A DNA stretch of 40,184 bases from positions 1 to 40,184 of IMG/VR virus record IMGVR_UViG_3300046791_000222; one strand, written 5' to 3'. The first letter of the stretch is position 1. Each line of letters begins with the position of its first letter. The notes under the pieces were generated by a model. It was not told the DNA's origin and searched no databases. It saw nothing but the letters and a program-made list of their open reading frames with translations. This DNA is from a virus. Position numbers and translations under genes: made by a program. Positions 1-40,184 of the stretch are shown here, one piece after another.

Positions 1-178
1 GCACCGGATCAGGCACGCCACCAGCTGCAGCGGGTCCAGCACCAGCCTGCGGGGCCGCGCCGAAGCCCGTCTTTTCATGCAGCTTGCGCGCCATCTGGAT
101 GTAGCGATTGCCCGCTGGCCCCGACTCCGCGCCGATCGTGCGGAACTGGTTCTCCAGCAGCTGCATCTTGGTCGCGCG
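1..178. repeat. Terminal overlap, left copy
   Basis: These 178 bases are repeated at 40007-40184 with one mismatch (C at 128, A at 40134). A virion gene reads through the junction without interruption when the copies are merged, so this is most simply the overlap of a circular or circularly permuted assembly. The single mismatch could be population variation or a sequencing error. It is too variable and too gene-internal to look like a designed terminal repeat. Confidence 0.9.
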
Positions 179-1459
179 CGTCCGGGCGTCATCAGTGGGC
201 CATGGCAACCACATCGCGGCGTAGTTGTCCCACTCCTGCTTGGTGACGTTCGCGCCCGATTCCTTGCGCAGCACGCCAGCAAGGACGTCACGCCCGATCG
301 TGAAGAAATTCTTGCCAGTGGAACTCGCCGCGTAGCCCAAGGGAACTCCGACTGCCTGTCCCATGTTGGCCTGCCACGCAACGTCGGTGATCGACGGCTC
401 GTATCCCCCGGAGAGCATCGCCTGCATCTGCGGCAGGCCCGTGGCAAGGCGGTTGCCTGCGTTGAACGATTTTTGCTGCGCCTCGGTGAGCTTCGGGGGA
501 TTCGGCAACCCGGTCGCGGGATCGACCGCGCTCGACAGATCGCTCAAGCGAACCATCGTTGCCTTCGGGTCTTTCGCGCCACGATCGTAGGCGAAGACTT
601 CGCCGCTCACCGGATCGGCGACATGGACCCAGCGCTCCTGTTCCAACTTCCTTTCTTCCAGCTTGGTGCGCGCTGCACGATCTGCAGCTGCGATCGAAGC
701 CTGCTGCTGGCGCAGCTTCATCTGCTCGCGCAGGATTTCCTGATGCTGCTCGGCACTGACCGCGCGCGTCTTGATGCCTTCCAGTTCGTTGATGCGCTTT
801 TGCAGGAACTCCATCTGCTGGGTGCGCTTGAATCCCGGATCGAGGCGCACGTTGCCTTCGTTGTCGATCTCGCCGCCCTCGACCTTCATCGGCTCGCTCA
901 TCTTCGCCACGCGCTGCGCCATCGGTGCCGCCATGCCCTGCATCCAATCAGGGCCGATCCCGGCAAGGCCCACGCCGATCGCGGCGTTGCCTGCATCGAA
1001 CGCTCGACCGCGCATCTGCTCTTTCAGCGGCCCGTAGTCGGGGTCTTCCATCTGCTTGTCGCGCCGCCCACGCAGCGTCGCAAGCTCGGCATCGACCTCG
1101 GCGTAGGGCGAGGCCTTCGCAGGAGCGGCTGTGCCGCGCGCAGCACCAGCGCCATAGCCACCGCCCTGTGCGGCGCGCGCCTGCGGGATAACCGACTGTG
1201 GCGCGCTCGGGGGCGAGGCAGCTGCATTGGTCGCGGCCTGCACCGCAAGCGACTGCGGGATCGCTGCCGGGGGCGGCGTGCCGTAGGAGGAGTCGAGCAT
1301 CTCGACGTTGCCGCTTTCGTCCTGCGGCAAGCTCGGATCGCGCTCGATCGTCATGCCGGGATTCATCGCGGCCTGCGCGGCGAGGCGCTTCCTCAACTCC
1401 TCGCGCTTGGCGTTCACCAAGATGTCACTGCCCAACAGATCGGGCGGGAAGTTGATCAC
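1..1459 (-). CDS. Putative ejection/internal virion protein (N-terminal part, split by window edge)
   Basis: Leftward ORF starting at GTG (1459) in a GTGA overlap with the stop of the preceding gene. It runs off the left edge and finishes at 39975 on the right, giving 496 aa in total. I see an Ala/Pro/Gly-rich N-terminal third, then a strongly charged coiled coil at roughly residues 220-285 (rich in Q, E, K, R), then a conserved-looking C-terminal section with GRDVLAGVLRKESGANVT followed by a WDNYAAMWLPWP stretch. That C-terminal pattern resembles DNA-transfer/ejection proteins of short-tailed phages as I remember them. It sits between small virion genes and the 617-aa ejection candidate, which fits. 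The function is inferred from position and composition; no catalytic motif is visible. Confidence 0.8.
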   Translation of the reverse strand, partial: MINFPPDLLGSDILVNAKREELRKRLAAQAAMNPGMTIERDPSLPQDESGNVEMLDSSYGTPPPAAIPQSLAVQAATNAAASPPSAPQSVIPQARAAQGGGYGAGAARGTAAPAKASPYAEVDAELATLRGRRDKQMEDPDYGPLKEQMRGRAFDAGNAAIGVGLAGIGPDWMQGMAAPMAQRVAKMSEPMKVEGGEIDNEGNVRLDPGFKRTQQMEFLQKRINELEGIKTRAVSAEQHQEILREQMKLRQQQASIAAADRAARTKLEERKLEQERWVHVADPVSGEVFAYDRGAKDPKATMVRLSDLSSAVDPATGLPNPPKLTEAQQKSFNAGNRLATGLPQMQAMLSGGYEPSITDVAWQANMGQAVGVPLGYAASSTGKNFFTIGRDVLAGVLRKESGANVTKQEWDNYAAMWLPWPTDDARTRATKMQLLENQFRTIGAESGPAGNRYIQMARKLHEKTGFGAAPQAGAGPAAAGGVPDPV

Positions 1460-1902
1460 TCGGCGAAGCCCCCGCCGGAGCCGTAGCGCGCGGCCTTGTT
1501 CTCCTCCAACAGCTTCCTCAATTCAGCGACGCCCTCGTCATAGATTTGTCCACCCTCGACCATGCCCTTGCCGCGCGTGTAATCACCGTAGCCACGGCGC
1601 AGGCCAGCATTCGCCGACTCCATCCAGTTCGGCGCGACGTTGACGCGCCCGGCTTGGCGCATCTGCGGCATGCCCTCGCCGCGCAGCTGGTCAGCGAACG
1701 CCAGCTGCATCTGCAGTTGCTTTTGGCGCGCACCGAAGGGCGCTTGCGCGAGAAGAATCTCCTCCAGCGTCATCGGGCGATCCATTTTCTTTTTCGGATC
1801 GAACATGCCGCTGCCCATCGGGGGCGAGCCGCGATCGAGTTCACTCAGCCCGTAGCGCTGGGCGTCCTCTTCGGGATCGATGTACTGCTCGGGGAAAATC
1901 AT
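1456..1902 (-). CDS. Small virion-region protein, unknown function (148 aa)
   Basis: 148 aa, ATG start at 1902 in an ATGA overlap with the gene before it, and its own stop overlaps the next start (GTGA). The protein is acidic at the N-terminus (PEEDAQRYGLSELD), Met/Gln-rich in the middle and Gly-rich at the end, with no membrane segment. Translational coupling on both sides places it in the ejection/tail set of the late operon. No family is recognised. Confidence 0.8.
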   Translation of the reverse strand: MIFPEQYIDPEEDAQRYGLSELDRGSPPMGSGMFDPKKKMDRPMTLEEILLAQAPFGARQKQLQMQLAFADQLRGEGMPQMRQAGRVNVAPNWMESANAGLRRGYGDYTRGKGMVEGGQIYDEGVAELRKLLEENKAARYGSGGGFAE

Positions 1903-2996
1903 TTGAATCCTCCACCCAGCCCGTAGGCCATGAGCGCGCTGCTACCGAGGCCAAACAATCCGTTCTGCAATCCGGTCTGCTGTGCCTGCTGCGCGTTGTA
2001 CGCATCGAGGCCTGCACCGTATTGCGCCTGCTGTGCGCCCATGTAGTTCGGTGCCTGCGCCATGCCGCTGCCCATGAACGCAGGCATCCCCGGCATCGAT
2101 ACCTGCTGGCCCGACATCATCGCGTTCATCTCGTTCAACGGCATGCCGCGCGCCATTGCCTGCTCGGCGATCGCCTGCTGGCGCATCCGGTTCTGGTAGT
2201 CGGCCTGCTGGTTCATCTGCGAGAAGTTCTGCGCGTTCGCGCCCAAGTCCTGACCAAACATCTGCTGCTGGCCTTGGTTGTAGAACTGCCCAGCCGCGCC
2301 CTGCTGCCCGAAGGCCTGCTGCTGCTGCCCGAGGAGCATCTGCTGCATGCGCGCCTGCTCGCTGCCGCCCATCTCCATGGCGTTGAAGCGCTCGCGCGAC
2401 TGCTGGTCACCAAGGCGCTGAAGCTCGGCGTTGTAGGCTTCGCTCCCCGGCGTGAGTCCCTGATTGGCGAGCATCGTGCGCGTCTGCGCTTCCTGCTGCT
2501 GGTGCTGCGGGGCCATGCGATCGAACAGGCCCTGCTCGATCCGCTGGCGCTCACCACCAAATGCAGCCTCGTTCGTCGTCCCGGTCGTGGGCGACAAGTT
2601 CGTCGCCATGTTGCGGCCCTGCGTGAATTGCGCGTTGGGCGTACCCGACATCCCCGGCAGGTTCTGCCAATCGAACGGTTGCTGGTAGGCCTCGCCCACG
2701 CGGCCCATGAAGCCACTGGCGAGGTTGGTGCGATCGCCCTGCATCTGCAGCTGCTGGTCGAGCGCGCCCTGCAGCGACGGGTCGAGCGTCTCGTTCTGCG
2801 TCCAAGTCGTGACGGGCTGGCCCGTCGCCGGATCGGTTTGCTGGCCCGTCGTCCAGAACGACGATCCCCACGGCGTGTTCTGGTCAGGGCGATTGGCCCA
2901 CGTTTGCTGGGTCAGCGCTTCCTTGTTCCCGGCTGCGGTCTGCTCCGCACCTGCCGTGAAATTAGGCGCAGGCGGTGTCGCGGAGCCTTTGCTCAT
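1899..2996 (-). CDS. Gln/Met-rich putative internal virion protein (365 aa)
   Basis: I chose the ATG at 2996 because GGGAGAG lies 5 nt upstream. The ORF stays open upstream, but that part would run deeper into the acetyltransferase gene. The 365-aa product is very rich in Gln, Met, Ala and Gly, with repeated QQQ and MQQM clusters, and ends in a short hydrophobic Gly/Ala stretch (LGSSALMAYGLGGG). This low-complexity makeup resembles ejection or internal virion proteins, which unfold to pass through the portal. It overlaps the preceding GNAT gene by 35 nt. The role is inferred from composition and operon position. Confidence 0.8.
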   Translation of the reverse strand: MSKGSATPPAPNFTAGAEQTAAGNKEALTQQTWANRPDQNTPWGSSFWTTGQQTDPATGQPVTTWTQNETLDPSLQGALDQQLQMQGDRTNLASGFMGRVGEAYQQPFDWQNLPGMSGTPNAQFTQGRNMATNLSPTTGTTNEAAFGGERQRIEQGLFDRMAPQHQQQEAQTRTMLANQGLTPGSEAYNAELQRLGDQQSRERFNAMEMGGSEQARMQQMLLGQQQQAFGQQGAAGQFYNQGQQQMFGQDLGANAQNFSQMNQQADYQNRMRQQAIAEQAMARGMPLNEMNAMMSGQQVSMPGMPAFMGSGMAQAPNYMGAQQAQYGAGLDAYNAQQAQQTGLQNGLFGLGSSALMAYGLGGGFK

Positions 2997-3423
2997 CTCG
3001 CTCTCCCAAGTAGCGGCACTCCTCGCGCCGCATTTGCACAAACACCAGATCGACGCCGTGTTCCGCGCCGTCCTTCACGCGATGAAGCTCGCGAAATCCG
3101 AAGTGCTGCGCGATGCGCAGCGACTTTGCGTTGTCGGCAGCGATCGCCGCAACGAGCGCGACAAGGCCCAGCTGGTGAAACGGATAGTCGATCGCGGCGC
3201 GAATCAGCTCGCGCGAAATCCAGTTGCCGTCGCCAGCTGCGTGCATGCCGCAGATGCGACCGCAGAAGTTGTTGAACGCGACCACGCCGATCAGATCGCC
3301 CGTCAGCACGCTCACGCGACCGATCGCGTTGAAGTCCTCGCTCCTTTGCAGCCGCACGCCGTGCAGTGAAAGGAACTTCCACATCGCGTGCTTCTTCGCA
3401 TCGGTGTTGGCGGTGAAGATCAT
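2962..3423 (-). CDS. GNAT-family N-acetyltransferase-like protein (153 aa)
   Basis: 153 aa from the ATG at 3423, one base after the stop of the 310-aa gene. The fold is suggested by a beta strand with GVVAFNNFCG, an IRAAIDYPF helix segment, and the motif ADNAKSLRIAQHFGFRELHRVKDG, which matches the classic GNAT motif B (N-x-x-S-x-x-x-A/Q-x-x-x-GF). A stand-alone GNAT gene inside a podovirus virion operon recurs in many phages. Its substrate is unknown; it could modify a virion or host protein. The gene tail overlaps the next gene by 35 nt. Confident on family, not on role. Confidence 0.85.
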   Translation of the reverse strand: MIFTANTDAKKHAMWKFLSLHGVRLQRSEDFNAIGRVSVLTGDLIGVVAFNNFCGRICGMHAAGDGNWISRELIRAAIDYPFHQLGLVALVAAIAADNAKSLRIAQHFGFRELHRVKDGAEHGVDLVFVQMRREECRYLGERDEQRLRDTACA

Positions 3424-3424
3424 C

Positions 3425-4357
3425 TTAGTAGCCGCCGCTGCGATCGTAGTAGTCGGTGAGGTTGTACGCAGCCGAGGGGATGCTGCTCGCAACTTGCCCC
3501 ATCGAGGGGATCAAGCTGCCCAAGGAAAATCCGCCGCCGCCGAATCCGCCGCCCGCTGCAGTGCCCGCGCCGATCGATCCCACCGTGTCGGTCGCAGCAC
3601 CAGCAAGCGATCCGGCAGCAGCAGGCGCGGTGATCGCCGCCATTCCCATCGACAGGAGAACCGGAATGATCGCCTCGGTCAATTCGGTGCGCTGGTTCTG
3701 CGCCACCATGTTCTGCTTCAGTTGCATATCGGTGCCGCCCGTGCCAGCGCGGCGGAACCAATCTTCCATCGCAGTTGGATCGGCCTCGGGAAATTCTCCG
3801 TACAGCTGCTCGTAGTCGCCCAGCTGGTCTTCCTTGTCGAGGCCTGCGTAGCGCGCGGCTTCGCTGTCGTAGCTCCCCGCGCCGTGCGCCTTGTTGTAGA
3901 AGTCCGAGTAGTCGGGGCCGAAGTTGTACGGATCGCTCTTGTTCTGCGGCCCTTGAATCACTGTCGGCACATCGCCCGAGTAGTCCATGTGCGCGCCGAA
4001 TTGCTGATCCTGATAGCCCGGATCGAGCGCATCGGGCGAGGAACTGGGCACGCCCTCCTGCTCGGGCGGTGCGTAGGTTTTCTCCGGCGCTTCGTAGTCG
4101 GGAATGTCGCCGAAGCTGCCCTTGGGGTTCTTCCACAGGTCATAGTCCTGCACGGGCGCGGCGCGCAGCTGGTCCGCGAGCGCGCGCTGTTGCGCGAGCT
4201 TCGCGGCCTGCCCCGATCCCAGTTGCAGCGACGAGCGGCCCATGGGCGAGAACGCAGCGCTGCCTTGCGTCAACCACGGCGCGAGGCCCTGCGTGCCAGC
4301 GAAGCCGCCCATCTGCTGCGGCCCCGCTCCTGCTGTAGTTGCGCGATCGCCAGCCAT
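3425..4357 (-). CDS. Putative internal virion/tail protein (310 aa)
   Basis: 310 aa, ATG at 4357 in a TGATG overlap with the hub gene. The N-terminal two thirds is polar, Asp/Tyr/Pro-rich and probably disordered. Residues about 228-275 form a hydrophobic Ala/Gly/Ile segment (IIPVLLSMGMAAITAPAAAG) that could insert in a membrane, followed by a short Ser/Tyr-rich end. Polar body plus one hydrophobic Gly/Ala stretch is typical of ejection proteins. No enzymatic motif is visible. Confidence 0.8.
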   Translation of the reverse strand: MAGDRATTAGAGPQQMGGFAGTQGLAPWLTQGSAAFSPMGRSSLQLGSGQAAKLAQQRALADQLRAAPVQDYDLWKNPKGSFGDIPDYEAPEKTYAPPEQEGVPSSSPDALDPGYQDQQFGAHMDYSGDVPTVIQGPQNKSDPYNFGPDYSDFYNKAHGAGSYDSEAARYAGLDKEDQLGDYEQLYGEFPEADPTAMEDWFRRAGTGGTDMQLKQNMVAQNQRTELTEAIIPVLLSMGMAAITAPAAAGSLAGAATDTVGSIGAGTAAGGGFGGGGFSLGSLIPSMGQVASSIPSAAYNLTDYYDRSGGY

Positions 4358-6024
4358 CAGGCGATCCCTCCCGGCTCAAAGACAATCTTCCAGCTGGTGA
4401 AGAGCGTGCGCGCGCTTCCGGTGAGCGTGAACGACAGGCTCATGTACACACCCAAGCCCAGCACGCCCACCCAGCCAGTGAACGTGAAAGCTCCTCCGGT
4501 CCACAACGCCCGATCCCACTTCGCGACATCCCACATCGCCTGCACGGTGGGAACGTAGGCGGGCGTACCGGGCGGTGCGCTCGCGCTCCACTCGGTGTTG
4601 ATCTGCAGCTTCACCTGCGGGGTATCGACCGCGATGAACATCGGCATCACCAGCAACGGGCGCTTCAACGCCATCAGGTCATTGCCCGGTGCGACGAAGG
4701 AGGTCTGCGCGCGTCCCTGCACGCTCACTCCCGGCGCGCCCGTGGAAAGCTCATCGTCAGTGGGCGCAGCGAAGAGCTTGCCCACCTTGCCATCGAGCGT
4801 GCCGAAGAAGAGCGCGCCATTGAGCGTCTCGGCGCACACCATCGGGATCGCAAGGAAGCGCGACCATGCGCGCGGGATCACGCTGAAAACGTGCTGGTGC
4901 GAGGCCTGCGCGTTGTTGTAGGGCGTGGTGACGAGCATGAACTGCTCTTCTGGAAAGTAGGTGAGGTTCCAGAACGATTGCCCGTCAGTTGCGCGCACTT
5001 CCGCCCCGATCACCTCGTTGTAGCGCGTGGCGGCGTCGTCGCCGAGTCCCTCGGGATCAAGCGCACTCCTGCCCTGCATGAGGCGCGAAACAAATTCGAT
5101 CCCCTGCGGAGTCACCATCGCAAGGTCGCCACCGTACTTCGACATCCAGCGCCGTCCAGCCGGGGGCTTGCCGACGTACCAGCGCCCAGCGATGCGAAAG
5201 GTTGCAGCTGCGCTCGGATCGGTGCCCTCGTAGATGAGAAGGTCGCCCCCGGAGCCAGCGATGATCAGCTTGTCATCGATGCCGTCGCCAGCATCCACCG
5301 TGTAGGAAGCCATCGCTTCCAGCTGACCACCGTGGACGAAGAGCGGCCCGAAATCGAAGTTCGCTGCCGTTCCCGTGATCGCGTTCGTTGCGAGATACCA
5401 CGCATCCTGCGTCGCGTTCTGGATGAACCACAGGCGGTTCTTCCACACCATGACGAAGTCCCAGTTGGGCGCAGCGGCTGCAGCTGGCGCGGGGTTGATC
5501 GTCGGGGTGCGATTGACCCAGCCGCCTGCTGCGTCATAGGTCCAGTACCCGCCGCCAGCTGCGCAGATGCACAGGTAGTTGATCGCCGTTGTGGAGAAGT
5601 TCGTCCAGCTGAATTGACCGGGACTGATCTGACCGGGGATCGCGACCATGACGGGCGGAACGAATCCTTCTGCCTGCGCGGCGGTGACGTCATAGATGTT
5701 GCCGTCATCGCACGCAGCGAAGATTTTCGAGAGCGCCGGGTTCGGATGGAAGTAGGTCATCAGCGAGACGACCTTGTTCGCGAGCGCGCCCGCACCGCCA
5801 AGGTTCGTCACCCAGCGCTTCCAGCCGGGACGAAGCTCGATCCCGGAGCGGCGCACGGTGAAGTTGTCGAGGATGTTCGCCGCGCGCGGGTCTTGCGCGA
5901 CGAGCGGCTGCGTTGCATCGAGGCCCTTGATCGGCGCAGGCAAGATCGCGTACTGGTGCGTCCTCGTCTGCGCCGAGAGGCGCGGAGCGTTGCGGTACGT
6001 TGCGCGGACGGGCTGCAGCGGCAT
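4357..6024 (-). CDS. Tail hub / packaged-DNA stabilisation protein (P22 gp10-like)
   Basis: 555 aa. The ATG at 6024 follows the stop of the adaptor gene with no gap (TAGATG). Features include NILDNFTVRRSGIELRPGWKRW near residue 50, typical of gp10-like hub proteins that begin by reading out packaged-DNA plug contacts, followed by repeated short beta-strand blocks such as KIFAACDDGNIYDVT, KLIIAGSGGDLLIYEG and GALFFGTLDGKVGKLF that look like propeller blades. In P22 gp10 closes the portal channel and carries the tail needle and fibres. The position directly after the connector/adaptor gene supports this. Length is compatible with the family (about 470-600 aa). Confidence 0.8.
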   Translation of the reverse strand: MPLQPVRATYRNAPRLSAQTRTHQYAILPAPIKGLDATQPLVAQDPRAANILDNFTVRRSGIELRPGWKRWVTNLGGAGALANKVVSLMTYFHPNPALSKIFAACDDGNIYDVTAAQAEGFVPPVMVAIPGQISPGQFSWTNFSTTAINYLCICAAGGGYWTYDAAGGWVNRTPTINPAPAAAAAPNWDFVMVWKNRLWFIQNATQDAWYLATNAITGTAANFDFGPLFVHGGQLEAMASYTVDAGDGIDDKLIIAGSGGDLLIYEGTDPSAAATFRIAGRWYVGKPPAGRRWMSKYGGDLAMVTPQGIEFVSRLMQGRSALDPEGLGDDAATRYNEVIGAEVRATDGQSFWNLTYFPEEQFMLVTTPYNNAQASHQHVFSVIPRAWSRFLAIPMVCAETLNGALFFGTLDGKVGKLFAAPTDDELSTGAPGVSVQGRAQTSFVAPGNDLMALKRPLLVMPMFIAVDTPQVKLQINTEWSASAPPGTPAYVPTVQAMWDVAKWDRALWTGGAFTFTGWVGVLGLGVYMSLSFTLTGSARTLFTSWKIVFEPGGIA

Positions 6025-6771
6025 CTAGGTGCCGTATCCGGTGATCGGCAGGCTGCACCCGCCGATGAGCGGCTGACCACCGCCCGTATTGAGCGACAAC
6101 ACAGGTGCGCCCTTGTCGGAGCCAGCGCGCGAGTCATAGGCGATCTGGAAGTCGCGCTGCGCCGCGCTGGAGTCGAACCCCTTCCACTCCAGATATTTCA
6201 TGCGGCCCATCAGCATGATCAGGTAGCCGTCCAACTTGAACTTGTCGCCGTTCTTGCTCGCGATGTTCTTCAGGATCGTCGGATCGTCCTGATCGATCAC
6301 CTGCGCGCGCGAGAGGTAATAGAAGTTGAAATCGACCGGAGTGGGAAATGGCGGCGCGAGGATGAAGAGCTTGTCCTGCCTGATCTGCCAGTACAGGTAC
6401 ATCGCCGGGACCACCGATTGGATCATCGCCTGCATCCAGCCCTGTGGGCTGATCGGCCCCGGCGCGGGCAGGAACGATTGCGGCGACCACTGCGTCTGGT
6501 CGATGAAGCGGACGTAATCGACCGGGAGCGGGAACGATTTTTCCTTTTCTCCTGCAAAGCTCGCGACGATCGGGATCGAGCCGCTCTCGGTCAGGTCTTG
6601 CCAATCCTTCATCGCGAGCAGTTCACCGAGGCCATGATTGACCGCAAGGCCCATCTGCTGGACAGCGGGGTCGAGCGATCCGGCGGGATCAGTGGGGATC
6701 GGATGACCCACCATCTGGGCGATGAACTTGATCGCCGTGCCGTAATCGAAGTCGGTGATCTGCAGCGGCAC
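6025..6771 (-). CDS. Head-tail connector/adaptor protein (248 aa)
   Basis: GTG start at 6771, chosen because GAGG lies 7 nt upstream and the upstream extension is Arg-rich junk overlapping the neighbour in another frame. The 248-aa product contains GLGELLAMKDWQDLTE, FPLPVDYVRFIDQTQW and FNFYYLSRAQVIDQDD, the sort of pattern seen in P22 gp4/T7 gp11-type adaptors (a helical N-terminus plus a 'LP.D..r..' loop and 'F.Y.s.....D'). It would extend the portal and receive the hub encoded just downstream. The family is assigned from pattern and gene order only. Confidence 0.75.
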   Translation of the reverse strand: MPLQITDFDYGTAIKFIAQMVGHPIPTDPAGSLDPAVQQMGLAVNHGLGELLAMKDWQDLTESGSIPIVASFAGEKEKSFPLPVDYVRFIDQTQWSPQSFLPAPGPISPQGWMQAMIQSVVPAMYLYWQIRQDKLFILAPPFPTPVDFNFYYLSRAQVIDQDDPTILKNIASKNGDKFKLDGYLIMLMGRMKYLEWKGFDSSAAQRDFQIAYDSRAGSDKGAPVLSLNTGGGQPLIGGCSLPITGYGT

Positions 6772-6775
6772 TTCG

Positions 6776-7375
6776 CTACCTCGCGGCCTTCGGCTGCGGC
6801 GCAGCTGCGATGATCGCGGCCTGCCTCGCCACCTGCTCCTGCAGCTGGGCCAGCTGCTCCTTGAGTGCGTTCGTATCGCTGTCGCGCTTCTCAAGCTCGG
6901 CCTGCAGGTGACGCATCGGGGCTTCTTCCTTCTGCGCATCGAGGAACGCCTGCGCCTTCCTCTTCAACTCAGCGGCTCCCGGCATGCGCAGCATCGCGCT
7001 GTCGTTCAGCACCGCCAGCTGCTCGATCGTGCGAACCCCGATGTAGCGGAATTCCTCCACCTGCGAGAGCGTGAGCCGCCCCCACATATCGAGCGGCGTG
7101 CCAACGGCCTGCTCGCTCGACTTGTCGGCCTTCCAATCACGGTACTGCTGCCCGAAGCGGCGCTTGTCGCCCTCGCCTGCGGGCCGGATGATGATGTTGT
7201 CGCGATCGCCGGGGACCATGATCTGGACGTACTCGACGTCCTTGAAGCGCATCACGCCGTCAGCGGCGCTCGCTGCGTCGTCGCGCGCGGGCTTCAAGAA
7301 AAAGCGCACCGCGAGCCGATCGTCGCCCTTGGTTTCCTTGGTGAAGAGTTCTACGTCCTCGTTGAAAGTCTCCAT
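6776..7375 (-). CDS. Conserved virion-region protein with HhH-like segment and C-terminal coiled coil (199 aa)
   Basis: Two in-frame ATGs exist (7381 and 7375). GGGAG lies 7 nt before the second and only 1 nt before the first, so 7375 is preferred, giving 199 aa. Residues about 115-150 (GVRTIEQLAVLNDSAMLRMPGAAELKRKA as separate short helices) look like a helix-hairpin-helix segment, and the last 40 residues form a coiled coil with regular Leu/Gln spacing. It lies between decoration-type genes and the adaptor. I infer a minor head or completion protein; no certain family. Confidence 0.8.
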   Translation of the reverse strand: METFNEDVELFTKETKGDDRLAVRFFLKPARDDAASAADGVMRFKDVEYVQIMVPGDRDNIIIRPAGEGDKRRFGQQYRDWKADKSSEQAVGTPLDMWGRLTLSQVEEFRYIGVRTIEQLAVLNDSAMLRMPGAAELKRKAQAFLDAQKEEAPMRHLQAELEKRDSDTNALKEQLAQLQEQVARQAAIIAAAPQPKAAR

Positions 7376-7426
7376 CGTCATGCTCCCTTGCTAGGTAGAC
7401 ACTGCAGCTGCTCCCCGCTGCCGGGA

Positions 7427-7663
7427 CTAGTCCATCTCTTCGCGACGTTCCCTCGGCTCGCGCGGCTCTCCCGGTTCCTTGGGCAGCAGCTTTCGATTGC
7501 GTAGCGCGTCCGCTGTCATCGCTTGGCGCAGCAGCTGCGTCCCCTTGTCGGCTTGGTTGAAGTCGTGCGCCACCTTCTGCGGAATGCCGACACGCTTGGC
7601 GAACGCTGGGTTGTGCGCAGCTGCCGCCATCGTGCGCGCCTGCTTCATGCTGGCGCTGGGCAT
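7427..7663 (-). CDS. Small basic/acidic protein, unknown (78 aa)
   Basis: 78 aa, ATG at 7663 in a TGATG overlap with the preceding 80-aa gene. The N-terminal half is helical and basic. The C-terminus is an Arg/Glu/Pro repeat (EPGEPREPRERREE). Tight coupling supports expression as part of the head gene series. No family recognised. Confidence 0.7.
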   Translation of the reverse strand: MPSASMKQARTMAAAAHNPAFAKRVGIPQKVAHDFNQADKGTQLLRQAMTADALRNRKLLPKEPGEPREPRERREEMD

Positions 7664-7905
7664 CAGCGTTTCCTCTTGCGGTGGGCGGCTTCCGCATCGG
7701 CCTCGTCCTGCACAACCTGCTTGTCGGCAGCGCTAAGATGTTCATCGATCGGCGGCAGCGGCACGCCCGTCTTCACTTCCTCCTCGGGATGCTCCTCGGC
7801 GTCGAGGTGATCCTGATCAGTCGCGATGCGCGTCACCGAGTTGGTGCGATCGCAGTAAATCGTCACCATCTCGACCTTGCCCTCCTTGAAGAAGGTGTAT
7901 TTCAT
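7663..7905 (-). CDS. Small acidic virion-region protein (80 aa)
   Basis: 80 aa starting at ATG 7905, 2 nt after the stop of the 205-aa gene and without an obvious SD, so translation is probably coupled. The N-terminus (MKYTFFKEGKVEMVTIY) is beta-like. The rest is highly acidic with a terminal Arg/Lys cluster (HRKRKR). Unknown function. Confidence 0.7.
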   Translation of the reverse strand: MKYTFFKEGKVEMVTIYCDRTNSVTRIATDQDHLDAEEHPEEEVKTGVPLPPIDEHLSAADKQVVQDEADAEAAHRKRKR

Positions 7906-7907
7906 GG

Positions 7908-8525
7908 CTATGCCGGAGCCGCGAGCGCAGCCGCGTCGGAGCCGAATGCACTTTGGCCCGTGACCATCGCGATGTTGCTGCGGTTGAGAAAGCCAGCTTC
8001 GATCGCAGCGCCGTTGGCGACTGCACCCGTTGCCGTGACCATCTTCATCGCGAACGCGGTGAACGCGGGGCCAGCGCCAGCGTCGCGCGATCCACCGTTG
8101 CCAGCTGCAGCGATCGCGATCCCGGCGGTGTACTTGCTCGGGACGAACGGCACACTGAACTTGCCCACCGGATCGACGTTGGCAATCATCCTGCCGCCGC
8201 CGATGTACATCATGGTCGAGTCAGCGATGTCGGTCGTGACCACTCCGGGAGGCGGCGGCGCGGCGTAGACGGTGATGCGCTCGCCGGGGACACCGTTGTC
8301 GTTGTAGCCAGCTGCAAAGATCGACGCAGGCGCGGTCAGGCCGATGATGTTGCTCGGCGTGAGGCCGATCCCGGTCGAGAGCGCGCCCGTGGAGGCGTTG
8401 CCGGAGTTGTCCTTGTCGAGCGGCGAACCCTTCGCGCCACTGATCGGATCGAACGTAATCGCGCGACCTTGGCTGGGGTTCGCGAGATTCTGCGCAAGAG
8501 TCGCGCCGGGAAGCGAAGCAGGCAT
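7908..8525 (-). CDS. Probable capsid decoration or minor head protein (205 aa)
   Basis: 205 aa with an excellent SD (GAGGAG, 8 nt before the ATG at 8525), separate from the capsid gene by a strong terminator. The sequence is beta-rich and Ala/Gly/Thr-rich, without Cys or Trp, with many VTATGAV and TGIGLT type strands. This is what one expects of a decoration/stabilisation protein encoded just after the coat gene. It has its own strong ribosome site but no recognised upstream promoter, suggesting that it is translated at a high rate from read-through mRNA. Function is inferred from position. Confidence 0.75.
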   Translation of the reverse strand: MPASLPGATLAQNLANPSQGRAITFDPISGAKGSPLDKDNSGNASTGALSTGIGLTPSNIIGLTAPASIFAAGYNDNGVPGERITVYAAPPPPGVVTTDIADSTMMYIGGGRMIANVDPVGKFSVPFVPSKYTAGIAIAAAGNGGSRDAGAGPAFTAFAMKMVTATGAVANGAAIEAGFLNRSNIAMVTGQSAFGSDAAALAAPA

Positions 8526-8539
8526 TTCAGTTCTCCTCG

Positions 8540-8580
8540 AAAAAATTCCCGCCGCGTTTCCTCGTGGGATTCGCGGCGGG
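8540..8580 (-). terminator. Rho-independent terminator after the capsid gene
   Basis: Read on the minus strand: stem CCCGCCGCG (8572-8580), 15-nt loop, stem CGCGGCGGG (8548-8556), then AATTTTTT (8540-8547). A 9-bp GC stem plus U-tract is a textbook intrinsic terminator. It lies 27 nt after the capsid stop and inside the late operon, so it probably reduces rather than ends downstream expression. Confidence 0.9.
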
Positions 8581-8606
8581 ATCGGACACAGCGGAGATCG
8601 CGCTGG

Positions 8607-9608
8607 TTACGGTGAGAGCAGGCGTCCCTGAAAGTAATCGCCGTTGCAGGTGAGCGCGCCAGCCCACGCGAGGATGCTGACCTCGGCGTCTTGGTTGATC
8701 GCGTAGCGCTTATTCGGCGACAGCGTCACCATGTCGCGCGCCGAGTGCGGACGCCACTTCAGGAACTTCGTATTGAGGAAGAGCGCGGTTTTCGCCGCGA
8801 GTCCCGTTCCCCAGCTGGAGGATGCGAAGTAGATGCCGCCATCGAGAACGACGTCAGCGTCCATGTACTTGATCGTGGGGAAGCCCAGCTGCGCCTTGCC
8901 CGGATCGGTGAAGCGCTGCTGCGCCTGCAGGCTCGCCATGTAGACGCCCCACATGAAGTTGTCCACGATGATCACGTTCGGGCGATCCTGACCGCGAACG
9001 AGGTTCGCCCAGACGTCGTTGAACGCGGCTTGGATCGTCGCGGGCGTCGCAGCTGCAGCCATCAGGCTGAAGTACGGACGCCAGAACGCCCAAGTCACGC
9101 GATCGATGCCACCGTAGATTCCGGTTGCCACGCGCCCGGTCGCGCCAGCTGCGGGGACTGCGGCGTTGATGCCCACGATCGCCTTGCCGCCAGCTGCGGT
9201 GCCGTCGTTGTAGAAACCGAATGAGAGGATGTTCGCCATGGTCGATTCGGCGACGGTGATTCGCGCGTCCAGCAGGTCGATGAACGCTTCCTTGCCCGAG
9301 TTCTGGAGTTCTTCCAGCCCCGAGATCACCACCGGGACTGCGGCCTGCTTCAGGTTGAAGCGCGCGCTGGAGATGACGTCTTGCGCGGCGACAGGCAGCA
9401 AATCGTAGCCGGAGTAGAAGCCGCCATTGCCGTTCTCGGCGAAGCTCAACTCCTCGAAAATCTCCGATCCACCCGAGATGGGCTTCACGTTGCCGTTCGC
9501 CTTGATGTAGGCGAGGCCAGCGTTGTTGTTGGTGACGTTGTCGCTGATCTGCTTGGTGCGCGACTCGATCGTCGTTGCCACTACATCGGTGACGGTTGGG
9601 AAAGCCAT
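8607..9608 (-). CDS. Major capsid protein (333 aa)
   Basis: 333 aa, ATG at 9608 with GGGAG 7 nt upstream. It follows terminase, portal and scaffold in canonical order and is the best-insulated gene in the operon (148-nt leader with hairpins, terminator behind). The N-terminus ATTIESRTKQISDNVTNNNAGLAYIK, a central FNDVWANLVRGQDRPNVIIVDNFMWGVY and the C-terminal KRYAINQDAEVSILAWAGALTCNGDYFQGRL fit a HK97-fold coat protein (E-loop region with GGSEIFEELSF, then P-domain strands). The assignment comes from gene order, size and these patterns. No cleavable delta domain is apparent; a separate scaffold gene is present. Confidence 0.9.
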   Translation of the reverse strand: MAFPTVTDVVATTIESRTKQISDNVTNNNAGLAYIKANGNVKPISGGSEIFEELSFAENGNGGFYSGYDLLPVAAQDVISSARFNLKQAAVPVVISGLEELQNSGKEAFIDLLDARITVAESTMANILSFGFYNDGTAAGGKAIVGINAAVPAAGATGRVATGIYGGIDRVTWAFWRPYFSLMAAAATPATIQAAFNDVWANLVRGQDRPNVIIVDNFMWGVYMASLQAQQRFTDPGKAQLGFPTIKYMDADVVLDGGIYFASSSWGTGLAAKTALFLNTKFLKWRPHSARDMVTLSPNKRYAINQDAEVSILAWAGALTCNGDYFQGRLLSP

Positions 9609-9698
9609 TTGTCCACTCCCATGCGAAAGGTTGATGAAAACTTCTCATCGCCGTTTCGGTGGGAAGCCACAAATTGGCCTCTCCGCTGCAGAGGATGG

Positions 9699-9722
9699 CG
9701 GCACCCACTACATGCGGTGCCG
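9699..9722. promoter_or_regulatory. 7-bp hairpin in the scaffold-capsid gap
   Basis: CGGCACC (9699-9705) and GGTGCCG (9716-9722) form a perfect 7-bp inverted repeat with a 10-nt loop; a 5-bp repeat CCTCT/AGAGG lies next to it (9678-9694). It sits in the only untranslated gap between scaffold and capsid genes. No U-tract follows on the minus strand, so an RNA processing or stabilising element for capsid mRNA is more likely than a terminator. Confidence 0.5.
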
Positions 9723-9755
9723 TTCATGCATTGGCGCTACTACTAGTCGCGCAAG

Positions 9756-10910
9756 TTACGCCGCGCTCGTCAGCGTGTCAATCGACTGCAGGATCGCTTC
9801 GCGCACGCTCGCAGGTGCTGCGCTCGCATTTCGCGACGCGGGCGGCGCTGCTGCGCTCGGAACTGAAGAGGCCGCGTGACGCGCAGCAGCGAGGGTGCGC
9901 GCGGCAGCGCCCACGCTTCCCTGCGCCGCACGCGCGTCCAGCACCTTCTTCACCTCCGGCTCGATCTGGCAGGCGCGCGCGTAAGCATCGGCAAGGCCCA
10001 TCACGATCCCGCGCTTGGCAGCTGCGTCCATCACATCCGCCATCGTGCCGCGCACATCGGCGAAGAATTCGTTCTTCGCGTCGCCCGCGAATTCACTCAT
10101 CGCGTTCACCACCTGCTCGCGCTCCATGGCGGCGTTGCGCTCGAGGATTTGATCGACGCGCGGATCGCGGAATTGTTGAGCACCTGGCCCATTTGTATAC
10201 GCTTGCTGCGTATACGGTTGCTGTTGTTGCGGCTGCGGTCCACCACGGATTGCGGCAGCGAGGTAGGCATCGAGCGCGGCGAGCGGGATCTGGTACTGCT
10301 GGACGAGCGAGGCGACCATGCGTGCCTTGTCGGCGGGTGCGCCCGTGCGCAGCAGCGCTGCGGTCTTCAGGTAGTCGTGGAACGCGGCGAGCGGGTTTGC
10401 GCCCTCGGCTTCGATGAAGGCGCGATACGGCTCGCTCACCTGCCGGAATTCCTGCGCGAAGCGCCGCAGGCTCGCCGACTCCTGCATGCGCGCGTCGTTT
10501 TCCTTTTCGCGCCGGATGACTTCGCCCTGCACCTCGGCGGGCAGCGTCTTCCACTTCTCGCGCAAGTCGGCCTTCCACGACGCCGGGGCTTTCAGTTCCG
10601 CTGCAGCTGGCGCGGGAGCGGGTGCAGCTGCAGCGGGTTTCGGGGCGAGCGCCTTCTCCACCGGGGCGAAGAGGTCAGCCTGCTTGGGCTTGGCCTTCGC
10701 GGCTACAGGAGGAGCCTGCCCCGGCTGAACACCAGCGGGCGCGTCCTTGGAGGGCGCGGCTGCATCGCTCCCAGTGGGTGACGCTGCAGCTGGTGCTGCT
10801 ACAGGCGGGGCAGGCGTGGCGGGTGCTGCAGCTGGTGCAGCGGGGGTTTCGGTTGTGGTCAGCGTCTCCAGCGACTGCTCGATCGCTTCGCGGACAGTGG
10901 GGTCACTCAT
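9756..10910 (-). CDS. Capsid scaffolding protein (384 aa)
   Basis: 384 aa, ATG at 10910 in an ATGA overlap. Immediately upstream of the coat gene. The composition is typical of scaffolds: Ala/Pro-rich flexible N-terminal region (residues 20-125), a highly helical charged middle (LREKWKTLPAEVQGEVIRREKE and following), a Gln-rich linker, and a helical C-terminus. Unusually, the same helix is present at both ends: VREAIEQSLETLT at residues 6-18 and VREAILQSIDTLTS at the end, also alike at DNA level (about 30 of 36 bases). The C-terminal helix of phage scaffolds binds coat protein, so two copies may give two contacts. Confidence 0.85.
   Translation of the reverse strand: MSDPTVREAIEQSLETLTTTETPAAPAAAPATPAPPVAAPAAASPTGSDAAAPSKDAPAGVQPGQAPPVAAKAKPKQADLFAPVEKALAPKPAAAAPAPAPAAAELKAPASWKADLREKWKTLPAEVQGEVIRREKENDARMQESASLRRFAQEFRQVSEPYRAFIEAEGANPLAAFHDYLKTAALLRTGAPADKARMVASLVQQYQIPLAALDAYLAAAIRGGPQPQQQQPYTQQAYTNGPGAQQFRDPRVDQILERNAAMEREQVVNAMSEFAGDAKNEFFADVRGTMADVMDAAAKRGIVMGLADAYARACQIEPEVKKVLDARAAQGSVGAAARTLAAARHAASSVPSAAAPPASRNASAAPASVREAILQSIDTLTSAA
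10195..10215. repeat. GTATACG-N7-CGTATAC inverted repeat inside the scaffold gene
   Basis: GTATACG (10195-10201), 7-nt spacer, CGTATAC (10209-10215). The same arrangement occurs at 15911 and 27446. Here it encodes YTQQAYT, so it may be coincidental, but the spacing matches exactly. Confidence 0.5.
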
Positions 10911-11230
10911 CGTTTTCCTCGTTCATGCAGTTGGCGGATCGCGCGCTCGATCGCGGGGCGGCGCGTTGGGTCATATCCGGTTTCCAAGAAGCGGCGGCGC
11001 TGCGCGGTCTTCTTTGCGAACTCCCCGGTGAAATCGTCCATCGTCGCGAGGCCCTTCCTCTTCATGTACTCGCGGTGCTTGGTGCGCGTGGAGATATTCT
11101 CGCCATCGCTCGCGCGCAGGCCATCGTAGTGGGAGTCACCGACGTAGCGATTGCTCGCGCGGCTGATCGGCGCGTAGTCGGGGCCGACTTCGACAAGCTC
11201 TCCGTCGGCCTGCTGGACGAAGCGCCTCAC
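10907..11230 (-). CDS. Conserved small phage protein (107 aa)
   Basis: GTG start at 11230, fixed by a GTGA overlap with the stop of the small membrane gene upstream; the gene ends in an ATGA overlap with the scaffold. The 107-aa product has DGENISTRTKHREYMKRKGLATMDDF followed by a basic helical end, a pattern I have seen between portal and scaffold genes of podoviruses but which has no assigned function. The cluster of Lys/Arg and helical prediction could suit an assembly cofactor. Confidence 0.8.
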   Translation of the reverse strand: MRRFVQQADGELVEVGPDYAPISRASNRYVGDSHYDGLRASDGENISTRTKHREYMKRKGLATMDDFTGEFAKKTAQRRRFLETGYDPTRRPAIERAIRQLHERGKR

Positions 11231-11352
11231 GTTGCGCCCGTCCCATCGAGCCACGCGAGCGCGAGGAGCGTCACCCAGTAGATGAGCCACGCCGCGCACA
11301 GGCCCAGCACGATGCCCCAGCCGATCGCGTAGTAGGCCTCGCGCACCTTCAT
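11227..11352 (-). CDS. Tiny single-pass membrane protein (41 aa)
   Basis: A 41-aa ORF starts at ATG 11352 (TGATG overlap with the zinc-ribbon gene) and stops at 11227 (GTGA overlap with the next gene). It has a charged start MKVREAYYA and a hydrophobic helix of about 25 residues (IGWGIVLGLCAAWLIYWV then TLLALAWL). Coupling at both ends makes it very likely real despite its size. Holin-like or virion-associated roles are possible; nothing proves either. Confidence 0.75.
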   Translation of the reverse strand: MKVREAYYAIGWGIVLGLCAAWLIYWVTLLALAWLDGTGAT

Positions 11353-11543
11353 CAGATCGGCGTCTCCACCGGAACGAGGTTCAGTTCAACCTCGACCAGC
11401 TGGTAGGCATACGGGATGTCCTTCTCCGCGCAGTGCGCGTTCAGGCAGCGCACCGGGCACCAGCTGCCGCGCGGGCGCTGGATGAGCAATTGCGAACCGC
11501 ACTCGCCGCACAACAGGCGCGGAGCGTCGGCGTAGGCCTTCAC
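11352..11543 (-). CDS. Small zinc-ribbon protein (63 aa)
   Basis: 63 aa from a GTG at 11543 (GTGA overlap with the portal stop). Cys pairs CGECG (residues 12-16) and CLNAHC (about 33-38) form a plausible zinc ribbon; the rest is short and acidic. Small zinc-ribbon proteins between portal and scaffold are common in phages but their job is unknown. Confidence 0.8.
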   Translation of the reverse strand: MKAYADAPRLLCGECGSQLLIQRPRGSWCPVRCLNAHCAEKDIPYAYQLVEVELNLVPVETPI

Positions 11544-13678
11544 TGCGGCATCCCCGGCAGGTTAGGCATCTTGGGCATCGCACTGGGCGGGCGCACGGGC
11601 GCTTGCGGGCCGGGGCGCGGTGCCGAGATCGCGCCACCCAATCCCGGAACACCGGGAGGAGCTTGCGGGGGCTGTGTGACCCCAGCGCCCATGGGCTGGC
11701 CTCCGGGTGCCGGGGGCGGTGCAGGCGGTGTCGCCGGATCGAACTGCGGCGGCAGCATCTGCGCGATCTGCATGGCGATCGGCAGCGGCACGCCGCCCTC
11801 GACCATCATCTTCAAAATCTCGGCCTGCTTTTTCTTTGCGTCGGCGTGCTGGTTCTGCGCTGCTGCCAAATCCTTCTTGTCCTGCGGCGTGGGCACGGGC
11901 GGGGGTTTGGGCTTCGCCATGTCGGCCTGCAGCGCGAGGATCGCCTGATCCAGCACGCCCTCGATCTGCTTGCCGCCCTTGAAGCCGCTCGCGACCCACT
12001 GCACGATCTTCAACATCGGGCCTGCGGTGCCGGGGAACTGCTGCACCATCGGGACCGAGGAGGAGATGAAGCCGCTCAAGCTCGCGAGGAAGTCCACGCG
12101 CTGGGCTTTCTCCAGCTGCCAATCGGGGGCTTGGATATTTTCCGCGCTGATCTTCACGCGCATCGCGACGGTGGGATCGTTCTTCAGAAGCTCGATCGCC
12201 TGTTGCGCGAACTGCGCATCGGGGGTCTTGTCGATCTGGCTCACCTGCATGATCGTGCTTGCCTGCCAGTGGCGGCAGATCACTTCGGCGCGCATCCTGT
12301 AGTTGTCGGTGACAAAGCGCGCGATCTCCTCGCCGCTCTTCTCCGATCGCGCGTTGCCGTACTGGGCTTTCAGGCGCTGCGTGGTTGCAGTTTCGCGCGA
12401 GCTAGCCATGCCGCGCTGGATGTCGCTGATCCCGAGAAGCTCAAAGACTTCCACGCTCAAGGTCTGCTTGCGCGCGGTCAGGTACTCCAGCGCCTTGACC
12501 ACCATTTCGAGCGGCATCCAATCGACCTGACCCTTGATGCCGCCCTTCTCGGCGAACATCGCCCAGTTATCGACCGGGATCAGCTGGTTCATCGCCGCCT
12601 GATTGAGCATCCTCTGCACGCCGTCGGCGGTCTTGTCATACACGCCCACCAGCTTGAGCGCCTCGGTCAGCATCGTGCAGCGGGAGGCGATGAGTTCCAG
12701 TTCTTCGTACTGCGATTTGGCGAACAGGTAATCGGGGCGCGGCAGGTAGGCGTTGGTGAGGTGCGTTGCCATGAGCGGACGGCGCACCGGGAAGAAGTCT
12801 TTCAGCTGCAGCGGGTCTTCCTTGGCGTCGAGGAGCGTGTCGTGGCCTGCGACGTACCAGTAGGCCCAGCGCGTGGTCAGGCACCAGATTTCCCAGACGT
12901 CGGCCTGATCCTCGGTCTGCGCACGCAGCGGGTCATCATCACGCAACGCGCGAGACGGTGCGCTTTTCAATGCGAGCGGAGCGTTCACGGCTTTTTCGCC
13001 GAAGCGCTTCATCAATTCCTGCTTGGTCATCGGGATGCGGCGCGCGACCCAGCGCTTATCCTGCCAGCGGCGGCACGGTGAGTAGAGAAAATCCTCCCAG
13101 CGGACGTAGTCGAGCGGGCAGCGCTCCTCGGTGATCACATCGATCGCGAGCGTCTGGCCCGTTTGCGGATCGATGACTCCCTCGATCGGCACGCTCTCGG
13201 AATTGAATTCATAGCGCGCCCAGCAAAGGCCGAGGCCCGCGACCATGCGATCGAGGATCGCGTCCTGAAAAATGTAGTACGGGCTATTTTCCAGATCATC
13301 GGATTCGTAGTTGAAGATGCGCTCAAGGATCAGCGCGGCGACGCGCGCGACATCGTCTGCCGGATCGAGGTTGGCGCGATCGACGCTCACCTTCGGGATT
13401 TGTCCGTACAGGGCTGACAGGGCGGTCTGGACGTTGGACCAAAACAGGGGAAATTCGCCCTTCACGCCCACGCCCGTCCTCTCGGCGTCGGCTTGCTGGA
13501 GGAGGAACTTCTTTTCGATCGAGCGCGCGAGGGTGTGCCACTTCTGGAACCAGCGCCGCGCGGTCTGCAGTTCGCGGGTCCAGTGTTCCGGCTCCATGTG
13601 TTCGTTGAGCAGTTCCTGCGGATCGTCCTCGCCTTCGGCAATCGGTGCGGCTGCAGCTGGTGCGCTATAGGAGTCCAT
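11540..13678 (-). CDS. Portal protein (712 aa)
   Basis: Start at ATG 13678, chosen over an in-frame upstream start because GAGGCGAG lies just before it; it overlaps the end of terL by 14 nt. The 712-aa length matches large portals of P22-type or BcepC6B-type podoviruses. Recognisable blocks are FPLFWSNVQTALSALYGQIPKVSVDR (clip/stem entry), a middle CPLDYVRWEDFLYSPCRRWQ, long helical C-terminal segments with LEVWE-like repeats (LFELLGISDIQRGMASSRETATTQRLKAQYG), and a Pro/Gly/Gln-rich tail ending NLPGMPQ. The SSRETATTQRLKAQYGNAR block is a characteristic portal signature. It forms the dodecameric DNA gate at the capsid vertex. Confidence 0.9.
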   Translation of the reverse strand: MDSYSAPAAAAPIAEGEDDPQELLNEHMEPEHWTRELQTARRWFQKWHTLARSIEKKFLLQQADAERTGVGVKGEFPLFWSNVQTALSALYGQIPKVSVDRANLDPADDVARVAALILERIFNYESDDLENSPYYIFQDAILDRMVAGLGLCWARYEFNSESVPIEGVIDPQTGQTLAIDVITEERCPLDYVRWEDFLYSPCRRWQDKRWVARRIPMTKQELMKRFGEKAVNAPLALKSAPSRALRDDDPLRAQTEDQADVWEIWCLTTRWAYWYVAGHDTLLDAKEDPLQLKDFFPVRRPLMATHLTNAYLPRPDYLFAKSQYEELELIASRCTMLTEALKLVGVYDKTADGVQRMLNQAAMNQLIPVDNWAMFAEKGGIKGQVDWMPLEMVVKALEYLTARKQTLSVEVFELLGISDIQRGMASSRETATTQRLKAQYGNARSEKSGEEIARFVTDNYRMRAEVICRHWQASTIMQVSQIDKTPDAQFAQQAIELLKNDPTVAMRVKISAENIQAPDWQLEKAQRVDFLASLSGFISSSVPMVQQFPGTAGPMLKIVQWVASGFKGGKQIEGVLDQAILALQADMAKPKPPPVPTPQDKKDLAAAQNQHADAKKKQAEILKMMVEGGVPLPIAMQIAQMLPPQFDPATPPAPPPAPGGQPMGAGVTQPPQAPPGVPGLGGAISAPRPGPQAPVRPPSAMPKMPNLPGMPQ

Positions 13679-15068
13679 CTCGCCTCGCGTCGTGGAGCAT
13701 CTCAAGTGAGAATGCGTAGTGCGGTGGGCCGATCTGCGGCTCAAGCTCCGCGACGATCGGCGTAGGGACGTCCTCCTTCAGGGCGACGCCGCAATAGGAG
13801 AAGGCATCGCCCGTGTGGCTGTGTTCGTTGTGATTCGGCTCGGCAGAAAAGGCGTGGCGCTCCTCGTCCCACTTGAACTGCCACTCGCGCAAGCTGATCA
13901 ATCCGCGTGCGCAGGATGCGCGATCGAATTCGGTTTTCCTCGCGAAGATGCGCGCGGCGTTGATCCGATCGGCGATCGTGGTGTGCGGGGTGACCCTGTA
14001 GCGCGCAGCAAGGCCGCTCTTCAGGAACATATCCACGACGGTGAGGTGCGAGCGGAAGGTCTTCGCGCGCGCATCGTGGGGAAGCCACAATGTGCCGACA
14101 GTCCAACCCCTTGCCTTCAGGCGCTCGATCCACTGCTCGGCATCGAGGCCAGAGTCTTCATCGTGATCGAGCATGCGATAGCCGCCGGGGCACGGTTGCA
14201 CCCACCACCATGCCGCAGCGTCGCGATAGCCGATGTCGCTGACCAGATGAATCTCTGCGCCAAACGGATCGAAGAGCGGCCCAGCCTTGATCCTGCCTTC
14301 GCGTTCAGCCGCCTCGATGTACTTGCCCAAGATCGATCCGACATTCGCAGCCGAGAAGTCGCACTCGTACTCCTGCCGATACAGTTCATCGGGCATGGTG
14401 CGGCGCTCTTCAGCCAGCACCGCCTCGTTGATCAACTTCGTCTGGCTCACCGGATGCGTTGCGCAGTACCACGCAGCCATTTCCTTGGCAGCTTCATGCA
14501 TGGAATGCGCGTGGTTGAATCCACGCGGCGTGGTGAGGAATAGCGCGGTGCCATCGTTCTCGGCAAGGATCGGTCGAACGAATTCGTAGGACTTGGGCGC
14601 GGTCAAGGCCCACTCGGAGAACGTAACGTGCTTCGGATTCGCGCCAACGAGCGAATCGAAATTGTCCGCACCGACGCAGCGCCACAGCGAACCGTTGACC
14701 AACTCCACCTTCATCTCGTCCTCATGGCGCTTCTTCACGATCGCTGCCGGGAACGCAATGTCGATCAGGCGCTTGCCGTCACCCGTGAGCGCATCCCAGA
14801 TCACCTTCCTCGCCTGCTTGTAGGAGGGGAGCGTGTGCCAGACCTCGCGCGGGCTACGCAGCATCTGCTCAAGCTCAATGAACATCGCCGCGCGATCCTT
14901 CCCGGCGCGACGGTGGGCGACAACGGAAGCACGCTTGCCGTCATCACGGAAATACCTGATCAACGGCTTTTGCCACTCGCGCGCTTTGAACGTGATCGCT
15001 ACCTCGCGCTCGCGCTGCGCCTGCTGCTCCTCCTGCTCGCGCAGCTGGGCCATCTCGGTGCGCGTCAT
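13665..15068 (-). CDS. terL: Terminase large subunit (467 aa)
   Basis: DNA-packaging ATPase/nuclease. Walker A variant AHRRAGKD at 51-58, Walker B VTFSE with Glu at 152, coupling motif TTP at 179-181, and RNase H-fold nuclease acids D278 (LVSDIGYRD), D332 (WLPHDARAK) and D421 (HTGDAFSY). Length is usual. The ATG at 15068 overlaps the stop of the upstream 117-aa ORF (ATGA) and has no clear SD, so translation is probably coupled. The packaging mode (cos, pac or terminal repeat) cannot be read from this. Confidence 0.95.
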   Translation of the reverse strand: MTRTEMAQLREQEEQQAQREREVAITFKAREWQKPLIRYFRDDGKRASVVAHRRAGKDRAAMFIELEQMLRSPREVWHTLPSYKQARKVIWDALTGDGKRLIDIAFPAAIVKKRHEDEMKVELVNGSLWRCVGADNFDSLVGANPKHVTFSEWALTAPKSYEFVRPILAENDGTALFLTTPRGFNHAHSMHEAAKEMAAWYCATHPVSQTKLINEAVLAEERRTMPDELYRQEYECDFSAANVGSILGKYIEAAEREGRIKAGPLFDPFGAEIHLVSDIGYRDAAAWWWVQPCPGGYRMLDHDEDSGLDAEQWIERLKARGWTVGTLWLPHDARAKTFRSHLTVVDMFLKSGLAARYRVTPHTTIADRINAARIFARKTEFDRASCARGLISLREWQFKWDEERHAFSAEPNHNEHSHTGDAFSYCGVALKEDVPTPIVAELEPQIGPPHYAFSLEMLHDARRDGLL

Positions 15069-15418
15069 GCGCTGGGGCTGCTGTTACAAATGCGCTGCGG
15101 CTGGGGATGCGCTGAGTAGGGGAGGTAGTGTCGGGAATTCCAACTGAGCCTCATCTTCCCCGCCCCGCCGGGGGCTGGCGCGACCAGCCCACCGGGGGTC
15201 CGATCGCCGCGCGCCCAGCGTCGCGCCACGCTCGCGCCTGCTGCACGCAGCAGCGCACGCACACGCACGCACCACCAGCTGCAGCTGCGTGCGGTGAGCG
15301 CGATCCTGAGCAGCTGCACCTCGCGCACGTTCCTCATGCAAACGGCGACAACGCGCGATTCTCCGAGTGAAGAGCGGGTGCGCGTGCATGCGCTCTCCCG
15401 GAATTCCCCCGATCGCAT
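15065..15418 (-). CDS. Possible 117-aa ORF between small and large terminase genes
   Basis: Open frame linked by a TGATG overlap to the terS candidate and an ATGA overlap to terL, which has no SD of its own. Those overlaps argue for translation. Against it, the product is extremely rich in Arg, Ser, Cys and Trp (SCSWWCVRVRALLRAAGAS) and resembles no family. The alternative is that these 350 bp are untranslated and hold a packaging site; the DNA has GGGAATTCC-type sites at both ends and repeated CACGCACGCA in the middle. Confidence 0.35.
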   Translation of the reverse strand: MRSGEFRESACTRTRSSLGESRVVAVCMRNVREVQLLRIALTARSCSWWCVRVRALLRAAGASVARRWARGDRTPGGLVAPAPGGAGKMRLSWNSRHYLPYSAHPQPQRICNSSPSA

Positions 15419-15765
15419 CACTCCATCCGGGTGAGGATGATGAGCGGCGCGTCAGCATCGCCGCTGATCGTGATGTTCTGGATGTCCGGGAGCGCCTTGG
15501 CGAGCAGCACCTTCGCCGCCTGCACCTGCACCGCGAGGTGCGCTGGCGTGCCGTCCGCGCGGCCCTTGCTGATGATCTGCAGCCGCCTGATCAGCTGACC
15601 GCACTGGATGCGGCTGCGCATGCGCTCGGGCTGCCTGTAGCCCGGCACGCGCCCTCCGCGCAGGTTGCGCCTCGGAGCAGGTATCAACTCGCCTTCGCAG
15701 ACCACTGATTCGCTGGGCGCATCGACGCTTGTGTCGTTGTCCAGCTGCGCGCTGTCGTTGCTCAT
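15418..15765 (-). CDS. Putative terminase small subunit (115 aa)
   Basis: First gene of the late operon, 115 aa, ATG at 15765. The N-terminus is acidic/polar. A basic middle (RRNLRGGRVPGYRQPERMRSR) and a conserved-looking C-terminal stretch (VQAAKVLLAKALPDIQNITI, then SGDADAPLIIL) follow. That ending is found in small proteins encoded before TerL in many phages. There is no SD; the predicted transcription start falls 1-3 nt upstream, so the mRNA may be leaderless. Small terminase is a positional inference. Confidence 0.6.
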   Translation of the reverse strand: MSNDSAQLDNDTSVDAPSESVVCEGELIPAPRRNLRGGRVPGYRQPERMRSRIQCGQLIRRLQIISKGRADGTPAHLAVQVQAAKVLLAKALPDIQNITISGDADAPLIILTRME

Positions 15766-15766
15766 A

Positions 15767-15784
15767 GGCGCGAACTATCGCGCC
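15767..15784. promoter_or_regulatory. Operator-like palindrome over the late promoter -10
   Basis: GGCGCGA (15767-15773), ACTA, TCGCGCC (15778-15784): a perfect 7-bp inverted repeat that contains the -10 hexamer of the leftward promoter and ends 1 nt from the first start codon. A protein bound here would block late transcription. Confidence 0.6.
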
Positions 15785-15803
15785 ATGCCCATGCCTTAGT
15801 CAA
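15774..15803 (-). promoter_or_regulatory. Late-operon sigma70-type promoter
   Basis: On the minus strand: -35 TTGACT (15803-15798), 18-nt spacer, -10 GATAGT (15779-15774). The transcription start would be near 15767, 1-3 nt before the ATG of the terS candidate at 15765. It is the only good promoter I see ahead of the 22.8-kb late operon. Confidence 0.65.
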
Positions 15804-15910
15804 TGCCTATCGCTGTACGGATGCACACCACATGTATGCGCGCACAGCGCCCGTGGGCGTGGGAGCCGCCGATCACACGCGCTGGTGTTCCATGTGAAAC
15901 AGTCATCGAT

Positions 15911-15933
15911 TGCATACGCTGCTCGCGTATACA
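15911..15933. promoter_or_regulatory. TGCATACG-N7-CGTATACA operator-like element
   Basis: Near-perfect 8-bp inverted repeat (one mismatch) with 7-nt spacer, 42 nt before the rightward HTH gene. The same element, perfect, is at 27446-27468 in the replication initiator gene. The right half-site supplies a TATACA that could act as a -10 for rightward transcription, but no matching -35 is visible. Confidence 0.55.
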
Positions 15934-15974
15934 CTTCGATGGATTTGCCCAACAAAACCAACACAGGGACTGTC

Positions 15975-16292
15975 ATGCCAAGTCAGAAATTCAAGCGTGC
16001 ATCTACGGCTCGCGCGAGAGGTGCGAGCTACCCGCAGGAGTTCAAGATCGCTGCCGTGCTGATGTCGCGCGATCCCGACATCGAGGTGCGCCACGTTGCG
16101 CGCGCCCTGCGCCTGCATCCGGTGATGCTGACCCAGTGGCGCTCGGCGCGCCGCAGCGTGTCCTCCAACGTCCTGCACGCGCTGGTGCGCCTTGGATCGA
16201 AGAAGCTCGCCGCCAAGCTCCAGCAGTGCGCCGAACAGGCGCTCGACCTGAAGGCCTGCAAGCGCCAGCTGAAGGGCAAGCGCCACGCCTAG
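15975..16292 (+). CDS. Transposase-type HTH protein, putative regulator (105 aa)
   Basis: I chose the ATG at 15975 (AGGGA upstream); an in-frame ATG at 15939 is possible. The 105-aa protein has YPQEFKIAAVLMSRDPDIEV then VRHVARALRLHPVMLTQWR, the HTH layout of IS3-type OrfA proteins (FK..AV...... ..VA..L.....L..W). There is no transposase catalytic partner, no inverted-repeat ends, and the C-terminus is short and basic. It stands alone next to the divergent late promoter, so a co-opted DNA-binding regulator is more likely than an insertion sequence. Confidence 0.75.
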   Translation: MPSQKFKRASTARARGASYPQEFKIAAVLMSRDPDIEVRHVARALRLHPVMLTQWRSARRSVSSNVLHALVRLGSKKLAAKLQQCAEQALDLKACKRQLKGKRHA

Positions 16293-16507
16293 CCCTACAC
16301 ACCGTGGGGCCTAATTGGCCTGTTGTCCTACACAGTTAAAGTGTTGTCGAGGTATTGACCGTAAGCCCTTGATATCCTCTTTTTGGGCATAGGCCCAGAT
16401 CGCGCCACGATCGCGCAGGAGCCGCGCTCGCCGATTTTGGCTACCCCTGCAAGGGTTGCAGTCCCTGCGTGGCACCAGCGCGAAATCGCCTTTTCGGATT
16501 TCGGCAC

Positions 16508-16516
16508 TTATCCACA
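16508..16516 (+). promoter_or_regulatory. DnaA box TTATCCACA
   Basis: Exact match to the DnaA consensus TTATNCACA. I found only this one copy, so it does not define an origin alone; by composition fewer than one such 9-mer is expected in the window. Confidence 0.5.
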
Positions 16517-16622
16517 GCCCTGTCCTACAAGATCAGTCCATTCCCCTGCGCACCGCAAGGCCTTTCCCCGGCTCCAGCTGCAGCTGCACCTCGGTCCCTG
16601 TACATATGGATGCCTCCGAAAT

Positions 16623-16640
16623 AGTTGCACACCTGCAACT
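16623..16640. promoter_or_regulatory. Palindrome AGTTGCA-CACC-TGCAACT
   Basis: Perfect 7-bp inverted repeat with a 4-nt spacer, overlapping the -35 (TTGCAC) of the putative rightward promoter. Probable operator half of a two-operator control site. Confidence 0.6.
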
Positions 16641-16654
16641 GTTTCTGTTACGCT
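16625..16654 (+). promoter_or_regulatory. Putative promoter of the PP-loop/DpdA cluster
   Basis: TTGCAC (16625-16630), 18-nt spacer, TACGCT (16649-16654). A moderate sigma70 match. Both hexamers lie inside palindromes (16623-16640 and 16645-16665), as expected for a tightly regulated promoter. Confidence 0.45.
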
Positions 16655-16665
16655 ACGCGTAACAG
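16645..16665. promoter_or_regulatory. Palindrome CTGTTACGC-TAC-GCGTAACAG
   Basis: Perfect 9-bp inverted repeat with a 3-nt spacer, 15 bp before the first 16-nt leader. It is the best simple operator in the window. The regulator is unknown; candidates are the HTH proteins encoded at 15975 and 21177. Confidence 0.65.
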
Positions 16666-16680
16666 CCCACCCACGCACGC

Positions 16681-16696
16681 CCAACTTACCTTGGAG
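16681..16696 (+). repeat. Start-associated leader, copy 1
   Basis: CCAACTTACCTTGGAG, ending 6 nt before the ATG at 16703. Contains the SD (GGAG) and a CCAA/TTGG inverted repeat that could pair and partly hide it. Confidence 0.9.
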
Positions 16697-16702
16697 CAGC
16701 AG

Positions 16703-17665
16703 ATGCAAACCAGCACCCCGGAACTCAACGCGATCGCAGCCGCAGTGCGGCAGATCGGCTCGCCCCTGTACGTCGCCCTCGGCATGGGCGTCGATTCGGT
16801 CGCCGTCCTCGTCGGCCTCGCGCAGCGCGGCGAGCGGCCCGACGCGATCGTGTTCGCCAACACGGGCGACGAGAAGCCCGAGACGTATGCCTACATCGAC
16901 ACGCTCAATGCGTGGCTCGATCGCGTCGGCTTCCCGCGCGTCACGATCGTGAAGAACCCGCGCCCGAAGTCGGGCGACGTCTCGCTCTCCGAATCCTGCT
17001 TGCGCAACGGCGTGCTGCCAGCCCTCGCCTACAAGGCCCACCAGTGCAGCTTGGTGTGGAAGATCGACCCGCAGGAGAAGTGGATCGCCCAGTGGGCGCT
17101 CGCGATCGAGGCGCGTGCAGCTGGCGCGCAGATCACTGTGTGCGTTGGCTACGATGCTGGCGATCGCGACAGCGCACGCTGCGCTCGCGCCAAGAGCGAA
17201 GGTCGCCAGATTCCCGGCACCGTCAACCGCTACCCGCTGATCGAGTGGGGCTGGGATCGCGAGGAGTGCATGCGCCAGATCGCAGCCGCTGGCCTGCCCG
17301 TGCCGATGAAGAGCGCGTGCTACCACTGCCCCGCGTCCAAGCCCGTCGAGATCGTGTGGCTGAAGACCATGCACCGCGACCTCTTCGATCGCGCTGTCGA
17401 GATGGAGCGCGGCGCGCATGCACGCGGCCTCGTCTCGATCGCAGGGCTTGCCGACATGGGCAACGAGACGTTCGCCCAGTATGACGACGGCAAGGAGTAT
17501 CTGGGCAAGCTCTTCCTCGCCGAGTTCCGCCCGTGGAAGTCGCTCCACGCCAAGCTCAAGCGCGCACAGAAGGATGGCTACACCCAAAAGGCGATCGCGA
17601 TCCAGAAACTGATCGACGCCCGCCGCCCCGCATTCGTCGCAGCGCGTGACGCGCTGTACGCATAG
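16703..17665 (+). CDS. PP-loop ATPase, PAPS reductase-like (320 aa)
   Basis: The ATG at 16703 is set by the conserved leader and fixed 6-nt spacing. The P-loop variant is ALGMGVDSVAVLVGL (GMGVDS at 27-32, in place of SGGxDS). Then come IVFANTGDEKPET (50-61), HQCSLVWKIDPQEKW (113-127), and RYPLIEWGWDREEC with PMKSACYHCPASKP (about 176-214). This is the layout of phage PAPS reductase-like PP-loop proteins, which share adenylating chemistry with DndC, QueC and TtcA enzymes. Six or more Cys residues, including CYHC, could hold a metal or Fe-S cluster. It leads the cluster with the DpdA-like gene. True sulfate reduction is unlikely in a phage; nucleobase or nucleic-acid modification is my inference. 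Confidence 0.85.
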   Translation: MQTSTPELNAIAAAVRQIGSPLYVALGMGVDSVAVLVGLAQRGERPDAIVFANTGDEKPETYAYIDTLNAWLDRVGFPRVTIVKNPRPKSGDVSLSESCLRNGVLPALAYKAHQCSLVWKIDPQEKWIAQWALAIEARAAGAQITVCVGYDAGDRDSARCARAKSEGRQIPGTVNRYPLIEWGWDREECMRQIAAAGLPVPMKSACYHCPASKPVEIVWLKTMHRDLFDRAVEMERGAHARGLVSIAGLADMGNETFAQYDDGKEYLGKLFLAEFRPWKSLHAKLKRAQKDGYTQKAIAIQKLIDARRPAFVAARDALYA

Positions 17666-17677
17666 AGCAGCACCCAC

Positions 17678-17693
17678 CCAACTTACCTTGGAG
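17678..17693 (+). repeat. Start-associated leader, copy 2
   Basis: Identical 16-mer, 6 nt before the ATG at 17700. Confidence 0.9.
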
Positions 17694-17699
17694 ATCACC

Positions 17700-18293
17700 A
17701 TGAAAACGAAGACCACCACGATGAAAGAAGCCAAGAACATCCTCGTCCCGTTCAGGATGACGATCCGCAAGAAGTATGGCGAGTATCGCGTCAACTTCGC
17801 CGATGGCAGCAAGTGGAACACCAGCGAGACGACGGCCTACTACACCACCGACATCGACGACGCGATCTCGACCGCGCAGGTGATGCGTGGGCAGCGCACG
17901 CGCAACGAGTACCTCGCCAAGAACCCGCTGGCACTCACCGCACCAGCCGAGCCGCTGTACTGGCATGAGGTGCAGCTGATGCGCACCTCGATCCCGCACT
18001 GGATCGCCGCGTACCGGATCGCCAAGATCGCCGCCGATCAGTCCGCACTCGCCCAGAGCGCGCGCGCCAACATGGCGAACGCGATGAAGCAGCTGGTCAC
18101 GATCGGCGACAAGCTCACCGCCGACCTGATGCCCGGCTGCACGACGATCGCGGCGCTCGTTGGCAAGCACGCGGACCATGGATACCGCCCGACGCTGCGC
18201 GCCGACGCAGGACGCGCCTACGCGCTCCTCGCCGATGTCTATGACTTCTATGCCGAGGCCCATGGCCTTGAGGTGCGCGCCTATCGCGGATAG
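17700..18293 (+). CDS. Unknown protein of the modification cluster (197 aa)
   Basis: ATG at 17700 placed by the leader. The 197-aa soluble protein begins with a Lys/Thr-rich segment, then a short beta region (KKYGEYRVNFADGSKWNT) and a long helical body (RTSIPHWIAAYRIAKIAADQ and NMANAMKQLVTIGDKLTADL). No catalytic motif or family is recognised. Same leader and orientation as the PP-loop gene 35 nt upstream, so co-expressed with it. Confidence 0.8.
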   Translation: MKTKTTTMKEAKNILVPFRMTIRKKYGEYRVNFADGSKWNTSETTAYYTTDIDDAISTAQVMRGQRTRNEYLAKNPLALTAPAEPLYWHEVQLMRTSIPHWIAAYRIAKIAADQSALAQSARANMANAMKQLVTIGDKLTADLMPGCTTIAALVGKHADHGYRPTLRADAGRAYALLADVYDFYAEAHGLEVRAYRG

Positions 18294-18352
18294 CCCATTG
18301 CAGAGGGCGATCACAACGCCCTCGACAATGCGCTCGTCGCAGATCACCCAAC

Positions 18353-18368
18353 CCAACTTACCTTGGAG
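18353..18368 (+). repeat. Start-associated leader, copy 3
   Basis: Identical 16-mer, 6 nt before a GTG start at 18375; the spacing rule selects this start over a TTG at 18363. Confidence 0.9.
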
Positions 18369-18374
18369 AACACA

Positions 18375-18860
18375 GTGAAACAGACCAGCATCAAGATCGT
18401 ATCCGCCGCAAAGCAAGCCGCCCTCGCACAGCTGAACACCGCACGCGCCGCCGATGGCCTGCCCCCGCTCAAGCGCGTCACCAACATCTGGTGGGCGATC
18501 CATGGCGAAGCGTGCATCCGCAACGTCGAGCGCTCGATCGCCAAGCCCGTGAGCGCGGTGACGCGCATCAACAAGGCCCTCAAGGCGCTGGGCCGCGAGG
18601 AGCGCCTCGTTCGCGGTCGTGGCTACTACTACCTCATCGAGGGCGAGTCGAGCAGCTTCTACACCAGCAGCATCTACACGATGTGGATCGAGCCGAAGGA
18701 TTTCGCCTTCGCCGCGAGCGAAGTCAACGACATGTTCCGCCGCGCCGGGATCGAGGCGCGCATCGAAATCCCGCAGGCCGACATCGACCTCGATGTGCAG
18801 AACCGCGCCATCATCATGCGCGAGATCGCCGCCGACAAGGCACGCAAGGGGGCCAAGTGA
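18375..18860 (+). CDS. Unknown protein coupled to DpdA (161 aa)
   Basis: GTG start at 18375, 161 aa, stop overlapping the DpdA start (GTGA), so the two are translated together. The N-terminal helical part (VSAAKQAALAQLNTARAA) precedes a segment ALKALGREERLVRGRGYYYLIEG that looks like the recognition helix and wing of a winged-helix fold, followed by an acidic/helical end. A partner or DNA-targeting subunit for the transglycosylase is possible but only inferred. Confidence 0.8.
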   Translation: MKQTSIKIVSAAKQAALAQLNTARAADGLPPLKRVTNIWWAIHGEACIRNVERSIAKPVSAVTRINKALKALGREERLVRGRGYYYLIEGESSSFYTSSIYTMWIEPKDFAFAASEVNDMFRRAGIEARIEIPQADIDLDVQNRAIIMREIAADKARKGAK

Positions 18861-19603
18861 ACTTCTTCCCCGGCCTGCACCAGCCCTGCGATGCGCAGCA
18901 CTTCGATCGCGCCTTCATCAGCGTCAATCGGCTGCGCGATCGCAAGGCCGACTTCGTCGTCAACGATTGGATCATGGACTCAGGCGCGTTCTCAACGATC
19001 GCCACGCATGGCTACTACCCGGAGGAGCCGCAGGTGTACGCCGCGCAGATCAAGCGCTGGAGCCGCTGTGGCAACCTCCTCGCGGCAGCTGCGCAGGATT
19101 TCATGTGCGAGGACGAGCAGCTGATCCGCACGGGCGCAGGCCTGCGCCACGGCGTCGCCATCCATCAGGGCTTCACCGTGTCGCGCTACATCGATCTGCG
19201 CATGGCGATGGACGCGATCAACTGCCCGACGTACATCCTCCCGGTCCTGCAGGGCCGCACGATCGGCGACTACATCCGCCACATCAAGATGTACGAGGAG
19301 CTTGGCTACCTGCCGCACGGCGCGTGGGTGGGCGTCGGATCGGTGTGCAAGAGGAATGCCGAAGTCACCTCGATCTGGATGGTGCTGTCCGAAATCCTCG
19401 ACTACCGCCCAGACCTGAAGCTGCACGGCTTCGGAGTCAAGACCACCTCCCTGCAGGAGTGGCGCATCAACGAACTGCTGCACACCGCCGACTCGATGGC
19501 GTGGAGCTACGCTGCCCGCCGCGAGGGCAGGAATCAAAACGATTGGCGCGAGGCGAAGGCCTTCGGCGATCGCATGACGCAGTACATCAACGCATCAGCA
19601 TGA
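18857..19603 (+). CDS. dpdA: DpdA-like 7-deazaguanine DNA transglycosylase (248 aa)
   Basis: Resembles phage DpdA proteins, relatives of tRNA-guanine transglycosylase that swap guanine in DNA for a 7-deazaguanine such as preQ0. Visible TGT-fold signatures: DSGAFS (41-46, general acid Asp), AQDFMCED (79-86), ILPVLQGRTIGDYIRHI (127-143), AWVGVGSVCKR (156-166), LHGFGVKTTS (189-198) and TADSMAWSYAAR (210-221, candidate nucleophile D212). No zinc-binding C-terminal domain, as usual for the short phage forms. GTG start in a GTGA overlap. No queC, queD, queE or folE gene is present, so the base would come from the host. Assigned from motifs, not from a database comparison. Confidence 0.75.
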   Translation: MNFFPGLHQPCDAQHFDRAFISVNRLRDRKADFVVNDWIMDSGAFSTIATHGYYPEEPQVYAAQIKRWSRCGNLLAAAAQDFMCEDEQLIRTGAGLRHGVAIHQGFTVSRYIDLRMAMDAINCPTYILPVLQGRTIGDYIRHIKMYEELGYLPHGAWVGVGSVCKRNAEVTSIWMVLSEILDYRPDLKLHGFGVKTTSLQEWRINELLHTADSMAWSYAARREGRNQNDWREAKAFGDRMTQYINASA

Positions 19604-19607
19604 CCCA

Positions 19608-19623
19608 CCAACTTACCTTGGAG
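19608..19623 (+). repeat. Start-associated leader, copy 4
   Basis: Identical 16-mer, 6 nt before the ATG at 19630. Confidence 0.9.
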
Positions 19624-19629
19624 ACAACG

Positions 19630-20160
19630 ATGAACACGCAAGCATTCCTGAAAGACCTGACCAAGCGCCTGCCCGTGATCGAGCAGGGCATCCGCGATGT
19701 GAAGAACAAGCGCGATCGCGAATCGCTCGCGGGCTGGATCGAGATCATGCGATCGCAGGTGAGGAACCTCCTGTCGCACGGCGACACGCAAATCGAGCCA
19801 GAAGGCGCGACGATCAAGCAGGATCGCGCTGGCGCGACGCCACGCCACACACCGGGACCGTGGTTCTGGCACGGCGAGACGCTGCGCACGCGCGCCGCCA
19901 TGGGGCGCGACGCACACTGGAACGGCTGGATCGTGCGCTTCGGTGCGAACGAGGTGGGCCAGTGGGCCGTCGCCGAGGACAACCGCGCGCTGATCGCGGC
20001 TGCGCCCCAGCTGCACGCCGCACTGCGCGCGCTCGTCGCGATCGCCACGCCGCTCACCGTGCCGATGGGCGATGGCCCCGATCCGTTCCCCGCCGAGTTC
20101 GCACCCGCAGTCGAAGACGCGCGCGCCCTTCTGGGCATGCTCGATGCACCGAAGTCCTAA
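19630..20160 (+). CDS. Phage 'HTPGPW' family protein (176 aa)
   Basis: 176 aa from the leader-defined ATG. The N-terminal 70 residues are helical. The C-terminal half has RHTPGPWFWHGETLR, then NRALIAAAPQLHAALRALV, a pattern found in very many phage accessory proteins with no known function. It was probably joined here from another protein, since that module usually stands alone. The product ends with an acidic helix. Confidence 0.8.
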   Translation: MNTQAFLKDLTKRLPVIEQGIRDVKNKRDRESLAGWIEIMRSQVRNLLSHGDTQIEPEGATIKQDRAGATPRHTPGPWFWHGETLRTRAAMGRDAHWNGWIVRFGANEVGQWAVAEDNRALIAAAPQLHAALRALVAIATPLTVPMGDGPDPFPAEFAPAVEDARALLGMLDAPKS

Positions 20161-20176
20161 CCAACTTACCTTGGAG
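20161..20176 (+). repeat. Start-associated leader, copy 5
   Basis: Identical 16-mer beginning at the base after the previous stop codon, 6 nt before a GTG at 20183. Confidence 0.9.
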
Positions 20177-20182
20177 ATCACA

Positions 20183-21049
20183 GTGAAAAAACTACAGACC
20201 CAGACCCAGCTTCAATCGATCAACGCGATCATCGGATCGCTCGAAATGGCGCGCGAGGAAGCGCTCAACCTGCCCTGCACCGCAGGCAAATACGTCGTCT
20301 ACCTCGCCGACGACGCGCTGCCGTTTCGCACCCGCCGGGGCGAGATCGCGCTCGTAGGCGACGCGATCTTCCTCGCCGACAAGGCGCTCGCGGCGAACGT
20401 CGCCGCCAAGCTCCAGCTGGAGATGGACAAGGCCAACACCGCCGACAAGGGCAAGCGCGTGAAGAGCGCGCCGATCCTTGAGTGGGCGCAGCTGCGCACG
20501 CAGCACCTCACCCCGCTCATCAACGATTGGAAGGAGCAGCTGTTCCAGCTGGGCCGCGAAGCCGCAGCTGCAGCTGGGCCGAAGACGCTCGCCCCGGAGC
20601 GCGTCAAGCAAATCCACGACAACGTGCGCCGCATCGCGCTGGAGAAGTCGATCGTGCGCGCCCTGATCGCGCACATGGGCCGCGCTGGCTGGAGCGTGTT
20701 CCGCATCAACGACGGCGAGGAGTTGACCTACCCCAAGACGATCACCGAGGCGCTCGATCTCATCTTCAACCTCGATGAGGCGTCCCTGCGCTTCGTCCCG
20801 ACGAACAAGCTCCCCACGGGCAAGCGCGCGCAGCAGACGCGCCACCTGACCGCGCGCCATGAACACGGCGTGCTGCTCATCCTCGGCGAGGGCGCAGACT
20901 GCATCAACGATTGGAACTACTCGGATGGCGACGCCGATGGCTTCAACAAGGCGATGGACGCCTTCGATGTCGAGCGCGTAGCCAAGCCCCGCGTGTCGAA
21001 GGCCGATCTCGATGCAGCCGTCCAGCGCATCGCGTCGAGGGGATTCTGA
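20183..21049 (+). CDS. Unknown protein, last of the leader-tagged genes (288 aa)
   Basis: GTG at 20183 placed by the leader, 288 aa. Mostly helical with a Lys/Ala-rich middle, including an Ala run after LFQLGRE. The C-terminal part INDGEELTYPKTITEALDLIFNLDEASLRFV followed by GVLLILGEGADCINDWN looks globular. No family recognised. Ends in a TGATG overlap with a small membrane gene. Confidence 0.8.
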   Translation: MKKLQTQTQLQSINAIIGSLEMAREEALNLPCTAGKYVVYLADDALPFRTRRGEIALVGDAIFLADKALAANVAAKLQLEMDKANTADKGKRVKSAPILEWAQLRTQHLTPLINDWKEQLFQLGREAAAAAGPKTLAPERVKQIHDNVRRIALEKSIVRALIAHMGRAGWSVFRINDGEELTYPKTITEALDLIFNLDEASLRFVPTNKLPTGKRAQQTRHLTARHEHGVLLILGEGADCINDWNYSDGDADGFNKAMDAFDVERVAKPRVSKADLDAAVQRIASRGF

Positions 21050-21180
21050 TGAAGGCGCGACTCGTCGTGTTCGCGATCTTCATCGTGCTGTGCCTGCTCG
21101 CGATCGTGTTCCCGCCGATGCTGCTCGCAGCAGGCGTGCTGGCAATGTTCATCATTGACGAAGGTGGAGAACCGCTATGA
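21049..21180 (+). CDS. Small two-helix membrane protein (43 aa)
   Basis: 43 aa, ATG at 21049. LVVFAIFIVLCLLAIVF and MLLAAGVLAMFII form two hydrophobic helices separated by PP, with a basic start and acidic end (EGGEPL). Overlaps both neighbours (TGATG, ATGA). Could be a holin-type or superinfection-exclusion protein; it lies with early genes, which favours the latter. Confidence 0.75.
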   Translation: MKARLVVFAIFIVLCLLAIVFPPMLLAAGVLAMFIIDEGGEPL

Positions 21181-21398
21181 CCGCAACACAATTCAAGAAG
21201 TGGCAGAAACGCATGGGCTGGAGCGCCGCCGAGGCCGCGCGTGAGCTTCGCTGCAGCACGCGGCAGGTGAGCTACTACCGCAACGGCAAGACTGCGGTCA
21301 CGCCCCAGCTGCAGCTGCTCTGTGAGCTTGTCGCCGATCGGCACGCGGCCCAGCTGCAGCAGGAGATGGACCAGCGGCTCACCGGGAGCGCCAAGTGA
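21177..21398 (+). CDS. Cro/XRE-type HTH protein (73 aa)
   Basis: 73 aa. SAAEAARELRCSTRQVSYYRNGKTAVTPQ (residues 16-44) is a typical XRE/Cro HTH (helix 2 AAEAARELR, recognition helix STRQVSYYRNG). No C-terminal oligomerisation or LexA-type domain, so a Cro-like or cluster-specific regulator. Coupled to both neighbours by ATGA and GTGA overlaps. Confidence 0.8.
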   Translation: MTATQFKKWQKRMGWSAAEAARELRCSTRQVSYYRNGKTAVTPQLQLLCELVADRHAAQLQQEMDQRLTGSAK

Positions 21399-21691
21399 AG
21401 GGCGGCTGGCAGTGGAAGGCCCTGCGCCGGGGCACCTATGGCGGGGTGGACGTCGTGGGCTTCAAGGATGCGCCAGCGTCGAGCGTGCTGGCGGGCCAGA
21501 CCCTGCGCCACTTCATCGACAACTTCCCCGATGAGGCCGCAGCCCGCGCCGCCCACCCCGATGTCGCCGAGTGCTGGGACAGCAAGTTCACCGGGCCACA
21601 GGTGAGCGTGGCGCACCTGCCCGGCGAGGACGATCAGGAACCGGGCGGTGCGTGGCCCGACGACATCGGCGGGCGCGAGGAGGACTACTAG
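21395..21691 (+). CDS. Unknown acidic protein (98 aa)
   Basis: 98 aa from a GTG at 21395 (GTGA overlap). Contains GQTLRHFIDNFPDEAAARAAHP and a strongly acidic C-terminus (GEDDQEPGGAWPDD, REEDY). Last gene before the operon terminator. No family recognised. Confidence 0.75.
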   Translation: MKGGWQWKALRRGTYGGVDVVGFKDAPASSVLAGQTLRHFIDNFPDEAAARAAHPDVAECWDSKFTGPQVSVAHLPGEDDQEPGGAWPDDIGGREEDY

Positions 21692-21727
21692 CGCCGGATC
21701 GCTCCTGCGCGATCGTGGCAAGACCTG

Positions 21728-21754
21728 ACCCCGCTTCGGCGGGGTTTTTCTTTT
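21728..21754 (+). terminator. Terminator of the 16-21.7 kb operon
   Basis: ACCCCGC-TTCG-GCGGGGT followed by TTTTCTTTT: a 7-bp stem with a UUCG tetraloop and U-tract, 36 nt after the last stop. Confidence 0.95.
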
Positions 21755-21760
21755 CTGGCG

Positions 21761-22201
21761 CTACTGGAGCGGAACGAGCGGGGCGCGAACGCCACTGGTG
21801 ACCTTGTGCCCGTGCCTGCGGCTGACGGTCTTGCCGCGCGAGGTCGCGCGCTTGGGCTTGGCATGCGCGATCCTGACAGGCGGCACCTTGAGCGTGTACT
21901 CCCCCGGCGCGAACCCGGCTCCGCGATCGAAGCTCACAAGCTCGCGCGAGATGCCCTCGGGAACCTTGTAGCGCGTCGCGACCTCGCCCCTGATCAGGTA
22001 GGCCGACTGCATCGAGATGATGCAGCCATCGAGGTTGAGCTTCTTCTTGCACGCCTCGGCGACGACGCACGCGCTGTGATCCTTTTTCTGACCGATCCGC
22101 GCATCGGTCTTGGTGATCTCGATCGCGAGATCGCGCTTGGCTTTCACGACGCGCATCACGCTGGGGAAGCGGGTCTGGACGATGGACAGCGAAGTAGGCA
22201 T
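21761..22201 (-). CDS. Conserved phage protein of unknown function (146 aa)
   Basis: 146 aa, ATG at 22201 with AGGAG 6 nt upstream. Contains RVVKAKRDLAIEITKTDARIGQKKDHSACVVAEAC, SMQSAYLIRGEVATRYKVPEGI and VSFDRGAGFAPGEYTLK, with a basic tail. I recall similar small proteins in other phages but no function. It lies beyond the int terminator, so it needs its own promoter, which I cannot identify in the 138-nt gap. Confidence 0.8.
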   Translation of the reverse strand: MPTSLSIVQTRFPSVMRVVKAKRDLAIEITKTDARIGQKKDHSACVVAEACKKKLNLDGCIISMQSAYLIRGEVATRYKVPEGISRELVSFDRGAGFAPGEYTLKVPPVRIAHAKPKRATSRGKTVSRRHGHKVTSGVRAPLVPLQ

Positions 22202-22273
22202 GGCAAGCTCCTATGGGGGTTGGCGCATTGCGAAGGCGCAACGCGGGGGAAAAGCCTACACCCGGTCACGGGC

Positions 22274-22300
22274 AAAAAAAAGCCCCGGTCAGGCCGGGGC
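22274..22300 (-). terminator. Terminator downstream of int
   Basis: On the minus strand GCCCCGG-CCTGA-CCGGGGC followed by eight T. A second GC hairpin, CCCCGG/CCGGGG, stands at 22306-22324 between it and the int stop. Confidence 0.9.
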
Positions 22301-22339
22301 GAAGACCCCGGCTGGAAACCGGGGGAGGGGATGCTCAGT

Positions 22340-23695
22340 CTACGCCGCGATCTTGGCGAGGTTCAAGTTGCGCAGATCGTAGCCGTTGCGGCTCGCCTCG
22401 GAGCGCGCCTCCTCGATGAAGGTGATGTAGAAGGCGTAGGTCACCGCCGGATCGTCGTGCCCCATGATCTCTGCCAGCTGCACGACGTCCATCCCGGCCT
22501 TGATCATCATCGAGGCGAAGGTGTGGCGGTTCTGGTACGGGCGGCGGTAGGTCACCCCCGCCGACTTGCACCTGCGCTTCCAGATGATCCCGTAGTTGCG
22601 CGCGATGTAGGCGTGCGGCGTGCCGTCCTTCCTCGGGAAGACGAAGTTGTTCTTGCGCTCCACGCCAGCCGCCATGACGCGCTTGAGGCGCTCGCGCAGG
22701 ATCGCTTCCACCGGGCCGATCATCGGGATGCGGCGGATCGCCTTGGGCGTCTTGCCCTTGCCCATCTTGCCGTCGCTCCACGCCTGCGTGACGCGGATGC
22801 AGCTGGTGTAGCCGTCCTTGTCATCGGTGTCCAAGTACACCGAGTTCCACTCCAGCGCGAAGATTTCGCTCGGGCGCATCCCGGTGTACCACCACACCTC
22901 CAGCAGTTCAGCGACGTCCACCTTGCCCTTGGCGCGCAGGTGCGCGAGGAACTTCGCGCGCTCGGTTGCGGTGTAGGGGTTGGGCTTGTAGCCCGTGTCC
23001 TTGCGATCCTTGTGCCAGAACGCAGTGACCATCGGCTTCAACTTCAGGTTGGTCATCGGATTGGCGAAGCCCTTCAACTTCTCCGAGTCGAGGATCGCGA
23101 AGTCGATCGCGTTGCGCAGCGGCGTGAGGACGCACCCGAGGGAAGTCGCCGACAATTTCGTTTCCTTCGCGAGGTGCTTGACGAAGTTGCGCACGCTCTC
23201 GATGCTGATGTCGGCGGCGCTCTTGCCCGTCCAGTACGGCAGGATGTAGTCATCGATGTAGCGCTTGCTGTTCACGACCGAGACGTCCTCGACCTTGGTG
23301 GGCCGATCGGCGAGCCAATCGGCGAGCAGCACATCAACCTTCAGCGCGCCCGTGTCGATCTCGCCCTTGCCGCGAAACCACTCGGCACGCGGCGAGCCGC
23401 TGAAGAATTCGTTGTACTGCTTGGCGTCCAGCGTGCCGCCCACCTGCGATTGCTTGTCGCCGATCGCACCGAGGCGCGCGAGGCACTTGTCCTTCGCGTT
23501 GTTCGCATCGGCCTTGTTGTCGGCGGTGAGGTTCCACTCCTCGCACTCGCGCCCACCGTTCATAAACCGGATCGCGAACGTCGTGCCCTTCTTCCCGGCC
23601 TTGACGCGAATGCCGCAGCCGCGCTCGATCGGCACGCCGTGTACGTTCCAGATGCCCGTCTTCTCGTCCCGCTTCACTTCTGTCCTTGTAGCCAC
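22340..23695 (-). CDS. int: Tyrosine integrase (451 aa)
   Basis: Site-specific recombinase for lysogenic integration. An AP2-like N-terminal arm-binding region (GTTFAIRFMNGGRECEEW) precedes a core-binding domain and the catalytic domain: TGMRPSEIF (R274), a Lys-rich strand MGKGKTPKAIRRIP, YQNRHTFAS (R390), MGHDDPAVTYAFY with H413 and nucleophile probably Y423. The usual box II His (HxxR) is replaced by Tyr (YxxR), a tolerated variant in some families. The start overlaps the xis end by 22 nt. No attP core is identified; the gap between xis and 23.98 kb and the 138 bp after int are the places to look. Confidence 0.95.
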   Translation of the reverse strand: MATRTEVKRDEKTGIWNVHGVPIERGCGIRVKAGKKGTTFAIRFMNGGRECEEWNLTADNKADANNAKDKCLARLGAIGDKQSQVGGTLDAKQYNEFFSGSPRAEWFRGKGEIDTGALKVDVLLADWLADRPTKVEDVSVVNSKRYIDDYILPYWTGKSAADISIESVRNFVKHLAKETKLSATSLGCVLTPLRNAIDFAILDSEKLKGFANPMTNLKLKPMVTAFWHKDRKDTGYKPNPYTATERAKFLAHLRAKGKVDVAELLEVWWYTGMRPSEIFALEWNSVYLDTDDKDGYTSCIRVTQAWSDGKMGKGKTPKAIRRIPMIGPVEAILRERLKRVMAAGVERKNNFVFPRKDGTPHAYIARNYGIIWKRRCKSAGVTYRRPYQNRHTFASMMIKAGMDVVQLAEIMGHDDPAVTYAFYITFIEEARSEASRNGYDLRNLNLAKIAA

Positions 23696-23838
23696 TTTTC
23701 AATCTCCTCAAGGTTGACCCACAGAACCCCGCCCCGAAGCTGGATGTGCTGGCCCTCCCTCCACTCGCCCCGGCGGCGTCGATGCTTGATTGACTGCATC
23801 GAGTCGCCGCTGATGCGCGAGTAGTAGGTCGCCTTCAT
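23674..23838 (-). CDS. xis: Excisionase-like DNA-binding protein (54 aa)
   Basis: The ATG at 23838 with GGAGG just upstream is preferred over an in-frame ATG at 23868 that has no SD and lies in the promoter. The 54-aa product ends GEWREGQHIQLRGGVLWVNLEEIEKWLQ, the winged-helix layout of excisionases that direct Int. Overlaps int by 22 nt. Confidence 0.8.
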   Translation of the reverse strand: MKATYYSRISGDSMQSIKHRRRRGEWREGQHIQLRGGVLWVNLEEIEKWLQGQK

Positions 23839-23866
23839 CCACCTCCAGTGCGTCGGTAAGGCCTGC

Positions 23867-23896
23867 ATTATCGGCTCAGGGGCAACAGTACGTCAA
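23867..23896 (-). promoter_or_regulatory. xis-int promoter
   Basis: Minus strand: -35 TTGACG (23896-23891), 18-nt spacer, -10 GATAAT (23872-23867). The best sigma70 match in the window; the start would lie near 23860, 22 nt before the xis ATG. A repeated CAACAG flanks the -35 and could bind Int or Xis. Confidence 0.7.
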
Positions 23897-23926
23897 CAGA
23901 AGGCGACTAATCATCCGGGGCACCCT

Positions 23927-23942
23927 CCCCCTCTACAGGGGG
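23927..23942. other. Hairpin CCCCCT-CTAC-AGGGGG
   Basis: Perfect 6-bp stem with 4-nt loop downstream of the 86-aa gene. No U-tract on either strand. It may stabilise the 3' end of the upstream transcript or be part of the attP region. Confidence 0.4.
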
Positions 23943-23979
23943 CGGCGGGGCGCTAGGCGGGGACGGGAGTGTCGCCCTT

Positions 23980-24240
23980 TCAGTGGATCGGGACGGCTGC
24001 GGACATGCGCGCCGTGCAGCTGGTGAGGAGGTCCAGCAGCATCGTCGCGTCCTTGATGTCGGTGATCATGTACACCGCAGCGGGCTGGGTCATCGGCATC
24101 TCGGTCACGGGCTGGGTTGCTTCCAGCACCACCAGCAGCACCTTGAAGCCGTGCGGGCACAGCGGCTGGAGGATCGCCTGCAGCTGGGGCATGACGGGCT
24201 GGAACTTGTGCTGGTCGAGCTTGGGGTCTTCGATGTTCAT
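23980..24240 (-). CDS. Unknown small protein (86 aa)
   Basis: 86 aa, ATG at 24240 in an ATGA overlap. Helical/hydrophobic mix (HGFKVLLVVLEATQPV, VYMITDIKDATMLLDLL) that looks like a small alpha/beta protein, no membrane helix. Last gene of the leftward early segment before xis. Confidence 0.75.
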   Translation of the reverse strand: MNIEDPKLDQHKFQPVMPQLQAILQPLCPHGFKVLLVVLEATQPVTEMPMTQPAAVYMITDIKDATMLLDLLTSCTARMSAAVPIH

Positions 24241-24386
24241 GGCGTCCGTTTCATCTTGGCGATTCGGTAGAAGGCGAGATCGGCGGGTTGCCAGATGGTG
24301 CGCCCGCGCTCGCCGCGTTTTTGCTCACGCCGCTTGCGCTGTTGCTCCGCGCGCTTGGCGTCCCATGTCGAGGGGCGTGACTTCAC
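24237..24386 (-). CDS. Small basic protein (49 aa)
   Basis: GTG at 24386 in a GTGA overlap with the exonuclease stop; stop in an ATGA overlap with the next gene. 49 aa, about one third Lys/Arg, with a charged helix (AKRAEQQRKRREQKRGERGR) then IWQPADLAFYRIAKMKRTP. Probably a nucleic-acid-binding accessory to the exonuclease. Confidence 0.7.
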   Translation of the reverse strand: MKSRPSTWDAKRAEQQRKRREQKRGERGRTIWQPADLAFYRIAKMKRTP

Positions 24387-25084
24387 GCAAAGGTCATCCG
24401 CCTGTAGCAGCTGCGCAGCGCCTCGATCTCGCCCGTCTGGTAGGCGCGGATGCGCTCGATCTCGCCAGCTGCAAATGCGGCGGCGACCTTGGAGCCGTCC
24501 ATGTCGGTCTTGGGCGATGGCACGCCGATCGCGCGGCACAGGTTGCCGAGGTTGATCCAGTAGTCGCGCTGGGGGTTCCACAGCAGCATCGTGTCCTGCA
24601 GGCCGCGAGGCCAGCTGCGCGAGAGCGCGGCTTCGCGCAGCGTGCGCGGCATCTTCAGCTTGTTGATCACCGCGCGCTGGTACAGGAACCGGATGTCGAA
24701 GGCGCGCACGTTGTGCCCGATCCAGTTCACCTCGACTTGGTACTCGCCGATCGACGGCCCCTGCACGCGCTCGATCTCGGTCACAGCGAAAAAGAATTCG
24801 GTCAGCACCTCGACCTCCTCGCCGATCCACACTTCCACCGGGCCGTCATCGAGCGCCATGCCGACTGACAGCACGCGCCCGTAGGTTCCATCGAGCGCAG
24901 TCATCGCGATCTCGGTTGCGAGCGCGATCGGGGCTTCCTCGCGCATCCACGCGGCAATCGTCTCGGGCTTCTTGTGCGTCTTCGGGGGCTTGATCCCCTC
25001 CTGCAGCTGGGCAACGACTGCGGGGCTATTCGTCGGCAGCGTCTCGATGTCGATGAAGGCGTCGATCGAGGTCTTGATGTCCAT
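24383..25084 (-). CDS. DEDD-type 3'-5' exonuclease (233 aa)
   Basis: ATG at 25084 with GAGGAG upstream, 233 aa. Exo I FIDIET (D12, E14), Exo II NWIGHNVRAFDIRFL (D130), Exo III region AYQTGEIEALRSCY, where the expected YxxxD reads YxxxE (Y215, E219). This corresponds to the proofreading-exonuclease-like family found as a single domain in phages. It sits with SSB-like and ParB-like genes, suggesting recombination or repair. Asp to Glu in Exo III may reduce activity. Confidence 0.8.
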   Translation of the reverse strand: MDIKTSIDAFIDIETLPTNSPAVVAQLQEGIKPPKTHKKPETIAAWMREEAPIALATEIAMTALDGTYGRVLSVGMALDDGPVEVWIGEEVEVLTEFFFAVTEIERVQGPSIGEYQVEVNWIGHNVRAFDIRFLYQRAVINKLKMPRTLREAALSRSWPRGLQDTMLLWNPQRDYWINLGNLCRAIGVPSPKTDMDGSKVAAAFAAGEIERIRAYQTGEIEALRSCYRRMTFA

Positions 25085-25086
25085 GG

Positions 25087-25461
25087 CTACTCCTCTGTCT
25101 TTGGCATGACGGCAACCACCTGCTGATAGCGGCCCGTGACCGCGAGGCGCTTCTCGCCCGTGAGCCACAACTGCTTTCGCTGCACCAGCTTCGCGATGCG
25201 CGACCAGATGCTCCAGCGTCGGTGCTGCTTATCCAGCTGCGCCGCGACGTCGTCGCCTATGCAGCCACGCTCGCCGAAGCTCACGACGATGTTGAAGACC
25301 TTCTCCTCCAGCGTCACCGTATCGACGGTTCGCGCAGCTGCACGGCTGGTGTCGGGATCGCCTGCGCGCACCATCTCGTGCGGCTCGGTTCCGAATGTTT
25401 CCGGGATCAACGTCGCGTTGATGTTCCCGACCCAGCCGCAGCGCGAGCAGACGATTCGCAT
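25087..25461 (-). CDS. Zinc-finger/winged-helix DNA-binding protein (124 aa)
   Basis: 124 aa. N-terminal CSRCGW is half of a zinc site. Then DPDTSRAAARTVDTVTLEEKVFNIV, GERGCIGDDVAAQLD, IWSRIAKLVQRKQLWLTGEKR and GRYQQVVAV follow, matching a common phage winged-helix protein (DPxTSxxAA, helix, GxT-like turn, wing with R.T..GR). DNA-binding is likely; target unknown. Confidence 0.8.
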   Translation of the reverse strand: MRIVCSRCGWVGNINATLIPETFGTEPHEMVRAGDPDTSRAAARTVDTVTLEEKVFNIVVSFGERGCIGDDVAAQLDKQHRRWSIWSRIAKLVQRKQLWLTGEKRLAVTGRYQQVVAVMPKTEE

Positions 25462-25465
25462 CGCC

Positions 25466-26395
25466 TCATCGCTTCCAGATGCGGTTGATGATGCTGATCA
25501 CGACGGGCCGATACTTCATCGACAGGCTCGGCACCTGCGTGCGCCAGTTCACCTTGCGCAGGCGCTCGATCACCCGCATCGAGGGGAAGCCGTCGTTGTT
25601 CTCAAAGCGATCGTGCGCAATGTGCGCGAAGGACACCGCGACGAGCAGGATCGTGCCGCCCTTGGGGAACAGTTGCCCCATCAGCTGCAGGTACTGCTCG
25701 GCGAGCCTGCGCTTGGCGGGGCTGGACAGCGCAATGTCGAGCCGCGAGAGCGCTTCCTGAATCGGGCCGACAGGATCAACACCGATCGCAGCTGTAAGCG
25801 CGCCGCGCGACAACAAGCTCGCCGACAGGCGATTGGGATTCGTCCCCTGCGAGAAGTGGACGCGCTCGTTCAGCGGATGCGAGTAGCTCTTCGCGACATC
25901 GCCGATCAACTTGCCGCTGGGTCCGGTCCACGACTTCACGATCACATCGGCGCTGATGCCCTTGCGAGCGTTCAGTGCGAGGAAGAAGTTTTTTTCGGAC
26001 TCGAGATTTTCGCTCTCATGCACCATCGCTTGGAAGCTCATCCCCATCTGCTGGAAGGCGCACGCGCGCTGGTAGCCGTCCACGATCCACAGCTTGCTGT
26101 GATTGCCCCACTTGGTGCGGCGGCACAGCGTGACCGGGTCGAGTACTTTCCCGCCCGCTTGGATCGCGTTAATGATCTGGCCCACCATGCCCGTCTCGCC
26201 GCGCTGGTAGGCCGGATCGACGTCGAGGTGCTTGAAGTCCTCCTTCGCGATCGTCTTCAGCACACCCGGCGAGATGCCGTTGACGGTGAGGATCGAGCGC
26301 GTGCGCCGCGCATCGTGGGCACGACGCACCGCTTCACTGGTGACGCGAGTGTCCTTGCGTTTCTTCGCTACAGCTGCAGTTGCGGCGGTTTCCAT
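25466..26395 (-). CDS. ParB/sulfiredoxin-like domain protein (309 aa)
   Basis: ATG at 26395 with GAGG 5 nt upstream, 309 aa. The ParB-N-like core shows LDVDPAYQRGE (57-67) and LWIVDGYQRACAFQQMG (102-118), matching the 'xxxPxQR...' and 'xIxDGxxRxxA' signatures of the ParB/Srx fold, which binds nucleotides and in some phages acts as a nuclease or DNA-binding switch. The helical C-terminal part is unlike chromosomal ParB and no parA is present, so plasmid-type partition is unlikely. Confidence 0.8.
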   Translation of the reverse strand: METAATAAVAKKRKDTRVTSEAVRRAHDARRTRSILTVNGISPGVLKTIAKEDFKHLDVDPAYQRGETGMVGQIINAIQAGGKVLDPVTLCRRTKWGNHSKLWIVDGYQRACAFQQMGMSFQAMVHESENLESEKNFFLALNARKGISADVIVKSWTGPSGKLIGDVAKSYSHPLNERVHFSQGTNPNRLSASLLSRGALTAAIGVDPVGPIQEALSRLDIALSSPAKRRLAEQYLQLMGQLFPKGGTILLVAVSFAHIAHDRFENNDGFPSMRVIERLRKVNWRTQVPSLSMKYRPVVISIINRIWKR

Positions 26396-26402
26396 GGTTC
26401 CT

Positions 26403-26798
26403 CTAGAAGGGGATGTCGTCTTCCATGTCGGCGAACTTGCCCTCCTTCGGGCCAGCTGCAGGCTTGGAGCGTTCTGGAGCGCCAGCGCGGATGCGCAAGC
26501 CGCCCGTGATGTTCCCGGCGTACTCGACATCGGGATCGGTGTAGAGCGAGACCTTCTTGCCGCGCCAATCGTCGGTGTCGTCGGAACCGCACGCGCTCTT
26601 CAGGCGCTTGATGTTCGTCGCGTTCAGCACCATGGGCTTTTTGAACTCGACGAACTTGACCAGCCATTTCAGCTCCGGGTCATCGCCTTCGCGCGCGACG
26701 TTCTTCTTCGCGACGGCTTCGACGGTGACCATGATCTCGTCGGGGATATCGCCCTGCTTCAAGAACCTGCTCTCCAGCATCTCGTTGACTTTTGCCAT
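26403..26798 (-). CDS. SSB-like protein with acidic DDIPF tail (131 aa)
   Basis: 131 aa, ATG at 26798 with GAGGAGAAG upstream. The body is beta-rich (IPDEIMVTVEAVAKKNV, LKWLVKFVEF, KKVSLYTDPDVEYAGNITGGLRIR) and ends MEDDIPF, the tip that bacterial SSB proteins use to recruit partners. OB-fold single-stranded-DNA binding is the likely role. First gene of the leftward early segment. Confidence 0.75.
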   Translation of the reverse strand: MAKVNEMLESRFLKQGDIPDEIMVTVEAVAKKNVAREGDDPELKWLVKFVEFKKPMVLNATNIKRLKSACGSDDTDDWRGKKVSLYTDPDVEYAGNITGGLRIRAGAPERSKPAAGPKEGKFADMEDDIPF

Positions 26799-26870
26799 CC
26801 GCTTCTCCTCGTTGTTGACGACGACAAAGCTACGAGCGATCAGCGTGTTTGCGAAGTCCTAGTGTTGGAG

Positions 26871-26916
26871 TCCCTACGGGTAGGGAAAAAAGGGGGGTTT
26901 TTCCCTACGGGTAGGA
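26871..26916. promoter_or_regulatory. Divergent early control site: two CCCTACGGGTAGG palindromes
   Basis: CCCTAC-GG-GTAGGG at 26872-26885 and CCCTAC-GG-GTAGG at 26903-26915, 31 bp apart (three helical turns, same face). Between them GGGAAAAA-N7-TTTTTCCC makes a third inverted repeat around six G. Lies between the divergent SSB-side and initiator-side operons. No convincing -35/-10 pair could be placed; a weak leftward TTCGCA-N17-TAGCTT is possible to the left. Confidence 0.75.
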
Positions 26917-26967
26917 ATTTTGGGCCGATCCGGTCGCGCTTGTAGGACGCGATTTACCCTGCTCGGC

Positions 26968-27798
26968 ATGACTTGGATGAAGATCGAGTGGTCGCTGCCC
27001 GACAAGCCCGAGGTCGCGGCGATCGCCAAGCACTGCGACATCGCGCAAGACAGCGCGCTGGGCAAATTGATCCGCGTCTTCGCTTGGTACAACGAGGTGC
27101 TGACGCTGGTGAACAAGCGCGTTGTCGTCAGCAAGGACGCTGTCAACAAGATCGCGGCAAATCGCAACTTCGCCGACGCGATGCTTGCAGTGGGCTGGCT
27201 GATCGAGCGCGGCGACGAACTGGAAGTCGCGAAATTCGCCGTCCACAACGGCGCGATCGCGAAGGTGCGCGCCCAGACCTATTTGCGGATCGCCAAGCGC
27301 AGAACGGCGAGCGTATACACAAAATCCCCTGTTCTTATACCTACACCTACTACTACTAATTCAACTACTAAAGACAACTGCACTTCGCAGGAAGCGTGCC
27401 AACACGATTTGTATACGCAAGGGGAGAAAAACGCCGATGGCGATGTGTATACGCACGGAGCGTATACAGAACACATCGCGCCGGAGTGGCTCCCGATGCA
27501 GGCGTGGGAGGCCTTCATCGAGATGCGCCGCCGACTCGGCAAGCCGATGACCGCCTACGCGCAGGAGCTTGCCGTTGCCAAGCTCGGACGGCTGCGCGCC
27601 TACGGTCACGATCCGCAGATGGTGCTGGAGCAGTCGATCGCGGGCAGCTGGACGGGCCTGTACGAGATCAAGCCCGAGAAGGGCAACGGCGCAGCTGCAG
27701 CTGCAGGCGGATTTGCAGAGCGCGACTACAGCGTGGGAGCGAGCAATGTCGATGAAATCCCTTGGTTCCGAGACGGCGATGGGTCTAAAAAAACTTGA
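26968..27798 (+). CDS. Phage replication initiator (276 aa)
   Basis: ATG at 26968 (or 26977), neither with a good SD. The N-terminal 105 residues (MKIEWSLPDKPEVAAIAKHC, KLIRVFAWYNEV, AVGWLIERGDELEVAKFAVHNGAIAK) form an HTH-type DNA-binding domain as in lambda O/DnaT-like initiators. Residues 110-165 are a Thr/Ser-rich, AT-rich-coded linker, and the C-terminus (AQELAVAKLGRLRAYGHDP then VLEQSIAGSWTGLYEIK) is the partner-binding module seen in such proteins. The linker DNA carries repeated GTATACG sites, as in lambda O where the origin lies in the gene. Overlaps the helicase loader gene by 53 nt. Confidence 0.8.
   Translation: MTWMKIEWSLPDKPEVAAIAKHCDIAQDSALGKLIRVFAWYNEVLTLVNKRVVVSKDAVNKIAANRNFADAMLAVGWLIERGDELEVAKFAVHNGAIAKVRAQTYLRIAKRRTASVYTKSPVLIPTPTTTNSTTKDNCTSQEACQHDLYTQGEKNADGDVYTHGAYTEHIAPEWLPMQAWEAFIEMRRRLGKPMTAYAQELAVAKLGRLRAYGHDPQMVLEQSIAGSWTGLYEIKPEKGNGAAAAAGGFAERDYSVGASNVDEIPWFRDGDGSKKT
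27305..27470. other. Candidate replication origin inside the initiator gene
   Basis: CGTATAC half-sites at 27312-27318 and 27461-27467, GTATACG at 27411-27417 and 27447-27453; the last pair forms an 8-bp palindrome TGTATACG-N7-CGTATACA (27446-27468). Between the first two is the most AT-rich stretch of the early region (about 27317-27420). Iterons beside an AT-rich stretch within the initiator gene match the lambda-type origin plan. Confidence 0.6.
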
Positions 27799-28567
27799 GT
27801 GCGCGCAGCACGGCACCTACATGGCGAACGTCGTCGTGGTGGGCGATCGCGAGTACCCCGCGCGCTGCCCCTCCTGCGTCGCCGACGAGACGAACGCGCA
27901 GAAGAACATCCAGCGCTCGCGCGCGGTGCGTGCGCTGATCAGCCGCGCCGAGATCCCGCTGCGCTATCGCGACCGCAGCTTCGCCAACTACCGTGCTGCA
28001 GCTGGGGCGCAGGGCACCGTCGCGAAATTCTGCAGGAGCTACGCCGAGAATTTCGAGCAGCGCATGCGCCAAGGAAGCGGCCTGATCCTGTGTGGGCGTC
28101 CCGGCACCGGGAAGACACACCTTGCCTGCGCCATCGCCAGCGTCGTTCTGGCGAGCGGCAGGAGCGTCTGGTACACCACCGTGAGCGCCGCGATCCGCTC
28201 GGTCAAGCAGACCTTCGATCGCAACGCCCAGATGAGCGAGCGCGACGCCCTCGCCGCCTTCTACGCGCCGCACCTCCTGATCCTCGATGAAGTCGGCATG
28301 CAGCGCGGCACCGAATTTGAACTGGCGCTCCTCGGCGAGGTGATGAACGAGCGCTACGCCCGCGTGCTGCCGACGATCGTCGCAACCAACCTCACCCACA
28401 TCGAGCTAGCCAAGTACATCGGCGAGCGCGCGATCGACAGGATGCGCGAGGGCGACGGCGCGGTGCTGGCGCTGGAGTGGGAGAGCTACAGGCCCATGGT
28501 CGCGGGCGACGAGCAGCTGGGCTGGCCCGACTTGGTCCCGGTCAACTTCTCGGAGATCACCCGATGA
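27746..28567 (+). CDS. DnaC-like helicase loader, AAA+ (273 aa)
   Basis: ATG at 27746 with GGGAG 8 nt upstream. N-terminal C19/H22 and CPSC (41-44) suggest a zinc finger. Walker A GRPGTGKT (117-124), Walker B LLILDEVG (177-184), sensor IVATN (211-215) and a downstream ERAIDRM arginine-finger segment are all present. It loads DnaB onto origin DNA; no phage helicase is encoded, so the host helicase is the likely partner. Directly after the initiator gene, as usual. Confidence 0.9.
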   Translation: MSMKSLGSETAMGLKKLECAQHGTYMANVVVVGDREYPARCPSCVADETNAQKNIQRSRAVRALISRAEIPLRYRDRSFANYRAAAGAQGTVAKFCRSYAENFEQRMRQGSGLILCGRPGTGKTHLACAIASVVLASGRSVWYTTVSAAIRSVKQTFDRNAQMSERDALAAFYAPHLLILDEVGMQRGTEFELALLGEVMNERYARVLPTIVATNLTHIELAKYIGERAIDRMREGDGAVLALEWESYRPMVAGDEQLGWPDLVPVNFSEITR

Positions 28568-28845
28568 CGCGAAGCTCGCACGGCGCTCCGGCGAAGAAGC
28601 GCAAGTTGAAGTACCGCAAGCGCGACCACCACGATCGCGACTTCCGGGTGGTCCTGACCGACACCTCGCCGGGGAACCAGCGCCCCATCACGATCCCCGG
28701 CACCTTCTACGGGCGCTCCCCCAGCGACGCGATCGATATGGCGATGAAGACCTACCCCGGCCTGTTCGCTTCCATGGAGACGCGCAGCTGGATCGCCGAG
28801 GCCTATGAAGATTTCAGCCCGCCGACGCCCGCCCCGGCAACGTAA
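28564..28845 (+). CDS. Unknown basic protein (93 aa)
   Basis: 93 aa, ATGA overlap with the loader. The first 30 residues are strongly basic (KKRKLKYRKRDHHDRD), then a compact FRVVLTDTSPGNQRPITIPGTFYGRSPSDAIDMAM region and a Pro-rich end. Its last 41 nt overlap the next gene. Nucleic-acid binding is plausible; unrecognised. Confidence 0.75.
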   Translation: MTRSSHGAPAKKRKLKYRKRDHHDRDFRVVLTDTSPGNQRPITIPGTFYGRSPSDAIDMAMKTYPGLFASMETRSWIAEAYEDFSPPTPAPAT

Positions 28846-29182
28846 GTACCGGAACCTCCCCACGGGCAGGTTCGATAGCCGTCGTGAGGCGGCGACCTAC
28901 CTGCGCCTGTGCGCCATGCAGGCGGCGACCGAGGCCCGATATCGAGTGGTCAGGATCGAGCGCCAAGTGCCGTTCCAGCTGCTGCCCCGACAACTGGATG
29001 AACGTACAGGTCGCCTGATCGAGCGCGAGGTGAAGTACATCGCGGACTTCGTCGTGACCTATGCCGACGATCGCGTCGAGGTGATCGATGTGAAGTCGCC
29101 CGTCACCAAGAAACTGCCGACCTACATCATTAAGCGAAAGCTAATGCTGTGGGTCCACAAGATTCGGATTATCGAAGCGTGA
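28805..29182 (+). CDS. DUF1064-type endonuclease (125 aa)
   Basis: 125 aa. KYRNLPTGRFDSRREAATYLRL, IERQVPFQLLP, YIADFVVTYADDRVEVIDVKS and YIIKRKLMLWVH reproduce the DUF1064 pattern, a PD-(D/E)xK-type fold likened to Holliday-junction nucleases. Catalytic candidates are E32, D82 and the D-V-K of VIDVK. It would resolve replication or recombination intermediates. Ends tail-to-tail with the KorA-like gene, overlapping by 14 nt. Confidence 0.85.
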   Translation: MKISARRRPPRQRKYRNLPTGRFDSRREAATYLRLCAMQAATEARYRVVRIERQVPFQLLPRQLDERTGRLIEREVKYIADFVVTYADDRVEVIDVKSPVTKKLPTYIIKRKLMLWVHKIRIIEA

Positions 29183-29390
29183 TCTCGCGGATGTGTCCGC
29201 ACACGGGACACGCTCGATGAGGCAATCGCTTCATCGCCGCATGCACGGCTTGACGGGAGATTCCAACCTTGTCTGCTGCAGCTGGAATCAACATGCCCTC
29301 CACCAGATGAAGACGCAGCGCCTTTGTCGTCTTGCTGTCGGGCAATTTGAGTGCGTCGAATTCTTTGGCGCTGATTAACTTGTCGGTCAT
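29169..29390 (-). CDS. KorA/TrfB-like DNA-binding regulator (73 aa)
   Basis: 73 aa, the only leftward gene in the 27-32.7 kb segment. KLISAKEFDALKLPDSKTTKALRLHLVEGML and AAADKVGISRQAVHAAMKRL match the HTH of KorA/TrfB-type repressors (residues 37-56), with a short zinc-like CPVCGH end instead of the KorA dimer domain. The isolated, opposite orientation next to a palindrome-rich region suggests an autoregulated repressor. No clear SD. Confidence 0.8.
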   Translation of the reverse strand: MTDKLISAKEFDALKLPDSKTTKALRLHLVEGMLIPAAADKVGISRQAVHAAMKRLPHRACPVCGHIREITLR

Positions 29391-29481
29391 AGCCCAAAAT
29401 GGTACTCCCCAAATGTTAAGCTTGTCTTGCCAGCCTGTTGTCAGCTTCGGTAAGGGAGTTGACGGCCCACAGGGGCTGGCT

Positions 29482-29517
29482 GGGGCCGCGCTGCAGGACC
29501 GGGCGCGGCCCCTTTTT
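29482..29517 (+). terminator. Strong rho-independent terminator
   Basis: GGGGCCGCGC (29482-29491), 11-nt loop, GCGCGGCCCC (29503-29512), TTTTT. A 10-bp all-GC stem. Ends rightward transcripts from the replication genes after they cross the KorA-like gene in antisense, or a short RNA starting within 29391-29480. Confidence 0.95.
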
Positions 29518-29522
29518 CGTTA

Positions 29523-29538
29523 CTGGATGTTCATCCAG
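29523..29538. promoter_or_regulatory. Palindrome CTGGATG-TT-CATCCAG
   Basis: Perfect 7-bp inverted repeat 6 nt after the terminator U-tract; operator candidate. Confidence 0.5.
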
Positions 29539-29723
29539 CCAACCATGCTGAAAATCCATTCAGCGTCGCTAATTTCGGACACTTGTTGCCCATGTATTGC
29601 GAGGCGCAATCTTGTCGTCAATTCGCCGACACCCCAGTGTCGATTCGACCCCCAAATGAGGGCGGGGTTGACACAGTCTTGCCGACGTCCGTTTGAAGGC
29701 GCACGATAGGGGGGTATGCGGCG

Positions 29724-30020
29724 GTGCGGTGTCCGAATTGCAATCGGGATACTCTACGGGTCAATGACACACGCGGGACGCAGGCCGAGGGTGGGTTGGG
29801 GACCAACGAGCCGTGGCACGTTCGTCGCCAGCGTTCCTGCTTCAACTGCAACCGTGCCTTCTACACGCAGGAGGTCCGCGAGGACTACCTGCAAGAACTC
29901 GGTCGCTACGCGATCGCGATCGTCCAGTTTCGCCAGCTGCTCATTTCCGATTTACCAACTGTGGAGGTTTCATGGCTAGGAACCGATGGACCAACGAAGA
30001 AGCAAGGAAGGTTGTCCTGA
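29724..30020 (+). CDS. NrdR-like zinc-ribbon protein (98 aa)
   Basis: GTG start at 29724 (G-rich SD about 9 nt upstream). MRCPNC (C3, C6), RVNDTRGTQ, then RRQRSCFNCNRAFYT (C39, C42) reproduces the N-terminal zinc ribbon of NrdR repressors (MxCPxC...V.DSR...RRRRxCxxCxxRFTT). The ATP-cone domain of NrdR is missing; the remaining half is a short helix and tail. Overlaps the next gene by 49 nt. A DNA-binding regulator is likely; target unknown. Confidence 0.75.
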   Translation: MRCPNCNRDTLRVNDTRGTQAEGGLGTNEPWHVRRQRSCFNCNRAFYTQEVREDYLQELGRYAIAIVQFRQLLISDLPTVEVSWLGTDGPTKKQGRLS

Positions 30021-30736
30021 AGGCAGCGGAGCTTCGCCTCACCGAGATCGGCATCGCCAAGCACGACGCGCTGTATCGCGCACAGGGGATCGTGATCGAG
30101 CCAGCGCGGCGAAAGGAGCGCATAGGCACTTACTTCTTGAACGTCCTAACGAAGCGGCTTGAGCAGCTGGAGAAGAACACGCCCGCGCAGCAGCTGGCAC
30201 CAGCGGCCTACGTCGAGCCAGCTGCAGCTGCACCGGAGCCACCAAAGGAGCCGACGTTGACCGAGATGCTGAAGCTTTGCGCGAACCTCTTCGCGGCATC
30301 GTTCGCCGAGGCCCTCGCCCCGCTCCTAGCAAAGGAGATACACACAGTGAAGACGAACGGAAACGGCAACAACGGACACGACCGGGTGCTGATTGACCCA
30401 TCGGTCCCAATCGCGGCAAACGGCAACCTGCCGGAGAAGCTGCACAAGCACCGGATCGCGGTCGTCGGCCTGAACGGTGACCAGCGGCAGGAACTCATGC
30501 GGCGATTCCCCCTGCTCGACTTTCGCTGGCTCGATAACGGCGCGCGCGGCACCACGATGAGAAAGACGATCGAGCATTGCGAGGCGACATTCCTGATGAC
30601 GAAATTCGTCAACCACCATGCGCAGGAAGCCGTTCCCCGCGATCGGCGCGTAATGGTCAATGGCGGGGTCTCCGATCTCACGCGCCTCATCAGCGCACGC
30701 TACCCGGCAACGCCACAGGCCCAGCCACACCACTGA
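29972..30736 (+). CDS. Two-domain protein with C-terminal Rossmann-like module (254 aa)
   Basis: ATG at 29972 with GGAGG upstream, 254 aa. The N-terminus RWTNEEARKVVLKAAELRL is helical/HTH-like. An Ala/Pro linker follows. The C-terminal part shows HKHRIAVVGLNGDQRQELMRRFPLLDFRWLD, ATFLMTKFVNHHAQEAV and RRVMVNGGVSDLTRLI, the strand-helix order of a small DUF2325-like fold (V.G.....l ...A..i.....NH). I give this as resemblance only. Confidence 0.75.
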   Translation: MARNRWTNEEARKVVLKAAELRLTEIGIAKHDALYRAQGIVIEPARRKERIGTYFLNVLTKRLEQLEKNTPAQQLAPAAYVEPAAAAPEPPKEPTLTEMLKLCANLFAASFAEALAPLLAKEIHTVKTNGNGNNGHDRVLIDPSVPIAANGNLPEKLHKHRIAVVGLNGDQRQELMRRFPLLDFRWLDNGARGTTMRKTIEHCEATFLMTKFVNHHAQEAVPRDRRVMVNGGVSDLTRLISARYPATPQAQPHH

Positions 30737-30737
30737 G

Positions 30738-30968
30738 ATGATCATCGCGCGGCTGACCAACGGCGCGTTCATCGTCGGCATCGATGATGTGAACGTGCGC
30801 CACATGGACGCAGGCAGGCCCATGGTGATCGACCTCGCCAAGCACGGTGGGCACGACCGGGTCTACCTCCTGCACGGCAAGACGCTGGAGGATGTCCGCA
30901 AGCTCTTGATCGATACATTCGGCGAATTGCCGATCGCACAGCCGTTGCCGGGGGAACAACCGAAATGA
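30738..30968 (+). CDS. Unknown small protein (76 aa)
   Basis: 76 aa, ATG one base after the previous stop. Alternating strands (MIIARLTNGAFIVGID, MVIDLAKHGGHDRVYLLHG) and a helix (KTLEDVRKLLIDTFGEL). A compact alpha/beta protein, unrecognised. Ends in an ATGA overlap. Confidence 0.75.
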   Translation: MIIARLTNGAFIVGIDDVNVRHMDAGRPMVIDLAKHGGHDRVYLLHGKTLEDVRKLLIDTFGELPIAQPLPGEQPK

Positions 30969-31270
30969 GGACGAAGATGCCCGACGACGACGACGACAAG
31001 ACCAAGCGCGAGGCCTACATCGATGCCGCGCAGATCGTGGAGATGCAGGCCTACGGAGCCGAGGCGGCTGCGGCGCTCGCCCTGCGTGCAGCTGCAGCGC
31101 TCCTGCGCCAGAAGGTCGAGCGCAGGAGGCCAGACGCCGATCGGCGGCACCAGCTGGGATGGGAATCGTCGAGGAAGGCAAAGAACGTCAACGGGCGCGT
31201 CAAAGATCGCCGCCGCGTTGAATCGAAGAGCGTCGCCAAGCGCCGTGCGGCCCAGAAGGGCGAGAACTGA
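30965..31270 (+). CDS. Unknown charged protein (101 aa)
   Basis: 101 aa. Acidic start (PDDDDDKTK), a long Ala-rich helix (AAQIVEMQAYGAEAAAALALRAAAALLRQ) and a strongly basic tail with SSRKAKNVNGR and VAKRRAAQKGEN. Bipolar charge suggests a nucleic-acid or protein-bridging role. Overlaps both neighbours. Confidence 0.7.
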   Translation: MRTKMPDDDDDKTKREAYIDAAQIVEMQAYGAEAAAALALRAAAALLRQKVERRRPDADRRHQLGWESSRKAKNVNGRVKDRRRVESKSVAKRRAAQKGEN

Positions 31271-31611
31271 TGCGGGAGGGAGAAACGAGGGCTGGCATGG
31301 AACCGAAGAAAAGGCAGCTGCCGCCGCGCGTGCGGCTCGCAGGGCGCGACGGCGTGGCGATGTTCGATGCGATCGCGCAAGCTTTCATGGACACGATCAT
31401 GCAGCACCCCGAGGCGATCGTGAACGATTGGTCTGAGCTTGGCGACTACTACCGCCGCGATCCGAAGGCCCCGCCCACGGTCGATGAGTTCGATCGCTGG
31501 CACCGCGAGAAGTGGAGCGCGATCGCCACCGTCTACAAGGTCGATGTCAGCGGCAAGTACAACCTGCTGGAGATTTTCCGCGTGATCGCGGCGAAGCACT
31601 TTGAGCGATGA
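31270..31611 (+). CDS. Unknown helical protein (113 aa)
   Basis: Starts at 31270 in an overlap with the previous stop, or at the in-frame ATG 31297 (MEPKKRQLPP). GVAMFDAIAQAFMDTIMQHPEAIVNDW and FDRWHREKWSAIATVYKVDVSGKYNLLEIFRVI are amphipathic helices with several Trp. No family recognised. Confidence 0.7.
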   Translation: MREGETRAGMEPKKRQLPPRVRLAGRDGVAMFDAIAQAFMDTIMQHPEAIVNDWSELGDYYRRDPKAPPTVDEFDRWHREKWSAIATVYKVDVSGKYNLLEIFRVIAAKHFER

Positions 31612-31883
31612 GCGATCCGCTGCGCCTGATCTGCATGCCAGCGCACCTGCACTACAACGTCGTCAAGGGCACGGTGTTCGATCGCTGGTGCTGCCAGCAC
31701 TGCGGGGTGAAGCTGGGGATCGCGCCCTCTGGGCAAGCCGTGATCGCGGCCTACCCTGATGTCGAGATCGTGTGCGCCGGGTGCGCGGAGCGCCTGTACG
31801 GCACTGAGCTTGCGCAGCTGGCACCGGGCGCAGCTGAAGAAGCAATCGAGACGCTCACCAACGACAAGGGGACCACGCATTGA
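31608..31883 (+). CDS. Zinc-finger-like protein (91 aa)
   Basis: 91 aa with WCCQHCGVKLG (CxxC at residues 29-32) and VCAGCAERLYG (CxxC near 56-59), spaced to form one zinc site, and an acidic helical end. Likely a small zinc-ribbon adaptor. ATGA overlap at the start, TTGA overlap at the end. Confidence 0.75.
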   Translation: MSDPLRLICMPAHLHYNVVKGTVFDRWCCQHCGVKLGIAPSGQAVIAAYPDVEIVCAGCAERLYGTELAQLAPGAAEEAIETLTNDKGTTH

Positions 31884-32215
31884 AAAAACGACGCAGCTTC
31901 ACCGACGAGCAGAAGAAGGCGATCCTGCAGGAAGCGATCGATCGGCGCAGCGTCGCCGAGGTGCTGGCGAAGCATCGCCTCGCGGACGGCGCGTTCTATC
32001 GCTGGCAGAAGCGCTTCATGCCCAACTGGGAGAAGGTCTTCAAGCCCAAGGTGAACGCGAGGCGACTGAGCGAAGAAACGAGGCCGCGCGTCGAGCGGAT
32101 CGTGCGGCCCACGGGCCTTGTCGATCTGGTGCGCTCCCAGCTGCGCACCGCCCAGAACGATGTGAAGCGCCTGTCCCGCGTGCTGGTGCTGCTGGTGGGG
32201 CGCAAGCGCGGATGA
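31880..32215 (+). CDS. Second transposase-type HTH protein (111 aa)
   Basis: Start is TTG at 31880 (TTGA overlap). RRSFTDEQKKAILQEAIDRRSVAEVLAKHRLADGAFYRWQKRF (in separate helices, residues 4-45) is the IS3 OrfA-type HTH. The C-terminus has a coiled coil (LVDLVRSQLRTAQNDVKRLSRVLVLL), in OrfA used for dimerisation. No transposase catalytic gene or IS ends accompany it; it is embedded in an operon with start-stop overlaps. Confidence 0.8.
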   Translation: MKKRRSFTDEQKKAILQEAIDRRSVAEVLAKHRLADGAFYRWQKRFMPNWEKVFKPKVNARRLSEETRPRVERIVRPTGLVDLVRSQLRTAQNDVKRLSRVLVLLVGRKRG

Positions 32216-32430
32216 CGCATAGTGTGGACAGGCAGATGCTCAAATCCGCCATGCGGGGCGCGAAGGTCTACGAGGTGTGGCTATCGCCCCGCGTGGCGCG
32301 ACTACTGGGCCGCGCCGGGAAGTGGCTGGAGATCACCCCGGAGCAAGCCGCCAGATTGATCCTGACTGTCGAGCTACTGAAGACCCAGCCGCCGCGCCGC
32401 AAGCTCAAAACCGCGCCGGAGCCGAAGTGA
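32212..32430 (+). CDS. Unknown small protein (72 aa)
   Basis: 72 aa, ATGA overlap. AKVYEVWLSPRVARLLGRAGKWLEITPEQAARLILTVELLK, then a basic Pro-rich tail. Helix-rich; unrecognised. Confidence 0.7.
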   Translation: MTHSVDRQMLKSAMRGAKVYEVWLSPRVARLLGRAGKWLEITPEQAARLILTVELLKTQPPRRKLKTAPEPK

Positions 32431-32702
32431 AGGACGCGCCCTACGGCATCCGGGACCACAAGGGGTACTACGGAGCTTTCACGCGGGAGCGGGCCGAGGG
32501 CGCGCTACCGTGCGGCACGCGCGTCGTGAAGATCAAGACCGAGGATCGGGACGCCAACCCGGTGGGTGCGCGTGGGCGCGTTCTGGGATCGATCTTGGCG
32601 GGCGATCGCGGCGATGAGCTTGGCTACTTCATCGAGTGGGATCACGCGCCCAACGTCGCGGTGTTCGTCATGGCATGGAAGCTCGCCCCGGTCGCCGACT
32701 GA
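32427..32702 (+). CDS. Unknown small beta-rich protein (91 aa)
   Basis: GTG start in a GTGA overlap, 91 aa. GIRDHKGYYGAFTRERAEGALPCGTRVVKIKTED followed by GARGRVLGSIL, GYFIEWDHAPNVAVFVMAWKLAPV looks like a small SH3-type barrel. Last gene of the rightward operon; no intrinsic terminator follows. Confidence 0.7.
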   Translation: MKDAPYGIRDHKGYYGAFTRERAEGALPCGTRVVKIKTEDRDANPVGARGRVLGSILAGDRGDELGYFIEWDHAPNVAVFVMAWKLAPVAD

Positions 32703-32732
32703 GCCTAGCCGATCCTAGACGGTCCCTGCGAT

Positions 32733-32747
32733 CGGGGGATTTCCGGG
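32733..32747 (+). repeat. G-rich iteron CGGGGGATTTCCGGG, copy 1
   Basis: Identical 15-mer at 32733, 32921 and 32953, all in the convergent gap between the two operons. Copy 1 is 188 bp from copy 2. Confidence 0.9.
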
Positions 32748-32920
32748 AGCCGGGGTAGTACGAAAATCGAATTTGCTGAAGAAACAATGCGCTTGCGCGC
32801 TCAGTCGGTCTTCGTCCTACGAAACGCGACAACTTTGCGCACGCCCCAGTAAGTACATGATTTCCCAGCAAGCGGGTGCGATCGAGGTAGTCCTAGAGGG
32901 TTCTCACAGGTCGCCAGAAT

Positions 32921-32935
32921 CGGGGGATTTCCGGG
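32921..32935 (+). repeat. G-rich iteron, copy 2
   Basis: Identical 15-mer; 32 bp before copy 3, with a partial copy (ATCGGGGG) between them. Confidence 0.9.
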
Positions 32936-32969
32936 AAAATCGGGGGTGCTGTCGGGGGATTTCCGGGGG
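32922..32969 (+). other. Potential G-quadruplex
   Basis: Five G-runs on the plus strand (5, 3, 5, 5 and 5 G) separated by loops of 6, 6, 7 and 6 nt, fitting the G3+N1-7 rule. Lies 5 bp before the end of the late operon (32975), on the strand opposite to late mRNA. Confidence 0.6.
32953..32967 (+). repeat. G-rich iteron, copy 3
   Basis: Identical 15-mer followed directly by GGGATTTTC, an incomplete further copy. Confidence 0.9.
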
Positions 32970-32974
32970 ATTTT

Positions 32975-34759
32975 CTACTCCTCCCCAGCCCCCTTGTAGC
33001 GCGCTCGCGTGGCGAGGATGCGCTGCTCGGCGCGGCGCAGCTGCTCCATCTCGGCTGGGCTGAACTGATGCCGGGGAGCGCTCGGGAAGCTCTTCGGCTG
33101 CAGCTGGTCGAGCGCGCGCTTTTGCGCGTCTGGCAGCTTCGCCCAGATTTCAGGACTGCGTAGCAGGCTCTGGAAGTCAGGGACGTTCTGGATGACGTTG
33201 TCGGGCAGGATCACGCCGTGCCTGCCCAGCCCCTCGCCGATCGGCTTGGTCCAGTTCCAGCTGGTCTCCTGCCCCTCCTCATGGGTCCAGCCCAGCCGAT
33301 CGGCGGCTTCGCCTTTCCTTGCGCTGGACATCGAGTACCCCGGCGAGTAGCCCGGATCGCCGAATTTGGGATCGGCCCCGCCGCCCGCGTACTTCTTCTG
33401 CGGCAGGCCCATCATCGTCGCGTCCCAAGTGTCGGCAGTGGAGTGCAGCGGCGCGAACGGGTTGCGCGGATCGAGGTTGCCCGCGAAGTTGTGGACCTTG
33501 GGGCCGGAGAGCAGCGTCTCGCCGCGTAGCGCGCGCTGGAAGTTGCCCTGCCACGCGGGCAGCACCGATGCCGCGCGCACCTGCGCACCCGCGCTCGGGG
33601 TGCTGCCTGCGTACATCTGCAGGAGCAGGCGCAACTCATCGGGCGTCGCCGTGGCAAGGAACCGGGGCGGCACATTCAGATGCCGCGCGAGCGATTCCAC
33701 CTGACTCATCGAGCGCTGCACTTCGTCGCCCTGCGCGATGATCGGCTTTTGCTGGACGTTCTCCGCGAGGATGCGGTTGATGCTCTTGGCGTCCTTCGGC
33801 TCGCCCGCCGCCTTCCACGGGAAGTAGGTCGAGGTGAAGTTCTCAAGGTTCGACTCGACCGAGGTCTGGGGCGACAGCGCCGACTTGCCGTAGGCCGCGC
33901 GCGTGGCTTCGGCTCCGGGGAACATCGCGCCCGTTGCTTCGCGCGATCCAGCGTACCAGCCACGGCGCGGCTCGCCCGCGCGCATGATCGAGACGATCTC
34001 ATCGACAGGCGGCTGCAGATCGTAGTTCTCGCCATACAGCCTGCCCGTCTGCGAACTGCGCGTCGCCTTGCCCAGCTGCACGGGATTCAAGTACGGACGC
34101 GCACGAGCGAAGGCGTCCGACTCCCGCCCGATCGCATCGGCCTTGCGCAGCACCTCCTGCGGCAGGTTCTGCTCCTGCAGATCGAGCATCACGCGCGAGA
34201 GGTCACCCGGACGGCCCTCGCGGTTCACCATGTTGGCGAGTAGCTGGCGCGCACTCTGGCTGATCTTGCTGCCAGCGGGAATGCCGCCCTCAGTCTCCCC
34301 GGAGTACGCGAGCGGAACCGCTGCGCCAGCTGCGAGCTTGACTGCCTTGCCCGTGGGGCCGAGTGCCAAGTTGAACGCCATCTCTCCCGGTGTCTCGCCC
34401 ACCACTGCGCCAGCAATGTCGGGCAGCGTCACTTCGCCCTTGCGATCGCGCTCGCTGGAGTACCAATCCGCCATGCGCTGGTAGGCCTTCGGATCGCGCA
34501 GCAGCTGCGCCATGAAGCCAGCTGGCGCACCCTGCATGATTGCCTTGCCCGTGGGGTCCGCGCCCATCTCGACTTCGCGCGCAGCACCTGCGCCGCGCTG
34601 GATCGATGGACCCAAGCCCTTTCTCAGCTGCCCCGGAAAGTCCAGCACAGCAGTGCCGACGCGCTTGCCGATGTCGCTTACACCACCAACGACGTCGTGC
34701 AGGAACTGGGCGTTTCGCTCCTGCCAATCCTTTTGCTGGATGCGCTCCTCCGGGGTCAT
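32975..34759 (-). CDS. Large virion protein, last gene of the late operon (594 aa)
   Basis: 594 aa; the ATG follows the membrane gene's stop directly (TAGATG). The N-terminus is helical, then a Gly/Ala-rich hydrophobic stretch around residues 110-155 (PGEMAFNLALGPTGKAVKLAAGAAVPL). The middle has GWYAGSREATGAMFPGAEATRAAYGKSALSPQTSVESNLENF, and further on LLSGPKVHNFAGNLD, PLHSTADTWDATMMGLP. The order 'LSPQTS...KV.NF...DTWD' recalls the core of helix-hairpin-helix DNA glycosylases and of some phage proteins of unknown function; this is weak. An ejected virion enzyme or structural protein is my inference. Confidence 0.7.
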   Translation of the reverse strand: MTPEERIQQKDWQERNAQFLHDVVGGVSDIGKRVGTAVLDFPGQLRKGLGPSIQRGAGAAREVEMGADPTGKAIMQGAPAGFMAQLLRDPKAYQRMADWYSSERDRKGEVTLPDIAGAVVGETPGEMAFNLALGPTGKAVKLAAGAAVPLAYSGETEGGIPAGSKISQSARQLLANMVNREGRPGDLSRVMLDLQEQNLPQEVLRKADAIGRESDAFARARPYLNPVQLGKATRSSQTGRLYGENYDLQPPVDEIVSIMRAGEPRRGWYAGSREATGAMFPGAEATRAAYGKSALSPQTSVESNLENFTSTYFPWKAAGEPKDAKSINRILAENVQQKPIIAQGDEVQRSMSQVESLARHLNVPPRFLATATPDELRLLLQMYAGSTPSAGAQVRAASVLPAWQGNFQRALRGETLLSGPKVHNFAGNLDPRNPFAPLHSTADTWDATMMGLPQKKYAGGGADPKFGDPGYSPGYSMSSARKGEAADRLGWTHEEGQETSWNWTKPIGEGLGRHGVILPDNVIQNVPDFQSLLRSPEIWAKLPDAQKRALDQLQPKSFPSAPRHQFSPAEMEQLRRAEQRILATRARYKGAGEE

Positions 34760-34906
34760 CTACTTGCCGATCAGCAGCATCAGCCCGTAGAAGAAAAGCC
34801 CCAGCCAGCCGATGTTGACGGGTCCGCTGGAAACGGGCGGGTAGTTAATCGCCGCGACGATCCAGCAGATGATTGCGATGACCAACAGAATCATGCCTGC
34901 GCTCAT
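34760..34906 (-). CDS. Two-helix membrane protein, holin candidate (48 aa)
   Basis: 48 aa with an excellent SD (AAGGAG, 8 nt before the ATG at 34906). MILLVIAIICWIVAAI and IGWLGLFFYGLMLLIG are two transmembrane helices joined by NYPPVSSGPVN, ending with Lys. The size and topology suit a class II holin, and late-operon position fits, but no endolysin is encoded next to it. Confidence 0.75.
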   Translation of the reverse strand: MSAGMILLVIAIICWIVAAINYPPVSSGPVNIGWLGLFFYGLMLLIGK

Positions 34907-34919
34907 GGTGCGTTCTCCT

Positions 34920-36056
34920 TCACTGGAATTGATATCGAACGATCACGATGCCGGAGCCGCCAGCGGCGGATGCCACCTGCGTCCCGCCACCACCGCCACC
35001 ACCTGTATTGGGTGCGCCAGCCACTGCGGGGTTGGGACCGGGGCTGTTCCCCAGTTCGCTATTGCCACCGCCGCCAGCACCGCCCAGACCTCGCGTCGTA
35101 TTCCCGGCACCACCGCCACCACCGCCGCGCGTCACGGGAGTCGCGCTGGTGATCGTGCTGGACAATCCGGCCCCACCGTTTCCGCCCGTGGCACCACCGG
35201 GAGAGTTGGCCCCTACCGCTCCTGCGCCACCACCGCCACCACCGCCGATCGTAAGTCCACCAGTGCCGCCATTCCTGCCCTGTGCAGGCGCGACCACGGG
35301 CGTGTTGCCAGTTCCGCCGGGACGTCCTGCGAATGGCGTCGTGGCGTTCGCTCCACCACCGCCGCCCGATCCGCCATTGCCGCCTGCCCCGGTTGCCGTA
35401 TCGGAGAACATCCCACCCGCGCCACCGCCAGCTGCGCTGATCGTGTCGAACGCGGACGCACCGCCCTGCGTGGCGACCGCGCCGCCAGCACCCACCGTGA
35501 CCGCATAGGAGCCGATCGGGATCGGGTAGTCGAGCGCAGGCGCGTTGGTGCGAAATCCTCCTGCACCGCCACCGCCCACCGCGCCACCGCCGCCGCCACC
35601 GATGACGAGGTACATCGCGCTGCCAGTGCCCTGCGTGACGGTGAACGTCCCCGATGCGTTGAACGTGTGGACCTTGAAGTTGCCGTCGATCGTGACCACG
35701 CCGCCCGTGGCGACAGGAAACCCAGCGGCTGCATCGACGTAGGAGATGCCGCCACCCGCGCCCATGGGCACGCCTGCGACGTAGCTCACAGCACCCCCGC
35801 CACCAGCTGCAACGCGACCAGCTGCGGTGATGCCGATGCCGTGGGAGAAAGTGACGGGCGCAGCCACTTCGATGCACAGCGCGCCGTTCGCGGCCTGCGG
35901 CAGGCCATCGTTGTACACGGCGATCGGCGCTGCCAGCGTAATGTGCAGCGCGCCACTGGCATCGTAGGGCAGGCCTTGGTTGAACCTGCTCGTCGCGCTC
36001 GGGGCGGCACCTGTCGCTCCAAGCTGCCCACCAACGATGCTGAACGCCTTGATCAC
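34920..36056 (-). CDS. Glycine-rich tail/adhesin protein (378 aa)
   Basis: GTG at 36056 (GTGA overlap), 378 aa. An N-terminal 140 residues of beta-rich repeats (SRFNQGLPYDASGALHITLAAPIAVYNDGLPQ and its repeat AANGALCIEVAAP) are followed by about 200 residues of polyglycine stretches (GGGGGGA, GGNGGSGGGGG) and the end GSGIVIVRYQFQ. Polyglycine-sandwich domains of this type form receptor-binding tips in some phage adhesins; the VIVRY ending is a known mark of the glycine-rich family. Probably a tail or fibre-tip protein. Confidence 0.8.
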   Translation of the reverse strand: MIKAFSIVGGQLGATGAAPSATSRFNQGLPYDASGALHITLAAPIAVYNDGLPQAANGALCIEVAAPVTFSHGIGITAAGRVAAGGGGAVSYVAGVPMGAGGGISYVDAAAGFPVATGGVVTIDGNFKVHTFNASGTFTVTQGTGSAMYLVIGGGGGGAVGGGGAGGFRTNAPALDYPIPIGSYAVTVGAGGAVATQGGASAFDTISAAGGGAGGMFSDTATGAGGNGGSGGGGGANATTPFAGRPGGTGNTPVVAPAQGRNGGTGGLTIGGGGGGGAGAVGANSPGGATGGNGGAGLSSTITSATPVTRGGGGGGAGNTTRGLGGAGGGGNSELGNSPGPNPAVAGAPNTGGGGGGGTQVASAAGGSGIVIVRYQFQ

Positions 36057-36379
36057 GCAGCGCCTTCGCTGACTGCCTTCGGCTCCTGCTCCAGCAACTC
36101 GTAGGCGCGGCCCACCGCGAGCGGCGCGAACATCTTGCCGATGAGATTCTTCAGGAGCGTGATCTGCTCGGCAGTCAGATCGACCTCGCGAGGTCTGGCG
36201 TAGATGCGCTGCATGATGTCGAAGCGTTTGGCGCGTTCGCTGCCCGTCAACGTCCGGTCCTCCTCGGTGATCGTGTTCAACGCCGACATCGCGAGCGTCT
36301 GCAGCGTAATGGGTTCGTCGCCAACCTTGCCGGGAGTGCCATCGAGGTTGAGGATGGGTTGGGTGAAGTCTCGCCTCAT
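36053..36379 (-). CDS. Conserved small tail-region protein (108 aa)
   Basis: 108 aa, ATGA overlap with the fibre gene. RDFTQPILNLDGTPG, EPITLQTLAMSALNTI, SERAKRFDIMQRIYA, VDLTAEQITLLKNLIGKMFAPLAVGRAYELLE is a pattern I know from small podovirus proteins near fibres, function unknown. Possibly a fibre-assembly chaperone. Confidence 0.8.
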   Translation of the reverse strand: MRRDFTQPILNLDGTPGKVGDEPITLQTLAMSALNTITEEDRTLTGSERAKRFDIMQRIYARPREVDLTAEQITLLKNLIGKMFAPLAVGRAYELLEQEPKAVSEGAA

Positions 36380-38112
36380 ACTTTTCCTTCCAGTGCGCGA
36401 ATACGCGCTTCATGTTCAGTGATCGCCGCACCGTGCAGCGGGATCAAGCTGCTGTACTCCAGCAACAGGTACTCGTCGCGATCAACGCTAACGGCCTCGG
36501 GCAGCACCTTCAGCACATCCTGCGCGATCAGCATGGCACGGCGCGTTTTGTTGTCGTCGGACTTCAACGTGCCGATGACATGGCGCATCGAGGAAACCTT
36601 CGCAGCCGCGTTCGTAATCGGCTCGATGATGTCCTTCATGCGCTCGTCGGAATAGTTCGCCCATGCGGTTGCTCCCGCAACGAGCGCAACACCGATAGCG
36701 GAATTCGCGCCGGATGACACTCGCACCTGCCGCCCTCCTGCGTTCTGGTTGATGTAGTAAGCGGTAGCGTCCATCCAGTGAGCGCCTGCAAACCCGCTGG
36801 CGGTATCGATGAGTTGCAAGTGCGGCGCAGCCTCGGAGGTATCTCCCTTGGTGATCACCACCCTCGGGTTGAACGTGCAGAGGTTGCCCGACAGAACCAA
36901 GCAATTCACCGGGGCTGCAGTCGTGCAAGTACGCAGCCGGATTTCGGCGGCGAGATCGTTGAACCCGTTGTCGATGGTGAGCGTCGTGCTGCCAGCAGGG
37001 GTGTAGGTGAGCCGCGCAAAATTGCTTCCTGCGCTGCCCAGCAAGTTGAACTCGAAACCAGATGCCACGCTCAGAGTGGTGTTCGCCAGCACGTTCACCG
37101 ACGAAACGAAAAAGCGTCCAGTGCCACCAGCAAAGTGCGCGACGGTGTTCGCGCTCGACTCTTGAATGTAGGTGTCGAACCCACCGTCGAGGTATAGCGC
37201 CGCCGCAGCAGCAATCGACAGTCCGCCGGAAAACTGCGCCAGCCCACTAGTCACCTTCAGCGACTCCACGCCACCCGTGAACAGCGACATCACGTTCGCT
37301 GCGTTTTCGGCAATGAACGTATCGCCAGCCCCATCAATATAGATGCGGTTGCCAGAAGGGACCGTCAGCCCCGCAGTGAAATTGCTGAACGAGGTGTGGA
37401 ACATATTCCCAGCACTCGCAGCAATGATCGGGTTGGTTCCACTGGTCAGCGTGATGAAATTCGGTCCCGGCCCCGGAAGAGTACGCAGCACCAACGGTCC
37501 AGCACCGTTCGCGTAGAGATCGACTCCCGCATTGCCCTTGCCAGCAATCGCAAGCGGAACGTCGGCGCTAGCTCCCGCAGGAACGATAACCACCGCGCTG
37601 CCAGCAAGCGACGGGACGATCCGCAGCCAGTTGACGGGCGCGGTAACGTGGGTGATCTCCAATCCCGGAGCATTGTTCGTCCCAAGGAACATCGACACCG
37701 TTGTGCCAGTGTTGATGATCCCGCCCGACACGATCAGATTGGAGTTGACTTGCAATCCACCGACGGTCAGCGAGGAAGCGACGTTCAGCGCCACGCCAAC
37801 CGGGATCGTCACCGTATTGGGCGTGAACTCCATCACCTTCGCGCCCTGCACGGCGAGCGCCCAATCGCTCCCGCCAATTCGGTACAGACCGGAACCCGGC
37901 TCGTTCAGGAACCCAAGGCCCGGAGCCGCCATCGTGCCGTCGGCGATCCTGAAGGGCGCGAGCATTCCGCCGCGCCCGTTGCGATCGAGCGAGTTAGTCA
38001 GTTCCGCCCCGATGTCGTCGCGCGTGGTGTTCTCATCGGGCGAGTCGATCGTCGTGTTCGGAACCCTCGGCGGATCGGGAAGGCTGTAGACCCCAGCTGC
38101 GTTACGCGGCAT
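36376..38112 (-). CDS. Tail fibre/spike with S74 intramolecular chaperone (578 aa)
   Basis: 578 aa, ATG at 38112 with GAGGAAA upstream. The N-terminus (GFLNEPGSGLYRIGGSDWALAVQGAKVMEF) is a phage fibre head-binding motif. The long beta-rich middle has repeated short strands ending in 'G..T' steps, and the last 91 residues (from S488, SDERMKDIIEPI, then AMLIAQDVLKVLPEAV and a terminal coiled coil) form the Peptidase_S74 chaperone that trimerises and is cleaved off before the Ser. Recognises the host surface. The DNA lacks CAGCTG sites, unlike its surroundings. Confidence 0.9.
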   Translation of the reverse strand: MPRNAAGVYSLPDPPRVPNTTIDSPDENTTRDDIGAELTNSLDRNGRGGMLAPFRIADGTMAAPGLGFLNEPGSGLYRIGGSDWALAVQGAKVMEFTPNTVTIPVGVALNVASSLTVGGLQVNSNLIVSGGIINTGTTVSMFLGTNNAPGLEITHVTAPVNWLRIVPSLAGSAVVIVPAGASADVPLAIAGKGNAGVDLYANGAGPLVLRTLPGPGPNFITLTSGTNPIIAASAGNMFHTSFSNFTAGLTVPSGNRIYIDGAGDTFIAENAANVMSLFTGGVESLKVTSGLAQFSGGLSIAAAAALYLDGGFDTYIQESSANTVAHFAGGTGRFFVSSVNVLANTTLSVASGFEFNLLGSAGSNFARLTYTPAGSTTLTIDNGFNDLAAEIRLRTCTTAAPVNCLVLSGNLCTFNPRVVITKGDTSEAAPHLQLIDTASGFAGAHWMDATAYYINQNAGGRQVRVSSGANSAIGVALVAGATAWANYSDERMKDIIEPITNAAAKVSSMRHVIGTLKSDDNKTRRAMLIAQDVLKVLPEAVSVDRDEYLLLEYSSLIPLHGAAITEHEARIRALEGKV

Positions 38113-38121
38113 GTCGTTTCC

Positions 38122-39975
38122 TCATTGCGGATTGGTTGCGCCGATCGCGCTGGTCTGCGAAGCGTAGTAAGTGATGCGCTTCATAATCTCTTGCTTCATC
38201 TGGTTCGGCACGGGCACGTTCTGCAGGGCGGCGATCGCCTCGCGCGGGTTGGCGAACATGCCCACCATGCGCTTGGCGATGTCGTCCATCGCGCGCGCCT
38301 TCGCCGGATCGGCGATGAAGTGCTTGGCAGCTGAACCCGCGATCGCCGCGCCGCCCAAGAGCGGATGCCCCATCAGCATCCCGAGTCCACCAAGGCCAGC
38401 GGTGCCGCCCTCGCCAAGCGAGAAGCCGCCCTGCGCGGCCTTCTGGGCTGCAGCTGCCTGCTGCAGCACCCGGTTCATCGGCTGCAGGTTCGCTACCGTC
38501 GAAGACCCCGGCGGGATGATGTCGCGCGCGCCCGTCGCGCGCGTGGAATCCTCCAGCGCCTTCTTCGTCTGCTGCAGGAGCAGTTCCTGCTGCGGGTTGT
38601 ACGTTGGCGAGCCGTACTTTGTCGTCGGCGTCGGCCCAGCTGCAAATTCACTGCGCAGCTTGGGCAGGATCACCGACACGGGATCATGCACGCCTTCAGC
38701 CGCCATCTCGGGCCGCGCGTTCAACGTCTTCAGCCAATCCTCGCCCTTGGCGGCTTGGCCCACTTCCTTCGACAGCTGGTGATAATCGCCCATCAGGTTG
38801 CTGTAGCTCCTGCCGCCGCCCGTGAGCTTGTCCATCGTGGCGTCGAACTCTGGCTTGATCCGCTGGAGCGAGCGCGACAGGAACCCGGCAGCGTCCGGTG
38901 CGTAGTTGCCGCTCATGCGATCGTAGAGTTGCCCCAGCTGCTGCTTCAGCTGCACGCGCCGCCATGCATCGAGCGGCTCGATCGAGCCAGTGTCGCGCGC
39001 GATCTTCGCTGCGGCGAGAAAACTGTGGCGCATCTCCAAGAGCTTGTCGCGGTGCGTGCCGATCGCCGTCTCGATCTCGGCATCGAACGCATCCAGCACG
39101 CCGCCCACGTTCTTCTTCGTCGGCAGCGCATGCAGCGCCATGTCCTCCTTGTGCATCCCGGTGACGGCGTCGCGCACATCCTCGACGGCAGCTTTCGCAC
39201 CGCCGCCGAATTCAGCTTCCCACGCATCCTGCACAGCCTTTGCCTGATCGCCTGCGCGGCGACGAATCGGCTCGCCATAGCTCTGGCCTTGGCTGCGCAG
39301 CGCTCGCTCGGCTTCAAGCAGCGAGGGATTGCGCGTCGCGCCTGCAGTGGTCTGCTGGAACCCCGGCAGCGTCACCGGATCGGCGTGCGCCTGCAGATCG
39401 GCGAGAACGCCCGCGCGCTCGCCCTGCGGGATCACGCCCCTGAAGGCTTCCTCTGCCATCTCCTGCTTGCGAACGGGAAAGAGCGAGGTGCGCTTCGCCA
39501 GCTGGTCGCGCACAGCACCTGCTGCAGCTGGCAGCATCTGCAGGCCCTTCGCCACGCCACCGCCCGTCGCGCCACCGATCAACGCGCCCTTCATCGGGTC
39601 TTCGGGTTCCATCAGCGCCCCAGTGCCCGCGCCGATCAGCGCCGATCCTGCGACCGTGCCAGCACCGGGGATCAGCATCGTCGGGGCGAGCGCCATGGCC
39701 TGACCACCCAGACGGCCCCAGCCGCCGGGGTCCGCCATGCCAGCGATCCGGTTGTGTTCGGCGAGGCCTTCCTTCGTCTGGTTGCCGAAGGTGCGCGCGA
39801 TGTTCTGCTTGACGTCCTCGGCTCCCGCGCCGATCCGCTCGGTCATCGTGCCTTCGCCCGTCATGTGCTTTTGCGCGAGCGCGCGCAGGTAATCAGCGGA
39901 GCGCTTGTCGCCAGCACGCTCCGCGTTGGAGATGCCCTGCATCCACTGGTCGAGCGTGAAGTCCTTCGGGTCCAT
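38122..39975 (-). CDS. Large ejection/internal virion protein (617 aa)
   Basis: 617 aa, TGATG overlap with the split gene. Two Gly/Ala hydrophobic stretches (about residues 85-150, GAGTVAGSALIGAGTGALM; and 525-555, GLGGLGMLMGHPLLGGAAIAGSAA) flank a long helical, charged middle. This matches ejected proteins that build a trans-envelope channel. No peptidoglycan-degrading motif is visible. Confidence 0.8.
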   Translation of the reverse strand: MDPKDFTLDQWMQGISNAERAGDKRSADYLRALAQKHMTGEGTMTERIGAGAEDVKQNIARTFGNQTKEGLAEHNRIAGMADPGGWGRLGGQAMALAPTMLIPGAGTVAGSALIGAGTGALMEPEDPMKGALIGGATGGGVAKGLQMLPAAAGAVRDQLAKRTSLFPVRKQEMAEEAFRGVIPQGERAGVLADLQAHADPVTLPGFQQTTAGATRNPSLLEAERALRSQGQSYGEPIRRRAGDQAKAVQDAWEAEFGGGAKAAVEDVRDAVTGMHKEDMALHALPTKKNVGGVLDAFDAEIETAIGTHRDKLLEMRHSFLAAAKIARDTGSIEPLDAWRRVQLKQQLGQLYDRMSGNYAPDAAGFLSRSLQRIKPEFDATMDKLTGGGRSYSNLMGDYHQLSKEVGQAAKGEDWLKTLNARPEMAAEGVHDPVSVILPKLRSEFAAGPTPTTKYGSPTYNPQQELLLQQTKKALEDSTRATGARDIIPPGSSTVANLQPMNRVLQQAAAAQKAAQGGFSLGEGGTAGLGGLGMLMGHPLLGGAAIAGSAAKHFIADPAKARAMDDIAKRMVGMFANPREAIAALQNVPVPNQMKQEIMKRITYYASQTSAIGATNPQ

Positions 39976-40184
39976 CAGCGGAATCCGGCTCCCGGAACGT
40001 ACATCTGCACCGGATCAGGCACGCCACCAGCTGCAGCGGGTCCAGCACCAGCCTGCGGGGCCGCGCCGAAGCCCGTCTTTTCATGCAGCTTGCGCGCCAT
40101 CTGGATGTAGCGATTGCCCGCTGGCCCCGACTCAGCGCCGATCGTGCGGAACTGGTTCTCCAGCAGCTGCATCTTGGTCGCGCG
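39975..40184 (-). CDS. Ejection/internal virion protein, C-terminal end of the split gene
   Basis: Continuation of the gene that starts at 1459. The C-terminal residues after the edge read MQLLENQFRTIGAESGPAGNRYIQMARKL, an Ala/Gly segment, then VPDPVQMYVPGAGFR and stop at 39975, overlapping the next start (TGATG). Confidence 0.85.
   Translation of the reverse strand, partial: RATKMQLLENQFRTIGAESGPAGNRYIQMARKLHEKTGFGAAPQAGAGPAAAGGVPDPVQMYVPGAGFR
40007..40184. repeat. Terminal overlap, right copy
   Basis: Repeats positions 1-178 with one mismatch (A at 40134). Confidence 0.9.

What the first reader, a model, noticed from the sequence alone, without database searches (positions are those of the whole stretch)
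1..40184. Genome-wide excess of the palindromes CAGCTG and GATC
Phages usually avoid short palindromes. By eye I tallied roughly 120 CAGCTG, against about 14 expected at 64% GC. For GATC I counted about 20 in 16681-17640 and 11 in 30001-30960, against about 3 expected per 960 bp. Many are nested (GCAGCTGCAGCT, GCGATCGC). The excess is on both strands and in unrelated genes, so protein composition does not explain it. It may reflect a host signature similar to the cyanobacterial HIP1 octamer (GCGATCGC), a DNA-uptake or packaging preference, or freedom from restriction given a modification system.
Basis: seen in the sequence. Interest (0 to 1): 0.75.

Follow-up and report, generated by a model that had tools for sequence, protein, structure and literature searches.

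The report
Phage shaped by heavy restriction-site avoidance
This bacterial virus really does carry far too many copies of CAGCTG and many extra GATC, and the same genome has almost wiped out more than half of the other short palindromes, so the excess looks largely like the other side of adapting to hosts with many DNA-cutting enzymes rather than a host-like address tag.

Summary
The counts hold: CAGCTG 123 (13.6 expected by base composition, 20 by first-order Markov, 33 by synonymous-codon shuffles); GATC 480 (133, 243; 454 against 290 inside genes). Of 34 testable 6-bp palindromes, 18 are virtually absent (2 seen, 340 expected), as are CCWGG (1/150), YGGCCR, RCCGGY, GRGCYC, RGATCY and CAGCTC (2/47). 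The 15 retained palindromes are collectively raised (median 1.5x), CAGCTG most. Relatives 81-85% identical in capsid protein show another taboo list: no CAGCTG or CCWGG, but CGGCCG, CCGCGG and GCCGGC used freely, often where this phage has CAGCTG. Several phages that ban CAGCTG overuse CAGCTC. I read this as restriction avoidance with CAGCTG as a "refuge" word. Codon shuffles that forbid the avoided words explain only part (33 to about 57 of 115), and a small site-by-site test gave no support; a roughly twofold residue is unexplained. GATC excess is mostly lineage-typical context bias, somewhat stronger here. A HIP1-like host signature is not supported: about 300 sampled Pseudomonadota genomes never approach these densities. 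The phage carries a DpdA-type DNA-modification gene, but nothing ties it to these words.

The parts
1..40184 (.). Genome-wide word signature: CAGCTG 123, GATC 480, CGATCG 126, CTGCAG 66 enriched; CCWGG, YGGCCR, RCCGGY, GRGCYC, GWGCWC, RGATCY, GGCGCC, CCGCGG, CCCGGG, YACGTR, CGTACG, ACGCGT, GTCGAC and non-palindromic CAGCTC, CACGAA, CACGTC, CCAGTC, ACGGGG, CCTTA nearly absent
1..178 (.). Left copy of a terminal repeat (177 of 178 identical to 40007-40184): record is a near-complete, circularly closed phage genome
40007..40184 (.). Right copy of the terminal repeat
4357..6024 (-). amidase-type virion/lysis protein (phrog_5107)
8607..9608 (-). major head protein (phrog_9953), used to find relatives
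11540..13678 (-). portal protein (phrog_12082)
13665..15068 (-). terminase large subunit (phrog_2)
16703..17665 (+). PAPS-reductase-like ATP pyrophosphatase, SspD-like (possible DNA-modification protein)
18857..19603 (+). DpdA-family transglycosylase (7-deazaguanine insertion into DNA)
22340..23677 (-). tyrosine integrase: phage is probably temperate
25466..26395 (-). protein with a weak, inconclusive DpdB match (E 0.0047)
20564..20575 (+). example of nested GCAGCTGCAGCT

Best explanation
The genome has been remodelled to avoid the recognition sites of many restriction enzymes met in its hosts. Words that are not on the taboo list, above all CAGCTG (also CTGCAG and CGATCG), serve as refuges: when a common coding solution such as GCG-GCC-G, GCC-GCG-G, CAG-CTC or GAG-CTG is banned, the sequence settles on an allowed one, often GCA-GCT-G or CAG-CTG, both of which spell CAGCTG. 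Shown: the excess, the near-total bans, their specificity, and the different taboo list of close relatives. Inferred: that restriction enzymes are the agent, and that refuge use causes the excess. In the model it accounts for only part of the CAGCTG excess. The GATC excess is a separate, more ordinary matter: a codon-context bias common in GC-rich proteobacterial phages, concentrated here in non-RGATCY contexts because RGATCY is banned.
For: Near-absent classes coincide with Type II site classes (from established knowledge: EcoRII, EaeI, Cfr10I, BanII, HgiAI, XhoII, NarI, SacII, SmaI, BsiWI, MluI, SalI): CCWGG 1/150, YGGCCR 0/102, RCCGGY 0/94, GRGCYC 0/57, RGATCY 2/42. Within xAGCTy the total of SAGCTS is near expectation (117 vs 99) but nearly all of it is CAGCTG (115 vs 34), with CAGCTC 2/51 and GAGCTC 0/14. 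After CAG, Leu is CTG 57 of 62 times and never CTC; after GAG it is CTT 20 of 31. The reverse exists: several phages that ban CAGCTG overuse CAGCTC (L020 55/21, L026 24/10, L027 21/7, L039 23/7). Phage L103, found by its DpdA, that bans CAGCTC, CCGCGG, GCCGGC and GGCGCC also has CAGCTG 21/8. Where relatives have CGGCCG or CCGCGG, the commonest word in the window is CAGCTG (17/114 and 9/107, sites not independent). Forbidding the avoided words in codon shuffles raises CAGCTG from 34 to 54-60. The 97% identical sister L008 has the same bans and excess.
Against: The constrained shuffle stops near 57 of 115 CAGCTG; the worst case is frame 1 (NCA-GCT-G), 47 seen vs 5. GCA-GCT-G is strongly preferred (37 vs 3.9) over the equally allowed GCA-GCA-G (5 vs 5). 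BUCT555 bans CAGCTC, CCGCGG and CGGCCG yet has only 1.3x CAGCTG. At 21 conserved Ala-Ala-G sites, CAGCTG in the window is not associated with a banned word in relatives (Fisher p = 1, small sample). Across 40 viral sequences the link between fraction avoided and enrichment of kept palindromes is weak (rho 0.29, p 0.07). The constrained null leaves GATC unexplained (290 vs 454). Host and its restriction enzymes are unknown.
Confidence: 0.55

Rival explanations
1. Positive selection for CAGCTG (and perhaps GATC/CGATCG) as a functional mark, for example the target of a protective phage or host DNA modification, on top of restriction avoidance.
For: Two-fold residue after forbidding all detected avoided words; palindrome-specific preference for GCAGCTG over GCAGCAG; excess in all three codon frames; the phage encodes DpdA and an SspD-like protein.
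Against: DpdA-bearing phiLM21, RHph_TM3_3_3, L097, L098, L100 and L104 lack comparable excess against codon shuffles; no G context cleanly separates kept from avoided palindromes (best GG, p 0.011 among 44 tests); most relatives with 81-85% identical capsid protein contain no CAGCTG.
Confidence: 0.17
2. Host genomic signature: the phage mimics a host rich in CAGCTG and GATC, like the HIP1 octamer of cyanobacteria.
For: GATC/CGATCG excess is shared with relatives L009-L014 (order-1 ratio about 1.7-2.0), so a lineage or host component is likely for GATC. Some Lysobacterales genomes (handles from that order) are among the richest in GCAGCTGC.
Against: No sampled genome exceeds about 55 CAGCTG per 40 kb in stretches read or 10 GCAGCTGC per 40 kb genome-wide, and the word is near codon-shuffle expectation there; close relatives mostly have zero CAGCTG.
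Confidence: 0.15
3. Codon-pair or junction-context bias of the phage's translation, unrelated to restriction, drives GCA-GCT-G and CAG-CTG.
For: GCT is used almost only before G; GCG-GCG-G is 2 vs 30 in the Ala-Ala frame although the 7-mer occurs elsewhere in the genome, so some of the bias is frame-specific.
Against: BUCT555 and bacterial stretches do not show the preference; CAGCTG is enriched in all frames; it would not produce exact bans of degenerate palindromes.
Confidence: 0.13

Closest known systems
Restriction-site avoidance in phages (Rusinov et al. 2018, PMC6286503)
   Same: Near-complete loss of palindromic Type II site classes from a dsDNA phage genome
Taboo-free sequence evolution (Manuel and von Haeseler 2020, PMC7560954)
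   Same: Treats banned restriction words as constraints on phage DNA evolution
   Different: A theory of connectivity; its abstract does not describe observed refuge words
HIP1 (GCGATCGC) of cyanobacteria
   Same: An over-represented palindrome
   Different: Here GCGATCGC is 25 per 40 kb and fully predicted by its sub-words; the main excess is CAGCTG and is not a signature of sampled hosts
DpdA 7-deazaguanine phages (Hutinet et al. 2019, PMC6884629)
   Same: The window encodes a DpdA-family protein
   Different: No preQ0 synthesis genes recognised among the proteins scanned here; DNA modification not shown
Bordetella phage BPP-1
   Same: Similarly broad avoidance (20 of 32 palindromes by order-1 Markov)
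   Different: It bans CAGCTG and keeps GCCGGC, CGGCCG and GGCGCC, the reverse of this phage

Membership tests
Restriction-site avoidance by phage | Significant loss of palindromic words matching Type II site classes, beyond codon and protein composition | tested here: met
   18 of 34 palindromes: 2 seen vs 340 expected under codon shuffle; CCWGG 1/150
Restriction-site avoidance by phage | Host encodes restriction enzymes for the avoided sites | not testable with these tools
   Host not identified; in 398 genomes of the order of G004 (Lysobacterales) only G004 has a clear head-protein relative, the other three matches are weak
Restriction-site avoidance by phage | Avoided set differs between phages of different hosts | tested here: inconclusive
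   Relatives L009-L017 avoid a different set, but their hosts are unknown
HIP1-like host signature | Same word over-represented in the host genome | tested here: inconclusive
   Not in about 300 sampled Pseudomonadota genomes; true host unknown
HIP1-like host signature | GCGATCGC enriched beyond its sub-words | tested here: not met
   25 seen, 26.6 expected under maximal-order Markov
7-deazaguanine DNA-modified phage | DpdA homologue | tested here: met
   PF23859, E 1.7e-38
7-deazaguanine DNA-modified phage | Modified guanines in the DNA | not testable with these tools
   Needs mass spectrometry or nanopore data

The most novel reading that the evidence does not exclude
CAGCTG (with GATC) is positively selected as a functional mark, for example the target of a phage-encoded DpdA/SspD-type modification that confers protection, in a phage that otherwise escapes restriction by losing sites.
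Probability: 0.12. Interest if true: 0.8.

Novelty: new member of a known kind. Interest (0 to 1): 0.42.

Why it matters
It is a quantitative case of how many restriction specificities one small, apparently temperate phage can evade by sequence alone, and it suggests that banned words leave a visible counterpart: over-used allowed words. If general, the kept/banned word list of a viral contig could be used to infer the restriction repertoire of unknown hosts. The residual twofold CAGCTG excess, and a modification gene in a phage that still bans sites, are open questions that could be tested.

Tried and rejected
Host signature: compared with about 300 Pseudomonadota genomes and stretches of the CAGCTG-richest ones; not supported. 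Protein composition and gene-level codon heterogeneity: global and within-gene synonymous shuffles leave the excess. Pure displacement: iterative forbidding of up to 46 avoided words, including gapped ones, explains only part. Deamination of methylated C (CGGCCG to CAGCTG, CCGCGG to CTGCAG): single-step intermediates CAGCCG and CCGCAG are not enriched. DpdA-protected words: no association across DpdA phages and no clean context separation. Site-by-site displacement test in conserved Ala-Ala-G contexts: no association, only 21 sites. Integrase scan of viral contigs: no hits. Megablast of window 10001-34000 against phage records: no match. Scan for GCAGCTGCAGCTGC in viral contigs: common, uninformative. 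Literature search for over-represented CAGCTG in phages: nothing relevant. Genes were called by my own simple script, so intergenic counts (8 CAGCTG in 3.5 kb) are uncertain and not used.

Full report
What the window is. It is an entire IMG/VR virus record of 40,184 bp with an imperfect terminal repeat (177 of 178 bases), so it is a near-complete phage genome. It encodes a major head protein related to those of Stenotrophomonas phage BUCT555 and Myxococcus phage Mx8, a portal, terminase, amidase and tail fibre, and a tyrosine integrase. The host is unknown.

Observation. CAGCTG exceeds every Markov order tested; GATC exceeds composition and first order but not the maximal-order model. Inside genes, with proteins and codon usage kept, CAGCTG is 115 against 34 and GATC 454 against 292. 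CAGCTG is enriched in all three codon frames: 57 vs 28, 47 vs 3.2 and 11 vs 2.8. Among 100 sequences and 2553 sequence-palindrome tests, the window and its 97% identical sister L008 show the highest first-order ratios (6.2 and 6.3; next 5.9). So it is an extreme, but at the end of a continuous range.

The other half of the signature. The same genome is almost empty of many other words: CCWGG 1 of 150 expected, YGGCCR 0 of 102, RCCGGY 0 of 94, GRGCYC 0 of 57, GGCGCC 0 of 46, CCGCGG 0 of 43, GWGCWC 1 of 43, RGATCY 2 of 42, CAGCTC 2 of 47. Of 34 palindromes with at least six expected, 18 are avoided (340 expected, 2 seen), one is intermediate, and 15 are kept with a median ratio of 1.54, against 1.01 for non-palindromic words. 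Such breadth is strong but not unprecedented: by first-order Markov 17 of 34 here, 20 of 32 in BPP-1, 13 of 18 in L020, 2 of 40 in D3. Rusinov et al. (PMC6286503) describe avoidance of Type II sites as widespread, with elimination chiefly in non-temperate phages, and no detectable avoidance in coliphages with hydroxymethylated cytosine. This phage, with an integrase and a DpdA gene, runs against both trends, although its DNA has not been shown to be modified.

Comparison with relatives. Relatives L009, L011-L014 and L017 (81-85% identical head protein) have zero CAGCTG and no CCWGG or CAGCTC, but CGGCCG, CCGCGG, GCCGGC and GGCGCC at normal levels. L015 (11) and L016 (1) have some CAGCTG. In codon alignments, the commonest word in relatives at CAGCTG positions is CGGCCG (17, tied with CAACTG), and the commonest word in the window where relatives have CGGCCG or CCGCGG is CAGCTG (sites are shared between relatives, so not independent). 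The mirror case exists too: several phages that ban CAGCTG over-use CAGCTC 2.4- to 3.3-fold, though others do not.

How far displacement goes. I sampled synonymous arrangements that never create an avoided word, adding newly detected avoided words (including gapped ones) until none remained. CAGCTG rose from 34 to about 57 and GATC stayed near 290; a within-gene version gave about 62. The residue is concentrated in Ala-Ala contexts, where GCA-GCT-G is used 37 times against 3.9, while the equally permitted GCA-GCA-G is at expectation. A site-by-site test in 21 conserved Ala-Ala-G contexts found no association, and BUCT555, with similar bans, has only 1.3-fold CAGCTG. The refuge explanation is therefore supported in direction but incomplete in size.

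GATC. Relatives L009-L014 have first-order GATC ratios of about 1.7 to 2.0, like the window's 1.98, and several proteobacterial phages and bacterial stretches have codon-shuffle ratios of 1.2 to 1.4 against 1.56 here. I regard it as mainly a lineage-typical context bias, with flanks shaped by the RGATCY ban.

Host signature and modification. In 56 Gammaproteobacteria genomes the maximum is about 34 CAGCTG per 40 kb; in 249 Pseudomonadota genomes the maximum is about 10 GCAGCTGC per 40 kb against 30 in the window; in stretches of the richest genomes CAGCTG is near codon-shuffle expectation. A host signature is thus unlikely but not excluded. The phage carries a DpdA homologue (E 1.7e-38), a PAPS-reductase/SspD-like protein (E 1.5e-12) and a weak DpdB match (E 0.0047). 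Apart from L103, which shares the bans, other DpdA phages do not share the excess, and no base context cleanly separates kept from avoided palindromes, so a link between modification and the excess is possible but unsupported.

Verdict. The most likely account is extensive restriction-site avoidance with over-used allowed words, plus an ordinary GATC context bias. The CAGCTG excess is only partly explained.

Noticed in passing
window 18857-19603 (+), 16703-17665 (+), 25466-26395 (-): DpdA homologue, SspD-like/PAPS-reductase-like protein and a weak DpdB match in a probably temperate phage; possible DNA hypermodification genes with no recognised preQ0 synthesis genes among the proteins scanned.
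   Followed up: partly
L009-L017, L020, L026, L027, L033, L039, L041: Related phage lineages lack different sets of restriction-site words, often completely; CAGCTC (GAGCTG), a non-palindromic hexamer, is banned in many of them and in BPP-1, Mx8 and BUCT555.
   Followed up: partly
window genome-wide: Non-palindromic words CACGAA, CACGTC, CCAGTC, ACGGGG and CCTTA are absent with 20-26 expected, and CCGACC is 3 of about 31; which enzymes would recognise them is unknown.
   Followed up: no
window 15939-16292 (+): Small protein with a transposase-type HTH domain (HTH_Tnp_1) upstream of the modification-like genes.
   Followed up: no
L139 (contig of 109,416 bp): A terminase relative lies in a contig far larger than these phage genomes, possibly a prophage in a bacterial contig that could reveal a host for the clade.
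   Followed up: no

Follow-up and report, generated by a model that had tools for sequence, protein, structure and literature searches.

We found that the same 16-nt leader, CCAACTTACCTTGGAG, precedes every self-starting gene of one early operon in the window, by which we mean the whole stretch of DNA analyzed here, an entire IMG/VR virus record of 40,184 bases (64% GC). This is a new example of a start-associated sequence (SAS), with a sequence unlike that of the SAS of cluster K mycobacteriophages. Judging from sequence features, it is fairly probable that the leader works as a standardized translation-initiation leader reused along one polycistronic early mRNA.

Leader copies in the early operon

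The phage, which probably belongs to a podovirus-like group, carries its structural genes on the minus strand, including those for the major head protein (8607-9608), portal (11540-13744), and terminase (13665-15068). The early operon runs rightward from about 16.7 kb and comprises nine genes (16703-21691), beyond which a tyrosine integrase gene lies on the minus strand (22340-23695). Five of the nine genes, all on the plus strand, carry the leader: g1 (16703-17665; PAPS reductase-like, Pfam PF01507 at 6e-5 and phrog_424 at 2e-28), g2 (17700-18293; phrog_7884, 1.5e-6), g3 (18375-18860; phrog_9154, 2e-7), g4 (19630-20160; phrog_1273, 2.7e-7), and g5 (20183-21049; phrog_4158, 6e-13), the last with distant relatives in L017/L018 and Pseudomonas phages. 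The other four, also on the plus strand, lack it: g3b (18857-19603), encoding a DpdA-like 7-deazaguanine DNA transglycosylase (PF23859, 1.7e-38; phrog_1279, 4e-58); g6 (21049-21180), a short hydrophobic ORF; g7 (21177-21398), encoding a small Cro-like HTH protein (HTH_31 at 8e-5, below the curated cut-off); and g8 (21395-21691). The original prediction spoke of a modification cluster, which holds only in part: the tie to DNA modification is loose, because the DpdA-like gene itself has no leader; of the leader-bearing genes, g1 is PAPS reductase-like and g2 to g5 have no known function.

Two palindromes at 16624-16665, GTTGCA-N4-TGCAAC (16624-16639) and CTGTTACGC-N3-GCGTAACAG (16645-16665), stand upstream of the first leader and are the presumed operator/promoter of the operon. 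Past g8, an intrinsic-terminator-like hairpin with a T-rich tail (21727-21746, plus strand) is the likely operon end. A search of 16250-22350 for sigma-70-like promoters found none, and at copies 2, 4, and 5 the intergenic gaps (22-34 nt) are too short for a separate promoter. This layout suggests that a single transcript runs from near 16.67 kb to near 21.75 kb.

An exact scan of both strands placed the leader at 16681-16696, 17678-17693, 18353-18368, 19608-19623, and 20161-20176, all on the plus strand and without mismatches. Between each copy and its start codon lie exactly 6 nt (CAGCAG, ATCACC, AACACA, ACAACG, and ATCACA, in order); the starts are ATG at 16703, ATG at 17700, GTG at 18375, ATG at 19630, and GTG at 20183. 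The number of copies, their uniqueness, and the spacing to three ATG and two GTG starts had all been predicted, and all were borne out. No further copy with three or fewer mismatches occurred in the window (0.05 expected in shuffles), and none of the shuffles reached five copies; a whole-record scan returned the identical five copies, as it should, because the window is the entire record. All five leaders are intergenic, and the check for copies inside coding regions that accompanied the original prediction found none. They are confined to one orientation and to non-structural genes, with no copy in the structural half of the phage in the same scan. The repeated leader is thus a real feature and not a product of chance.

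The gaps before the genes led by copies 2-5 are 34, 81, 26, and 22 nt; at copy 5, leader and spacer make up the entire gap after the upstream TAA. The identity has a sharp left edge, as the upstream flanks (-52 to -35 from the start) show a pairwise identity of 0.23, which equals background. ACCCAC, said to precede most copies, does so only loosely, and the similarity of the 12 nt upstream was not significant (P = 0.14). On the other side, the 6-nt spacers (pairwise identity 0.42; P = 0.03 vs. control starts) and the first 12 nt past the start (0.43; P = 0.0015 vs. control starts) are mildly more similar to one another than at control starts and are A/C-rich, and A-rich codons follow the leader starts. 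The spacers of copies 2, 3, and 5 look alike.

Within the leader, GGAG forms the Shine-Dalgarno (SD) sequence (four pairs) at SD distance from the start, so that in 5/5 copies the repeat overlaps the SD and lies within about 3-9 nt of the start codon, as would be expected of an SAS. Conservation reaches past the 16S rRNA-pairing bases: 12 perfect bases lie upstream of GGAG, forming the A/C/U-rich arm CCAACTTACCTT, and CCAACTTACC is the leader sequence distinct from GGAG and spacer. Rfam returned no riboswitch or other known RNA family at the leaders with E values up to 1. The original prediction offered selection or recent cassette duplication as the cause of the perfect identity. Since the flanks are at background while the 16-mer is perfect, selection, not copying of long stretches, is indicated, and duplication of gene cassettes is contradicted by the five genes matching different families. 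Selection would keep the leader in place, perhaps aided by recombination among its copies.

Free-standing starts and their accessibility

The distribution of the leader follows a simple rule. It was present at 5/5 free-standing starts of the operon (g1 to g5) and at 0/4 overlapping starts (Fisher p = 0.008), the latter being those of g3b (18857; GTGA overlap with the g3 stop), g6 (21049; TGATG overlap with the g5 stop), g7 (21177; ATGA overlap), and g8 (21395; GTGA overlap), each with its own, different SD. This pattern implies that the leader marks fresh-initiation sites within one presumed mRNA. Avoidance of overlapping, that is coupled, starts would be expected of SAS in general, and in the stretch read of the cluster K mycobacteriophage Oscar, the only phage to which we applied the 13-mer SAS scan, 12 SAS were found at 12/32 free-standing and 0/27 overlapping starts (Fisher p = 2e-4). 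That the leader, like the SAS of Oscar, is confined to fresh starts argues for a role in translation initiation rather than in transcription. Elsewhere in the phage, the leader preceded none of the 44 predicted genes, 29 of which are free-standing by approximate gene calls.

The leader starts are also unusually open. Opening the region from -18 to +10 costs 4.8-9.3 kcal/mol at the five leader starts, compared with a median of 12.4 kcal/mol at 47 other starts (Mann-Whitney p = 1e-4), and 0/47 of the latter fell below the median of the five; copy 1, at 9.3 kcal/mol, is less open than the other copies. The CCAA/TTGG inverted repeat noted in the original prediction exists, but its stem is weak (-2.2 kcal/mol alone), the leaders in 47-nt context did not fold significantly better than shuffles, and the pairing probability of the stem ranged from 0.07 to 0.98 in 120-nt context. 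The proposal that this stem partly hides the SD is thus unsupported, because the stem is weak and the leader starts are opened more easily than nearly all other starts in the genome; on the same grounds, an occluding hairpin was rejected as the main mechanism. The low opening cost argues that these starts are exposed and efficient, not concealed, and is partly an effect of the lower GC of the leader regions (0.41-0.54 vs. 0.59), which adds to openness.

These features are consistent with a role of the leader in translation through ribosome recruitment. The working unit would be the 16-nt leader plus the 6-nt A/C-rich spacer, placed before each operon gene that recruits ribosomes by itself. GGAG, optimally spaced from the start, would act as the SD, the CCAACTTACCTT arm upstream of it, which forms at most a weak stem, probably aids 30S/S1 docking, and genes with overlapping starts would rely on translational coupling in place of the leader. 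Several observations count against this reading: the SD is only GGAG, and good initiation needs no 12 fixed upstream bases; copy 1 is less open than the rest, and the lower GC accounts for part of the openness; and the 29 free-standing genes elsewhere manage without the leader. TTG within the leader could be read as the true start (TTG GAG NNN NNN RTG, in frame in 5/5 copies), a possibility that we rejected, since a start there would have no SD and L162 (IMGVR_UViG_3300036770_003210), an uncultured phage contig with a similar leader described below, does not preserve the frame.

Alternative explanations of the repeat

Because the perfect identity exceeds what an ordinary strong ribosome-binding site explains, a specific binder stays a candidate. 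The 16-mer might be the target of a trans-acting regulator, either a phage RNA-binding protein, a small RNA, or a protein that recognizes the dyad CCAA-N6-TTGG, which would switch translation of the five cistrons jointly. Pope et al. left a regulator open for SAS (PMC3203893), and for cluster K a DUF3310 protein has been suggested speculatively (PMC11373665). Such a regulator would account for the 12 conserved bases upstream of the SD; the half-sites CCAA and TTGG lie 10 bp apart, center to center, the stem covers the GG of the SD with the variable pairing given above, and a small HTH protein is encoded within the same operon. However, the proteins scanned included no DUF3310 or known RNA-binding family, and the plus strand of the window contained no exact antisense matches 9-12 nt long (matches on the minus strand were the copies themselves), so that a search for an antisense RNA encoded in the window yielded no complementary candidate. 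Moreover, the hairpin is weak and no better than shuffles, and four genes on the same mRNA would directly escape. The single regulator for all copies that the original prediction invoked has therefore found no candidate RNA or protein, and we consider such control rather unlikely.

The borders of genes in lambdoid phages have been described as short homologies that allow single-gene swaps. By analogy, the leader could be a boundary sequence for gene shuffling, providing short border homology while keeping the ribosome-binding site; the copies stand exactly at borders of non-homologous genes, copy 5 occupies the whole intergenic gap, and relatives with a related portal have entirely different early regions. 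Yet 16 nt would be a short substrate for homologous recombination, the overlapping borders, which are equally swappable, lack the 16-mer, no relative with a rearranged gene order was found, and the fixed distance from leader to start would go unexplained, all of which makes this account improbable. Still harder to accept is the recent spread of a short functionless sequence that has not yet diverged. The perfect copies and the likeness of three spacers would fit, but the flanks are at background similarity right to the edge, the copies occur at starts only, in one orientation, at one distance, and in one operon, and copy 1 is unchanged in a relative (see below). Finally, oriented, intergenic, and repeated sites recall the stoperators of cluster A mycobacteriophages, DNA sites at which a bound repressor halts transcription. 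Stoperators need neither a fixed distance to the start nor overlap with the SD, and the likely operators here are other palindromes, namely TGTATACGC-N5-GCGTATACA and the two that precede g1; we regard this explanation as extremely improbable. The translation-initiation leader thus remains our preferred reading.

Relatives and known start-associated sequences

The sole public contig relative covering the region, G001 (IMGVR_UViG_3300046714_000096), has a portal 96% identical to that of the window. A block of about 118 nt, spanning the two palindromes, leader 1, and the first g1 codons, is identical in this contig, whereas the sequence farther upstream has diverged. The presence of the leader in related phages, by which the original prediction was also to be judged, could be followed for copy 1, which is conserved in G001 (also L019), a contig that ends inside g1, before copies 2-5. 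The more distant relatives, which have a similar terminase and a related portal (67-68% identical or less across most of its length), had no early genes in common with the window, and no repeated leader of this sequence was found in relatives of the PAPS reductase and DpdA genes.

Database scans gave little beyond chance. Besides G001, nine exact 16-mer matches in viral contigs had no start at 6 nt in matching context and were set aside as chance. Scanning 84,980 bacterial and archaeal species for CAACTTACCTTGGAG-N4-8-RTG gave 30 single matches, none multi-copy and by estimate not above chance; CCAACNNNCCTTGGAG in viral contigs gave 95 stretches, with no repeated leaders among those kept; and short-query blastn against named phages returned chance matches only. 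Start-positioned 14-mer matches in viral contigs numbered 23, compared with about 22 predicted by estimate from the 16-mer density, and the leader is therefore not a widespread element.

L162 is the only viral contig with two 14-mer matches. It carries AACTTACCTTGGAG, 14 nt identical to the window leader, before two free-standing starts. Unlike in the window, both of its leaders are fused to an upstream palindrome, ACTGTC-N-GACAGT, and the spacer is 7-8 nt rather than 6 nt; protein similarity to the window was not detectable. Of 234 phage-contig loci, 11 had at least one leader pair with 13 nt or longer in common. Because the 23 matches are close to chance and paired leaders occur in a few per cent of contigs, we rate the sequence match of L162 as suggestive only, and it may be chance. 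We would put little weight on the bolder idea that AACTTACCTTGGAG is a mobile phage "start code" common to unrelated phages such as these two, and that a dedicated factor, from phage or host, reads it and favors marked free-standing over coupled cistrons.

The likeness to cluster K SAS that had been proposed was supported. The latter (GGGATAGGAGCCC; 11-19 copies; PMC3203893) is likewise a short SD-bearing repeat that lies a few nt upstream of the start codons of non-structural genes, in one orientation, conserved past the SD, and with a weak outer dyad. Its sequence is unrelated, the repeated 16-mer CCAACTTACCTTGGAG falling outside two or fewer mismatches to GGGATAGGAGCCC. The window leader also differs in being confined to one operon, in its spacing (exactly 6 nt vs. 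3-7 nt), in its gaps (22-81 nt at copies 2-5 vs. mostly >50 nt), and in its GTG starts (2/5). Whereas about half of the cluster K sites have an extended SAS (promoter) of 17-bp inverted repeats, copies 2, 4, and 5 have none, their gaps of 22-34 nt being too short, and other palindromes stand before copy 1. In Oscar, the DpdA-like gene 44 has an exact SAS.

Two further systems bear comparison. The SAS of Microbacterium cluster EF phages (GGGAAAGGACCCC; PMC7302621) resembles the window leader in having ten near-identical copies at the ribosome-binding position and a sequence specific to the phage group, but that sequence is a different one and is tied to an upstream conserved element (ESAS). Citrobacter phage Mordin has a 26-bp repeat, CCAACAATCCTAAACTGGAGAATCTA, described as "reminiscent" of SAS (PMC4611695). 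In its sequence (L161), the core CCTAAACTGGAG stands before most genes in an early array, an architecture close to that of the window; Mordin's repeat is likewise a start-associated leader, in a phage of a Gram-negative host, and, like the 16-mer, it begins with CCAAC and has CCT and TGGAG before an A-rich spacer. However, it is longer and AT-rich, has a variable upstream part, and belongs to another phage group, and the partial sequence similarity may be chance.

With one short presumed mRNA, five identical leaders, and four coupled neighboring starts, the operon is a very clean SAS case. It provides a compact system for finding what SAS do, with a rule testable by simple reporters, and carries SAS into a phage group that has no relation to the phages of actinobacteria in which they were first described: the window leader is an SAS by its mode of working, not a cluster K SAS by its sequence.

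Palindromic sites and candidate regulators

Two perfect palindromes, GTTGCA-N4-TGCAAC and CTGTTACGC-N3-GCGTAACAG, were located at 16624-16665, immediately upstream of the first copy of the 16-nt leader, and both were carried unchanged by G001 (IMGVR_UViG_3300046714_000096), a relative of the window phage. This pair is likely to be a promoter/operator for the early operon (16703-21691). Another palindromic site, TGTATACGC-N5-GCGTATACA, was repeated at 10194-10216, 15933, 27319, 27410, and 27446-27468. These sites mark the divergent region, at about 15.9 kb, and a stretch at roughly 27.3-27.5 kb; one of them lies within a structural gene. The half-site TGTATACGC occurred 6 times in the window (0.1 expected, both strands counted), and these repeated sites are likely operators for a phage repressor. 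Additionally, two small proteins, encoded at 15885-16292 and 31880-32215, contained the transposase-type helix-turn-helix domain HTH_Tnp_1 (PF01527); no transposase core was found in either, and they are perhaps domesticated regulators.

Over-represented words and a weak RNA match

Two words were in strong excess across the whole window on both strands: TGCAGCTG (63 copies; 11 expected) and CTGCAGCTGG (22 copies; 1.4 expected), both found in non-coding as well as coding sequence. The 9-mer AACGATTGG, present at 18962, 19538, 20522, 20906, and 31423, encodes Asn-Asp-Trp in early-region proteins; its five copies could be either a DNA motif or a coincidence. Adjoining the tyrosine integrase gene (22340-23695, minus strand), positions 22274-22326 weakly matched the Rfam family Burkholderia RNA 7 (anti-hemB), with a score below the gathering score, and this stretch may be only a terminator.

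Leaders and repeats in other phages and contigs

In mycobacteriophage Oscar (cluster K), gene 44 (DpdA-like) was preceded by an exact cluster K start-associated sequence at 19976-19991, 3 nt before the ATG. An uncultured phage contig without detectable protein similarity to the window (IMGVR_UViG_3300036770_003210) carried a leader, ACTGTC-N-GACAGTAACTTACCTTGGAG, in duplicate ahead of two genes (6237-6290 and 7011-7065). In L118, a contig encoding a PAPS reductase relative, a repeat of approximately 110 nt occurred in five copies at 6584-11400, with the core GTAGACGACAGCC common to the copies and a common leader ahead of the next gene's ATG. This repeated element looks like a promoter plus leader and is not the one seen in the window.
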